Shown here in pieces: positions 1 to 64,000 of a stretch of DNA of 64,000 bases. A program made the position numbers and the translations under genes. Source of the stretch: Chlamydoabsidia padenii (lineage: Eukaryota > Mucoromycota > Mucoromycetes > Mucorales > Cunninghamellaceae); assembly GCA_025330725.1 (NCBI GenBank), contig JAIWND010000013.1, forward strand, positions 310,001-374,000. The letters are read 5' to 3'. Every line of letters begins with the position of its first letter. Within the stretch, counting starts at the first letter, position 1. The notes under the pieces were generated by a model, which ran no database searches, was not told where the DNA came from, and was given only the letters and a program-made list of their open reading frames with translations.

Positions 1-139
1 ATCAAGTATTCAGTAACAAATGTTCACATCAGCAAAGATAGTCTGATAATGTAGATAAGAGTTGTATTTTGTAGAATCATCATTTCTATACTTGATTTAC
101 CATCATCACCACCCTTCTCCATTACTTTTCTTTACCTGA

Positions 140-604
140 TTATTTCTTCTTGGAGACACCGACAGTGCGACCACGACGACCAGTAGTCTTGGTGTGTTGA
201 CCACGGACACGGAGACCCCAGTAGTGACGGAGACCACGATGGACACGGATCTTCTTCATGCGTTCCAAATCTTCACGCATCTTGGTATCCAACACGTTAG
301 AGATAACTTGAGAGTACTTGCCATCGATGATATCCTTTTGTCTGTTGAGGAACCAGTTGGGGATCTTGTATTGAGCAGGGTTTTGCAAGATGGTCACAAT
401 ACGTTCCAATTCTTCGTTGGACAATTCACCAGCACGCTTGTTCAAGTCGACATCGGCCTTCTTGCAAGCAACGTTGGCGAAACGGCGACCCACACCCTTG
501 ACTGAAGTCAAAGCAATGACGATCTTGTCTTTACCGTCGACGTTGGTGTTGAGAAGACGAATAATGTGTTGGAATTGGTTTCGTTCGGGTACAACGAGAG
601 ACTA

Positions 605-642
<38 letters not shown>

Positions 643-802
643 GAGAGAGAATGTCAAAATGAGTATAAAGAGGCTATTATAAACCTATTAAAATCCATCC
701 ATCCATCCATCCAGTTTAACCCATGTATTCATCTATTGATATCAATGCCGTCCTTCTTTTCCATCCTATCATTCGTTTATATCGTTTCGTAATCCTTACC
801 AT
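140..802 (-). CDS. RPS18: 40S ribosomal protein S18 (uS13)
   Basis: Small-subunit ribosomal protein at the head of the 40S, contacting tRNA and the 60S. Two exons: 800..802 holds only the ATG, followed by a GTAAGG donor; 140..601 follows a TTTTGTAG acceptor. Joined length is 154 aa, near the usual 146-153. Visible family blocks include [14 protein letters not shown] at the N-terminus, [11 protein letters not shown], and the basic C-terminal stretch [20 protein letters not shown]. The intron interrupts the gene right after the start codon, as in many ribosomal protein genes, and carries a run of 34 T (sense strand) just before the acceptor. Its start is 161 bp from the divergent gene at 964. 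A start inside the large exon is unlikely because conserved residues lie upstream of the first internal Met. Confidence 0.95.
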
Positions 803-890
803 GATGCTGCTGTATAATCGGGGAAAGAGAAAGATCCCTTCGTCTGAATTCGATACTTGGAATTAAGATTTTTTGGCTCACATAAAGTCT

Positions 891-902
891 TTCAAATCCC
901 GC
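891..902. promoter_or_regulatory. Shared proximal promoter element TTCAAATCCCGC
   Basis: Exact copy of the recurrent element discussed in the findings. It sits between the divergent starts of RPS18 (ATG at 802) and the unknown gene starting at 964, 89 and 62 bp from them. No function is known to me; the recurrent position is what suggests a promoter role. Confidence 0.5.
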
Positions 903-963
903 ATGGGGATAAAATTCCCAACTTTATGCCGCAGCTTCCCTTTTTCTTTCTTTCTTTCTTGTA

Positions 964-2178
964 ATGAAGGGAAAAAGGAAGCTCAAATTAAAGTCCTACC
1001 AATACTCTGCAACCAACTCTATCCAGTCATCCACTCTCACCAACTGTCATTCAACAACAGATGCAACTTTGACAGTAAACGAAAAACTCGCCAAACTTCG
1101 ACTAGAACACAAGAGGACTCTCACCAATCGACAACGACATGACCCAGCTTCTTTTCAAGGCACCAGTAGACAACAACAAGATACTTTATTAAAGATTGAC
1201 ACGTATTGGATGCACCCATGGGCTAACTTGGATTTCACTACTTTCGAAAGGCCACCATCTCCACCTCGTCCTGAGCGACCACCTGGGCCACCACCTCCCC
1301 CTTCTTGGGATCGACAGCCAACACCAACTACTCCCACCCCTACTAATATAACATATATCTCACCACAGTCCTCCGCCTCATCAACCGTGCCGAGCTTGGT
1401 CAAGTGCTGCTGCCGAGTATTAGGGGCCCAGATACGTCAACCAAGACAACATATACCCACACATGTGAAACAACGACTGATGTGTGAATGGGGACCTTTG
1501 ATCACTGACACGACCATGTATCTATTTGAAAAAACCGACTATGACGAACTGTGGTTGGAATCCGCCCAAGTATCTCTCGAACGACTAGTGCAGGCGTTTT
1601 GGAAGGTAGGCAAGGTGGAAGAAATCGTCGAGGCATGGAATGACGACTGGGAACAACAAGAGGATACCACGACAACACTGCCATTGGTGCGACTGGAGCC
1701 AGATCAAGAAGACATTGGGGCATGGAAACACCTTAATCGAATCATGATGATATTACGGCCATCATCATCATCCCTTGTCACCCTTTCCAGTCCTTATCTT
1801 GGCCGCACTTTGGTCTCACTCAATATCTCGTGGATGACGCCTCGTGGTACGTTATCTTGGATCTCGTTTGCTCATCTCATGGTCTCGACCCTTCCTCAAC
1901 TTAAATGGTTATATTCGGCTGGCACATTTGATGCCATTCAAGGTCCTCAGGTGATGGCGATACTGGCGACTGGTTTGCGTAGGTTGACATTGTGGGATTT
2001 GTCTTGTCATCCTTGGCTGCAATTGGAGGTACTGATTATGGTGGATTGGCAGCGTGATTTCAGGGCATTGACAAATTTGGGCCTGTCTCCTCTCTCTACG
2101 AACAACAACAAGGCATTTCACGACTTGCTCAAACAACATGGGGTATCATCAAGAATCAACATCAATTGGCTAGAATAG
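964..2178 (+). CDS. Hypothetical protein with leucine-rich-like C-terminal half
   Basis: Single-exon frame of 404 aa. I do not recognise it. Residues about 95-125 are strongly proline-rich (PPSPPRPERPPGPPPPP). The second half has spaced Leu/Trp segments (LVSLNISWM, LPQLKWLYSAG, GLRRLTLWDLS, LTNLGLSPLS) that look like degenerate leucine-rich repeats of the kind found in fungal F-box/LRR proteins, but no clear F-box is visible. The chosen ATG follows a CT-rich leader typical of promoters here. A later Met is possible because the first 60 residues are low complexity. A poly(A) signal-like AATAAAAATAAAAA lies about 40 bp past the stop. Shares its upstream region with RPS18. Confidence 0.6.
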   Translation: MKGKRKLKLKSYQYSATNSIQSSTLTNCHSTTDATLTVNEKLAKLRLEHKRTLTNRQRHDPASFQGTSRQQQDTLLKIDTYWMHPWANLDFTTFERPPSPPRPERPPGPPPPPSWDRQPTPTTPTPTNITYISPQSSASSTVPSLVKCCCRVLGAQIRQPRQHIPTHVKQRLMCEWGPLITDTTMYLFEKTDYDELWLESAQVSLERLVQAFWKVGKVEEIVEAWNDDWEQQEDTTTTLPLVRLEPDQEDIGAWKHLNRIMMILRPSSSSLVTLSSPYLGRTLVSLNISWMTPRGTLSWISFAHLMVSTLPQLKWLYSAGTFDAIQGPQVMAILATGLRRLTLWDLSCHPWLQLEVLIMVDWQRDFRALTNLGLSPLSTNNNKAFHDLLKQHGVSSRININWLE

Positions 2179-3175
2179 TTAAAATGTAGATATAGTTAAA
2201 TGTGATCCACTTTATAATAAAAATAAAAATGCGTTTGTTTGTACCTTCAATTGACGTGGACCATAAATGGAAGACATGACGGGATTTAAAATACCAGACT
2301 CAGGTACCGGGAAAAAGTACTGTACAAATCATGCCACATTCAAAAAAAGACGAATTAGGTAACCTGATGATGGGCACTTTATTTTAAAAGGAGAATGGTT
2401 GGATCTATATGATGCTGATGAATAATAGCGGAGGGACAAAAAAAAAAAAGTTGTTTACCTATTATGTTATGGCTATCATGGGGAATATCTTTACAAAACA
2501 ATAACGTAAAAGATAAACATTATGTTCTGGCCGCCGCCGCCATATGATAACATCAAGCGGGGGTTGAAACTAGCCACTTTGTTGGGCCAGGCACATCATG
2601 GAAAAGGAGACCCATGATTCTCATTCAGGGCAAATGCTCATGGAAGGATTACATGCGTAGGGTAACGTCAGACAAAAAAAAAAGGTCGGTGATTGGCCAG
2701 GGGAGGGGGAAATGACAGGATATGTTTTTGTGGTTTCTAACCTTGATCATTGAATAGAATCATATGTTGACGGTATTACTTTTACATCAAGGCAGAGAAG
2801 ACAACCAAAGTGGTCTCTTTCTCATCTACAATGATTAATATATCCTTCTCCATTTTGTATGGTCCCTTTGTATCATACTAATATAGCAGAAACTTTTTTT
2901 TCTATTCTTCTATTCTTCCATCTTTTTCATTCACCGCCGGTGAAACCTTTTACGTAGCGAGAACGATTCATGCTGAACGGCCGTTTTTGTCCTGGTTCCT
3001 CGAAAGCGGCGTTTAAATATGTATTTTTCCTTTTTTTCTTTCCCCAAAATCCTTAAAAGCTATAACCCCTGTTTCTTTTCTTCTTCTTCCTCTTTCTTCC
3101 CCCAAAATTTTATTCCTCTTTTTATTTATTTATTCCTTCTTGTTACTTTTTTAACTCGCATTTAAATCCTTCTTG
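2179..3175. other. Intergenic region; long promoter of the C2H2 gene
   Basis: No coding signal seen. Contains a GACGGGATTTAAAA copy of the recurrent element (2278-2291), variants GCGGGGGTTGAAA (about 2558) and GCGGCGTTTAAAT (3006), and strongly CT-rich sequence from 2890 to 3170 leading to the next gene. Confidence 0.6.
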
Positions 3176-4176
3176 ATGCCTCTTTTGAAGAAACGATCTT
3201 ACCAACGTCAATCTGAACCCAAGCTCTTCCAATGTACTGGCTATGGAGATTGTCGCATGACCTTTACACGAAGTGAACACCTAGCTCGACATGCCCGCAA
3301 ACATACTGGTGAAGTAAGTACAAAGTTATTCTAGATCTACTAGGCTTCATACTGACTTTCTTTTTATTTTATTTCCAATAGAAACCGTTCAAGTGTGCGG
3401 TCCCAGGCTGTGAACGTAGGTTCAGTCGATTTGACAATATGATTCAACACACTTCAACACATAACAAGAACCATGACAGAAAACGAGGGCCAAACAAGAA
3501 ATCATCATTCAACAAAAAATCAATGACATCAACAACAACAACAACAACAAGACAGGATAACAACACAATGGATTACACATCACCACTGACACCGATTGCT
3601 GGTCGGCCAAGTAACGGGCCACTGCTTGCACCGCTTGCATCACCATCCACGAAATCACCATCACCACTACCACATATCTCTTTACCCGTATCACCTGTAC
3701 CTGAATGGAAGTCACCTCTGCAGCGCCTTGCCTCTGACTACTTTTCACTTGCTCATCCTACTTGTTTACCTTCACCCAAAGATCTCGGCTTACCTTCTTC
3801 ACCCATCTCGATCACCACCGTGGACGACGGTTCGACGTTTTACTTTGCTTCTCCACCACTGTCTTCTCCCAGCTTGTCGCCTCGGGCAACTCGAAAATTG
3901 TCCACTGTCGAACTAGAACTTCCGATACATGACTTGTCGGTCTCTCACGGTAATCATGACTTTGGTGTGCATGTATCTGGTGATGAATTCGAAGCTTTAC
4001 AAGGTATCTCCCAACTGTCTGGCTCTTGTCATCATCATCCTTTAGATACCAAAATCACTTTGGCGCCTTTAAATAGTGGTGTGGGGTGTCAAGTAAACTC
4101 CTTCCGACAACATTTGGAACTAGCTCAAGAATCAAATTCAAGATTATCACCAAGATCCTCCATATCGTCTCTTTAG
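3176..4176 (+). CDS. C2H2 zinc-finger transcription factor (two fingers, Msn2/RSV1-like)
   Basis: Two exons, 3176..3313 and 3382..4176 (GTAAGT donor, CCAATAG acceptor), giving 310 aa. Two tandem Cys2His2 fingers occupy residues about 20-70. The first is C-x5-C-x12-H-x3-H with [17 protein letters not shown]; the TGEKPF linker spans the intron; the second contains [12 protein letters not shown]. The pair at the extreme N-terminus, with Arg/Glu/His and Arg/Asp/Asn at helix contact positions, resembles fungal Msn2/4, RSV1 and AmdX-type regulators that bind AG-rich (CCCCT) sites. The rest is low complexity: Asn/Lys then a Pro/Ser-rich stretch (residues about 80-150), plausibly an activation or phospho-regulatory region. 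Target genes cannot be inferred. Confidence 0.85.
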
Positions 4177-4379
4177 TCACTTAAATCTTTTATGCACTGT
4201 ATATATTATTCTCCACTCCACTCCACTAAATTACACCCCATTCCACACACTAGTTTAATGTCCCCTCTCACATTTACTTTGTAATAATAATCAATCAATA
4301 AAAACCAATTACTTCATTATAAATCAAAAAAAAAAAAAAAAACAATTTTATTATATGTAAAAAACGAATCTAATGACTA

Positions 4380-4569
4380 CTACTTGGGTATGACAAAAGG
4401 ATGTTTGTGATGCTTCATTTCGTGTTTAGTCACAACAAAGCGGTACCATACGACCATTGCCAAGAGCCACAGACCATCCAAGACCCGATCCCTACGAGGG
4501 AGATCCAGAAATTCGAGCCCCAATGTTCACACCACCGAGATCAACGCCAGGTAAGCGAAATTCCATCAT
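4380..4569 (-). pseudogene. Possible small complex-I subunit (NDUFB2/AGGG-like), frame-broken or misread
   Basis: Read on the minus strand, 4569..4495 gives MMEFRLPGVDLGGVNIGARI then a stop. The next frame, 4496..4380, continues with RDRVLDGLWLLAMVVWYRF, a membrane-like segment, and a basic tail ending KHPFVIPK. Together the two parts resemble the small single-TM complex I subunit NDUFB2 (GGV-x-I near the start, then GL followed by hydrophobics and W-x-RF). A one-base frame change separates them, so it could be a pseudogene, an assembly error, or splicing I cannot resolve. Its end faces the C2H2 gene's end, with an AATAAAA signal, as expected for a convergent gene. The plus strand of the same stretch contains an intron-like segment (4551-4613), an alternative reading. 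Confidence 0.3.
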
Positions 4570-4579
4570 AATGGTTTGT

Positions 4580-5284
4580 TATCCTTTACCAACTACTGAT
4601 ATGGTGACCTAGAGCGCCAGTCCCACCGTGCTATCATCATCAAACCAGGCCAAAAATAAAAATAAAAAAAGAAGAAGGGTGGTGACCACATGTAGTGACC
4701 CCAAGACGTGTTTACCGTTAAATATAATTAAGGGGTCAGGTTTCAGGTAAGAGTGAGGTCTGAGTTGTCGTTTGATTTGAGGCTATTAATGGTAATGCAT
4801 TCAGTCGTTGTCCAAGGAGAGTAATATAGAAGCAGGTTAATGGATCCCCAGCATGCGATAGAATAGCCTACGTATATAAAGTGGAATCAGTTGATGCCTT
4901 TCAGTTACCTTTTTTTGTTTTCGTTACTGACCTTTTTTCATAATATCAAGTACTTTGTCTCCGTGTTCTATTACTTCAGTCGTCATGGTGTGCATGCAGG
5001 TGTATTGTTAGTTTTCTTTTCTACGGATAAAAAGAGAGAAAGGTGGTATGTTATATATATATAAGATAGTTCTTACCAAGACCAAAACAAAAGATGCAAG
5101 GACAGTGAGTAGGGAATTGACAACATTGATCGACGCATTGTATAAAAAAAAATTATTCATCACCCCAAGGATATGAGAGTGTAGACAATACATAGAGATA
5201 GTGGCCGAAAACAATAGTTGACATGATGCATCATGTAAAACCTGTCTTCAATAAAGATAAAGAAAAAACAAGGGGAAAAAAGAA
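4580..5284. other. Intergenic, no gene seen
   Basis: AT-rich sequence with no supported gene; short frames here are not convincing. Confidence 0.5.
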
Positions 5285-5555
5285 AAATCTCAACAGAATT
5301 TTTTTTTTATAATATTTCCATTTTCAAGCCACTAGCTGCATGGATGATAATCTATTCAATGTAAAACTTACATAATTTAACTTGAATACTTGATTAAAGT
5401 ATTGCTATTGTAGTTGGGAACAATCCATGAGGTGAAGTGATTACATGGGCAGGGGATCGTTTTCCTAATGCATTGTGTCCTGAATCTTTGGAGGGGTTGA
5501 CATTCGACCCCCGACTCACTCGTCTCCTTATCATTGTGGTTTCCTTTACTGATTG
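5285..5555 (+). repeat. Isolated copy of the distal segment of the tRNA-Lys/F-box repeat
   Basis: About 250 bp closely matching 7920-8165 and 61315-61560 (shared blocks such as CCATTTTCAAGCCACTA, TTGAATACTTGATTAAAGTA and GTGATTACATGGGCAGGGG). Here it lies about 0.7 kb before a full copy of the repeat, suggesting a partial tandem duplication. Confidence 0.8.
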
Positions 5556-6112
5556 TGAACGACAATAAAGTAATATGCTTTATTTTTTACTGTTGTTTTA
5601 ATGAGAAAAACTAAAAACTATATTCAGGTGATACTGTTTAAGAAGATGATAAAAAGACGGTCTGCATAATACAAGGAATCAACCAAATGAGGAAGATGAC
5701 GATGTAGAGCACCTAATTGTAAGGGTGAATTAAGGATTTTTGCTTGAACCGATCCGCCAGCTTTTTTTTTTCCTTCAGCAAGTCGTACCACTCTGATTAT
5801 ATAATATATATAATGCTGAGGGAAAATATCTCCTGCTACGATCCTCTTGTTTTAACTTGTTTTCGTCAAGTACTGTATAAGATACTTGACCTCTTTTTAC
5901 AAACGCCTTTTCTTCTTCTTCTCCCCTCAGTTTTTCGTTGATAGAAAACTTTAAAACAAAAGGTTTTCTGTAAACATCAATGCTATCTACAACTACTTTA
6001 TAGGTGTAACTTCTGTCTTTGATTCATGCCCTTTTATACATTTACACCCCGACATCCAAATTCGGATCACTTTTTGCATAAACTCTTTTTTAATAAGAAC
6101 ACATGAAAGGTT

Positions 6113-6132
6113 GAATCTTACCAAGAAGATTC
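6113..6132 (+). repeat. Dispersed hairpin motif copy 1
   Basis: GAATCTT and AAGATTC form a 7-bp perfect stem around the loop ACCAAG, followed by TGGTGCTCA. The motif recurs near 13237, 13522, 14137 and, inverted, 59311. See findings. Confidence 0.6.
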
Positions 6133-6265
6133 TGGTGCTCAATACTTTGTTTACTTCAAGCCTATCTATTACAACCCTTGTTGCCTTACTCTTACCAGTT
6201 ATAGCCGTAATCTCATTGGCTTTATATTTTACACTCCGCTTCAAAAATTCAAAAGCAAAAGATAA

Positions 6266-6338
6266 AGCCCTACGGGGGGGTCGAACCCCCAACCTTGAGA
6301 TTAAGAGTCTCACGCTCTGCCGATTGAGCTAGCAAGGC
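6266..6338 (-). tRNA. tRNA-Lys (anticodon CTT), copy A
   Basis: 73-nt cloverleaf on the minus strand. Acceptor GCCTTGC pairs with GTAGGGC; the anticodon arm TGAGA-CTCTTAA-TCTCA has loop CTCTTAA and anticodon CTT; the T arm GGGGG-TTCGACC-CCCCC carries the B-box GGTTCGA. No intron. Identical over its length to copies B (16243) and C (59511). All three sit about 0.5 kb beyond the 3' end of an F-box pseudogene. Confidence 0.95.
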
Positions 6339-6803
6339 TTTGATGTCAAGAAAATCGCTTGGTTTTATATAAATCACATTTTAATTTCGGGCCGATATTC
6401 GGCCCGAGTCCAAAAATATTTTTGATTTGTTGAAATTTTGGCTGTCTGATTCTCTGGTACGTTGGTGAATTTATTTCAAATGGCCTGTATTCATCCCAAC
6501 AAAGAATAACAAATATATTATTATAAAAAATGCTTGTCATTAATTGTAAAATGCTTTAAGCATTATGTTATTTAAGAAAAGAGAAAAAAAAGAGATTGAT
6601 GAAGATGGGATTGGGGGGATTCTATGAACGAGACAAAGAGAGCGGGATTTAAATCGTCAATGAGGATGAATTCCTCCTGAATCGAATGTTATAAAGGAAG
6701 ACATAGGGCAAAATACAAAAGAGTACGTTGGAGAAGTAGATTTTATTTCAAATATGTAAATATAAAAAAAAAAAAGATGAAATATATGGTTCTAGTATTA
6801 GTA

Positions 6804-7745
6804 TTATGCTATTTGAGTCAAAGCTTGTGAGGTATCTAGAGCATAAACAAGTAAAGATAGTAGTTCTGCATCACCAGTAGCCAGTTCGTGCATTTTTAGT
6901 TTCTGTGATTTGTCCACATATATCATTGTCGTTCCGTATTCCATGAATATCAATTGGGGTCTTGAGGAGAAGTTAAACTATGAAAAGAATTGTTAGTGTA
7001 CTGTGTCAACCCCCCCCACGTCTTTTTTTTTTTGTCTACCTTTCACAATCCCCAGAGACTAGTATGCATTCAGAGTCATACTTGTCACCACACTTGAATT
7101 GTCAAGCCCACACACTTCCCTCATTGCCGTTTGTGTATCAAAAATTTGATTCGATGATTATCAACATCCACTACCTTGACTCGGCCACCATGTCCCAAGT
7201 TGCTGTGATCCTGTATTTCCGTTTAAAGTATTGTCGATAAGAGAGGTTGAGTCGATGATTAGGAGGAGCCAGTAATTCGTCACCACAGATGCTAGAGTTG
7301 CGCCGTTGATATAATAAGTTGTGCAGAGTGACTTTTGGGTTGCTTCGTCACGGAGTAGAGGGTTCCAAAAAAAAAGTCGATACATGTGCTGCTCTTGCCA
7401 AGGTTTTGGGATCGTCAATGAAGGACACGACATGTAGTGATATTTCAAATGGCAGTTCTTTAAGGAAGTCTATTTTAAATCTTGGTGCAATAAGGCTGTT
7501 GAGATAAGATAGTTGTAAAATGTTGCAGCAGTTGATGAGTTTGTCTAAAAAGAGACCGATTATTATGAAGCCTTTGTCGTTGAGGTATTGGTGTTCGATT
7601 TATAAAAGAGGTTGAAGAAGAAGAGGAAGGACCAGTAAAGTTGAAGCTAAGTGGTGTTACAGGTGGTGACAATATTTCATCAGGTCCACAAATGTCCGCA
7701 AGTGATGAAGGTCCAGTCCAGTTTGATCGTGTAGGGGATACAACT
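6804..7745 (-). pseudogene. F-box/WD40-like (Cdc4/Pof1-type) pseudogene, copy A
   Basis: On the minus strand, scattered frames rebuild part of a substrate-adaptor protein for SCF ubiquitin ligases. A Ser-rich N-terminal segment is followed by the F-box FLKELPFEISLHVVSFIDD and PKTLARAA, then LLRDEATQKSLC, then NHRLNLSYRQYFKRKYR in a shifted frame, then VVDVDNHRIKVFDTQT, a WD-repeat-like strand, and a last exon-like piece ending LALTQIA-like before the stop at 6804. Frame changes and stops separate the blocks and most of the beta-propeller is missing, so the gene is dead here. A functional parent probably exists elsewhere in the genome. Paralogous copies at 16750 and 60020 share many of the same breaks, so decay preceded duplication. 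Confidence 0.75.
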
Positions 7746-8173
7746 CGTCATTATAGGAGTACGTAATAATGATGAGTGATATTGAGACGGATGAGGATCC
7801 AAATAGTTAACAACATAAAAGTATAAATTCCAGTGTAGAGAAGGAGAATAAGAGAGAATAAAGTAAAAGAAGATGCAATGTGTATGGATAAAAAAAGGGA
7901 AAAGTGGAGAAAGAAGGGGAGAATAGAAAACCTCAACAGAAAATTTTTTAATACCATTTCCATTTTTAAGCCACTACCTGCACGGATGATAATCTATTCA
8001 ATGTAAAACCTACATGATACAACTTGAATACTTGATTAAAGTATCCCTATTATAATTGGGAATGATCCATGAGTAAAGTGATTACATGGGCAGGGGGATC
8101 TTTTTCCTAATGCATTGTGTCCTGAATCTTTGGGTTTTGGAATTCCAACCCCGACTCATTCGTTTCGTTATAC

Positions 8174-8411
8174 TGTATGTGGAATGAAAATCGACACACA
8201 AGACCAAACTTGATTCAAAACCCGCTTACTCTTGCCTTGAAACTTGAGAGAGCTCTACTAGCTTAATAAACAAGTGATGCTAATGACAAAAGTGACCATG
8301 TGCATTCCTTAGTCTATTTCCAACAAAGTTTACATAATGGCCATTGTACAAAGTCCACTGTATGGAGCAATATAGCCTCAAGATTGTTTTACCCTGACTT
8401 TTGACTTTTGT
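8174..8411 (+). repeat. R1 240-bp repeat, locus 1 unit 1
   Basis: First of two tandem units. Shared landmarks are ACACAAGACCAAACTTGATT, CAAAACCCGCTTACTCTTGC, GAGAGAGCTCTACT, CATGTGCATTCCTTAG and ATTTCCAACAAAGTTTACAT. Similar pairs occur at 46.3 and 61.6 kb. Confidence 0.85.
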
Positions 8412-8429
8412 GAACAAAAAAAAAATTGC

Positions 8430-8640
8430 AGAATGGAAATTGACACAAAGACAAAATTTATTTCAAAACCCGCTTACTCTTGCCTTGAATCTTGAGAGAG
8501 CTCTACTGCCTTAATGAACAAGCGATGCTAATGACAAAAGTGACCATGTGCATTCCTTAGTCTATTTCCAACAAAATTCACATAATGGTCATTGTACCAA
8601 GTCACTTGTATGGCGCAATACAGCCTCACGATCGTTTTGA
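8430..8640 (+). repeat. R1 240-bp repeat, locus 1 unit 2
   Basis: Second tandem unit. It runs directly into a unit of the related R2 type at about 8640. Confidence 0.8.
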
Positions 8641-8940
8641 CGTAAAGAAAACAGTTTTCATTTTCAAAATCCGCCTGCCTCTACTAATATTGGGAGAGGG
8701 CTCCACTCAACGGATGCTAATGATTAAAGTGGCGATGTGGACACTGGCATATTTCCAACATAGGTCACCGAAAAAGTCAAGCAACAAGACCCTTGCGTCG
8801 CTCAGTCCAGACTTGCGATGACTTTTACCTTGTCTTTGCTACAAAGATTTTTTTTCTAGGCGAAAGGAAACTTCATTTTCAAACGCCGAACACCATAATT
8901 CCGTGCGCCTAGCAAGATCATTTGCGAGCGATCCATAGAT
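8640..8940 (+). repeat. R2-type repeat unit (diverged relative of R1)
   Basis: Carries TTTTCAAAATCCGCC, GGATGCTAATGATTAAAGTG, ATTTCCAACATA and, at its far end, TTTCAAACGCCGAACACC next to ATTCCGTGCGCCTAGC. The same blocks appear inverted at 41880-42370 and 54175-54420. R1 and R2 share block order, so they are two branches of one family. Confidence 0.75.
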
Positions 8941-9423
8941 ACATAATGGGTTTAGCATTTAGCGTATAGTATAAGACAGTAGATAAGTATGTGGCAGTTC
9001 CAGACAAGCAGCAACAACAACAAAAAAAAAAAAGAGTTCATGCAATCCCCTTTTATCTTATTTCAATAAAGTAGGCCTATACAGTAAAACCTGCAATAAG
9101 TGAGGACTGATGAATTGTATATGTTTATTTAAAAAAGAATGAATGTATTTGTCAAATTGATAAAGGTATATATATTTATACACATATATATTTATATAAA
9201 GTGATATTTAAATCTGAGTATGCAAGACTACTATGCTATAATAAATATACAATAAAGAGCAATACTATTTTATTTTGGTTGATTAAGTATTCGGGCAGTA
9301 TCTTTTAAGTAGATATAGCTTGCACCAGACCAAACTTTAGTAGTTCCTACGAGCCAACTAGATTGAAAAAAGAGGGGGGTGATTAGCTAATATGCCTAGT
9401 TGATTCCACAAAAAGGATCCCTT
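8941..9423. other. Intergenic, AT-rich, no gene seen
   Basis: Low-complexity AT-rich sequence with TATATATTTATA runs; no coding signal. Confidence 0.5.
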
Positions 9424-10295
9424 TTATAAAAATTGTAAGGCAGTGTTTACTTTGCTGATGGCATGGACAAGTCCCAATAACCTACGAATGTTTTCCATTA
9501 AAAGAGAAGACAAGGTTAGTTCATCAAAGTGTCCATGTTTATTGTATAATCTTACTAGAGCCGGTAGTGATATGTATTGGTAGTAAAAGGCCGCCAGTAC
9601 GAGACCTTTATCTCTACCCCAGATAATACCAGCCAAAGGAACTACAAGGGAATGAATAAAATTCGTTTTGAATCACATATCTGCTACCTACATTTAGTAT
9701 ATATTACCTGGTAACGCACCTTTCATTGCCGTAGTAATCGTCATAAACGTCTTGTCTGCAGTGGGACCACCGTTTTCAAGTTGTATTGTCGCGCAATACA
9801 CGTAGTGCCGTGTCGTAGTTGTGTTGTGTGATCAGGTAGCCAGTAAAGGGTGCAGAGAGTAACCTGGAGAAAGTCAACATAGCGACTATGTTCATGGATA
9901 GGTAAGAGAATGAGTATAACTGGTCACTGTATTTCCAAGTCATTGTTTCTTACCTTGTTGATCACTTTAGTCTTTTGTTTCAGTTTACCCGAGTTTGAAT
10001 CATTCGACTTGAAGTTGAAAGTAGTATAAAGGGTCAGAAGAGTCTTTTGGTATTGACAACAGACCTGAGAGGGTGATACATGGGATCTACTATTAGGTAT
10101 TATATAAAACTGGTTAGCAAGTTGGTCCTTGGCCTTTGTTATTTTCGTTATATAGTTGGTTTTTGTTACCTTGTTGGAGAAAAAAGGGGAGAAGTGTCGA
10201 GGATGTTGAGAGATTTGATACCATGCAAGGGAAGTAAAGTAGCCTTGTCCAGGTCTAGCAGTAGTGATCACACGTAATTGTAGTGAGGTCAGCAT
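9424..10295 (-). pseudogene. Cardiolipin synthase-like pseudogene lacking the active-site segment
   Basis: Mitochondrial cardiolipin synthase (CDP-alcohol phosphatidyltransferase) relic. From the minus-strand start at 10295: an Arg/Ser/Gln-rich N-terminus like a mitochondrial presequence, an intron with GTAACA donor and CTCTCAG acceptor, a Lys-rich exon ending in a GTAAGA donor, then MLTFSRLLSAPFTGYLI (TM helix 1), ADKTFMTI, an intact-looking intron (9641-9717), and GRDKGLVLAAFYYQYISLP followed by ISKVNTALQFL and a stop. Between helix 1 and ADK about 35-40 residues are missing, including the CDP-alcohol signature (D-G-x2-A-R), and a TGA sits at the junction. The protein also ends before the last helices. 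Intron sites survive, so this is a decayed genomic copy, not a retrocopy. Confidence 0.8.
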
Positions 10296-12359
10296 TCCAA
10301 AAAAAGAAAAAAAAAAGTAGCTTTAGTTGTCGTCGATACTTCAAATAGCATACCTTGTAAGTCATTGCGGACTGCAGCCTTGTTTCTTTGTTGCAAGTGG
10401 ATCGAGTGAATTATAAACAAAGGAGAGAAGACAAAGGGAAAAAAAAAAAAAAAAAAGGAAGAAGGTAAATCACAAAAGGGCGTTTTAAAATCCAGATAGC
10501 TCTTTTTAGAGACAACAGTTTAATGTTTAAAAAGAGACAATGTTTATTATGTTTAAAGAGACTATTATAAAGACTAGTTCATTTAGTATTAACCAAACGT
10601 CGCCACGTGGAGGCAGAACTATATTGACGTTCATTTTCACATCTGCCTACTATGGGGATTTCAACCACTGGACAGCAAAATTTTCACATACCTGCCGCGA
10701 AGGGGATTTCAACCACTGGACAGCACTCTCTTCTTCTCATCTTTTCTCCTTCACGCCTTCTCTCTCTCCCACCTATTCCTCCCCCCCCCATTTTTTCCCA
10801 CTACTTACCTATTAACCAAGGACCGCTGGCGGATTTACTTGAATGATTATGAAGAGAAAAGAAAAAGAAAGAGTAAACAAAACAACACGAAAAAATTCTC
10901 TTTATTTATGCTTCGCCATGTTTTTTCAAATCCCGGTCTGGGCTCTAGACTTTATTTTCCCACTGTAACCTTATAGTTTTTACTACTTTCCTCAGGACTG
11001 ATCAATGTAATCCGAGAAAAAAAACATGATGATAATAATGGATTTGAATTCTGCGTCTATAGAAATGCGAATCAAGTTAAACGGATGATTTTGAAAAAAT
11101 CGACATGCTCATGTCAAAAGGGGGGGAGGTTGACATTTTTCCATTTTTTCGTCATCTAATGTTTTCATTGGCTAGTTATTGTTTTGAGTGATTTTCTTTA
11201 GATTACATTAGACTAATTGACTTGGATTACTACTTTGGGTTATGCTCTTCCTTTTTGATGGAAGGTAAGAGAAAAATGACCAGAGGAGCGGAATTTCAAT
11301 ATGCATAAACAAGTATTCAAATACCGACAATCTCCTCTTTCACTCGGATGAATCGTTTTTATCAAGCTGATGAGAGATAAAGTCAGGTCAACCTTTTCTT
11401 AAACCAGTTCAGGCTGTTTTCTATCTTGAAGATCAGCTGCAACTTGATCTAAAAAAAGAATAGAGGTGAAACCTGGGCATGCATGGTGACCTTCCCTCGA
11501 TTCCGAGTAAAAGTTCTCGGCCGACGGGATACCCCTGAAATGGAAATTTGAAGACAAAAAGTCATTAAATCAAAACTTGAAAGATTCAGTATGGAATAAT
11601 GTAAATATCAACAATGGTTTGTTTAGAGCCATGGCAATTATCATCAATTTATTTTCAAATCCCGCACACGGAGCCAAGTTCCGGTTAGCTCAACTACAGT
11701 AGAGAGGATACAAGGACAGTTAAAGTACTAGTGTACGTAAAGATATAATGTATTCTGTTGATATTTTCCTTACATTCTTTGCCGGTTTTTATGATTGGTT
11801 ATAGTCTTTAGTGGAAAGGAAGTAAAAAAGATTTGGGGAAAGGAGTTCGTTTCTTGATGGGGATTTGAACCCCCGCTTCAGGCAATTCAAAGTGGCTGTT
11901 ATTTGCCCCTCGCTCTTTTTTATATATATCCTTCTTCTCTTTATTCATTTATCATGCATTTACTATATTGCCATTATCAAACTCCATCAGTCTAATCAAT
12001 TGCAACAAACGAAGGATATCTTAGTATAACGAATGTGAGTTGATTCGTTCTCAACTCATTTGGGGCTATCCACACTATTAACCTTGTCCTTTCGAACTGG
12101 ATTAGACGACGATGCTGGTAATTCTATTCATGAACCTGGCAAAAAGCTCATGTAACAAAAAGAAAAAGAAAAGACTAATATTAGTTTGGGATGGACGAAT
12201 GCTATAGGTTATTACAAGAAATTCAAGCATATGCATATGGTAGACAACAACTGTGAAACTTGATTATTGTGGTAGGGTATAAACCTCTCAACAAGGCAAC
12301 AATACTTACTATACTAATTCGCTTTTTTTTTTTCTTTTTTCTTTCTTTTATTATTTATC
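10296..12359. other. Long non-coding stretch with scattered motifs
   Basis: No supported gene. Contains two exact recurrent elements (10925-10936, 11654-11665), a 23-bp direct repeat GGGGATTTCAACCACTGGAC at about 10654 and 10701, and at about 11855-11890 a tRNA 3'-half-like relic (minus-strand T arm GGGGGTTCAAATCCCC). Confidence 0.5.
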
Positions 12360-13006
12360 TATAGAAACCTTACAGGACAACAGCTTACCATTTGACTTGC
12401 TTCCATGGTATGGATCATATAGTCTACCGGCAAGTATCACTCTTCCTCATTGACGAACAACCATATCAAAGATGACATTAACAGTACTACAATGGCAAAA
12501 TATTCCGTACCAAAATCCAACTGGTCAATGGCTATTGCTACCTGGGGGAACTGGCTGAAAAGAGTATTTTGGGGATTATACACAAACTGGTGGTGATGCA
12601 ACTGATGGCTCTCTCCTATCCGGTAAAGTAAAAGAATGATCCGAAAAGATTGGTATAATTCACTCATAGTTTGTAGGAATGTACACACAGGCGGGAATAT
12701 ATAATTGATGTATGTATGTATGTATTACCTATTACTGTCTCTCAAGTCGATGATAAACAAAGGTAGGCGAACTTTTTTTGTCTTTTATCAATCTTTATTT
12801 GCTTATGGGAAACATGGTGGAGTGGAAATTCCATCGACAAAAGTAATTAATACAACATTAAATCAAAACCTACAGCAAACTCTACTATGACGATGTCACC
12901 CCACGCGACACCAACAATAATGGAGATTGTGTCCATTGGGTGGTGGATCAAGTACCGGTATGGGATCGATTGAATGCTGGGTATCTTTTTGGCTTTAGTG
13001 ATTAGT
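12360..13006 (+). pseudogene. Unidentified coding relic
   Basis: Several protein-like segments in different plus-strand frames: SLPFDLLPWYGSYSLPASI just after a TCTATAG acceptor (about 12364), AKYSVPKSNWSMAIATW (about 12490-12540), and YYDDVTPRDTNNNGD plus PVWDRLNAGYLFGF ending at a stop near 13006, also after an acceptor (CTACAG). The segments do not join into one open frame. I cannot name the family; composition suggests a secreted or glycan-related protein but this is a guess. Confidence 0.3.
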
Positions 13007-13010
13007 TATA

Positions 13011-14446
13011 ATATAGATTTCCTTGTTATATAATACAGAAATAAATAAATAAAAAGCTAATGTCTTCATGTTTATTAAATGATGTGGTGATCTGGTTTAT
13101 TTTATTATACGTGAGGGGATGGGGTTCTTCTTTTTTGCTGTCTGCATTGGTAAATCAGACCATTAACATTCATCAGTGTAACACTAGCTACTTAATTCTA
13201 CTATGTACTTTATCTAACAAGAACATGCAAAAGGTTGAATCTAATCCAAAAGATTCTGGAGCTCACTCTTTGTAAATTGGGCACAAGTGGACTTTAATAC
13301 TTAAAACTCTAGTGAACTCTCTCTTTAAAAAAAATAATTCAGTACAAAATCCAAAAGATCTTTATTACAATTTACCTCTTTTATTATCAAGTTACAGGCT
13401 TGAGCTCTGTCTTTAGTGCTCTTCCTTTGAATAAGAGCCTATTTTCAAATCCCGACTTGCCTCGGTCGATCTTTTTTTTTTTCTTAAATTACCAAGTACA
13501 TTAAAGTACATCTTAAAAGTTGAATCTTACCAAAAAAAATTCTGGTGCTCACTACATTATTACATACAAAACATACACTTTAAACCTATGATACTCTAAC
13601 ATCTACAGATTTAGCCGTATCACTACTTTTATAACCCTTGTGTTGAGCCTGAGGCACAAAATTTCGGGCCTAATATGGACGATTTCCTGCAAGCCATCTT
13701 TGGCGTTAGTGCTGCTTTGGGTTGGGCGACCCAATAATCTATATTTTTTTAATCTATATTTTTTTCTGGCTTCTCATAATTTTTTTACCGCACTTACTGT
13801 CTTCACATTTTCTACCGTACTCACCGCCATGACCGCCCCCTTACATATAATTACCCCTTATTTCATAAATTAGTATAAATACCCCATCTTTCCCCACAAT
13901 TTATTCTTCTTTAGTTATATCTTATCATATATATTTACTCAACCCTCTTTTATATAAAATTCAGTACAAAGGACTTTGATCCACCAAAACTACTGTCTTA
14001 TTTTACTTTGTTTCTATCATCTATATAGAAACTTGATTTGTTTTTGACTCTATCATTGATATAGAAGTCCTTTATTTTATTATTTCAGACTATAAGTCTT
14101 GACTTTATTTTATTTTATTATTTTACTTCAAAGGTTGAATATTAACCACAAATATTCTGGTGCTCACTACTTTTTAAACTCAAACGATCTACTTGAATCA
14201 ATCCATCACTACAAGAGAGAAAAAGAAAATCAATTTAACCTCCGAACCAAGCACACTTTGACTGGTTCCTGAATTTCCTATTTGGACTCTATAAACGCAA
14301 ATTTACATTATCTAAAGATAATAACATATCTACAACACTCATATAAAACCACAAAAACCACAAAAACACACCCACGTTACCTAAATCCATACACATTTAG
14401 CCGTAACACTTGTTACCTAACCTGCAACCAGTTATAGCCGTAACAG
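13011..14446. other. Non-coding region with three hairpin-motif copies
   Basis: AT-rich. Holds hairpin motif copies at about 13237, 13522 and 14137, an exact recurrent element TTCAAATCCCGA at 13444-13455, and a TATAAATACCCC segment near 13875 resembling the TATA region of the LTR-like fragment at 59 kb. It is probably old retroelement debris flanking the tRNA-Lys copy B neighbourhood. Confidence 0.5.
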
Positions 14447-14695
14447 TGTCGGAGATAAAAAGTGATTTTCTCTGGAAAAATAGATATCAATCTGGAAATT
14501 TCTTTTTGTCTCTTTCTCCTTTCTCTTCTTTCTCTCTCGATAAATCTTTTAACATCTAGATGCTTCGATATAACCAATTCAGCCATAGACTCCGATAATA
14601 GAATAGTATATATATATGTGTACTTTACTTTTAATAAAAACATTATTCTTCACCTGATATAAAAAAGGAATACTCGTCTTATAGTTCAAACGACA
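14447..14695 (+). repeat. 5' LTR (249 bp)
   Basis: TG...CA ends. Carries a CT-rich tract, TATATATATATG and an AATAAAAA signal in its right half, consistent with promoter and polyadenylation functions. Confidence 0.85.
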
Positions 14696-14696
14696 C

Positions 14697-14703
14697 TGGT
14701 AGC
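14697..14703 (+). other. Probable primer-binding site TGGTAGC
   Basis: Starts one base after the LTR and is complementary to a tRNA 3' end GCTACCA; the first 7 nt fit initiator tRNA-Met, the next bases do not. Confidence 0.45.
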
Positions 14704-15938
14704 TTGTTTACGTTTCGATCCTCTGGCTTTCCTTTTGGTACGGCGATACTTTGCTCCTGGCTTGCGTTGGTGAATCTTTGGGAATTGTTGGGGACAACAA
14801 TTCTTAAGGAGGGGCAAGTACATGGTTGGAACAATGCGGTGAATCTTGGACGTCTAATCAGCAAGACATACATGGCTTGCTGTTGGTGATATGGATGCGT
14901 AGCTTACATACATACTATTGGTTCGGTGACTCTTGAATTAGTATATGATGGACTCCTATGGCTAGCACTGTGCTTAAGTATATTATCTGGTTGGCTCGCT
15001 CACTCTCTTCAGTTCCTTTACTATTCGGCTCTCTTAGTATTGGTTCTTACTGGCTCGTTCGATGTGCATGATTGGCTCACATTTATTATGATGATACTAG
15101 TACCTTCCTCCCAACTATGGTTCTTTAATGTTGGTATTGCTCATTGGATGACTGGACTCACACGGTTGCTTTGAATGAATGGCTGAACCTTGGACCTTGA
15201 CATGTATAATTCTGTTGTGTTCGATTAGAAGATCTTTATTATTATTGGCGACTACTATTGGATCAACGAACTATTCTTGCTTATTGGATGATGGAACATT
15301 GATTTATGGATCATTGATTAGGATCACACTTACTGCCTGGTTATCGGCTAATGAATCTTACGACGGTTATGAAACCTGCTTTGTTAGTATTATTGGGATT
15401 GCTCGTATTGTCTGGTTTATTTACTTTGGATTATTTGGATTATTGACTCGGATTACTTACTTGGTTTACTTGGTTTACTTTCTCGGATTACGTACTCGGA
15501 TTATTTGGTTTACTTATGTGGTTTATTTGGACACCTTACATGGATTACTCGATTACTTTGGATTATTATTTGGATTATTGGATTTAGATCGTTCAGTTGG
15601 ATCACGCCGGCGGCATGGACGGTTTCAAGTGTGAAGACAATTATGATGAACGGTGGACTCTTTCTCTCTTTTTTTTACGGTACGACATACAGCAAAATGA
15701 ACAATAACAAGCAATGGGAAAGGTGAATCAGCAGTGTTTAGCGATAACAGGAACAACAGCATGAATATGGACAACAGCGGATACTGCTTTATGGATGTAA
15801 TTGACGTTATGGTATGGATCTCGGTGGTGCCTGATTTTTTTTTTTTCCCCTTCCTCTCGGTGTTGCCCTGGTAATTCGACCTTTTTCTTTTGGACCTTAC
15901 TTGGAATCGTGGTCGATTCTTCTCCCCGTGGGGAATGA

Positions 15939-16187
15939 TGTCGGAGATAAAAAGTGATTTTCTCTGGAAAAATAGATATCAATCTGGAAATTTCTTTTTG
16001 TCTCTTTCTCCTTTCTCTTCTTTCTCTCTCGATAAATCTTTTAACATCTAGATGCTTCGATATAACCAATTCAGCCATAGACTCCGATAATAGAATAGTA
16101 TATATATATGTGTACTTTACTTTTAATAAAAACATTATTCTTCACCTGATATAAAAAAGGAATACTCGTCTTATAGTTCAAACGACA
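15939..16187 (+). repeat. 3' LTR (249 bp)
   Basis: Same length and, by eye, same sequence as the 5' LTR. Preceded by the purine-rich GGGGAATGA, a possible polypurine tract. Confidence 0.85.
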
Positions 16188-16242
16188 ACAGCATGATTTT
16201 ACATTTTACACTCCGCTCAAAAAACTCAAATGCAAAAGATAA

Positions 16243-16315
16243 AGCCCTACGGGGGGGTCGAACCCCCAACCTTGAGATTAAGAGTCTCACGCTCTGCCGA
16301 TTGAGCTAGCAAGGC
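16243..16315 (-). tRNA. tRNA-Lys (anticodon CTT), copy B
   Basis: Same 73-nt sequence and fold as copy A (CTCTTAA anticodon loop, GGTTCGA B-box). The LTR retrotransposon lies 55 bp beyond its 3' end. Confidence 0.95.
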
Positions 16316-16749
16316 TTAGATGTCAAAAAAATCAATTGGTTCTATATAAACCACGTTTTAATTTCGGCCCGAAGTTCGGCCCGATTCAAAAGGAGCTTTT
16401 TGATTGGATGAAATTTTGGCTGTCTGATTCTCTGGTAGGTTGGTGAATTCATTTCAAATGACCTGTATTCAGCCCCAACAAATAATAACAAACATATTAT
16501 TATAAAAAATAATTGTCATTAATTGTAAAACGCTTTAAGCATTATGTTAATTAAGAAAAGAGAAAAAAAAAGAGATTAATGAAGATGGGATTGGGGGATT
16601 CTTTGAACGAGACAAAGGGAGCGGGGTTTACATCGTCAACAAGCATGAATTCCTCCTGAATCGAATGTTATAAAGGAAGACACAAGACAAAATACAAAAG
16701 AGTGCGTTGGAGAAGTAGATTTTATTTTAAATATTTAAGTAAAAAAAGA

Positions 16750-17850
16750 TGAAGTATGCTATTTGGGTCAAGGCTTGTAAGGTATCTAGAGCATAGACTA
16801 ATAAAGATAGTAGTTCTGCATCACCAGTAGCCAGTTCGTGCATTTTTAGTTTCTGTGATTTGTCCACATATATCATTGTCGTTCCGTATTCCATGAATAT
16901 CAATTGGGGTCTTGAGGAGAAGTAAAGCTATGAAAAGAATTGTTAATGTACTGTGTCAACCCCCTCCTCCCCCACCACGTCTTTTTTTTTTTTTTTCTTT
17001 TCTTTTACCTACCTTTCACAATCCCCAGAGACTAGCATGCATTCAGAGTCATACTTGTCACCACACTTGAATTGTCAAGCCCAGACACTTCCCTCATTGC
17101 CGTTTGTGTATCAAAGACTTTGATTCGATGATTATCAACATCCACTACCTTGACTCGGCCACCATGTCCCAAGTTGCTGTGATCCTGTATTTCCGTTTAA
17201 AGTATTGTCGATAAGAGAGGTTGAGTCGATGATTAGGAGGAGCCAGTAATTCGTCACCACAGATGCTAGAGTTGCGCCGTTGATATAATAAGTTGTGCAG
17301 AGTGACTTCTGGGTTGCTTCGTCACGGAGTAGAGGGTTCCAAAAAAAAAGTCGATACATGTGCTGCTCTTGCCAAGGTCTTGGGATCGTCAATGAAGGAC
17401 ACGACATGTAGTGATATTTCAAATGGCAGTTCTTTAAGGAAGTCTATTTTAAACCTTGGTGCAATAAGGCTGTTGAGATAAGATAGTTGTAAAATGTTGC
17501 AGCAGTTGATGAGTTTGCTAAAAAGGCTGGTTTCTGTTGATGATTTGATGATCCAGTTGTTGGAAGAAGGTGTAATAGGGTTTACTTGTACGTTACCAGT
17601 AATATTGGCAGTATGAGAAGGATAATCCAAGATGCATCAGACCGATTATCATGAAGCCTTTGTCGTTGGATGTTGGTGTTCGATTAATAACAGAGGTTGA
17701 AGAAGAAGAGGAAGGACCAGCAATGTTGAAGCTAGGTGGTGTTACAGGTGGTGACAATATTTCATCAGGTCCACAAATGTCCACAAGTGATGAAGGTCCA
17801 GTCCAGTTTGATCGTGTAGGGGATACAACTCGTCATTATAGGAGTACGTA
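16750..17850 (-). pseudogene. F-box/WD40-like pseudogene, copy B
   Basis: Second decayed copy. Minus-strand pieces include a Ser/Thr-rich N-terminal segment (PPSFNIAGPSSSSSTS), the F-box FLKELPFEISLHVVSFIDD with PKTLARAAHVSTFF, LLRDEATQKSLC, and the C-terminal ELLSLLVYALDTLQALTQIA. About 100 bp coding for TETSLFSKLINCC is present here and in copy C but deleted from copy A. Several frame changes separate the blocks. Homology to copies A and C ends near 17960. Confidence 0.75.
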
Positions 17851-17999
17851 ATAATGATGAGTGATATTGGGCTGGATGAGGATTCAAAGAGTTAAAAACG
17901 TAAAAGTATAAAGTCCAGTGTAGAGAAGGAGAATAAGAGAGAATAAAGTAAAAGAAGAAGAATAAGAAAAAAGGAATCTGACTTTATTCAAATTCAAAA

Positions 18000-18484
18000 G
18001 GTAGACGGAATTTAAAAATGTTCGTCACCCTCCAACTCAACGGATGTTATATGGATAGATGGTCACCTATGTTTTGGATGGATAGTGAATCAGTATTACA
18101 ATAAAGAAACAAATGCCTGACTTGGGCATTAATGTTTGGTGACTAAGGTTCTGTTTTTGTATAATGAACCATGTAGGCGGACGGGCCACTTTTTTTTTTT
18201 TTTTTTTTGATAAAAAGGGTGGCACGCTTTGAGTTCAATTGCAACATGTTCAAAGTACAATTTAAATAGCATTATTCGGTTTAGTATACTCATATCAATT
18301 TTATGGTAGGCTTTTTTATTGATGATGGTTGAGACAACAAGTCGCATGATGGGTGTAAGGTGGCAACATAATTTTCAAATTCCGCCAACGAGGGACGGAA
18401 ATTGGCCGTGTCCATAAACCTTTTCTCTCTCTCTTTTTCTTTAATCTTCTTTCTCCTCTTTCTCTTTCTCTCTTTCTCGACATT
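18000..18484. other. Promoter region of the ING gene
   Basis: No gene. Contains TTCAAATTCCGCC at 18374-18386, a one-base variant of the recurrent element 99 bp upstream of the ING start, then a strong CT-rich tract. Confidence 0.5.
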
Positions 18485-19899
18485 ATGCGTCTTCCCACCA
18501 TCTCTAAACATGTGCACCATCTATCTTACTTGGATGATTATATTGATAGTAAGTAGATAAAAATAAAAAGGAGAACATTGACCATTTTTAATCTCTTATT
18601 GTTATTATTATTCCTTTTTGTAGCCATCGAAGCCCTTCCTTTGGAACTCCAACGTAACTTTACATTGATGAGGGAACTAGACGGATATGCTCAAGGTAAA
18701 TAGATGAACAACAAAAGAAAAAGTAAGAGGTGGAACTAACTATCTCTCTTGTAATGTACGTATGACTAGAACTCATGGAAGCTGTGGCGACTCAAGCTGT
18801 TGATCTGATTGACAATATCAAAGAAATGGATCCTGACCAACGTCATGAAAAACTTCGAAAACTAGACGTAGTACTTGCAGAAACTCTAAAACGTGGGGAG
18901 GAAAAAGTAGCTCTAGCGAAATCGACCTTTGACGCGGTAAACTCCCCTCTCTCATTCTCTTCAAGTGAATCCTTTATTACTTGAACTAATACACTTGATT
19001 CTATTTATAGGTGGACAGACATTGTAATCGATTAGACGCAAATCTGGTGAAACTGGAAGAAGAACACCCTGTGGGTAATGTTCGTATTACAAGTTATCCT
19101 GGATTGGAGCCATCGTCAAGAAACCTGCGGGAAGGAATCAAGTTCAATGAAAAATCATTGAAACGATTGGAACGTGATCGCAAGGAATTGAAGGGTGAAA
19201 AGAAAGGTAATTAGGATTGATAAAAAAGAAAAGGATATAAATGACTAAATTCTTCTTGTATGGTATTGCCGCCTATATAGCCAAAAGTAGGTAGTCTGAT
19301 GATTCTACTAAATAGGGATTGATGAATACTAACATGCTGTATATGATGGTATTAGAACGAAAAATGAAAGATGTCAATGGATCTCCACCACCAGGAAGTA
19401 TCATTCGAACCGCTCAGAATGCAAAAGAACCAAGGGCTCCTAAAGTACAGGATAAATCAAGACCATTCTCAACTGGTAAGTACAAGAATGAATAATGTAT
19501 TATATATGCTAATGCTCACTTTTCACATTATCTAGGCAAATCTGGCAAAAAGTCGTAAGTTATTGACTGGTGACCTATATACATTTGTTACCTTGATACT
19601 AATATCTTTTTTATTTTCTTTCTATAGGTCATCTTCCAATGAAATTAACATCGACCCCAATGAACCACTCTATTGCTATTGTCAACAAGTCTCCTTTGGT
19701 GAAATGGTCGCTTGTGATAATGCTGATGTAAGTTTGAATGCATAAATCATCATCTTGAACACAAATACTAATTGTATCTCTTCTATAGTGTGACATTGAA
19801 TGGTTCCATTTGGCTTGTGTCGATTTGAAAACTGTTCCCAAAGGAAAATGGTATTGTGATAACTGTACCGGGAAACCCAAAGGCAAACAACGAAAGTAG
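18485..19899 (+). CDS. ING-family PHD-finger protein (chromatin reader)
   Basis: Subunit of histone acetyltransferase or deacetylase complexes that reads H3K4me3 through its C-terminal PHD finger (Yng1/Yng2/Pho23/ING group). Exons 18485..18548, 18624..18695, 18770..18936, 19011..19206, 19281..19286, 19356..19475, 19536..19554, 19628..19727 and 19789..19899 give 284 aa with consistent phases. The ING N-terminal domain is clear ([19 protein letters not shown]), followed by coiled-coil-like sequence. A basic linker (EKKAKKRKMK) follows, then the PHD finger [31 protein letters not shown] and WYCDNC, all Cys4-His-Cys3 ligands present. The fifth exon is only 6 nt (CCAAAA) and could be skipped in frame. 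Which ING subtype it is cannot be settled from sequence alone. Confidence 0.9.
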
Positions 19900-20158
19900 G
19901 TCTACTTTTGGTAATGTAGATAATAGATTATCCATCCCCCCCTCTTTTATTACACACACATACCCTTCTATACATTTACTTTATTCAATAAAAATACACG
20001 CAATTTGAAATCCAATTCCGTCGGTCATTCTTGCATCCTCCCCAATAGAATATCATCCTCACCTTCCCATTATATACATTAAACTTTGATAATAAAGAAA
20101 AGGTACTCTGCCTATTATGCAAAAAATGGGTCCAAGTGGCTGAGACCCGATGTTGGCT

Positions 20159-20172
20159 GGCGGGATTTAAAA
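20159..20172. promoter_or_regulatory. Recurrent promoter element GGCGGGATTTAAAA
   Basis: Exact core 76 bp upstream of the RIO1 start codon. Confidence 0.5.
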
Positions 20173-20248
20173 ACAAGGATGCTTTCAAAAGTTTTTCCTG
20201 TCAGTCTCCCACTTCTCTCTTTCTTTTACTTTATAAAAAATAGCAATC

Positions 20249-22480
20249 ATGTCTTTGGAATTCGCCAAAGAAGAAGCCTACGACTACAAAGATGCTTATG
20301 ACGAACACTACGAAGAAGACGAAGACGATTATGACGATTACCTTGAAGACGAATTGAACGATGCAGATATGTGGGATTCTGTTACTGGTGGTAAGTTTGA
20401 AACATATCCCCTCCCCTTCAACGACAAGTATAACCATTGACTCTTTTTTTTTTTTAATCGATAGATTTCACCAAACAATACAACAAACTCAAACAACAAG
20501 TGGCACCTACAAGTCAAGCCAGTCATCAACCAGTACCTGTCGTAAACAGCAAAAAAGTGACCCAACCTACCACAGACAGCAGTAATGATCTATCAGCACC
20601 TGACAGTAACGATAAAAAGGCAGCAACAACAACAACAACAACAAAAGCACCTGAAAAGAACTCTGGGCAACTCGAAGTGAAAAAGAAGCTGTTGGATTCT
20701 CAAATCGAAACTTTGGGTCGGTTTGCCAGTCGAATTCATGTAGATCAAGAATACACTCCTCCTCGGATCACATCATCTGTTGCTAGTGATATCAAACTCA
20801 GTAGCAAGAAAGCCAGTGGGGAAAAGTAAGTGGATGATGATATATAACACTCTTTTTACTAATGACACCCTCTATTCTCTTTGTTGATAGGAATAATCAA
20901 AAGGATAAGGCGGATCGGGCAACAGTGGAACAAGTATTGGATCCTCGTACTCGTATCATTCTCTTTAAAATGTTGAATCGTGGTATCTTTTATGAAATCA
21001 ATGGATGTATTAGTACTGGTAAAGAGGCCAACGTTTATCATGCATCCACTGAAGATGGACAACACAGGGCTATCAAGGTATACAAGACATCTATTTTGAC
21101 ATTCAAGGATCGGGATCGATATGTCACGGGGGAATACCGATTTCGTCATGGTTACAGTAAATCAAATCCTCGGAAAATGGTCAAGGTGTGGGCTGAAAAG
21201 GAAATGCGTAATCTTCGTCGAATTCATCAGGCGGGTATTCCTTCTCCTGAAGCTTTGGTACTTCGTATGCATGTTTTGGTCATGGAATTCCTAGGTGATA
21301 AAAATGGATGGTAATACTATATATATGAATATATGTGTATATGATTACTCACTCTTTTTTTTTTCTTTTGTATAGGGCTTACCCAAGATTAAAGGATGCA
21401 CAAATCGAAACTTCTCGTTACCCCAAGCTGTATTATCAACTAATCAAGAATGTCCGTACCATGTATCAAGTATGTCGATTGGTACATGCGGATTTATCTG
21501 AATATAACATTTTGTAAGTAATAATCTAGACAGACATTATGCATTTGATAAGTACTCATCCCCCCCCCCTCTTACATAGGTATCACTCTCGTACACTTTA
21601 TATTATTGATGTATCTCAATCTGTGGAACACGATCATCCTCATGCCTCCGACTTTTTACGTAAAGATCTTGCCAATGTAACCGACTACTTTTCCAAAAAA
21701 GGAGTCCGGGTGATGAGCCTGATGGATCTCTTCCAATTTGTCACTGATAGCTCTTTTGGAAATGAAGAACAAGTGGTGGATGATGCTTTAGAAAAGGTAA
21801 TATATAACAAAAAAGAAAAAGAATCTTGTAAGAGTCTCATTCTCTCTCTCTCTCTTTTAGATTCAAATCAAGATGAATGCTGACCCAGAAAAGGAACGAA
21901 ATACTCGGGAAGAAGATATCTTTATGAAATCTTATATACCTCAAACTTTAAACGAAGTCATCGATGTTGAACGTGATACTTTGTTGATTGCCGAAGGGGA
22001 AGGAAAAGGTGTAAGTATTGGAGAAGGGAGGAGGAGGAGGAGGAGAAGGAATATTGGCACTAATAACATATCATTCTGTAGCTGGTGTATTCGAATCTAC
22101 TAGGACAATCCAACTTTGCCTCACCAAAACCATCTGAAGACACACCCAAAGTCGACCTCACACCATCAATAGAAAAGTTGACTGTAAATGACAATATTAC
22201 AACAAATGACAAACTGGATGACCTTGTGGACAATGATGAAAATGACGACGACGACGATGATGATGATGATGATGATTCAGACGACTCGGATGACGACGAT
22301 TCGGATGATGAAAAAGGTCGGACCAAGAAACAACCTAAAGGCAAGAAGAACGAAGACAAGGATAGCAAGAAGGAACGCAAACAGAAAGCCAAAGAAGAAG
22401 CTCGGGAAAAACGCAAGACCAAGCTACCCAAGGCGGAAAAGAAACGGAAAATCAAGACCAGTAGAAATAAAAAGAAATAG
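20249..22480 (+). CDS. RIO1: RIO1 atypical protein kinase/ATPase
   Basis: Cytoplasmic kinase-ATPase needed for late 40S maturation (20S to 18S rRNA processing) and cell-cycle progress. Exons 20249..20390, 20465..20825, 20891..21310, 21376..21513, 21580..21796, 21861..22010 and 22082..22480 give 608 aa. Key motifs: ATP-binding [20 protein letters not shown], the RIO block [17 protein letters not shown], catalytic HADLSEYN (Asp and Asn present), and metal-binding [12 protein letters not shown], which marks RIO1 rather than RIO2. The N-terminus is acidic with Tyr/Asp repeats and the C-terminus has an 11-Asp run then a Lys-rich tail, as in other RIO1 proteins. A CT-rich leader and a GGCGGGATTTAAAA element precede the start. 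Ends convergent with the HSF-type gene. Confidence 0.95.
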
Positions 22481-22902
22481 ATTAGATCCCCCTTCATTGT
22501 AGAATAGACACTTTTTTTTTTATCATAATAAATACTCAGGTCCATTGTGTGCCAAATTGACTTTTTTAATTAAACTTGTTTGTAGTGATTGAATCTATTC
22601 ATGCAGATCGCATGGAGCGTGAAACCCCGATTGCAGGAACCTGTCATGTATAGACCCATTCATCTATTACATCAATGTTATTTGTATGTACAAGTCCCTC
22701 CTTTGGTTGAACCCAGTTATTTTATTCCATACCCGTAGACAAAGACAATGTAGATAAATACATATATAAAAGAAGAGTTTTTATTTTTATGGACTATATT
22801 AAACAAATACAATATACTACATAGATACATAAGACTAATAATTATATAATGAGAGGGTGTATGTGTGGGAATAATGGTATAGATAGAATACACAGGGCAT
22901 AA
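22481..22902. other. 3' flanks of convergent RIO1 and HSF-type genes
   Basis: AT-rich with AATAAA-like signals for both strands; no gene. Confidence 0.6.
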
Positions 22903-24180
22903 TCATTTACATTGGTTGTAATGGTGATAAAAGGTGTTTTGTCGGTTTGAATCAGTAGGTGTGTGTGGAGAATATAAAGAAGCATCATCATCAGATGCCA
23001 TCAAGCCAGTAGGTGTGGAGGATAATGAGGTAGGAGCTGTGAATGTGGTAGGACTGAGACCGGTGATAGGTTGATAATGTGGTGATCGTGGTGGTGAGGA
23101 TTGAGTTCGCACAGTCAATGGAGAAGACACAGGTGTTGGTGAAAAATCCTGATAGTGATATGATTCTGTTGTGGATGAGACAATATTGAATGTGTTGTTG
23201 CTATTATTGTTACTTGGCATCGGTTCATGGGAAGTGATAAAGATCGATGGATTATTGTTTTCCAATGATAACCCTTCAAGATTGAATTCCACAGGTAATC
23301 GACCTATATAACATATATATCCAAGTTATAACCTCACCCCACCAATAGTCTTTCTATTTTATTTTATTTTATTTTTACTTACCACCATTTTGATGAGAGA
23401 TAAGCTGAGCTAATTGTTTGATCACCAATGCTTGAGATTCTTGTCGTTTCTTTGCTTCGCCAAGTTCCTTGACCACATGGTTACATTTATCGAATAGGTG
23501 ATGGATTTGTTGAATCATATCGGTTTGTGACATTTGTAACATGGTGAGATGTTGTTGAATATCCCCTTGATGCTTGGTGTTATCGTTTTCCATTGCTTTG
23601 CGTTTGATATCATCCAAGAGATCAGATCGACCACGTAAAAACTTTGTATGTGAGAATTCCCAAATTTGATTTTCTGCTGAAGTACGATGACCCCTAGGTG
23701 ATTTGTTGACCTTGTGGAAACCATACCTATAAAACAAATGAGTAAAGAGTTCATTTTTTTTTTTTTTTTTTTGATTGAATATGACTTACATGTTCAATTG
23801 TCGTACAAAGCTTGAAAAGTTGTTGTGTTTAAAGTGTTTTGGTAAGACATCTTTTGAGAATTCCATAATGTTGCATACAATGAAGGAGGACCCCGTATAA
23901 TTCCAAGCTATTAAATGTTGAAATTGGTCATCAAGAACCATACTAAAATAATGACAAGTGGATTAGTTTTCTTTCTTTCTTTTCTTTTGTAATATACAAT
24001 GACTTACTTGAATAGTTTGTGGACAAATGTATTGGTGTGAGCAGGTTTATTGTTACTACCGTCACTGTTGATGCTGGTGTTACTATTGGATGAAGGAGTG
24101 GCATTGATTAGGTTGATAGTGTTAGCATTAAGAATCCCAAAATTCGTCATGGAAGTATCAGGACGACGGTAAGATTCCAT
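22903..24180 (-). CDS. HSF-type transcription factor
   Basis: Four exons, 24008..24180, 23790..23942, 23383..23726 and 22903..23303, give 356 aa. The heat-shock-factor DNA-binding domain spans residues about 45-150: THTFVHKLF-like start (NTFVHKLFNMVLDD), then FSKDVLPKHFKHNNFSSFVR, QLNMYGFHKV and WEFSHTKFLRG. The typical QLNxYGFxKV recognition helix is intact. A coiled coil (HR-A/B-like trimerisation region) follows from about 165 to 220, then a Ser/Thr/Pro-rich tail with Asn repeats. It could act in heat/oxidative stress like Hsf1 or Skn7 or in another HSF paralogue role; no response-regulator domain is present, so it is not Skn7. Sense-strand T tract in intron 2. The recurrent element lies 101 bp upstream. 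Confidence 0.9.
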
Positions 24181-25791
24181 TTCAAGTATTAAGAGAGAGA
24201 GAGAGAGAGAGAGAGAGAATAAAAATTAAAAAGCTGAGAAAAAAAAAAAAAAAAAAAAGAAAAAGGTCAGGCTCAAACTATTTAAATCCCGTTCGAACAC
24301 CTATATCCGGTGTAACATCAACCCAATTTTCCCAGTTATTCATGTGAGGTATTGTCTTTTTTGGTAGCTTCAGTAAAAAGCCATCAATCATACAAGTGGT
24401 GATCTTTTTGTCATCTAGTTTATTTAAACCAGTTAGTAATATAATCATCATATAAACTAATAAAAACCCATAACTACACTACATTAAGCTAATTAGTCCA
24501 TAGTGATCCAAGTCCCAATGGGTGTTTATGTCAACAAGAAATCTGTCACTACATACAGTACATAATGAATCAAAAACCCTATTTATTAAGTTTGATGCAA
24601 CGCCTCTCCTCCTTATTTACCAAATGAGAGAAGGTATATTTTGTTGTCCAAACCATCGTTCAAACAGTAATACAGACTTGGTGCTACAAGATGAGGGTGG
24701 AGTACATATAATAAAGTTAATATGACCGCGCGTGAGTATCATCCCATTGGCCTCACAAGTTATCAGATCTTTTTTTTATTTTTTTATTTTTTTTACCTTT
24801 GTTCGTGTTCCCATTATTAAGACACAGTTAGTTCTTGATTTTTGATCCAAAAGTAGTTGATAAACCTAGACCATCCAATAGAGGGAAATAAAAGTTGGGA
24901 AAAGAAAGAGAGGATGAAAGGACCAGAATCTAAGCCGGGAAATGGCGGGAATTGAAATTAATCTGAAAGGTACGATGCACGGGAATGCTTTATCTCTTCA
25001 TCATCGTACCCTAATCCTTACATATACAATAACCAAATATGTTTCTTCTTCTTTTTTTTTTTTATATCGGAACAGGAAGAGCCTGTAATGAATCAGAAAT
25101 CTGATGGTACCTTGGTCGATCTTTGGGAATAAATCGAGTTCCTATTTTCTTCGATCCATCACATTTAAATCCCGATTATGCAGAAATATTTCGCCTCTTG
25201 TGTCAATTATACTTTCTTCCTCTTGGTAGATTTGACCATTAATGCGCGTGAGTGTGTTTCGCGTTGCCAGTGAGATTCAAATGGACGCTGTAATTAACGG
25301 ATTCAACAGGGGGTAATGATGTATGTCTTGTACCTGACACTTGATAACAAATGTTTTAGCCTTACTGTAGATGCCAATTAGTAACTATATTAGCTTTTTC
25401 ACTATTCTTTCCTTTGGGTTTTACCTATATATAGTTCTTCGTTTACAATGATGAATTCTGGAAACCCAGTCGGGATTTGAATCCAAGCCCAGGCTACTTT
25501 TTTTCTGCCAAATTGATTGCTAATTATAACAAACTGGTTTGTTTGCTACAAGTTGTATCTTTTTTTCTTTTTGTAACAATCATTCCAGATACTGTTTATT
25601 AAAGGAGAAAAGACTAACTTGATGAATAAAAGAGGATATACTCATTAAAGCAAACATGTGTTTTCCCCTGACAAGACTCTTTTTTTCAATCGCCGATAGG
25701 CTTGGACGTTGCGGCATGTGAAACAGAAGATCGCAGCATCGCTCTACCTAATTGACCCCACCTGTCGAGTGTAACAGGACCTGAAGATCCT

Positions 25792-25834
<43 letters not shown>

Positions 25835-26393
25835 TATGAATCTGATCAAAAGAAAGAATCAAGACCGGGAGAAAGAGAAAAAAAATCACATTCAGAAAAA
25901 AAAAAAAAAGTGATGATGACGCTGATGATAAACTATGTTCCCGCGTCTTAAGGTTCAATTGCCCTATGAACTTGCAAAAAGGCCCCACCGGTCCAGACCA
26001 AACTTGGTTAGCGGGGAATTAAAAAAAGAAAAAGAAAAGATAAAAAAGGAACCATTTGGTTTCTTGCTCCCCGCCCAAAGTGTCTTGGAGCTTGGCAGTT
26101 GATGTTATTTAAAGAATAGAGGAAACATCATAGTAGAGGTTGTATATATCTGGTGACAAGTCTAACTGAAAGGGTATGGATGAAATAAACAGGATCGCCC
26201 ATTAGTCCGTATCACCCATCGAAAAATGACGATCATCTGATTGGTTGATACCAAAATAAATTTTAGTCGAGCGGGATCTTCGTTGTTAAAAAAAGAAAAT
26301 CTCCTTTTTTTTTTTTTTTTTCTTTTTTTCTCTTTGTTCTCTTCCCCTCCTTTTCTTCTAATCCATTGAACAACGACAACAACAACAACAACA
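24181..26393. other. Long intergenic region before the mannosyltransferase gene
   Basis: No convincing gene. Contains recurrent-element copies at 24281, 24945 (variant), 25164 and 25471 and the variant GAGCGGGATCTTC near 26269; a (TA)n microsatellite at about 25793-25828; GA repeat at 24190-24218; and A and T runs. Confidence 0.6.
24281..24291. promoter_or_regulatory. Recurrent promoter element TTTAAATCCCG
   Basis: Exact core 101 bp upstream of the HSF-type gene's start at 24180. Confidence 0.45.
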
Positions 26394-27789
<1,396 letters not shown>

Positions 27790-28473
27790 TCTCCCTCTCT
27801 CTCATTACTGTACTTTACCTCCTCTCTTTTTATTGCATACCCCATTTATCCTTATTATATGTGTTTCTTTGTATCTTCTCCCCCCTCTCTCTCATCTCTT
27901 CATACCAAACATTACCACAAAAAGAAAAACATCATGTATTTTATAGATAGAACATTTAGTCTTACTTTATATAATAATAAAAACACTTCAACTATTGTAA
28001 AACATCAACTTGATTGATCAGGCTTCCTGTCATGCTTGATCGGCGTTTAAAAAAGAAAAAAGGGACAGATGATCCATGCATCAATTCACTGTAACATGAC
28101 CAACTGAAGCATTTAGGCATCAGCATTAGTTGGCCGACGGCGGATTTTGAATTTTGTTTTGCTCGACCAACTCAACCTGCATGAGTGGGCATTTCAATGA
28201 CCCCCCTCTACAGCATACATGAATTGTCTATTGAAAAAAACGTATGACATTGACATTGCTTTCTGCAAAGTGATACCAGTATCATATATACATAATATAT
28301 ACCAAGTGCTGAAGCATCACACGTGGCATCGGATCCCATCCATGGACGACCCACCAACTCTACTAGACTATAATATACAGCGATGCAAGACCAATTATGT
28401 ATAATGATGATAAAAAAAGAATATATAAACACTTTATTGACATTATAAAAACCTCTATACTAGTTGCTCTATA
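27790..28473. other. Convergent 3' flanks
   Basis: No gene. AATAAAAACA signal near 27973 for the plus gene; variants CGGCGTTTAAAA (28041) and CGGCGGATTTTGAAT (28137). Confidence 0.5.
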
Positions 28474-30233
28474 CTAAGTTTCCATCCATTTGAATGCACC
28501 CATCAGTACATGCCGCCGAGGTAATCGTCCAGGAGAAGGAGAGAGAATCGTCATTTTCTTTTTTTCTTCATTGACATCGGATCTAGTGATTGGTATATAT
28601 ATATATAAAAGCAAGTTAAAGTAAAAGTTGACCATGGCGATTTCCTACTTACATGTATATAAACCCCACCACGCTACTATCCAATAAATTATCTTCATGT
28701 TCCGCATCATCCGCATCGAGTATAGCCATGACTGAGTGTAGACACATATCAAAACTATCCACCTTGACCACCTTTGTTTCGTTATCTGTGTCTTCCATGC
28801 CAATGGGTAACGCTGAGGAAGGTGCAATGACTTCTCCTACCCTCCACACATTGATATCGCCAAAGTTGACAAGCATAGAGTAAGGAGAGAGTTCACATTT
28901 GGGTGTGCCATAAAAGTATTCCTTGATTTTCGCCCGTTGGAGTTGGGTCCGGAATTGCTTGTCTCGTTCCACTACACCACCGGATTTGTTGAGTTTGACA
29001 ATCGAGATTCCGTCTTGATCCTTGTATTTCTTCATCATGTCACTATATAATCGTTCATGTCCAAGTACTACCACCACGTTGACTATAACCCCACATGAGT
29101 TCACCATATCTTTGTTTTTTTTTGTTTTTTTTTATATACCTGAGAATTCCTTGATTGCATGCCATATTAATTCATAGCCAACTTGATCAATTAAACCAGG
29201 AGTGTCTATGATAATACCAGATGTACGGCTATCAGGGTCACTTGCCAGTCGAGCATTTGCGGTGTGAGCCAATCGTGATACCACCAGATTATACATTTTC
29301 ACATTTTCACTTGGACTTTCGTAACCGTAATAGTAAGCCAAGGGCATGGTGGTGGATCCCATAGAAGCCGCTGTTGTTGCCGATGATCCAAATCCTTCTT
29401 CGATATCAATAAGATGACTAATCGCAGTAGCCGTGACAGCACCAGGCATGGTGATGGATCCCTACCCAATATGATCGAGTTAGTATCATCCTTTGTATAT
29501 TTTTTCTTTTTACCTCTGCAGTGTCCAATGATACATAAAGTGGTTTTTCCCCTTGGCGGAAGGCGTAACTGGCCATGATTTTACACAGTGACGTTTTACC
29601 TACATCGTGAGGTCCAATAACTAACACCTAGAAAGAGTTTGCGTGAGTACAGTACCTACTACCCACTTTTAATCTATCTTTCTTTATTACCCTTGGTCCG
29701 AGTTCGTTGTTGGATCTAGCTGAGACGCGTAGTTGTTGAATGGCAAGGTGGGTATTCAAATAACTTGACATTGGTGTTTCGTTTGCTGTATATTCTACAT
29801 GGAAGGTTCCTTTAACGTAAATTAGACTGGTTAAAGATAAATAGTAAGTGTTATATTCAAGGTATAGCATATAACTGTTTTTTTTTTTTTTTTTTTAAAA
29901 AAAAGGATATTTCCAGAGTACAACCGTGCCAAGTATAAACAGCTGCTTTGCGTCCAGAGAAGTTGTATTCGACACCTGTTGCCAATTCAGTTCCAAATAT
30001 TTCCGCTGTGCCTTTGAGTAACTATAGAAAGAGTAAAGTCATTAATGATTACTGATGAATGTTCTTTTCAGTTTACCTTGATTTGCACTTGTGCTTTAAA
30101 GTCGACTTCAAATCTGAATTCACTGTCAGCATCCAGTTCGACTAGTCGCACATCACCCTGTTCGTTCTATTCAGTAAATAAACAAGTTTAGTCGTTTTAG
30201 TTTGAGGTGTTGAATTCTTACCTTTCCCTGCAT
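28474..30233 (-). CDS. CLP1: CLP1, pre-mRNA cleavage factor polynucleotide-kinase-like subunit
   Basis: Nuclear subunit of cleavage factor IA/II in mRNA 3'-end formation, partner of Pcf11. Exons 30222..30233, 30077..30166, 29911..30021, 29691..29816, 29514..29627, 29140..29461, 28653..29082 and 28474..28582 give 437 aa. Domains: beta-rich N-terminus with YTWHGCTLE and [18 protein letters not shown]-loop [11 protein letters not shown] (about 117-126); Walker B-like [11 protein letters not shown]; the C-terminal domain ends [15 protein letters not shown]. The joint between exons 3 and 4 cannot use GT-AG; it needs an AT-AC U12-type intron (29817..29910), which restores the conserved CTLE-V-KG reading. 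First exon codes only MQGK. Shares a 166-bp divergent promoter with the PCID2-like gene. Confidence 0.93.
29817..29910 (-). other. U12-type AT-AC intron in CLP1
   Basis: 94-nt intron on the minus strand. It starts with ATATCCTTTT, the textbook U12 5' splice site. TCTTTAAC at 29837..29830 is one base from the U12 branch consensus TCCTTAAC, and the intron ends TTTAC, with AC about 14 nt past the branch adenosine. No GT-AG alternative keeps the conserved frame. A sense T8A18-type run follows the donor. Confidence 0.85.
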
Positions 30234-30307
30234 TCGTTAATTGAAGAAAAGAAAAGGGTTAAAAAATGGCAGCCACCCACTTTTATTTAAAAGAACCCTC
30301 CTTGGCT

Positions 30308-30320
30308 GCGGAATTTAAAA
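30308..30320. promoter_or_regulatory. Variant element GCGGAATTTAAAA in the CLP1/PCID2 divergent promoter
   Basis: One base short of the recurrent core; 75 bp from the CLP1 start and 80 bp from the PCID2 start. Followed by a long A run (30333-30359). Confidence 0.35.
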
Positions 30321-30399
30321 TTCATTTGAAGGTAAAAAAAAAAAAAAAAAAAAAAAAAAGAACCACACCGTATTGCTTTCTTTCTTCTTCTCATTAACA

Positions 30400-32167
30400 A
30401 TGGCAGGTCTCAACTTTTACCTCACCAAAGTAAACAACTTGGCACGAAATTCCAATGGTAAACAACTTGCACGACTATTATCATTGAATGATAACCATAC
30501 CCAGTCTTTACTTGCGCAAAACTTGTCGGTAAGGGATCTTTTATAAACCATAAAACTGTTATGACCAACACACACATTCTCTCTCTTCTTCTTTTTTTTT
30601 TTTTTTGTTTTGTTTTCAAGGTTGATCAACTGGATGGCATTTGTGGGGGTCGTCTAGAGTCACCTTGGGATGAAATCGTGGGGTGTCATTTAAAAGCACT
30701 TGTCTATCATGATGATGCACTTTATTCACAAGCTTACGACGCTCAAAAGGAACTTGTACAGTAAGGTGGAATTAAAAAACAACTCGGTGCCTAATCTAAC
30801 ATTACCTTCTTTCTTTTATAGGTGCTTCCAACGGGCCATGTCTGGATTTACACGGTGGTGTTTACCCATTCTTTATGTGATTAATAATGACCTCAGAATC
30901 CTAGCCACCAAGGTAAGCAGACAAAGTATTTCCTCCACCTATATAGAAACTAACTCTTCTTTTGCTTGATATGGTGGTGTAGGTGGATGATGACACTATG
31001 GGAACCAACGAAGGAAACCGAAGAAAACTCGAAGAAGCCGCCAATGTCATTAGCAAATCGTTTACTTACTGCATCACTGACCGGTAAGGGGGACTTTTTG
31101 ATTGATGGGAACATGCAAGCTAACTCGAATTATTTTATATCTATAGGAGTGCGGCGAATACCTCAAAAAAGTATGGCACCTACTTTATGATCGGCTTGCT
31201 TTTCCGAATCTACTTCAAGGTATAGTATATATAGGGTGGAGTGGAGTGGGAACTATGCCATACTGACTGATCTAGGAAAAAAAAAAAAAACTTTTTTAAC
31301 TGTATCATTAGCTCAAGCAACAAAATCTTTGCAAGAACATTCTACGTGCTTTGAAAGCTACCGACATGCCTCCAATCGAACGATTCCCAAAAAGTGATCG
31401 TGTCACATTCCGGTTTTATCTCGGGCGTCTTTACTTTTTGGGTGAAGATTATACTAAAGTAAGTCGAATGGGGTCAACGATTGATATTGAACCAAGTTGT
31501 TTGTGTTATGATAGGCTGAAAGTGAATTGGATCTTGCCTTTCGTGAATGTCTTAAAAGCCAAAGAAAGAACAAAGAGTAAGTAGTGGGAATGATGATAAA
31601 AAAAAAATAAAGTTTTTTAACATGTATATTCTTTTATATAGACTTATCCTACAAACATTGTTGCCAGTACGACTGATCCGAGGTGTTCTTCCATCCAACG
31701 CCTTACTAAATCAATACCCAAAGACAAGACAAGTGTATGGTGGTATTGCCAATGCAATGAAACTGGGAAATGTGAAAGCATTCAACGAAGCATTGGTTAA
31801 ATCCGAAGCCACTCTCATCCGTCAAGGAACTTACTTTGCTGTAGAAAAGGCTCAAAGTATTGCCATGCGACAACTCTTCCGAAAAGTGTAAGTAAAAAAT
31901 AGTAAAAATAAAATAGCATTGTGATTAATCTTCTTTGTCGTATATGTATATAGATATCAAGTGATGGACAAGAGCACCAGGTTGGCCATTCCAAAATTCA
32001 AAACGGCATTGGAATTTGTAGGATTAGAAGTAGATATGGAAGAAACGGAATGGATGTTGGCGAACATGATTTATAAAGGCTATATCAAGGGTTACCTGTC
32101 TCATGAAAAACTATTTTTGGTTTTGAGTAAAGGTGATCCTTTCCCCAAGATATCTTCTGCAATTTAA
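30400..32167 (+). CDS. PCID2/Thp1-like PCI-domain protein (TREX-2)
   Basis: PCI-domain protein of the TREX-2 mRNA export complex, which couples transcription to nuclear pores (Thp1/PCID2; CSN12 is a close relative). Exons 30400..30528, 30621..30760, 30822..30912, 30983..31083, 31147..31219, 31312..31458, 31515..31576, 31642..31887 and 31954..32167 give 400 aa. Matches to the family: NDLRILATKVDDD, KYGTYFMIGLLFRIYFKLKQ, VTFRFYLGRLYF, LLPVRLIRGVLPS, LIRQGTYFAVEKAQ, and the winged-helix end GYIKGYLSHEKLFLVLSK followed by DPFP. Length fits PCID2 (399 aa in animals). Divergent from CLP1 with 166 bp between starts, a pairing of two mRNA-processing/export genes. Confidence 0.82.
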
Positions 32168-32696
32168 TCAACTAATAAAATCAATCAACTACTTTTATCA
32201 TTCCTTATATTGTCTTGTCTTTGAAATGTCTTTGTATTTGTATTTGTGTTATGGTTGTGTGGGTTTGATAATTTTGTTGGTATGTTGGGATGCTTCCTCG
32301 ACAAGGGTATGACCTTTTTTTTAAATTTTGGGATCACTTTAGAGGCGGTATGACTCAATGTTCTGGTGGATACTCCAGTTAAGATCGGGAAAGTCGGAAT
32401 TTCAATTTATGATCTGCATATGAATTTTGTGTTTTTAAAATCCCGCATGGACAGGGCAGGATATGATAACAGTAGATGTATCATCCCCTACCAGCTAGTC
32501 AGTATCATCTTTCCGAATGTGCTCCTCCTACAGAGTAGAGTGCACCCACTGATGGAACTATACTCATTATGAATGGGATCCCATGCTTTTTTTTAGACTA
32601 TGAAGGACTCTGACATATCACTACATCGTATTCAGGTACTTTATGGGGAGCAATATCCTTTCGTATTTATTTAAACCTTATTACCGCCACCCCCGC

Positions 32697-32728
<32 letters not shown>

Positions 32729-33047
32729 CGGTACATGAGGGTTTACGGAGGGAAACGGTGGAGGAGGGAAATATCCGGAAGTGAAGGGTGGCACGTGAAA
32801 GGGTTCATGCCGATGGGCAACGATCCAAGTGTATGATTCAATCGGCAATTAAAAAGACGTCATTGTGTGAGAGGCACCACTATCTATGAAGACGAGTCAA
32901 AGGATACATTGGACAAAAAAAAGATGTTTTTATTGGGCTTTTTTTTTACAAGGGAAAAGACATAATAGCTAACCTAGTTTCTGAGAATATACAAAGAGAT
33001 AATAATGTTTCATTTACAATAAGGGAGACTATAACTAACTATCCAAC
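32168..33047. other. Intergenic, 3' flanks of PCID2-like and GAPDH genes
   Basis: No gene. Contains the variant TTTTTAAAATCCCGC (32432), adjoining T and A runs (about 32698-32728), and a G/A-rich purine stretch at 32740-32800. Confidence 0.5.
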
Positions 33048-34303
<1,256 letters not shown>

Positions 34304-34423
34304 TATATAACTTTTGTAGAGAGATGAGAGGAAAAAGAGATGAGAGTGAAAAGAAGAAGAAGAACAGAGGTCAGAAAGAAAAAAGAGACTTTTATAACCG
34401 AAAAGAAATTAAAGGGTTAAATT

Positions 34424-34435
34424 TTTAAATCCCGA
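34424..34435. promoter_or_regulatory. Recurrent promoter element TTTAAATCCCGA
   Basis: Exact core 121 bp upstream of the GAPDH start. Confidence 0.5.
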
Positions 34436-34770
34436 TTTTCACGGTGACTGAATATGTATTTCTGATTGGCTGGACTTTGAAAGATCTTTGTCTTTACAGT
34501 GTACCTGTAGTCAGTCCCCAACAAAAAGCCAAACAACATTAAGCCATTGATTATCAATCCATGCAAGAAATGACTAGGAGAAAGGCAATAAGGTTCTTTG
34601 CATATTAGCAAAATAACCGTGCACTGCCAAAAATAAAGCTATTCTCCTTCACCCGTGATTCCCTGGATCCAGGTGAGAAAAAAAAGTGTTATAACCGCCA
34701 CACAACCTTTTTCTCTCTTTTTTTTTTTTCTTTTTCTTTTTTCTTCATTCCACTTTTTTTTTCTTAGTCA

Positions 34771-34926
34771 ATGACATCAATGATTGTACCTCTACTTGAT
34801 CCTCACCACCATCCTCATCAACCTCTGGTTACGATGGCTTCTGTGGACCCGTCCACAGTCGCCACAAACTACTGTTTGTTGCATAAAATCTATTTTTCCA
34901 CTTCTTGGTGCCCTTATTGCAAGTGA
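34771..34926 (+). CDS. Small ORF with WCPYC motif (possible thioredoxin-fold first exon)
   Basis: 51 codons after a strongly CT-rich leader ending TTCTTAGTCA. The end reads KIYFSTSWCPYCK, a dithiol active-site-like sequence as in glutaredoxins, then a stop. If GTGAAA after the last Cys codon is a donor, a downstream acceptor TTTTGATTAG near 35078 could extend it. No rest of a thioredoxin fold is evident, so it may be a truncated gene or chance. Confidence 0.25.
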   Translation: MTSMIVPLLDPHHHPHQPLVTMASVDPSTVATNYCLLHKIYFSTSWCPYCK

Positions 34927-35229
34927 AAAAAGAAACATTAAAACCCCGACCCCGATCTGTAATGCACCTCACCCACCCAAAAAAAAAAAAAAAAAAAAAA
35001 AAAAAAGGTACAAGAAAGAAAGGAAAAGGACATTATATCCACTTAAAAGATAACTAACTCGTTTACTGTTTTGATTAGGAACAATATCATTTCCAAAAAT
35101 AACAAAGAATCTACCCCAAAAAACAATTCCCTATTTCCGTCGACATTTCCTTTTATATCTGATATTATACAGGCCTCTCTTCCTTTACGATCATCGTAAT
35201 AGAACAAAAAATAAAAACTCCTTTCCAAC

Positions 35230-35421
35230 ATGAATGACTACCCGACCCAATTTTGTTATATCATAATAGGCACATGTGTTTTCTTTTTAGGATCATCCTT
35301 CTTTTGTTTACGCAGTAAGACCGACCAAAAAAAAAACCCCCCACTTACTGTTTACCATCCCATGGTCACTGCACCCATGGACCAAAATAACATGTGGTTT
35401 CCACAAAAGACAAAAACCTAA
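35230..35421 (+). CDS. Small single-TM hypothetical protein
   Basis: 63 aa from an ATG after a CT-rich leader. One membrane segment (YIIIGTCVFFLGSSFFCL) is followed by a polar tail. AATAAAG-type signals follow before the convergent gene ending at 35508. Family not recognised; could be a real short membrane protein or the last exon of the gene above. Confidence 0.35.
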   Translation: MNDYPTQFCYIIIGTCVFFLGSSFFCLRSKTDQKKNPPLTVYHPMVTAPMDQNNMWFPQKTKT

Positions 35422-35507
35422 CATCACTTCTTTTCCCCAAACAATACCCCTGTAAATACAACCTGGTTTTCTTTATTATTAAAATATACAATTTAATAAA
35501 GATCCAT

Positions 35508-37483
35508 CTATTCTAAACAAAGTTCCATCATGTCCATTATATTAACAATAGTAGAGTTAAGACCATCCTTACTTATGGCCTCGATATGCCGTTTCCACGC
35601 TGCCATGTCATCTGCACCATACCCTTTTTGGTTGCGTCTTTTCATAATGTTGGTCAGTTTGGTCCCCGTCGCCAGATCGACTCGGTAGGTGGAGGCACGT
35701 AAATGGGAATGCCAGCGCCATATTACCATGGTGCAATGATAACTAATCGATTCCGCTGTCCATTCGCCTGGAGGACACGTCTTGAAGATGTAACGCTTCA
35801 TTTTGTTGACCGAGAATTGACGTTTGCTGCTTTTATATACTTGGTAATCTTGTCGTACATACCGAGTATCCGCATCTTCAAAGTATAGGTCACATAGACA
35901 TGAGGTAAATAGTGGGTATTGGATAGCCTACCAAAAATAAAAATAAAAGAGGGAGGGGGGTCATTAGTGAATCACCCATGTTGTTATTATTATTAATAGT
36001 TACTTACAGGTAATACATGACCCAGAGTGTGCACATTCAAAGTCAAAATTCTTCGGTAGGTTTGATCCACTAGGCATGCATTTGTCAGGAGGTTATAGTC
36101 ACAATAAGATAATAGGATGAGCTATAGAGAATAAAATTAAAATTCAGTTGAGGTCTCGGTAAGTTTTCTTTTGCATGATTACCATATTCAGTAGTTCCAT
36201 AGCATGATCGATATTTCCAACGTACGTATCGTATACTTTGTTTGATGAGGAGGTTGATGAGTTGATACCAGCGAATATAATATCCAAATATCTATCATAA
36301 TTTGTTCGTTCACCGTATGCGTTCATAGATATCGTTTGCAAGAGTAAGCATTCAGATAGCTTGTCCTTTTGATCTATTAGAAAAAAAGGAAAAAAAAAAG
36401 AGTCAAACCATGTTGAATCAACTATTCTTCTTTTTTCATTTCATTTGGTCAACTTACCCCGTCTTGATCGTAGATCCGATCTCATCAACTTTATCAGCAC
36501 TTCCAATGCTAAACGGCAACCCTATATAATACACAAGAGATTAGTAACCATCCGCCCGTCCTTTATCGTCAGAACTTACCAGTTTAGTAAAAGATAGTTC
36601 ACTGGTTGGTGATGAGAAGCAATACCGAGCCAGATCCCAAAAATCAGCGAACCGGGAGAGTCGAGCACCATGTTGTACATCCCCTCGTTCATCCTCGATA
36701 TCATCATCATCATATTCATCTGTCGCTGCCGAGTTCATTGTCGTATGGTAGGATCGCAAGTCTCTATGTTTCCCCTTCTTGTCGTCGTTCACAGCAAACT
36801 TGGTCCAAATCGTCGACAAGGTACCAGGACCAAAATGTTCGAGGATTTGTAAGAGAAGAGCTTGCGCTTTGAAGTACTGTTCCACTCTATCTTTCCGTTG
36901 TTGAGTGTTCTTGATTTCCGTCCGTTTGAGAAGAATGTCCATTAAAGCCAAGACTACCTTCCTTCCAAAAACAAAAAGAGAAGTGTTAGTTTTTGAGTAG
37001 GTGTTGCTTTTACTTACGGAGTGGGTATATATCCAGTGGAAAAACATGTTTCCATGATTTCTAAAGCGGCATGAACTATGAAACAAGTGGTTAGTATGAG
37101 TGAGTTTGATTTTATCCAAGATCTACTTACTATGTCCCACATCAATATAGTCCAAGATCATGGTATGTAGTTTGACAGGCATCGTTTGTCCATTGTGTTG
37201 TTGTTGTTGTTGTTGTTGTTGTGGGGGGTTTTCGTTAAAATACTGGTAAATAGGCAAGTGAGCCTTATTATATGCACATTGGATAGCCAGAACATTGTCA
37301 ACGGTCAACTTTTCTGTGAATCCTTGGGATTCGACGTCAAATTCGAGTTCGCCGTCCTAGTCATATATATTAAGAGAGAGAGAGAGAGAGAAAGAGAGAG
37401 ACTTTTTAGTTTACAGTAGATACTTTTTTTTTATAAAATCCTTGTTTACTTGCCTGATCTATGTGATGATTAACAATGGACAT
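35508..37483 (-). CDS. Hypothetical protein, 494 aa, eight exons
   Basis: Exons 37454..37483, 37131..37356, 37018..37075, 36580..36961, 36458..36521, 36183..36373, 36008..36121 and 35508..35927, phases consistent. Intron 1 uses a GC donor (CAG|GCAAGT). I do not recognise the family. The N-terminal half is helical with a poly-Gln run (8 Q, about residue 60), an acidic patch (DEYDDDDIEDERGD, about 190), and hydrophobic repeats such as VVLALMDILL and LALEVLIKLM that look like helical-repeat (HEAT/ARM-like) structure. The C-terminal part is basic and aromatic (TMVIWRWHSHLRASTYRVDL). It shares a 144-bp divergent promoter with DHFR, which need not imply a common function. Confidence 0.7.
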
Positions 37484-37627
37484 GAGGTAAGTGGAAGAGA
37501 GAGAAAGAAAGAAAGAGAGAGAGGGAACCTCAAGTATTGGGATATACAAACCCCGATCAGCCTCCATTTTTTTAAAAAAAGAGAAGACCTATTTTTTTAT
37601 TTCTTCTTCTTCTCCTCACTTTTAATA

Positions 37628-38259
37628 ATGAAACCCTATACACTTATTGTTGCTGCTACCAAGACTTATGGGATCGGTATTAATGGTGGTTTACCTTGGC
37701 GACTTCCTAAAGACATGGCTTTTTTCAAACATGTCACCACCTTGATCCCCAAGACTTCACCACAACACTTACAAAACGTAGTTATCATGGGCCGAGTCAC
37801 CTGGGAATCCATACCTGTCAAGTTTCGACCTTTGGATGGTCGTTTCAATATTGTGATCTCTCGGAACCTCGATTATGATTTGTAAGTCTTTATGAAATGA
37901 TACTATCCATCTAACTTCTTTTATATATATATAGGCAAGGTGCACCCAATACGATCTTGGTGGATTCTTTGGAAAAAGCAGTATCTTTGGTGGATCCTGA
38001 ACGTCATGGTCGAGTGTTTGTTATTGGAGGTGCTCATATGTATCGTTTGGCTATGGCTGAAACTCATTGCTCACATATCTTGTTAACTAGTATCGACTCG
38101 AATGTGGAATGTGATACTTTCTTCCCTGCTATCGACGAACAAGATTTCCGTGTGGCCACTCACCAGGAACTCGAATCCTATGTCGAACAAGTCGTACCCC
38201 AAGGTGTACAAATGCATAAAGATATCGGTTATGAATTCTTACTATACATTAGACAATAG
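37628..38259 (+). CDS. Dihydrofolate reductase
   Basis: NADPH-dependent reduction of dihydrofolate to tetrahydrofolate for thymidylate and purine synthesis. Two exons, 37628..37881 and 37935..38259, give 192 aa, the usual size. Family marks: IVAATKTYGIGINGGLPWRL (substrate site with Trp), VVIMGRVTWESIP with RPL, NIVISRN, VFVIGGAHMY (NADPH GG motif) and CDTFFPAID. The start follows a CT-rich leader; its divergent partner begins 144 bp away. Confidence 0.96.
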
Positions 38260-38600
38260 ATACTTTATTTAATAAAACTGCTCTTTTTTATTTTTTTTTA
38301 ACTGTTGTATTATGCTGCTTTTCTGTTGTGATAACTGGGATCCCTTTTTTCTTGGGACCTGGGCGGGATTTAAAAACGGACCAACATCGATTTCAGAAAA
38401 AAAAAATGGGGGATTCTCTTTTCTTCCTGAAAAAGATTAATCTTGTCAATGATAACAAAGTACGTCATTTATAGCAAACACTGTATCTTCTCTTGATGTG
38501 TAGTTCTTGCCCTTGTAAACTGTGCCACAAATAATAGTTGATTATTAAACAAGGCAAGACCTCAATTGCGGACCTTCCACTTGTTTTATTAACACATTCT
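38260..38600. other. Convergent 3' flanks
   Basis: No gene. AATAAAA signal after DHFR and an exact GGCGGGATTTAAAAA element at 38362-38376, not near any start I can see. Confidence 0.5.
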
Positions 38601-39900
38601 TTATATTACAGTAGGTGATACGGCCTGGTGATAATCGGGTGGTGGCCATGTGTGCAAGAACTCCTTGGCTAGTCGATTACTAGTACTACTGGCAGGTATA
38701 TCGTCGTGATAGGCGGGCAGTCTTAGCAATTCGTCAGGGTCAGCCATGAATGGATGCAACAACTCAAACTCGCTTTGAAAAGTCAGCACTCTTCTAGCAC
38801 GCCGCAGAATACCGTCATGGGATACTTTGGGATATGTCACTGTCAAATGGATGACCAGGTGATGCTCGACGTTGACAAGATTCGATCGATTGGAAGGAAC
38901 AAGGCCGATACTATGTTGGGATGATGATGATGGTATTTTATAACGGAATTCGCCTTCGTACAACCCGGTGCCGGTGGTGGATGATGTGGATGGATATGGT
39001 GTGGATTGGAATAGACATTCTAGCGGGATAGGTGGTCGGGAAAATGTCTGACGGCGGTTGGTGATGATGGTGAATCTCTGAACAATGTGCATCGACGCTT
39101 GGCGGAGCTTTAATCCTTGGATCAGTGGTGCTATTCCGATAGATACTGTCAACATGGATGAAAGGGCGGCAAATCGTTTATCAATATGAACCCGGTATTG
39201 GCACCAATGATTGGTCTGTTTGCGGGAATCGATCGAGGCAAGCATATTGTCACTGGTGTAAAACGTGCTGTCATCATTATGGGTAGGTAATTGGAGAATA
39301 ACAATGGGTTGAGGTCGTGATTTTATAATGGTCATCAACTCTTCTCCGTCTTTCTCTTTGGTTGATTGCGGTTGGTATTCAAGTTTGGCTCTGATATGGT
39401 ATTTGACTTGGAATTCGTTACAACGTATGGATTGAATTAATCCTTGTTGATCGTGGTTTTGACTCTGATGTGGTAATGGCATCTCAAACACAAACCTCGA
39501 GGGTGGTGCGCCAGGTGAATGATGAATAATCAATGGTTTGGACGATGACGATTGATATAAAGGTAAAGAAGATTGGGCGAATTCCTTTTGCCCTGATATG
39601 TCTAGCACGTAAAAGGGGAGAAAAAAAATAATCAATACGTTTGATCTTTACTCATTCTTTTATCCACCTACCTAGTTTGGACAGACGATAATCAAGATTG
39701 CCCTTGAAACCAAGCACCAGTGATGAAATAGCAATCGGTCGAAAACTTGTAATGTCAATAACCCCTCGAAGCACTGGATGATTACCGGAATGGATATACA
39801 CAACAGGCTCAAGAAGTTGGATTGATAAGGTGGGTTGCTGGTCGTCCTCATCTTGCCTTTGCTTTGTATTGATCATCTTTGGCCAAAACTTGGACACCAT
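38601..39900 (-). CDS. Arrestin-like (alpha-arrestin) protein
   Basis: Two exons, 39672..39900 and 38601..39601, give 409 aa. The N-terminal half has the arrestin-N pattern (LSIQLLEPVVYIHSG, VLRGVIDITS, ISSLVLGFKG, then FEMPLP and VKYHIRAKLEY); the second half, an arrestin-C-like beta sandwich, begins near VHIDKRFAALSSMLTVSIG and includes LVIHLTVTYP. Family members link membrane cargo to Rsp5-type ubiquitin ligases; the tail contains PPPDY, a PPxY-type motif expected to bind their WW domains. Intron 70 nt. GGCGGGATACC, a variant element, lies about 130 bp upstream. Confidence 0.75.
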
Positions 39901-41216
39901 AGCTATTAGTATAGTAGAATAGGATAATATAAAAAGGAAATAAATAAATAAATAAAGTTGATTTGTTTTTTATATATAAATGCTAGGAAGAGGCTAAATA
40001 TTAGAATAATGGGGTGTGATAGGGGGAATGGGCGGGATACCAAGCGGAAAGACGCTGAGCGGGAATGTAGTGTCAAATAAGAACAAGGGGATAAAAGACA
40101 GGTACCAACGTCCGATTCAATCGACGGTCCCTGTTCCACCAATGTCATCATTTGATATCAGTAGGAGTATATATGGGTATCCCGTCTCCTATTGACAGAA
40201 TATAACTGCTTGTTTCAACGTCACACACATAGGATATACAGACACTTTCCTTACCCTTTCATAGCTCATTATATATCATCCATTCAGTACTCTATCAATA
40301 AATGAACATATTTAGAGTCAAACACATATAGGCTTTCTTTTCTGGTCATCACTTGTCAAGACAGACAATGAAATGAATAGCGGTACAAATTCCACCTCCG
40401 CTTATTTTATTGATATGACAATATTTAGCCGTTATTCAAATCCCGCTCCGCCTGTCAATAAGCACTGTTTAGAGTGCATCGTGTAAGCGATTTCGGGTTT
40501 TCAAATTTTAAAAACCAGATTTGCATGAATTTCCAATTCCAGCAAACCAACTTTCATCGTAAGAAGTGATCTACAGGACAAGATATTCGACTTTTTTCAA
40601 AAAAATCCAGAGTCTTTTTCATCATGGTGTAAAGATAGGCAGAAAAAACTTGGGTATCTGGGTCGATGGAGCCATCTAATGATTATAATTTGGGCAATTA
40701 AAAATCAGTGGAACTGTGTATGGCGTTAAAATGGATGATAATAAATCAAAATCAAGTCCATATTTGCTGAAATAGACACTGCCCCCCCCTCTTTTTTGTT
40801 AGTCCTTCTTGTTTATTTCCACATCTTTATACTTTGTAATCATATGCCTTGTGTGGACTTTAATTGGTAAGCTAATGTTTAATGGCCAAAAGGAGAGAAG
40901 GCGACGGCATAGAATGAGGATCAATCAGAATCCACCTACCTTTTACTGCCTTCAAATCCCGTTTCCCCTTTTTTTAAATCCCGTTTTTACCTGTCGGGTG
41001 TAAATCGAGGGGGATGATCATTGGTGATTAGGTTTATAAACGATTGGAACAGAATTGTGGTCAGTAAACGGAAAATCGAATTTACACGTTTGTCGGCGGT
41101 GAACTCAACTCCTTAAATTCCCAGATTGTTGTTATTCCTCTTTCCTTTTATCCTTTGTTACTCTTTTTTTTTTTTTTTTTTTAGTCCTTACAATTAGTAT
41201 ATATATATCACATTTA
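39901..41216. other. Gene-poor stretch with a cluster of recurrent elements
   Basis: No supported gene. Exact elements at 40435-40446, 40951-40962 and 40973-40984, plus a near match TTTGAATCCCGC at 41288. TATA repeats and T runs near 41160-41210 look like a promoter for the relic at 41217. Confidence 0.5.
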
Positions 41217-41768
41217 TTGACCATCTTTTATCTTTTTGTACAATGCACTTTACTTGGCTTTACTATGGTTGGTGATATATCCACTTTTTTGAATCCCGCA
41301 ATCTCTGATGGAAAAAGTGTACAGCACACTATTAACGAAGAATTTATGGTACGAGCCGTTCAATATTGCCTGAACGTTTACCAGCAGTTCAAGGAATTCC
41401 CGGTTTTGGTTGTTTTTGGTGTGAAGGGATTTGCATCAAGATCATACGCGACCAAATTCGACACTCACCCTCGGCTATCATACTGCCTACAAACACCTTG
41501 CAATTATTTTGCCAAGGATGTTGCTATCGTAACGCATGAGAGCATCAAAGAAGAACTGAAGAAGGGCACCCTGTTGCCAATCCCTGTCCTTGCCAACTTT
41601 TTCACGTAGGGAGAACGAAGTATTCTGGCAAACACGACCATAAATAACCCGTGACAATAAAGCTGTATCAAAAAGCAATGAAAATTGTTGGGAATGCTGA
41701 CGAACAAAGCTTGGTGAATGACAGCAAGCTTTCAGCGCTTCAACTTACTCCTGACCCGTTTGAATGAG
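41217..41768 (+). pseudogene. Relic of an unidentified, possibly repeat-encoded protein
   Basis: A 130-codon frame (41217..41609) reads like a folded protein (INEEFMVRAVQYCLNVYQQF, FPVLVVFGVKGFAS, CNYFAKDVAIVTHESIKEEL) and stops. Coding-like sequence resumes in another frame about 60 bp later (YQKAMKIVGNADEQSLVND, stop at 41768). The pattern resembles conserved, mobile-element-associated hypothetical proteins I recall from Mucorales genomes; that memory is vague, so family is unassigned. At least one frame break makes it a probable pseudogene. Confidence 0.45.
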
Positions 41769-41879
41769 TTCCATCCGCTATCTGTTATTATCTTCCCTCC
41801 TGCTTTTCTAATGGCTTTATTTTTAATATTGAAAAATTCTTCTCACATCTAACACATAACGGTGAAAGTTGAAAAGAGG

Positions 41880-42370
41880 GGAATTGCTAGGCGTACGGAA
41901 TTTTTGGTGTTCGGCGTTTGAAAATGAAGTTTTCCTCCGTCTGTAAAAAAAAAAAATCTTCATCGCAAAGGATAGATAAAAGTCATCGCAAGCCTGAACA
42001 TACTGACAAAAGGGCTATGGTGCTTGGCTTTTGCTATAAAGTATGTTGGAAATATACCATAGTGTCCACATCGCCACTTTAATCATTAGCATCTGTTGCT
42101 AATTGGAGCGATAGAGCCCTTTCCAAATCTTAGTAGAGGTAGGCGGGATCTGAAAATGAAGTCAGGCTCCTCTTCGTACTTTTTTCTTCCTCTTGCAAAT
42201 GACAGGTAAAAGTCATCGCAAGTCTGGACTGACCGACACAAGGGTCTTGGAGCTTGGATTTTGCGGTGACTCAAGTTGGAAATATGCTATAGTGCCCACT
42301 TCGCCACTTTAATCATTAGCATCCGTCAACAATTGAACAAGTAATGCTCTTCCAAAATTCCGTGCGCCTA
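41880..42370 (-). repeat. R2 repeat, two tandem units
   Basis: Two units (about 41880-42112 and 42113-42370), inverted relative to the 8.6-kb copy. Each has GTTGGAAATAT, CACATCGCCACTTTAATCAT or close variants, and at one end CGGCGTTTGAAAATGAAG or GGCGGGATCTGAAAATGAAG, a form of the recurrent element. Confidence 0.8.
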
Positions 42371-42554
42371 GCATTTCCCGAAAAGAGAAGGGAAATTTTT
42401 TAACAGGTCCCAAAGCTTTTATATATTAAACTCTGCTCTATCGACTACTTAGCTTGACTATGATGGATTTCACTGGTTTTGAATACCTACAAAGATAGGA
42501 AAGGAACGCCTCTAGTTAAAAAAAAATCAGGGGGGTGGGGTTTCTTTGCGATTC

Positions 42555-42815
42555 TTACGAGTAATACCCTGTAACTGAGTTCGTCGAAGAAAGTGGGCCC
42601 TGAGTAGACATTGATTGATTCGGTGGTGATGCATCAAGCTCCCAAAAAGTTCCGTTATATATCTTTTTATAACCTAGCCAGCCAAGTACGGCGAATCCAA
42701 TCAGGAATATGAAAATAAGAATCAATGACTTTTGTCGCCTACCCCCAAATCGATAGGATGCTTTTGTTGATATATCGTACTTGTTGATATCATGTATGCT
42801 ATGAGGTAAAATCAT
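42555..42815 (-). CDS. Small single-TM hypothetical protein
   Basis: 86 aa, single exon. Basic segment GGRRQKS followed by one membrane helix (LILIFIFLIGFAVLGWLGY, about residues 31-49) and a Ser/Pro-rich tail. The start has GGCGGGATTTGAAAT 57 bp upstream, like other genes here, which supports it being real. No family recognised. Confidence 0.5.
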   Translation of the reverse strand: MILPHSIHDINKYDISTKASYRFGGRRQKSLILIFIFLIGFAVLGWLGYKKIYNGTFWELDASPPNQSMSTQGPLSSTNSVTGYYS

Positions 42816-42871
42816 GTTGCATGAATGGAAGGAATGAAAGACTCATCTCTTTTTTCCTTTGTGATAGCTTT

Positions 42872-42886
42872 GGCGGGATTTGAAAT
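42872..42886. promoter_or_regulatory. Recurrent promoter element GGCGGGATTTGAAAT
   Basis: Exact core 57 bp upstream of the small membrane-protein start at 42815. Confidence 0.45.
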
Positions 42887-42899
42887 ATCGTACATTAAT

Positions 42900-44032
42900 C
42901 ATTCTCCAGTTTTTTTTTTGTGAAAGGAACCTCATTTTATGTGGCCATTACTTTAGTTCATAAAAAAGAAATCATAGATGACGTTATTTTGGTTCTTGCT
43001 TACAGGTGCTCATATGGCTCATTGTATAGAAGAATGTGCAATGAAAAGAATGATGGGTTCCGAGCCTTAGGGATTCAAATCCCGCTTCCAATCAGGATTC
43101 AAAAATCGGGCGAGATGGTTTTTTCTCCTTCCTCTTTCCAAATGCATTATCACCTACCCCAAAGCTCAATGCCATTCAACTATAACTTTATGACACTCGC
43201 CTACTTGATTAAACAACATGATCACTCTCAACACAAAACCTGACTCGAAACTGAACAGATGTTGAATGATGTAACCCATACTACCCTTGGAAAAGGTAAA
43301 TAAAGATAGAAACACGCCCCAGAGTATACTATATCCCTAACTTCTTTATGTCAAGTATAGATATCATGTTACAGGACTTCTGCTCATGGATAGGAAAGTC
43401 ACCTTCAAAAGGGAATAAGAAGCACTTGAATTAAAAGTATGTTGTGCGCTATCATGCTGATTAAAACCTCGACTAATATCTTCCCTCCTTTTTTTTTCCC
43501 AATTGATTGTCTCTTGTGTTGTAGGCTTCTCCATATGACCAGAAAGCGTGGACAATTACATCAACAAACTTGAACCCAACTTTGATTCACTTTAACATTC
43601 ACTCTTATCACAACCAATTGACTAGGATCATGCACGTAAGGGATCCCAAGATAGCGTCAGCAACAACTTGTATACTACAGCAAGGATCACTTTATACATT
43701 AACTAGGACCATCACCAATACACTACTTACACAATGGCACATTACTTACTTGACGATCGTGATTGCATCCAGACATCCTCTTCCTTGTTTTTTATAGCCT
43801 TTACTTCCCTTTATTGCACACCATACTATTACTTTAGATTACACTACCCCCTTTTAATCAGCTATATGATTGATTTTATAATAAAGCTTTTATGGATCCC
43901 ATGGTAGACACATACTGTCGCCAAATGGTGCTTGTATGTAACCAATGACAATAATACATGATTTCGTCTGTCAAATCTAGTTTTTATTAATAATGACTAC
44001 ATGTATGATGGGGTGACATGACTAAAACTAAT
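42900..44032. other. Intergenic, no supported gene
   Basis: A 107-codon frame at 42920 lacks family features and overlaps an exact element (43073-43085). The rest is AT-rich 3' flank of APRT. Confidence 0.4.
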
Positions 44033-44712
44033 CTACAAATGAATAAGAGAGTAAACGGGGGCATCCAATTTCTTGGCACCTTCCAAAAAGTCCAATTCCA
44101 TGATAAAGACATATTCCACAGTAGTAGCATTACACTTTCGGATCAATTCACCAGCGGCACCAGCAGATCCGCCAGTAGCGATCAAATCATCGATCACAAT
44201 CACACGAGACCCGGCTTTGACAGCATCCTTTTGCATTTCGAATACATCCTATCATTATTAAAAAAAAAAGGTGGATCAGTAACACATTCCATCTTACTGC
44301 TTTCCTTTTTACCTGTCCATATTCCTTTTCGTATACAGCACTGACACATTCACCAGGTAATTTGCCTTGTTTACGCACGGGAACAAAAGCAGCACCAAGA
44401 CGAAGAGCGACTAGAGGACCGAATAAGAAGCCACGAGCATCCAAACCTATGTGATAACAAAAACAAAAACAAAACAAAAAATCCCCCATAAGTGATCTGT
44501 TTCCTTCCTCCATCGATTACTTTACCTACGACAGCATCGATCTTTTCAGGATAAGTGGAAGTAATGTGATGGACAATGTTGGCAATCAAGGCTTCCACGG
44601 CAGTAGGATCTTGAAAGACAGGGAACATGTCCTTGAAGACAATACCCTTCTTGGGGAAATCTTCATGAGTACCAAGGAGTTGCTTGATGCGTTCGATATC
44701 GTGGTTAGGCAT
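44033..44712 (-). CDS. Adenine phosphoribosyltransferase
   Basis: Purine salvage: adenine + PRPP to AMP. Exons 44526..44712, 44313..44446 and 44033..44248 give 178 aa, typical length. Motifs: [16 protein letters not shown] near the N-terminus, [21 protein letters not shown] (flexible loop), and the PRPP-binding signature [17 protein letters not shown]. The C-terminus [18 protein letters not shown] is also conserved. A weak element-like TTTAAAACACCGA lies about 83 bp upstream. Confidence 0.97.
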
Positions 44713-44963
44713 GGTGCTACTTGGTTTTTTGAGTAATGGAGAGAAGAAGGAGGAAGAGAAAAGTTTTTTCAACTTTATAATATAAAAAATTGAGTTTAAA
44801 ACACCGATCATCTTTCCATCTTTTTTGGGGCCATGCACCTATGCAAGTACTTTCAAAATACTATAGCGTACAAAGGACTAAATAAAGTGTATGCTTTATT
44901 TATTAATACCAAAGCTTATAATAATAATAATAATACAACCAACTACTGTAATGAACTACCCTA

Positions 44964-46192
44964 TTAACCTTTGTTACCACGGTTACCTATTTAAAGAAAG
45001 ACACAACGTTAGTGTTGTTACTTTTCAGTATTTATAATATGACTTACCCCATCCCCTGGGATTTGCTTCGGTAAATTCATCCCAATCCCTTTGTTTCATA
45101 GTTTCAGCATCCAAAGCGTCATGATCATTATCATCGATTTCTTCCTTTTCCGGTTGTTCACCACCCCTATGCAAGAGACAGTTAGTAAAAAAAAAAGAAG
45201 GCCCACTATCCTAAATATGACTTACCCTTTAATGATGTTGCCTCTATCCATTTCCTGTTGCAAATATTCATCAATAGTCATAGTGGGCAAATTATATCCA
45301 GGTTGGAAGACTTGATCCTTCAATTGTTGTCGCTTATTGGTGATAATAAAAGGTTGTAAAGGACGACCTTCTTTTGTCAAAAGTGGACCTCCTCGTTGTC
45401 CATTCGATGTATCCAGGGTTGAAGAAGAAGAAGAAGAAGGGTGTTGTCGTAATGGGGCCCGTCCATCCACCGGTTGTTGTTGTTGTTGTTGTCGCATTTT
45501 TTCCATTTCCTGTACCATCATCCATTCTTGCTCGATCCCATGTAGTTGCTCGAGCGCACGTGATATTTCCAATTCAATCAAAGCCAATACCCAATCCCGT
45601 TCCAAGTCTTGATCCAATTCAGCAGTGGATTCATCATCCAGTTGTTCTCGAAGTTGATGGATCGTCGCCTTGAGTGCCTTTTCTCGTTTATATCGTGCAA
45701 TCTTGTCTTGTCGTTGTTGTGCTGCTGAACCTTTGCTTCCGTGTAGGGTTTTTTCGTATTGGTCCACATCTTGTTTATTCATCAAGTGATGATCTTGACA
45801 TACACTGAGAAAATGTTCATAGAGTGCCTACAGGATACATCTTGATGAGTTTGATTACTGCATCTTTTCCATCTCGTTTCTTTTTTCTTTTTTACCTTCG
45901 ATCTTTTTAAAGTGACCCCACGATCAGTTCCAATTTGTTTTAATACAACTTGTCCAAGGTAGGCATTGGTTAGTAGAAACTTGAGATCAGAGGGATTAAC
46001 ATCATCAATAAGTTCGTTGGTGCTAAACATCGCCGTTCGTTCGATAAGATCCTGTGCACGTTCAAGGGCTGTCATGGCTTCTTGTACAATAGATTGATAT
46101 CCCGGATCAGTACTAGCCAACGACGTTTCTTCCAGGTAGGTCAGTTGTGATTGGCCTTTGGAGAATAGTTGTCCAAGTGTCAAGTTTTCCAT
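44964..46192 (-). CDS. TAP42/IGBP1 (alpha4)-like PP2A regulator
   Basis: Binds catalytic subunits of PP2A-type phosphatases; part of TOR signalling in yeast. Exons 45896..46192, 45226..45827, 45048..45166 and 44964..44986 give 346 aa. The all-helical TAP42 domain is seen in LGQLFSKGQSQL, AQDLIERTAMFS, DLKFLLTNAYLGQV, then KIARYKREKAL (a family hallmark) and LIELEISRALEQL. The conserved C-terminal block has LTKEGRPLQPFII and VFQPGYNLPTMTIDEYLQQE, then MKQRDWDEFTEANPRGWGN. A Gln run and a Ser run sit in the middle linker. The last exon codes only 7 residues. Confidence 0.93.
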
Positions 46193-46299
46193 GAATGATT
46201 TTTTTAAAAAAAAGGTATAGATGTAAAAAGAGGAAGTGCGTGTCTTCCCACGAACCTTCCCTTCCCTCAAAAATCACGTAAATTGAACTCCCGATAGGC

Positions 46300-46755
46300 T
46301 TGGAAAATTGACAGACGAGACCAAACTTACTCCAAACCCCGCTTACCCTGAATCTTAGGAGGGCCCTACTGGCTTAATGGACAAGTGATGGTCATGACAA
46401 AAGTCACCATGTGCATTCCTTAGCTTATTTCCAACAAAGTTTACATAATAGCCATTGTACCAAGTCCCTTGTATGGAGCAGTATAGTCTCAAAATCATTT
46501 TACCCTGACGTTTGTAAAAAAAGGATGTGGAATGAAAAATTGACACACAAGACCAAACTTGATTCAAACCCCGCTTACTCTTGCCTTGAAACTTGAGAGA
46601 GCTCTACTAGCTTAATGAACAAGTGGTGCTAATAACAAAAGTGACCAAGAACATTCCTCAAGTTATTTCCTACAAACTTTACATAATGGTCAATGTACCA
46701 ACTCGCTTGTATGGAGCAATATAGCCTCAAGATCGGTTTAACCTGACTCTTGCAA
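46300..46755 (+). repeat. R1 repeat, locus 2 (two tandem units)
   Basis: Units about 46300-46515 and 46526-46755. Unit 1 is the most diverged (TCCAAACCCCGCTTACC); unit 2 has CAAACCCCGCTTACTCTTGC. Starts about 110 bp upstream of the TAP42 start. Confidence 0.85.
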
Positions 46756-46769
46756 ATAAATAACAAAAT

Positions 46770-46890
46770 GACGTAGAATGAGATTTGTGTTTTGAGAGAG
46801 GGTGGGGGTGCTTGTCGGGGAGTGCATGGCGATTTAACGGTACTCATTTTCAAGTTTGTCTGGGTTTCAATTTACGTGATTTATGGGGGA
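46770..46890 (+). repeat. R1-associated downstream module
   Basis: TTGTGTTTTG, GGGTGGGGGTGCTTGT and GCGATTTAACGGTACTC match 62060-62215 after R1 locus 3, so the module travels with the R1 pair. Confidence 0.75.
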
Positions 46891-47116
46891 AGGGAAAGGT
46901 TCATTATCGTCCCATTAATTGTAATATCTACTTATGGAGAGATTCGAGTTTTGATTTCTCTTTACACCACACTATCTCTTTATTCAAACCCCGTGATTTG
47001 TGCAAAAGCCCACTTGAAAAAGAGATTCGGTTTTTATTAAAGAAGATTACAAAGATAAATAATTATAATAAAACAGTAAGTATTAGGTAATATGTATACA
47101 AAGAGAGTAAGAGTAA

Positions 47117-48246
47117 CTAAAAGTAGGTCCCAATATGATTATTGATTTGATCACACAAGGATTGAGTTTCGTTGACTTGTTCACGGCAGCGCTGACGACT
47201 ATCCAAAAGCCAGTTCAAATATTCGGTCTCCAAAAGATCAGTATCAGCAATGGTAAGAGACTGGAACATATTCACCACACTATATCGTAGCATGCCAAGG
47301 TGTTCCCGACTTGCTTCGTATTCCCGTGCAAATTTATAGTGCCGGCCATCATACCAGGTATATGCTTGTTCATCCCTTCTTGTTTGCAAGAAAAATTGGT
47401 AGCTAGAAGAACGATCCAAGTTAGTGTCTGGCATACATTCAAGTTTTTCTTTCCTTTCTTCTTTTTACCTTTCTGATCCATAATAGGGAGGTTGTAATGA
47501 TTTCTTAATAAACCCATCATCGAGATCACGGAGATAAACAGCATGAGAGACCACCTGCGAATCCACAACTGATTCATTACATTGGCGGAGTCTATTGCTT
47601 GAGAAGACGTCAGATCCAATAGCATAGAATAGGCATATAATCACAATAAATGCAAGAGACCATACACCAGGAGGCCAAATAGAATCCAAAGCTGCTTTTA
47701 CCAACGAAGGTACTTCTTGACCTGATGCATCCGTTATCTTTTCCTTGATTAACCCATCCACCTTTCTTGATTTCGATCGATGTTTAGAATAACTTTGTGA
47801 TTTTGTCGTGGTGGTAGTGGTTGTGGTTGTGGTTGCGGTAGACCTTGTCACTGTTTTGGAGGGGAAAGAAGGCGGTTGTTCTTGTTTTGAAGGTTGGGGT
47901 GTTATAGTAATGGTTGGTGGTTGAATGTCGTTCTTTTGTTGAGTTGGTGGTTCTAGATGTTTGGTGATAGTGGTGTTCGTCAGTTTCTGATGAATCCCTT
48001 TTGTTGGTATCGTGTCATAAGATTTGACTCCATCCGTATCGTCGTTGCCGTCTTCTTCTTCTTCTTCTTCTTCTTCTACGATATTTGATGCTTCTCGTTC
48101 AGTTTGTCGAATGGTATCCACCTTCATTTGTATAGTATTGGCAGCATCTTTCAGAATGGGGACAAAGATATGCACACTATCTGACATGCCTGCCATGGCT
48201 GCCTTTGTCACAATGACTAGATTTCAACAAACAACAAAGAATCATT

Positions 48247-48282
<36 letters not shown>

Positions 48283-49633
48283 ACAGCTTTCTTTTTGGTT
48301 AGTACTTACTTTTTGCCATTACCCATTTCAGCCATCGGACACCTAAATAACAGGTCAATTTGCATCGAGAATCATCTACATAGGTAATACAATATCGCAC
48401 CGAGGGGACAAATGCATCGGCAAAGGGCAGGGCTTCAGTTTTCGTAGATATTTGCACCACATAACAGCTTTATCAATCAGAAGAGAGAGAGAGTTAATGA
48501 ATCACATATAAAGAAGGTGGGCAATAAAAGGATACTTACAGATAATCTTCTTTTTTCAACAGGATCTGAGTTTCAACGACTTCTGCTTCTTTCATGCGCA
48601 CCACCGGATTCGTCACAGGCATCCAATACTTGAGTGTTCGTTTCATCAAACCATCTTGTTGGTCATTGTCCGACAAGAGAGGTTCCCACCGAGACACACG
48701 CAAATCATGCCCTTGTACACCTTCAGTTTTACCCTTCCATACGCCACCATCGGTAGGAGGAGCAGTCGTTTCATCCGAAAACATTAATTCATATAGTCGT
48801 TTTGCTGAGATTGGTAATTCCATTTCTGCATCACGTCGATCCAAGTGGTCGTCACAGTCGCAAGTGATAGGACCAGAGGGTTTTTCTATATGATCAGGTA
48901 TCGCATCAGCTAATGATAGAGAGAGAGAGAGAGCATTAGTCAATGTAGTGGAGATCATTGAGCAAAGTAGGGTTTCACTTACGATCTATAAATGGTTTGC
49001 GGACCAACGTTATCTTTTTTGTTCGTACTTTGGGTGAGTCAACAAGAGTGGCTGCGGTATCCATTGTGTTTGACGAAGCCAATCTTGATGGTGTTGTAGG
49101 CGAGTTATCCTGAGCTGGTGGTAGATCGTCGAATGGGTTGTTCTGTGTTGACATGGAAGAGGATGGTGAAGGTAAGGGCATTGACATGGTGATGATTTTC
49201 CGATAAATGTTATTAAGTTGCATAGGGTTGCTGAGTTTTGAGTTGTGCATGAGGAACCGCAGTTTTTCGACCACAGTATCAACGTCGTCCAAGATGACCG
49301 AGAATACCAGAGTAGTGGAGTCATGCATGACTAGAGAGATTCCTGTGTCTTCCATCACCTGAATGTCATCAATGTTTTTCAACTTGAGTGCAACCTAATC
49401 AATAAAAGAGGTGATGGATTAGTTGGGTACTTTTTTTTTTTTTTTGTATGAGGTATCACTTACCGTGGTAATGCAGTTGGAGGAAGTCGCACTATAAAAC
49501 CAAACTGTACTTTGCGTCACATAGACAGATCCACTATAGTAATAACCCAAAGGAGGTGACTTTTCCAAAGTCTTCTTTTCCTGATGATCGGACGATGATT
49601 GTGTTCGGAGGAAAGAGGCAATAAACACTAGAA

Positions 49634-49687
<54 letters not shown>

Positions 49688-51950
49688 AGGATCATTAGTT
49701 ATCATATTCATTTCTTTTTTTAGATTGTTCACTTACCATCCATAACCACTTCCTGAGAAGAGACGCCATAAAACAGGGAGCGAAGTTCTTGATTTTTGTT
49801 GATTAAATGAGATGCATAGCCAGGAATATCAGGCACCGATGATGAGAAGGACGTGGGCGACCAAGGCCAGACAGTTTTCCCTTGGATTGCCTTGTAGTTT
49901 GAATGGGTCGGTACAGAGTAAGATATGCCTTGAGGAATGATTAATCGAGGAACACCCCACCTATCAGTCGCATCGTCAAAAGGTGTTGGTTCCATGCCTG
50001 ATTTGGTGATTTCGCATAACAGTAACGGCGTCAATGAAGGCGCAGTCGCCAAGTCGAGGTGATCCTGTGATGTCCATGTCATTTTAAGAGGGGCAGCAGC
50101 TGTTGTTTCTGATAAAGTCGATCGTGGTGAGCTGCTTAAAATAGACAGGTCAGAGTAGCCAGAGGTGTTGGAGCTGAGAGTGACAGGAATATCAGTGGGT
50201 GTTGTGACAACCGTAGTCGATTTGGATTTGGAGATCAAGAGGGCTGGAGAGCGTGGTTGAGATTGGTCGTTGTTTAAATCATAACTGCCAAGAATAATGG
50301 ATGATGGACGATGTCTGGATGATGTAGTCATGTTTGCGGATGTTGAGATTGAGGGTTTCACTTTTTTCATTGCCATTATCCATTCTTCCCGTTCTTGTTC
50401 GTTTTCTGCTTGTAATATAAAGAGTGACCTAAAATAAAGGATAAAAGAGAGTGAGTGGTCAGTGAATGTTTACAGGATATAATCAGTTCACTTACTGGTG
50501 ACGTTGCTGCTTGGAAAAGATTTCAAAGCAGCATTGGCTACCCTTGGTATGTGTAGATTTGACTTGGCATGATCTGAGAGGTATACAATTGTCCACAGTA
50601 ATACTAGGATTTCCATCAGAATTCATCAATTTGCAAGATCCAAAGTAGCCATCATGTATAAAAAACCAGTGTCGTTCCCAGGTCGCCGACGGATCCGATC
50701 GTGTCATTAAATATCCCGATTTGGAAGTATTTGTCGCTTTTGTACTGCTTTTACCGTCTTTGCTGAGTAAACCATCCAGATACTCCTTTTCAAGAGTTTG
50801 CTGCGCCAAATGTTGTTTTTGTATTTCCATTTGGTGCGTACGCTTGTCCTTGAAGAAGAAGAAGAAAGAAAGAAGTGTTAGTTGGCCATAAGAGTATACT
50901 ATCTTTTTTTTTTTTTTTTTTTTCAAGACCTACCTCTGCGAGCCAATCTGTCCAAGAGAATAAAATTGTATTTAGTTGTTTCCAGACTTGAGCATCATTG
51001 TAAAAATCCTTTCTGGCGTTTGTTGTTGCTGAATATTGTTCCACCAAGCAATGTTCCAATCCATGACGAAGCTTGACGATACGTATAACATGTTCACTTG
51101 ACATTTCGATATACTTTTTTCTTGCCGCGTCCAGTTGTTGAGTGATATCATCCATAAGAGTCGGATCGTTGTTGTTGTCAAGTGCTGCGTGTCTTGACAA
51201 GATATCTTCGTACACTTTCAATGCCAACTGATGTCGTTTCCTAAAGTCCTATATCAAGATCATGGTTAGTCTATGACATCATTTCGCTTGAGGGAGGATG
51301 AGTCTTTACCTTAAAGTCATGGATATGTGCATTGACAAATCGTTCGATAGGTTGAGTAAAGTTATCCTCGAGGTCAGATACCTATAAGGAAATCAAGTGT
51401 CAGTGAGTTTGTGAGACATTTTAATTTTATCCGGACGCCGCCCGCGCCGACACACCCTTGTTATTCTCATGTTCCTTACCGTTTTCAACTTGAAAGTCAA
51501 GTTTGTCTTTATTGCATTTCCAAAATTATCAGCAGCAATATCAGTGATTTTGGAATCTATAAAAAGTAAAGGGTTAGTCTACCAATTCATGTGGTATATA
51601 TATCTATTTCATTTGTGTTACCTATGAGGTGATGATTCACTATATTGGTGGGGTTCAGTTTGTTCGCCAGAGCAACGGTTTCAGCATTGAGTTCTAAGAG
51701 CAATCAATGGGTAGTAAGAAAAGAACTGTGATTAGTACAAAAGACATACAGTAAAGATGTGCCCAGTTTCCTCCTTACGTTTCAGTTTTTCAGCATAGAC
51801 TTTCGTTTGTTTAGAGAGGTCCATGATCCATTGAGTGAAAAGTTCTAATTGCTTGTCAAAGTGAAGTGTCGACGCCCGGTACACTGGTGAATCAGTAATC
51901 GCATCGTGTATGGTGATAATATTGGATTGAATGGATTGTGTCTGTGTCAT
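47117..51950 (-). CDS. BAR-PH-GRAM-VASt membrane-contact sterol-transfer protein (SIP3/Lam3-like)
   Basis: Likely ER protein at membrane contact sites moving sterol, like yeast Lam1/Ysp1 and Lam3/Sip3. Thirteen exons (51779..51950, 51622..51693, 51480..51556, 51310..51381, 50934..51248, 50496..50848, 49737..50428, 49464..49627, 48983..49394, 48540..48909, 48310..48467, 47469..48216, 47117..47402) give 1296 aa in consistent phase. Order: BAR-like helices (about 20-260), PH domain (GYLMTRSDPSATWERHWFFI to EREEWIMAMKKV, about 285-375), Ser/Thr-rich linker, GRAM-like (SGSVYVTQSTVWFYS, about 600-690), VASt (ISAKRLYELMFSD, ITYVDDSRCKLTCYLGVRW, about 775-955), and a membrane segment (VWSLAFIVIICLFYAIG, about 1145). 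Intron 7 carries a 49-nt sense T run, intron 11 a 30-nt one. Confidence 0.88.
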
Positions 51951-52040
51951 TATTGACGCATCGCTTGAATTACAGAAACGGGAAAGAAAGAAAAAAAAAA
52001 GAAAAAGGGACAGAAATCTCGTATTTTATCCAGATGAAGA

Positions 52041-52052
52041 TTTCAAACGCCG
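52041..52052. promoter_or_regulatory. Variant element TTTCAAACGCCG in a divergent promoter
   Basis: Between the starts of the SIP3-like (51950) and PEX26-like (52165) genes, 91 and 113 bp from them. Confidence 0.35.
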
Positions 52053-52164
52053 TTTGGGTTGGAAGGCATTTGATTGGTTGAACAGTTGATATGAGCGGGT
52101 GGGTAACCCAGCTTTTTTTGAATTATCTCTTCTTCTTAACTTTTTTTTTTCTTTGTTAATACCA

Positions 52165-52551
52165 ATGATTCAACTGGACGACATACAAAGACAATACGAC
52201 AGAGCATTACGATACTTTCTTCTAACAAAGCACGAACAAGCAGCAACTACTTGTGTAAAGGCCTTGGACAAACTTTCAGCATTAACAGACCATCAAACGA
52301 ACGATGCGTTAGTCGATTTACGCTTACAACTCTCACTACTTTTTATCAACAATGCTTCCGCCGCCTTGACCACCACATCGATGCCGACTCTACAACAAAT
52401 GAAACAATGGGGACTGTCTTGTACTTTGTCTGACTCCATTGACCAGTTTTGCTTGGCCCTTTGGACTCGGCTGTACGACGCTGATAAAGGTGATCCACGA
52501 CTTGTTGGGGCATTGTAAGTTTAGATTTGACTCTTCTCCAACTCTACTAAC

Positions 52552-52597
<46 letters not shown>

Positions 52598-53305
52598 AGT
52601 TTATTGATGACACTCAAATTATCGATACCTTTGGTAGGAAGAAACGTGGCTGAGCATTGGTTGGCTACATCAAATTCTGATCGGCGGGCCGACACTGATA
52701 ATTGGACCTACTCTTTACAAGTAATAGAAATCTATGCTACTCGTATCTTACCTGCTTGTGGTGATCTGGGCTCTGCAAGATCTTTTGTGGAGTACAACTC
52801 TCTATTGTCTAATGAAAACAAGGAGGTAACTAGTTGCATCTTGTATTAAAAAAAAAAAAAAAGGAGGGGAGGGAACTAACTTGGACTTTATCTATCTATC
52901 TATCATTAGGCTTTCTTTCAACTCATCCAGCTCGCTGAAAATTACCACATTCGACGAAGGGAACGTCTGGAACAGCAACAAGCAGCAAAGGGTAAAGAAC
53001 GAAGGAAAAAGGATGCTATAATGAAACAACAAAGAAAAAGACAACGGCAAGAACGATTAACGAAATCATCACCATCTGTGGCACAACCAGAATCACCAAA
53101 AAAGGTATCAGATCAAGGTTTGACAGTCATCAAGGCTTGGCTTCATCATTTGAAAGTGACTGGATCGGTGGCTATCATGGTGGTTATGTTTGCTCTTTTG
53201 GGATTACTCAAGGGACCTCGAGGCTACTTGACGGATGCACTAAAAATGATCATGACAAGATTATGGCAAACGGCAAGGACGGGTACCAAGGTGAACGACA
53301 TGTGA
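52165..53305 (+). CDS. PEX26-like tail-anchored peroxin candidate
   Basis: Exons 52165..52514, 52600..52825 and 52910..53305 give 323 aa. The N-terminal two thirds is helical and TPR-like (YDRALRYFLLTKHEQAATTC, LVDLRLQLSLLFINNAS, VIEIYATRILPACGDLGSA), then a Lys/Arg-rich coiled coil (RRRERLEQQQ, MKQQRKRQRQERL), then one C-terminal membrane helix (SVAIMVVMFALLGLL). This layout and the block around LPACGDLGSARSFVEY resemble PEX26, which tethers the PEX1-PEX6 AAA complex to peroxisomes. Similarity is weak, so other tail-anchored proteins are possible. Intron 1 is mostly a (TA)n repeat. Confidence 0.6.
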
Positions 53306-53450
53306 ATGCCTTCCTCTCTCATATATATACATATATCCATATTAAATACCTTAATAGATCAAATCATTGATTTACATAGTCTGTTTATTTATATCTTTAT
53401 TTATAATTGAATAAAAACCATATACATATTCTTATAACTTTTTAACCTTT

Positions 53451-53852
53451 TTATAATGTGGCAGTGGGATTCGATGATTGCATAGTCGTAGATGGATGAT
53501 GATCAAACTGGTAAAAAGAAGATCGAGGAACATGGGCCAATGTGGTAGAATATTTATTTTGTGGCAAGATAAAAGCACTTGCCACCCAGAGAATAATGGT
53601 TCCCACCAAGACTACCAAGACGATCAACCCGACACAGCCCAGGACAGCTCGATCTCGCTTACTGTTCTTTTGCCGCTGTTGTAACCACTGGGATCGCATA
53701 ACAGAGGATGTTTTCTCATCACTAGTTATTAATGTAGTAGCAGAGGGTATGTAGGTCGGTGACCAGGTGTTACTGTCGAGACTATGTGTGTCAGAGTCAT
53801 ACGCTTGTTGTCTCGTGTACGCTTGACTCGGTGGGGTAACTTGTTTGGACAT
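53451..53852 (-). CDS. Single-TM hypothetical protein
   Basis: 133 aa, single exon. A polar, Ser/Thr-rich N-terminus with RQKNSKRDRA before a strong membrane helix (VGLIVLVVLVGTIILWVASAF, about residues 74-94), then a short tail. The positive-inside rule suggests the N-terminus is cytosolic. No family recognised. Convergent with the PEX26-like gene. Confidence 0.6.
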   Translation of the reverse strand: MSKQVTPPSQAYTRQQAYDSDTHSLDSNTWSPTYIPSATTLITSDEKTSSVMRSQWLQQRQKNSKRDRAVLGCVGLIVLVVLVGTIILWVASAFILPQNKYSTTLAHVPRSSFYQFDHHPSTTMQSSNPTATL

Positions 53853-55040
53853 TGTCTATTTCTTTATCCATTAAAAAAAGAAAAGGCAGGGTTGGATTGG
53901 AAATGTGAAGAGGTGTTTCCTTAAGTGTCGACTATTAACCTCGCTGAATACAATAGTTTCGGAGAATGCAAAGAAACCTCCCCCCCTATTTGCATGAAAT
54001 AGGAAACATTTTGAATTTCCGCTCTTGAAGGTAATCTACATGTATAAAAAAGTAGACACTGAAATATATGTTGAGACTGATAATTATACAAGGTGGCATT
54101 TATTCCAAACGTTTTGACGTGCCTGACATCCATTTTGCCATCTCATAGTGTATACTTTTTTCTGCACTTCGCTGGTAATTGTTAGGCGCACGGAATTTTT
54201 GGGTTTCGGCGTTTGAAAATGAAATTTCCTTTCCTCTGGAAAAATAAAATACTCTTCATCGCAAAGGACAGGTAAAAGTCATTACAAGCCTGAACATATT
54301 GAAACAAGGATCTTGTAGCTTGGCTTCTGCAGTGAATTATGTTGGAAATATGCTATAGTGTCCACATCACCACTTTAATCATTAGTATCCGTTGACAATT
54401 GGAGCGAGTAGTGCTCGTCTTATAAAATGATGTAGCATCATTATCGCTATCCTTCTTTTCATGGTCTTCGTCCTTCTATTAATCAATACCGTCATCTCGT
54501 ATAAATCCCTGCAACTGCAGAAAACTCTTACTCCAACCAAAATAATAAAAGTAACATAGCAATAAAAGGTAATACTGTAAAAAGACAAGTGAGCAAATGT
54601 TATCCGGGGTTTGAAAATATCGGAGTCGTATCTGCATGATCGGTGGCTAAATATTCATTTTCACTGTTATCGCTTAACCGCTCGACTTTGAAACAACTTT
54701 GAGCTCGATATTTGCTACTTCCACGTTATCCATCACCACTTGTACCTTGAAGTTCAGCTCATATAAAACTACCCTGGGACCTTTTTTTTAATATTTGTAC
54801 CAAGGTAATGCCACCTTCTCTTCCTTTTACTTTTAACTCAAGTCATACTTAAAAAAGTAAGTTGAACCCCGTGCTAATTTTGATGAACCCAAGGCACCTC
54901 AGACCGATATGCATGTGAAGCAGGTGTTTTCTACTTTAGGAAGTTTTCGAGTTATTGTTACACTCGTTGTATGGGTGGTGGTGGTATTTTCCCACTCTAT
55001 TATATAATTGATCAATTTCAATTCCCCGCCTTTCTTTCGC

Positions 55041-55071
<31 letters not shown>

Positions 55072-55094
55072 TGGATCGTCAAACACCCAACATA
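53853..55094. other. Intergenic with one R2 repeat
   Basis: Apart from the R2 unit at 54175-54420, no gene. Variant elements near 54010, 54604 (CCGGGGTTTGAAAAT) and 55016 (TTTCAATTCCCCGCC). Confidence 0.5.
54175..54420 (-). repeat. R2 repeat, single unit
   Basis: GGCGCACGGAATTTTTGG, TTCGGCGTTTGAAAATGAA, CATCGCAAAGGACAG, GTTGGAAATATGCTATAGTG and CACTTTAATCATTAG match the 41.9-kb pair. Confidence 0.85.
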
Positions 55095-55973
55095 ATGACA
55101 ACTGGTGGGTCCCCCATTACTCAAGTAGCCGAACACAACGTATACAACGACCTGATACAAGATGACTATATCCAAAGTAACATTCTGTCGTCAAGATCAA
55201 TTAAATTGGACCTTCGTGGGGAAAGGATTAACGTCGATGTGGACACTTTGGTAAGTGAAGAATAGATAACTAACGAATAAATACAATCGAACTCACTTGC
55301 TCTTCTTACTTAAAACCACTTTAGGTTTTGTTTCCTGACAGTCTTACACACAGTCTGTTCCCTGATGGTTTGGGATTACTACTTTACACCACGGGACGAA
55401 CAAGTACCTCGATCGATCACATCCATACTGTTGACTTTGACCCCGCCTGCTTCCATTACCTCTATACATTCTTCCAACAAGCTCGCCAAGCGGACCATCG
55501 ACTCTCTGGTGTTTCGTTGGAATCCGACCCTCTCTTGTCCTCCTTGCTAGCTGGCGACAAACAGCTGGTAATCGTTTTACGAGAAGACTTGGATTATTTT
55601 ATCTTGCCTCAACAACCCCTCGTGAACAAGACGACAAGACAACGATTGAAAACACAAGCAGGACATCATCTGGAACAAGAAAACAAGGTGTTTGATGCAT
55701 TGATTAGCAATATTGAAAAGGAAAACAATAGGGCAGAAGAACACTTGGTGACCATGTTATGTGAAGCAGGATTCAACAGGGACGATCAATGGGGGTTTCG
55801 TGCATTGGATCCAAAACGAACCGTGCTTACCAGTCTGTCTCTTTGCTGCCTCACCACCTCGGATCCCAGTCATCATATGGATATCTTGCAGAGATTCATG
55901 CTCTTTTGGAAAAAACCTGCCGTAAGTCATTTTGAACACATTGACCTCTTGACACTAATCCTGCTCTCTCTCT

Positions 55974-56039
<66 letters not shown>

Positions 56040-56148
56040 ATTATGATAGCGGAAATGCTGGTGGGATGCTGATCAAGTGGATTTGGACGGCAACTCGGTC
56101 AGGTTATGGAAACGACGAACATTCTGGTTAGAATTGGCTACAACATGA
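55095..56148 (+). CDS. WHI2-like BTB/POZ-type protein
   Basis: In yeasts Whi2 works with Psr1/2 phosphatases in stress response and TORC1 repression. Exons 55095..55250, 55325..55921 and 56050..56148 give 283 aa. The N-terminal half fits a T1/BTB-like fold (IKLDLRGERINVDVDTLVLF, then SLFPDGLGLL, FDPACFHYLYTFFQQA). The end RKCWWDADQVDLDG and VRLWKRRTFWLELA matches the conserved C-terminus of Whi2 homologues. Intron 2 includes a run of about 63 T just before the acceptor region. Confidence 0.78.
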
Positions 56149-56433
56149 TCATCACCCTTTAGCCTAATAATATCATGATCCTCTTTTAATACATATATAC
56201 ATTATCCCCCTCTTACACATATATACAATACACGTTTAAACCCTATCTTTATTATAATATACCACCAATAAATATACAATACAATATCTAATTTAGTATG
56301 GATCTAAAGCAGATCAATGGTCTTTATTATTAGCAAACAATGATACATTAGGATGACATTATTCAATGCAAGTTTGTTTTTATTGTAAAAGTCAAATGAT
56401 AACATATAACTAAATAAACTACAACTACATAAC

Positions 56434-57002
56434 TTATTGGGCAGTCAAGATGTCGGAGTCACCAGCATCAGTGATGGAGAGGACGCTGGTACGGAAGAGC
56501 TTACCACAGGCAGTACCGAGATCGATGTTGTCTAAAAAAAAGAGGGGTCAAATGATTAATCAATCAGTCCCATCAGTCTTTTCTGGCGATAATATACTTA
56601 CTGCCGTTGTAGTGATGGACACCGGTCTTGGACAACATAGCGTAGTATTCAATTTCGGACTTGCGAAGAGGAGGGCAGTTACCAGCAATGATGACCAACT
56701 TGGCTATATAAAAACAAAAAAAATAAGGATTAGTAACAACGATTTGGGAGGACGATCTCTGCCTGAGAGAGTTTTTTTTTTTTTTTTCTTATTATATATA
56801 GAAGTAGGCTCCTGTCCCCCCTCAAAATGAGGCTGTAGTTTTTTTTTTTTTTTTTAAATGATTACTTACACTTGCCAAGACGGAGAGACTTCAAGGTAGT
56901 CTTGTAACCAAGAGTGTATTTACCAGACTTGGTGACAAGTTGAAGACGAGAGTTGATGGATTCAGAGTTCTTCTTGGACTTCTTGTTGGTGATGGGAGCC
57001 AT
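56434..57002 (-). CDS. RPL30: 60S ribosomal protein L30 (eL30)
   Basis: Large-subunit protein of the L7Ae family; in yeast it binds a kink-turn in its own transcript to repress splicing. Exons 56870..57002, 56602..56703 and 56434..56531 give 110 aa. Matches: [74 protein letters not shown] and the end [20 protein letters not shown] lies 149 bp upstream. I did not find an obvious kink-turn in intron 1 by eye. Confidence 0.96.
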
Positions 57003-57150
57003 TGGTCAGAATTGAATAATGAATAAAAGGGAAAGAAAGAAAAGAGGATTGGAAAGAAGGGGGAGGGTTTTTTATGTCTGCTGTCGAAAATTTTTTTCCT
57101 CACCAAGCCACTATATCTGACCTGAATGGCTCCCAATATGGTGGGGTCAT

Positions 57151-57162
57151 TTCAAATCCCGC
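57151..57162. promoter_or_regulatory. Recurrent promoter element TTCAAATCCCGC
   Basis: Exact 12-base copy 149 bp upstream of the eL30 start. Confidence 0.5.
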
Positions 57163-57426
57163 ATTCCCATCCACATACATTTGGAAAGGCATGAAATCAA
57201 AAAAAAATGACAATGACACAAAAGGCAGATAGATACAATATATCGGGTTTATTAATTTTTATTTAAAAAAGAAGAAGATATTGACAAGAAGATAAAACAT
57301 ATAAAGAGGAGGAATCAAGGAGATCGTATTCAAACAATAGTGTATGTATAATAAAGACATTGGATGTTGGAATAAAAGGGAGGGAAGAAGAGAGGGAAGG
57401 ATGATGACTAAACTAGAGAGTACCCA
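57163..57426. other. 3' flank of RAD6, no gene
   Basis: Purine-rich and AT-rich; no coding signal. Confidence 0.5.
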
Positions 57427-58224
57427 TTATTCCCAAGAGGTTTCCACGATTTCACGTACCCGTCTGACATATTCTTTCCTGTTTTCACGATACAGGTTGG
57501 CGGCTTCGGCATTGGCAGGTGAGTTTGGATTGGGATCGTGCAATAGAGATTGAATACTGGTGAGAATAGCCGCCACATCGTATGTCGGACTCCATCGATT
57601 CTGTAAAATATCCAGACAAAGTTCACCATTCGCATATACGTTAGGATGGAACATTTTCGATACAAATTTGACAGATGGTGGTTTGTTGGGCTAAAAATAG
57701 TATCATCATATAAAAAGAGGTATGTTAGTGATAGTCCATATAATCAATCGAGTCATATTTTGGCTTGGCTTGTTTCTTACGTAAGTTTCATCAAATTGTA
57801 AAACGAGTTTAAAAGTACCATCTTCAAAAGGAGTGTCAGCTACATCATAAGAGAATGGAAAAAAGAGAATAAGAAGAAGAGTCCTTTTTGTATATGTTGT
57901 TTTTGAAATTACCTGGTCCAAAGATGACAGCATTCCACAACATGATATTGTCAGAGCAAGGAGCACCTATCGATGGATTACATATAAAAAATAGTTAGTT
58001 CCCATCCTGTAGCTCTGCCTATCCTTTTTGTCCCATTTGTTATGTATCAATTTTTAACCAACCTGATACACCGCCTATTCATGGTTGTAAGATATATATA
58101 TAAAAAAAGAAGAGTGAGTCAGACAAAGTAAAAGCATATTTGTTACATCAGTTTTCATACCAGGAGGATCACTTTGTAAGCGCTTAAAGTCTCTCATCAG
58201 ACGTCTTCTTGTAGGTGTGGACAT
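57427..58224 (-). CDS. RAD6: RAD6/UBC2 ubiquitin-conjugating enzyme E2
   Basis: E2 for histone H2B monoubiquitination (with Bre1) and PCNA ubiquitination (with Rad18). Exons 58161..58224, 58063..58074, 57913..57966, 57781..57839 and 57427..57690 give 150 aa. N-terminus [20 protein letters not shown] and [20 protein letters not shown] are RAD6-specific. [16 protein letters not shown] contains the HPN triad and active Cys; the end is [13 protein letters not shown] without the yeast acidic tail, as in animal and filamentous-fungal RAD6. Exon 2 has only 12 nt (reading GGVS with flanking bases), and its donor is the unusual GTTGGT. CGGCGTTTCAAT lies about 113 bp upstream. Confidence 0.95.
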
Positions 58225-58957
58225 GAGGTTTATTGATTTCTTCTAATGGAGAGGATATGGAGTAAAAAGAGGATTGGGTGACAAATGAAAAAGAGAAGAA
58301 GAAAGAATGAAAAAGAAAAGGATTTAAAGCTCAGTCGGCGTTTCAATCTTTTGAGGGGTGCCTTTTTAGTCACGGTGCTAATTTTCGCCCAATCAAATGA
58401 TAGCTGTCTGTATTCAGTGTTTGATCATACAAGGACGATATTAAACAAAACTGTTATTTGTCATCCAGTCATGCATTGGAAAAATTAGTCTTTGATTCCC
58501 AGTTTTTCAAAAAACATATACATGACGGTGGTAGATCATTTTTACTTATTTCAAACCCCACCGAGATGTCGATTCAAAAAGGAAAATGATACAATGTTGA
58601 CATCCACCTTAATAAATTATGTTTCTGTCACTATTGGCACTCATATAAAATGTGGAGAGTTATGCATATATGGTTGTTCTCTTTTATATTTTGCTCTAGC
58701 ATTTTGAAAAAGATGGTTCGCTGTAGTAGGGCGCATGATTTTTGCCTCGTTTGAAAAGCCGACATTGATGCCGGCCCTATAGAAGTCAAATTAAGCCTGG
58801 GAGTCAAAGCGAGGAATATGTGTGGTTGGAATGATTTTGTTAGAGACAATCTATCAGTATGAATCATTGTGGCGTAAGGACGACTACCATCTGATGTTTC
58901 CAGCAAGAAATTACTAGGATCAATATTACGCTTCATCACCGAAATTCCAAAACATAG
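58225..58957. other. Intergenic, no gene seen
   Basis: AT-rich; a 112-codon minus frame at 58631-58969 has no family features. Confidence 0.5.
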
Positions 58958-59257
58958 TGTTATGACCATGGATTTGACCCAACTCTTTGAACTGGATAAA
59001 CTGATATCTCCTTATTCTAAAACCATCGTTTGGAGTCCCCTTTCTCTTTAACTTTAATTAGTGGTTAGTATAAATACTCCACTTCCCCACCCATCTTTTT
59101 TTTTTGAATCTTTTGTTTTTTACACACAATAAAGTTTCTCCATAACATAAAACTTATCAAGAGCTTTCTCTTTTACTATCTACTTTGTCAATCAAGCTAC
59201 TTCCAAGCGTAACTTTGATTCAAGATCTACATCTATTTTTAATTTTACATTCCGACA
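58958..59257 (+). mobile_element. LTR-like fragment (old)
   Basis: Starts TGTTATG and ends CCGACA, with TATAAATACTCC near 59070 and AATAAAG near 59129, spaced like an LTR promoter and poly(A) signal. No target duplication or partner LTR found. The end TACATTCCGACA followed by TCCGAATTTGGATCA is repeated in similar form at 6040-6075 before tRNA copy A. Confidence 0.4.
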
Positions 59258-59510
59258 TCCGAATTTGGATCAAAAGGTATGTTTTCTATGTAATAAAGTA
59301 GTGAGCATCAGAATATTTTTGGTAAGATTTAACCTTTAAGGTGTACTTGAATGTAAGAGAAAAAAAAAAAAGAGAACCTAAGATACTCTAACATCTACCA
59401 GATTTGGCCGTATCACTACTTTTATAACCCTTGTTACCTTACCTGCAACCAGTTACAGCATGATTTTACATTTTACACTCCGCTAAAAAAAACTCAAATG
59501 CAAAAGATAA

Positions 59511-59583
59511 AGCCCTACGGGGGGGTCGAACCCCCAACCTTGAGATTAAGAGTCTCACGCTCTGCCGATTGAGCTAGCAAGGC
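59511..59583 (-). tRNA. tRNA-Lys (anticodon CTT), copy C
   Basis: Same 73-nt sequence and fold as copies A and B. The unoccupied equivalent of the LTR-element target (GTTACAGCATG) lies about 55 bp past its 3' end. Confidence 0.95.
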
Positions 59584-60019
59584 TTAGATGTCAAAAAAAT
59601 CAATTGGTTCTATATAAATTACGTTTTAATTTCGGCCCGAAATTCGGCCCGATTCAAAAGGATCTTGTTGATTGGATGAAATTTTGGCTGTCTGATTCTC
59701 TGGTAGGTTGGTGAATTCATTTCAAATGACCTGTATTCAGCCCCAACAAATAATAACAAACATATTATTATAAAAAATAATTGTCATTAATTGTAAAACG
59801 CTTTAAGCATTATGTTAATTAAGAAAAGAGAAAAAAAAAAGAGATTAATGAAGATGGGATTGGGGGATTCTTTGAACGAGACAAAGGGAGCGGGGTTTAC
59901 ATAGTCAATGAGCATGAATTCCTCCTGAATCGAATGTTATAAAGGAAGACACAAGACAAAATACAAAAGAGTGCGTTGGAGAAGTAGATTTTATTTTAAA
60001 TATTTAAGTAAAAAAAGAT

Positions 60020-60247
60020 GAAGTATGCTATTTGGGTCAAGGCTTGTAAGGTATCTAGAGCATAGACTAATAAAGATAGTAGTTCTGCATCACCAGTAGC
60101 CAGTTCGTGCATTTTTAGTTTCTGTGATTTGTCCACATATATCATTGTCGTTCCGTATTCCATGAATATCAATTGGGGTCTTGAGGAGAAGTAAAGCTAT
60201 GAAAAGAATTGTTAATGTACTGTGTCAACCCCCTCCCCCCCACCACG

Positions 60248-60280
<33 letters not shown>

Positions 60281-60619
60281 CTTTTACCTACCTTTCACAA
60301 TCCCCAGAGACCAATATGCATTCAGAGTCATACTTGTCACCACACTTGAATTGTCAAGCCCACACACTTCCCTCATTGCCGTTTGTGTATCAAAGACTTT
60401 GATTCGATGATTATCAACATCCACTACCTTGACTGGGCCACCATGTCCCCAAGTTGCTGTGATCCTGTATTTCCGTTTAAAGTATTGTCGATGAAAGAGG
60501 TTGAGTCGATGATTAGGAGGAGCCAGTAATTCGTCACCACAGATGCTAGAGTTGCGCCGTTGATATAATAAGTTGTGCAGAGTGACTTTTGGGTTGCTTC
60601 GTCACGAAGTAGAGAGTTC

Positions 60620-60654
<35 letters not shown>

Positions 60655-61150
60655 GATACATGTGCTGCTCTTGCCAAGGTCTTGGGATCGTCAATGAAGG
60701 ACACGACATGTAGTGATATTTCAAATGGCAGTTCTTTAAGGAAGTCTACTTTGAACCTTGGTGCAATAAGGCTGTTAAGATAAGATAGTTGTAAAGTGTT
60801 GCAGCAGTTGATGAGTTTGCTAAAAAGGCTGGTTTCTGTTGATGGTTTGATGATACAGTTGTTGGAAGAAGGTGTAATAGGGTTTACTTGTACGTTACCA
60901 GTAATATTGGCAGTATGAGAAGGATAATCCAAGATGCATCAGACCGATCATCATGATGCCTTTGTCGTTGGATGTTGGTGTTCGATTAATAACAGAGGTT
61001 GAAGAAGAAGAGGAAGGACCAGTAAAGTTAAAGCTAGGTAGTGTTACAGGTGGTGACAATATTTCATCAGGTCTACAAATGTCCAAAAGTGATGAAGGTC
61101 CAGTCCAGTTTGATTGTGTAGGGGATATAACTCGTCATTATAGGAGTACG
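60020..61150 (-). pseudogene. F-box/WD40-like pseudogene, copy C
   Basis: Third decayed copy, close to copy B. Blocks: PPVTLPSFNFTGPSSSSSTS, TETSLFSKLINCC, FLKELPFEISLHVVSFIDD, then HVSTFF running into a homopolymer that expands it to eleven Phe codons, then NHRLNLSLFHRQYF-like sequence in another frame. The A run at 60621-60651 is 31 nt where copies A and B have 9. Confidence 0.75.
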
Positions 61151-61563
61151 TAATAACGATGAGTGATATTGAGATGGATGAGAATTCAAAGAGTTAAAAA
61201 CGTAAAAGTATAAAGTCCAGTGTAGAGAGGGAGAATAAGAGAGAATAAAGTAAAAGAAGATGCAATATAAATGAATAAAAAAAGGGAAAAGTGGAGAAAG
61301 AAGAGGAGAAAAGAAAATCTCAACAGAGAAATTTTTTATACCATTTCCATTTTCAAGCCACTACCTGCATGGGTGATAATCTATTCAATATAAAACCTAC
61401 GTAATACAACTTGAATACTTGATTAAAGTATTTCTATTATAATTGGGAACGATCCATGAGGTGAAGTGATTACATGGGCAGGGGGATCTTTTTCCTAATG
61501 CATTGTGTCCTGAATCTTTGGGTTTTGGAATTCCAACCCCGACTCACTCGTTTCGTTATACTG

Positions 61564-62030
61564 GATGTGGAATGAAAATCGACACACAAGACCAAACTTG
61601 ATTCAAAACCCGCTTACTCTTGCCTTGAATCTTAAGAGAGCTCTACTGGCTTAATGAACAAGTGATGCTAATGACAAAAGTGACCATGTGCATTCCTTAG
61701 TCTATTTCCAACAAAGTTTACATAATGGCCAATATACCAAGTATCTTGTATAGAGCGGTATAGCCTCAAGATCGTTTTAACCTGACTATTGTGAAAAAAG
61801 TTGCAGGATGAAAATTGACACACAAGACAAAACTTATTTCAAAACCCGCTTACTCTCGCCTGGAATTTTAAGAGAGCTCTACTAACTTAATGAACAAGCG
61901 ATGCTAATGACAAAAGTGACCATGTGCATTCCTTAGTCTATTTCCAACAAAGTTTACATAATGGTCATTGTACCAAGTCCTCTGTATGGAGCAGTATAGC
62001 CTCAAGATTGTTTTAACCTGACTTTTAAAA
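61564..62030 (+). repeat. R1 repeat, locus 3 (two tandem units)
   Basis: Units about 61564-61790 and 61806-62030, very like the 8.2-kb pair, which also directly follows a tRNA-Lys/F-box copy. Confidence 0.85.
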
Positions 62031-62059
62031 AAAAATCAAGTTTTGATATTTGATATTTG

Positions 62060-62105
62060 GTATTTGTGTTTTGTTAAAGGGTGGGGGTGCTTGTTGGCGA
62101 GTACA

Positions 62106-62147
<42 letters not shown>

Positions 62148-62240
62148 CAGGCGATTTAACGGTACTCGTTTTCAAGCCTGACTGGGGTTCAAATTACATG
62201 ATTTCTGAGGGAAGGGAAAGGCTCGTCAGGAAGAATGCAT
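62060..62240 (+). repeat. R1-associated downstream module with inserted T40
   Basis: Matches 46770-46890 but a run of 40 T followed by CAG (62108-62150) interrupts it between GAGTACATC and GCGATTTAACGG. Confidence 0.75.
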
Positions 62241-62559
62241 GACAAAAGCATCTATTTTATTACTGTGCTAGATCTTCAATGCACATTAGGATAAGTCAAG
62301 ATATCAAACAACACTAATAACATCCACAATCCAAAGTATTAGAAAGATACGATGGATGATAAAAAAAAATAAAAGTTCAAAGCAGCCTTCACACTGCCAA
62401 TACAAAAAAAGGATATAGTCGGAGTTTGATGATCAAATTGATGCATGAATCACATTAAGGACAGATTTTAATCATGTCTATTTTATTACAAGTGAGTTAA
62501 AACACAAAGCTACATAATATACAACATAACTAATCTAATACATAAAAAAGAGTATTTCA

Positions 62560-63630
62560 AAGAGTATTTAAGACTAGGCAAGACCAGATTGTTGTATTTG
62601 CTGGGCGATTGATTGTTGATGGCACAAGATCCTTCAACGAAACAGGAGATATTCGATTTCAGCAACAGAAGACGTCAAAGTGATATACCCACCATGCTTC
62701 CATGGCATATACCGCCACCAATCAATTGTAGACCTTTGATCATCCGAGCCAGTTCCACGATATCCACACACCCATAGATATATGTACTTTGGAGTCATAA
62801 AAGATCAACTCTGCTAGATCCTTTTGGTGTGATGATAGGTAAGAGTCGAGTCGGTGTCGAGAGGTCTGCCGTGAATATATAATACTATCGTTAATGCTGC
62901 ACAAAGATTAGTCTAATCCCATCCAAAGGAAACCTGTGATTTGATTAGTAAGTGTTTTAGTATCTTGTTATGGTCCCTTATTAAACAACCTTTTTTTCAA
63001 TATGACTATATCTGTTTCTATATGTCAAATACGCATTCATCAGCAAAGGTAATCATGGAAGGTCAGATCCAATACTTTAGATCCATAGTCAACGGTGTTA
63101 TCAAAGGAGACAAATAAGGTCTCCATTCCCTACAATAAACAACAAATGATTAGTATATCATATTATCATCCACCGTCCTTTTTTTCTTTCTCCTTCTTCT
63201 TTTTACCCTACTGTACCTTGTATTACACCCACTTGAGGAGAAGCCACCAGAGTTACAATACAGTACCTTGTGCAACTAATTATTGATATAGACCCAAGCA
63301 TGAGCCTTTAGTCTACTTGAATAGACAAAAATCCTTGTTCAGTGATGAGTCATTGCTGTCTTACTACATTACAAGTAATTTTACCTTTAATGAGGAGGTG
63401 CTAAAGTCAAAGGTGTAAAGAGGGATTCGTGTTGGTGTTGTCGTAGCTATACTTTATTGATTTGTTGAATATATTCGCTTTAGCAGGGTACTTGAGTGGC
63501 TGCTATATAATATAAAAGGTGGTTAGTCATTCAACAAAGAATCAGTTATAGCACTAACCTTCGGTGTAAAGTGGTCTACGTTTCGGTAAGGATTAATGAT
63601 CGTCCATGGGGGAGTGTTATAACTAAATAA
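62560..63630 (-). other. Cluster of exon-like segments, unresolved minus-strand gene or pseudogene
   Basis: Protein-like minus-strand stretches bounded by splice-like sites: YNTPPWTIINPYRNVDHFTP (about 63565-63624), QPLKYPAKANIFNKSI (about 63460-63505), TRIPLYTFDFSTSSLK ending in a GTAAAA donor (about 63388-63440), METLFVSFDNTVDYGSK after TTATTGTAG (about 63060-63135), then DIVELARMIKGLQLIGGG near 62700. I could not join all of them in one frame and do not recognise the family. Either a diverged multi-exon gene or a decayed one. Confidence 0.3.
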
Positions 63631-63639
63631 AAAAGTGGT

Positions 63640-64000
63640 GTCATTCCAATAAAGTAGTTATATTCAAGTTGAATGGATTAACACATAGCTAATGTGGAAG
63701 GTAGGGGAAAAAAAAAAAAAAGAAGAAAGAGGGGAAAATGTTTCGGAAGCAACCCGACCCACTGAATATATATTCAAATCCCGCCACCTGCCCTGACTTT
63801 TTAGTAGACAATGATCGATGGTATTATTGCCTAGCCAAATCAATATTTTAAAGCATGATGTTCCTGTAGCTTATTCAATAGTGATTCACAGAGTAATTTT
63901 GATCAACCATGTTAAAGAAGGGGGGAAACAGTTTCATCATTTTCACACGCCGCCTGCATGAACTTTCATTTTCGAAGAGAACTAGATTGGGGGTGGTGTA
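63640..64000. other. Window end, no gene seen
   Basis: Contains an exact TTCAAATCCCGCC element (63773-63785) and the variant TTTCACACGCCGCC near 63942. Confidence 0.5.

Follow-up and report, generated by a model that had tools for sequence, protein, structure and literature searches.

Element sites and genes in the window

The window analysed here is a stretch of 64,000 nucleotides of the Chlamydoabsidia padenii genome (contig JAIWND010000013.1, positions 310,001 to 374,000 of the forward strand), in which a short element, TTYAAATCCCG, recurs on both strands. Its exact sites are listed below together with variant forms, each with the predicted genes around it; distances are to predicted ATGs.

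891..901, plus strand: exact element, single and common to the divergent genes RPS18 (minus) and 964-2178 (plus), 94 and 68 bp from their predicted ATGs
2280..2290, minus strand: exact element, 107 bp beyond the stop of 964-2178 and 891 bp ahead of the C2H2 gene
3007..3017, minus strand: variant TTTAAACGCCG, with the C2H2 gene 164 bp downstream
6643..6653, minus strand: exact element in repeat copy 1, altered in copies 2 and 3
10925..10935, plus strand: exact element, with no modelled gene of at least 100 aa within 400 bp
11654..11664, plus strand: exact element, with no gene assigned
13444..13454, plus strand: exact element, with no gene assigned
18374..18384, plus strand: variant TTCAAATTCCG, with the ING gene 106 bp downstream
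20161..20171, minus strand: exact element, 83 bp upstream of RIO1
24281..24291, plus strand: exact element 106 bp ahead of the minus-strand HSF gene
25164..25174, plus strand: exact element, with no gene assigned
25471..25481, minus strand: exact element with no gene assigned, 918 bp ahead of the Anp1 gene
27332..27342, minus strand: exact element within the mannosyltransferase gene Anp1, in a predicted intron
30309..30319, minus strand: variant TTTAAATTCCG, common to a CLP1-like gene (minus, 81 bp) and a PCI-domain gene (plus, 86 bp)
34424..34434, plus strand: exact element 126 bp ahead of the minus-strand GAPDH gene
38364..38374, minus strand: exact element in the convergent intergenic region between DHFR and an arrestin-like gene, a counter-example
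40435..40445, plus strand: exact element, the nearest exact site to the arrestin-like start, 540 bp ahead
40951..40961, plus strand: exact element, the first of two that lie 22 bp apart
40973..40983, plus strand: exact element, second of the pair with 40951
42874..42884, minus strand: exact element, with no gene assigned
43074..43084, plus strand: exact element, with no gene assigned
52042..52052, plus strand: variant TTCAAACGCCG, common to a SIP3-like gene (minus, 97 bp) and a PEX26-like gene (plus, 118 bp)
57151..57161, plus strand: exact element 154 bp ahead of the minus-strand eL30 gene
58336..58346, minus strand: variant TTGAAACGCCG, 117 bp upstream of RAD6
63773..63783, plus strand: exact element, with no gene assigned

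An initial annotation of this DNA had counted 20 exact sites by eye, with about 0.1 expected. All 20 coordinates are exact matches, which bears out the count; in 100 dinucleotide shuffles of the window the pattern occurred 0.06 times on average and never more than once. When up to one mismatch was allowed, the window contained 36 matches, compared with 3.46 expected.

Sequence and abundance of the element

Exact copies of TTYAAATCCCG number 5102 genome-wide (2555 + 2547), while the reversed pattern, used as a control, occurs five times (3 + 2). Similarly, TTNAAAYCCCG was found 8115 times and its control 41 times, and WTTYAAATCCCGMY 3421 times against once for the control. A 264-kb sample of the genome contained 58 exact sites and 230 sites scored by a motif model, of which 206 were intergenic. 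Training of the motif model used these same 264 kb; an earlier refinement, which drifted to CT-rich sequence, was discarded, and the model that was kept fixes the prior. Genes were modelled with a home-made predictor, which returned 131 models in 264 kb and replaced an earlier predictor with 5th-order statistics that had found too few genes (75). A 346-aa protein among the models matches a public TAP42 record at every residue.

In the 264-kb sample, the near-invariant core of the element is TTYAAA-N2-CCG with fixed spacing. The consensus is (W)TTYAAA-N2-CCG-(MY), and the best form is TTCAAATCCCG. A scan of the distance between TTYAAA and CCG gave 79 occurrences at N2 (1.0 expected) and 11 at N3 (1.7 expected), with 0 to 3 at each of N0, N1 and N4 to N11. 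CCG and TT are near invariant, the first base of the spacer is T in 135 of 230 sites, and the base 3' of CCG is C in 103 and A in 99 of the 230. Positions more than about three bases out from the site are near background composition. The palindromic form with two CGG triplets, CGG-N2-TT(N0-3)AA-N2-CCG, occurs in only two places in 264 kb, and the element is therefore asymmetric as a rule.

Position relative to predicted genes

Intergenic DNA, which makes up 36.6% of the sampled bases, holds 52 of the 58 exact sites. Because 3 of the 58 lie in predicted coding exons, avoidance of coding sequence is strong but not absolute; the initial annotation had found no site of the window in a recognised coding exon.

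Of 108 predicted genes (264 kb; genes of at least 100 aa), 83 had a model-scored site in the 300 bp ahead of the predicted ATG, and 72 of these 83 had exactly one. The median distance from site to predicted ATG was 113 bp, mostly 90-165 bp, with the quartiles 75 bp apart. When the 206 intergenic sites were re-placed at random in intergenic DNA in 1000 trials, a mean of 46.7 and a maximum of 62 genes had a site within 300 bp; a version comparing all 230 sites with 206 random ones gave the same observed values. Lack of enrichment within 200 bp of starts had been named beforehand as a finding that would count against the element. In the 264 kb enrichment was present at this distance: 77 of 108 genes had a model-scored site within 200 bp of the predicted ATG, while 1000 random placements of the 206 sites averaged 36.2 such genes and never exceeded 53. 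Widening to 500 bp raised the number to 89 of 108. At the model threshold 25 of the 108 genes have no site within 300 bp, and 13 of 78 genes of at least 200 aa have none within 500 bp, including those for an isocitrate-dehydrogenase-like protein and a large polymerase-like protein (both named by eye). Some elements, too, are remote from every modelled gene or sit between convergent genes.

The element occurs in both orientations, as first described, with no preference relative to the gene (45 versus 50, P 0.68). Its presence depends on the type of intergenic region: among regions of 60-800 bp, to which the main comparison was confined, it was found in 24 of 29 tandem and 14 of 16 divergent regions but in only 4 of 20 convergent ones (Fisher P 1e-6). 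Nine of the 16 divergent regions contain exactly one element. The corresponding numbers were 39 of 44, 18 of 20 and 8 of 24 for regions up to 1500 bp, and 43 of 48, 25 of 27 and 11 of 27 for regions up to 3000 bp. A pyrimidine-rich tract lies 50-100 bp gene-ward of the element, and A/T runs of at least 8 were found within 60 bp of it in 39 of 81 cases, compared with 14 of 81 control windows.

The window has 25 modelled genes of 100 aa or more, and 18 of them have a model-scored site in the 300 bp upstream. Of the 20 exact sites, just 5 are found no more than 400 bp upstream of such a gene. The initial annotation had listed genes with exact or variant sites 55-160 bp upstream, and much of this list stands: a site lies 68-164 bp upstream of RPS18, the 964 gene, the C2H2 gene, ING, RIO1, HSF, CLP1, the PCI-domain gene (listed as PCID2), GAPDH, TAP42, SIP3, the PEX26-like gene, eL30 and RAD6. 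The mannosyltransferase (Anp1), arrestin and WHI2 genes, also listed, have no site within 400 bp upstream at the model threshold.

Outside the training sequence, 33 stretches from elsewhere in the genome were searched, which test presence in about 1 kb rather than position. The element was present in 14 of 20 stretches (about 1 kb) at proteasome and Ras genes and in 10 of 13 upstream stretches (0.75-1 kb) of histone and MCM genes. Histone paralogues, compared by eye, have elements at matching promoter positions in most copies, while much of the flanking DNA aligns poorly; in some copies the element is degraded or absent. Its position, the type of intergenic region, the breadth of genes and its presence at promoters elsewhere in the genome support a general promoter element of C. 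padenii as read from sequence, in agreement with the alternative offered in the initial annotation, a general core-promoter element of this lineage.

Alternative explanations

The element could be bound by an ordinary activator or repressor that controls a broad regulon of growth or housekeeping genes, in which case it would track expression class and not promoters in general. Among the cases examined, ribosomal, proteasome, histone, MCM and RIO-kinase genes mostly have the element and many are growth-linked, and a quarter of genes are without it. However, genes of the 264-kb sample, unselected for function, carry it (83 of 108 within 300 bp) about as often as the proteasome and Ras genes that were picked out (14 of 20 in about 1 kb), and such a regulon is considered unlikely.

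A directional core element, an E2F/DREAM composite, an adenine methylation signal, a TFIIIC B-box and a transposon origin were tested or weighed and set aside. A directional core-promoter element, initiator- or DPE-like and recognised at the start site by the basal transcription machinery, would suit the restricted distance to the predicted ATG and the pyrimidine tract nearby. It is quite improbable given the absence of orientation preference, the 75 bp between the distance quartiles and the single copy between divergent genes in 9 of 16 regions.

The other reading in the initial annotation combined an E2F-like half-site with a CHR-like box, the arrangement known from DREAM targets in animals. 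A composite of this kind, bound by a DREAM-like complex, is not supported by the present counts. TTYAAA does fall within the CHR consensus TTYRAA given in passages of PMC4974476, and the CDE/CHR of DREAM targets described there resembles the element in placing a TTYRAA-type hexamer beside a GC-rich box. The genome has six E2F or DP loci, and E2F-type strings are about twice as frequent in the 264 kb as in shuffles (TTTSSCGC 19 versus 10.8, TTTGGCGC 5 versus 1.0, GCGGGAA 25 versus 13). This roughly twofold excess is far below that of the element itself. The near-invariant core, TTYAAA-N2-CCG at one spacing, leaves no need for a complete E2F half-site: N2-CCG, rather than TCCCGC, is near invariant beside TTYAAA, and A and C follow CCG at about equal frequency. 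As a CHR, TTYGAA would serve equally well, but in this position it is rare (TTYGAA-N-CCCG 6 and TTYGAA-N2-CCCG 10, compared with TTYAAA-N-CCCG 81). The animal CDE spacing, SGCGG-N4-TTYRAA, occurs once (0.6 expected); the CGG of the element is two bases off the hexamer, while the E2F site of the CDE/CHR is four off (PMC4974476, in part). Nor is the element cell-cycle-specific or partial to S-phase genes, with histone and MCM stretches (10 of 13) carrying it no more often than the sampled genes overall (83 of 108 within 300 bp; 89 of 108 within 500 bp). According to passages of PMC4862756, pRb was lost in zygomycetes. Genome searches for LIN54 CXC and LIN9 DIRP domains, run without a positive control, gave no match. 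A DREAM-like complex at the element is very unlikely.

In some Mucorales active genes are marked by methylated adenine, and the element might be a DNA methylation signal instead of a protein site. The best form contains ApT, and VATB is methylated in Phycomyces according to passages of PMC11258239. The ApT hinges on the first spacer base, which is T in 135 of the 230 sites, whereas CCG and TT hardly vary, and the probability of this explanation is very slight. A TFIIIC B-box (extra-TFIIIC sites) was considered because TTCAAATCC resembles the T-loop box of tRNA. The B-box consensus has a core that TTCAAAYCC fits and GG ahead of TT, and the tRNA-Lys gene of the window carries GGTTCGACCCC. However, GG precedes TT in only 1 of 230 element sites, the third base, C in the B-box, is C in 133 and T, G or A in 97, and the near-invariant CCG lies partly outside the B-box, which makes this origin extremely doubtful. 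Relics of a dispersed repeat or transposon family have a probability close to nil: 29 of 229 model-scored sites (one of the 230 lay too near an end) and 4 of the 58 exact sites share flanks with another site, including a group of 10 members among the former, but 200 of the 229 have unique flanks and positions more than about three bases out are near background, which refutes, for the 264-kb sample, the transposon explanation that the initial annotation had named as a possible refutation.

A putative general regulatory factor

The presence of the element about 100 bases ahead of roughly three-quarters of sampled predicted genes suggests that one protein marks most promoters. The element is probably the recognition site of a single abundant sequence-specific protein, a general regulatory factor of C. 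padenii. One protein would read both half-sites, TTYAAA and CCG, as a single rigid site. The bound protein would keep the promoter nucleosome-free, assisted by A/T tracts and remodellers, and a promoter kept in this state would in turn fix the start positions of the polymerase on either side of the element. The marks of a general regulatory factor found here are functionally unrelated genes, independence of orientation and association with A/T tracts.

In budding yeast each general regulatory factor serves a minority of promoters, while in C. padenii one element is found at about three-quarters of the sampled predicted promoters. Like the sites of the yeast factors Reb1, Abf1, Rap1 and Rsc3, the element is short, non-directional, upstream of unrelated genes, near A/T tracts and suited to nucleosome-free promoters. 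It is unlike them in sequence; a Reb1-like TTACCCG occurs 12 times, compared with 13.6 in shuffles. The ZNF143/STAF site of vertebrate promoters lies near the starts of many unrelated genes, and its sequence ACTACAATTCCC resembles the best form TTCAAATCCCG, which is likewise promoter-proximal to many unrelated genes, but it has a different core and no requirement for CCG. Fungal Zn2Cys6 zinc-cluster proteins bind sites with CGG triplets. The other strand of the element, CGG-N2-TTTRAA, similarly has a CGG triplet at a fixed distance from an A/T box, although the inverted CGG partner is rare (two places in 264 kb). The Trichomonas initiator is a single element in most promoters of a genome and is directional, at the start site; the C. 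padenii element matches it in breadth but is orientation-free and upstream of the predicted ATG.

More tentatively, and with somewhat less than an even chance, the Mucorales or the Cunninghamellaceae branch may have adopted one lineage-specific DNA-binding protein as a near-universal promoter marker. An orientation-free site of about 13 bp would then define most promoters, a one-factor code that sets the group apart from yeasts and animals, which rely on many factors. If true, most promoters of a fungal lineage could be read from sequence via one short element, which would provide a simple handle for start-site prediction and expression design in Mucorales. The routing of most promoters through a single factor, and the evolution of such a factor, would also become testable. 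Among the matches listed from the open-access literature, preprints excluded, none describes the element, and the motif passages of two adenine-methylation papers (PMC11258239, in part, and PMC12695648) concern methylation motifs and not TTYAAA-N2-CCG.

Elements also occur close together: the 264-kb sample contains 27 adjacent pairs no more than 120 bp apart, with a weak grouping at 22-27 bp.

Samples and gene models

The DNA analysed comprised the 64-kb window, 200 kb of contig C1 of the same assembly and short stretches from elsewhere in the genome; the assembly around the window spans 34.2 Mb in 95 contigs. Genes were called with a small purpose-written predictor, which after training gave 131 models in the 264 kb of window plus C1, whose introns had a median length of 72 bases and followed the consensus GTAAGT...TAG. 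Pfam matches were obtained for seven of the nine window models submitted, one of them (Pex26) below the curated cut-off. A predicted 346-aa window protein proved identical from end to end to a TAP42-like entry from Chlamydoabsidia padenii, which belongs to the Mucorales. Gene names that do not come from Pfam (RPS18, RIO1, GAPDH, DHFR, CLP1, SIP3, WHI2, eL30 and RAD6) are presumptive, coming from the initial annotation or from recognition by eye. The CLP1-like model (28474-30233) retains one in-frame stop, probably through a wrong splice choice by the predictor. Exon, intron and intergenic classes were defined on predicted genes of at least 100 aa, and distances are to the predicted ATG.

Abundance and sequence of the element

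All 20 copies of TTYAAATCCCG counted by the initial annotation were present in the window, against a dinucleotide-shuffle mean of 0.06; with one mismatch permitted, 36 matches were found versus 3.46 expected. Across the 34.2-Mb assembly the word occurred 2555 and 2547 times on the two strands, and the reversed pattern three times and twice. Genome-wide counts were 3421 versus 1 for WTTYAAATCCCGMY and 8115 versus 41 for TTNAAAYCCCG. Among 8-mers of predicted promoters ranked by z-score, AAATCCCG (28 versus 0.9 expected) stood directly behind AAAAAAAA and two AG-repeat words.

TTYAAATCCCG itself is the optimal version of a somewhat looser site. In a spacer scan, TTYAAA-N2-CCG-MY was found 79 times versus 1.0 expected, with 11 for N3 and 0 to 3 each for N0, N1 and N4-N11. 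TT, AAA and CCG tolerated little change (C as fifth base gave 12 and T as sixth base 17, versus 79), and the third base was preferentially C, then T, then G. The spacer was most often TC (43/79), followed by AC, whose count was largely owed to one repeat group, and CG. A motif model of this looser site (16 positions, order-3 background) was trained on the very 264 kb that also supplied the promoter counts. It scored 204 sites across the 94.9 kb that were intergenic, where simulated sequence gave 4.75; exons, totalling 125.7 kb, held 12. Flanks were unique at 200 of the 229 model-scored sites, where the spacers were TC 92, CC 33, CG 20, TT 17, TG 11 and AC 8; the other 29 sites fell into small repeat groups, the largest with ten members. 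From about three bases outward, flanking positions were near background.

Position at predicted promoters

Exact sites in the 264 kb were intergenic in 52 of 58 cases, with three in predicted exons and three in predicted introns, while intergenic DNA, by the same definition, made up 96.5 kb of the sample. Twenty-seven of the 58 (window 5/20, C1 22/38) lay within 400 bp upstream of a gene of at least 100 aa. Of 108 genes, 83 had a model-scored site in the 300 bp preceding the predicted ATG (72 with one site, 10 with two and one with three), and 25 had none. When the 206 intergenic sites were placed randomly within intergenic DNA, a mean of 46.7 genes and a maximum of 62 were reached in 1000 trials, versus the 83 observed. 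The median distance to the predicted ATG was 113 bp (quartiles 90 and 165), and 45 elements pointed in the gene direction versus 50 opposed. Among intergenic regions of 60-800 bp, a site was present in 24/29 tandem and 14/16 divergent regions but in only 4/20 convergent ones (tandem and divergent pooled versus convergent, Fisher P 1e-6). Since nine of the 16 divergent regions held exactly one element, a single element commonly lies between two divergent starts.

Because the model had been trained on the same 264 kb, upstream DNA was also taken from elsewhere in the genome. At the unchanged threshold, which gave 0.05 sites per kb in simulated DNA, a site was found in 14 of 20 upstream stretches of about 1 kb (15 proteasome and five Ras-family genes) and in 10 of 13 histone and MCM stretches; both sets inform on presence of the site, not on its position. 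In three paralogous histone clusters with strongly diverged promoter DNA, alignments read by eye placed elements at corresponding positions in most copies, with the element degraded or absent in some. Five of eight histone upstream stretches (L055, L057, L058, L060 and L062) also contained ACGCGT- or TCGCGT-like words, which we take to be possible SBF/MBF sites.

A pyrimidine-rich tract lay gene-ward of the element in either element orientation, peaking at a distance of 50-100 bp (at 50-75 bp, T 0.51 and C 0.26). Runs of at least eight A or T were present within 60 bp in 39/81 promoters versus 14/81 control windows. Such tracts and runs also characterise open promoters in yeasts. CTCTCT/GAGAGA tracts were strongly enriched upstream of predicted genes in the 264-kb sample, gene-ward of the element.

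Candidate binding factors

Sequence, spacing, position at predicted genes, freedom of orientation and breadth of genes are established for the element, and their best reading would be a binding site for a single general regulatory factor. One protein or rigid complex would bind the element, remove nucleosomes and place transcription starts. The main rival is a broad growth regulon. The opposite strand reads CGG-N2-TTTRAA, reminiscent of zinc-cluster protein sites, although a second CGG is seldom present. No published description of the element was among the matches listed for open-access papers other than preprints. General promoter elements as a kind are already known; to our knowledge, one this long that is orientation-free and present at roughly three in four of the promoters sampled is unusual.

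The composite of E2F half-site and CHR box, as at DREAM targets, that the initial annotation had proposed was not supported, the GC part being a CCG behind a free spacer and no E2F site. The genome contains six E2F or DP loci, among which were found the stretches RRIYDITNVLEG (three) and RRVYDALNVL (three), the usual recognition motifs. In the 264-kb sample E2F-type strings were about twofold in excess over shuffles (TTTSSCGC 19 versus 10.8, TTTGGCGC 5 versus 1.0, GCGGGAA 25 versus 13); E2F may therefore have its own targets, though few. A loose E2F pattern occurred in 3/13 S-phase stretches. Zygomycetes are described as having retained E2F and lost pRb (PMC4862756). A CHR-type (LIN54) site was likewise disfavoured: before CCCG, TTYGAA occurred six times with one base between and ten times with two, versus 81 for TTYAAA with one base, although LIN54 accepts TTYRAA with either central purine according to PMC4974476. 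Genome searches for the LIN54 CXC and LIN9 DIRP domains, run without a positive control, gave no match.

Repeats associated with the element

The following repeated features were found.
6242-8620, 16219-17972 and 59487-61996: a roughly 2-kb segment present three times, every copy containing a tRNA-Lys(CTT)
8736-8870, 41949-42059, 42195-42298 and 54230-54353: dispersed inverted repeat, 104-124 nt, 73-82% complementary
8073-8620, 46288-46988 and 61461-61996, and on C1: repeat family carrying TTCAAAACCCGCTT or TTCAAACCCCGCTT, spaced by about 240 bp
40951-40983: two elements pointing the same way, spaced by 22 bp
C1:720601 and C1:720624: comparable element pair, 23 bp apart

Copies 2 and 3 of the 2-kb segment were 97-99% alike in repeat families D9, D10, D12 and D19, and the element GCGGGATTTAAA of copy 1 reads GCGGGGTTTACA in both. 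Variant elements TTCAAACGCCGAA at 8883, 41917 and 54212 adjoin copies of the dispersed inverted repeat, and one with shared flanks was found on C1. The TTCAAAACCCGCTT/TTCAAACCCCGCTT family was the largest element-bearing repeat group.
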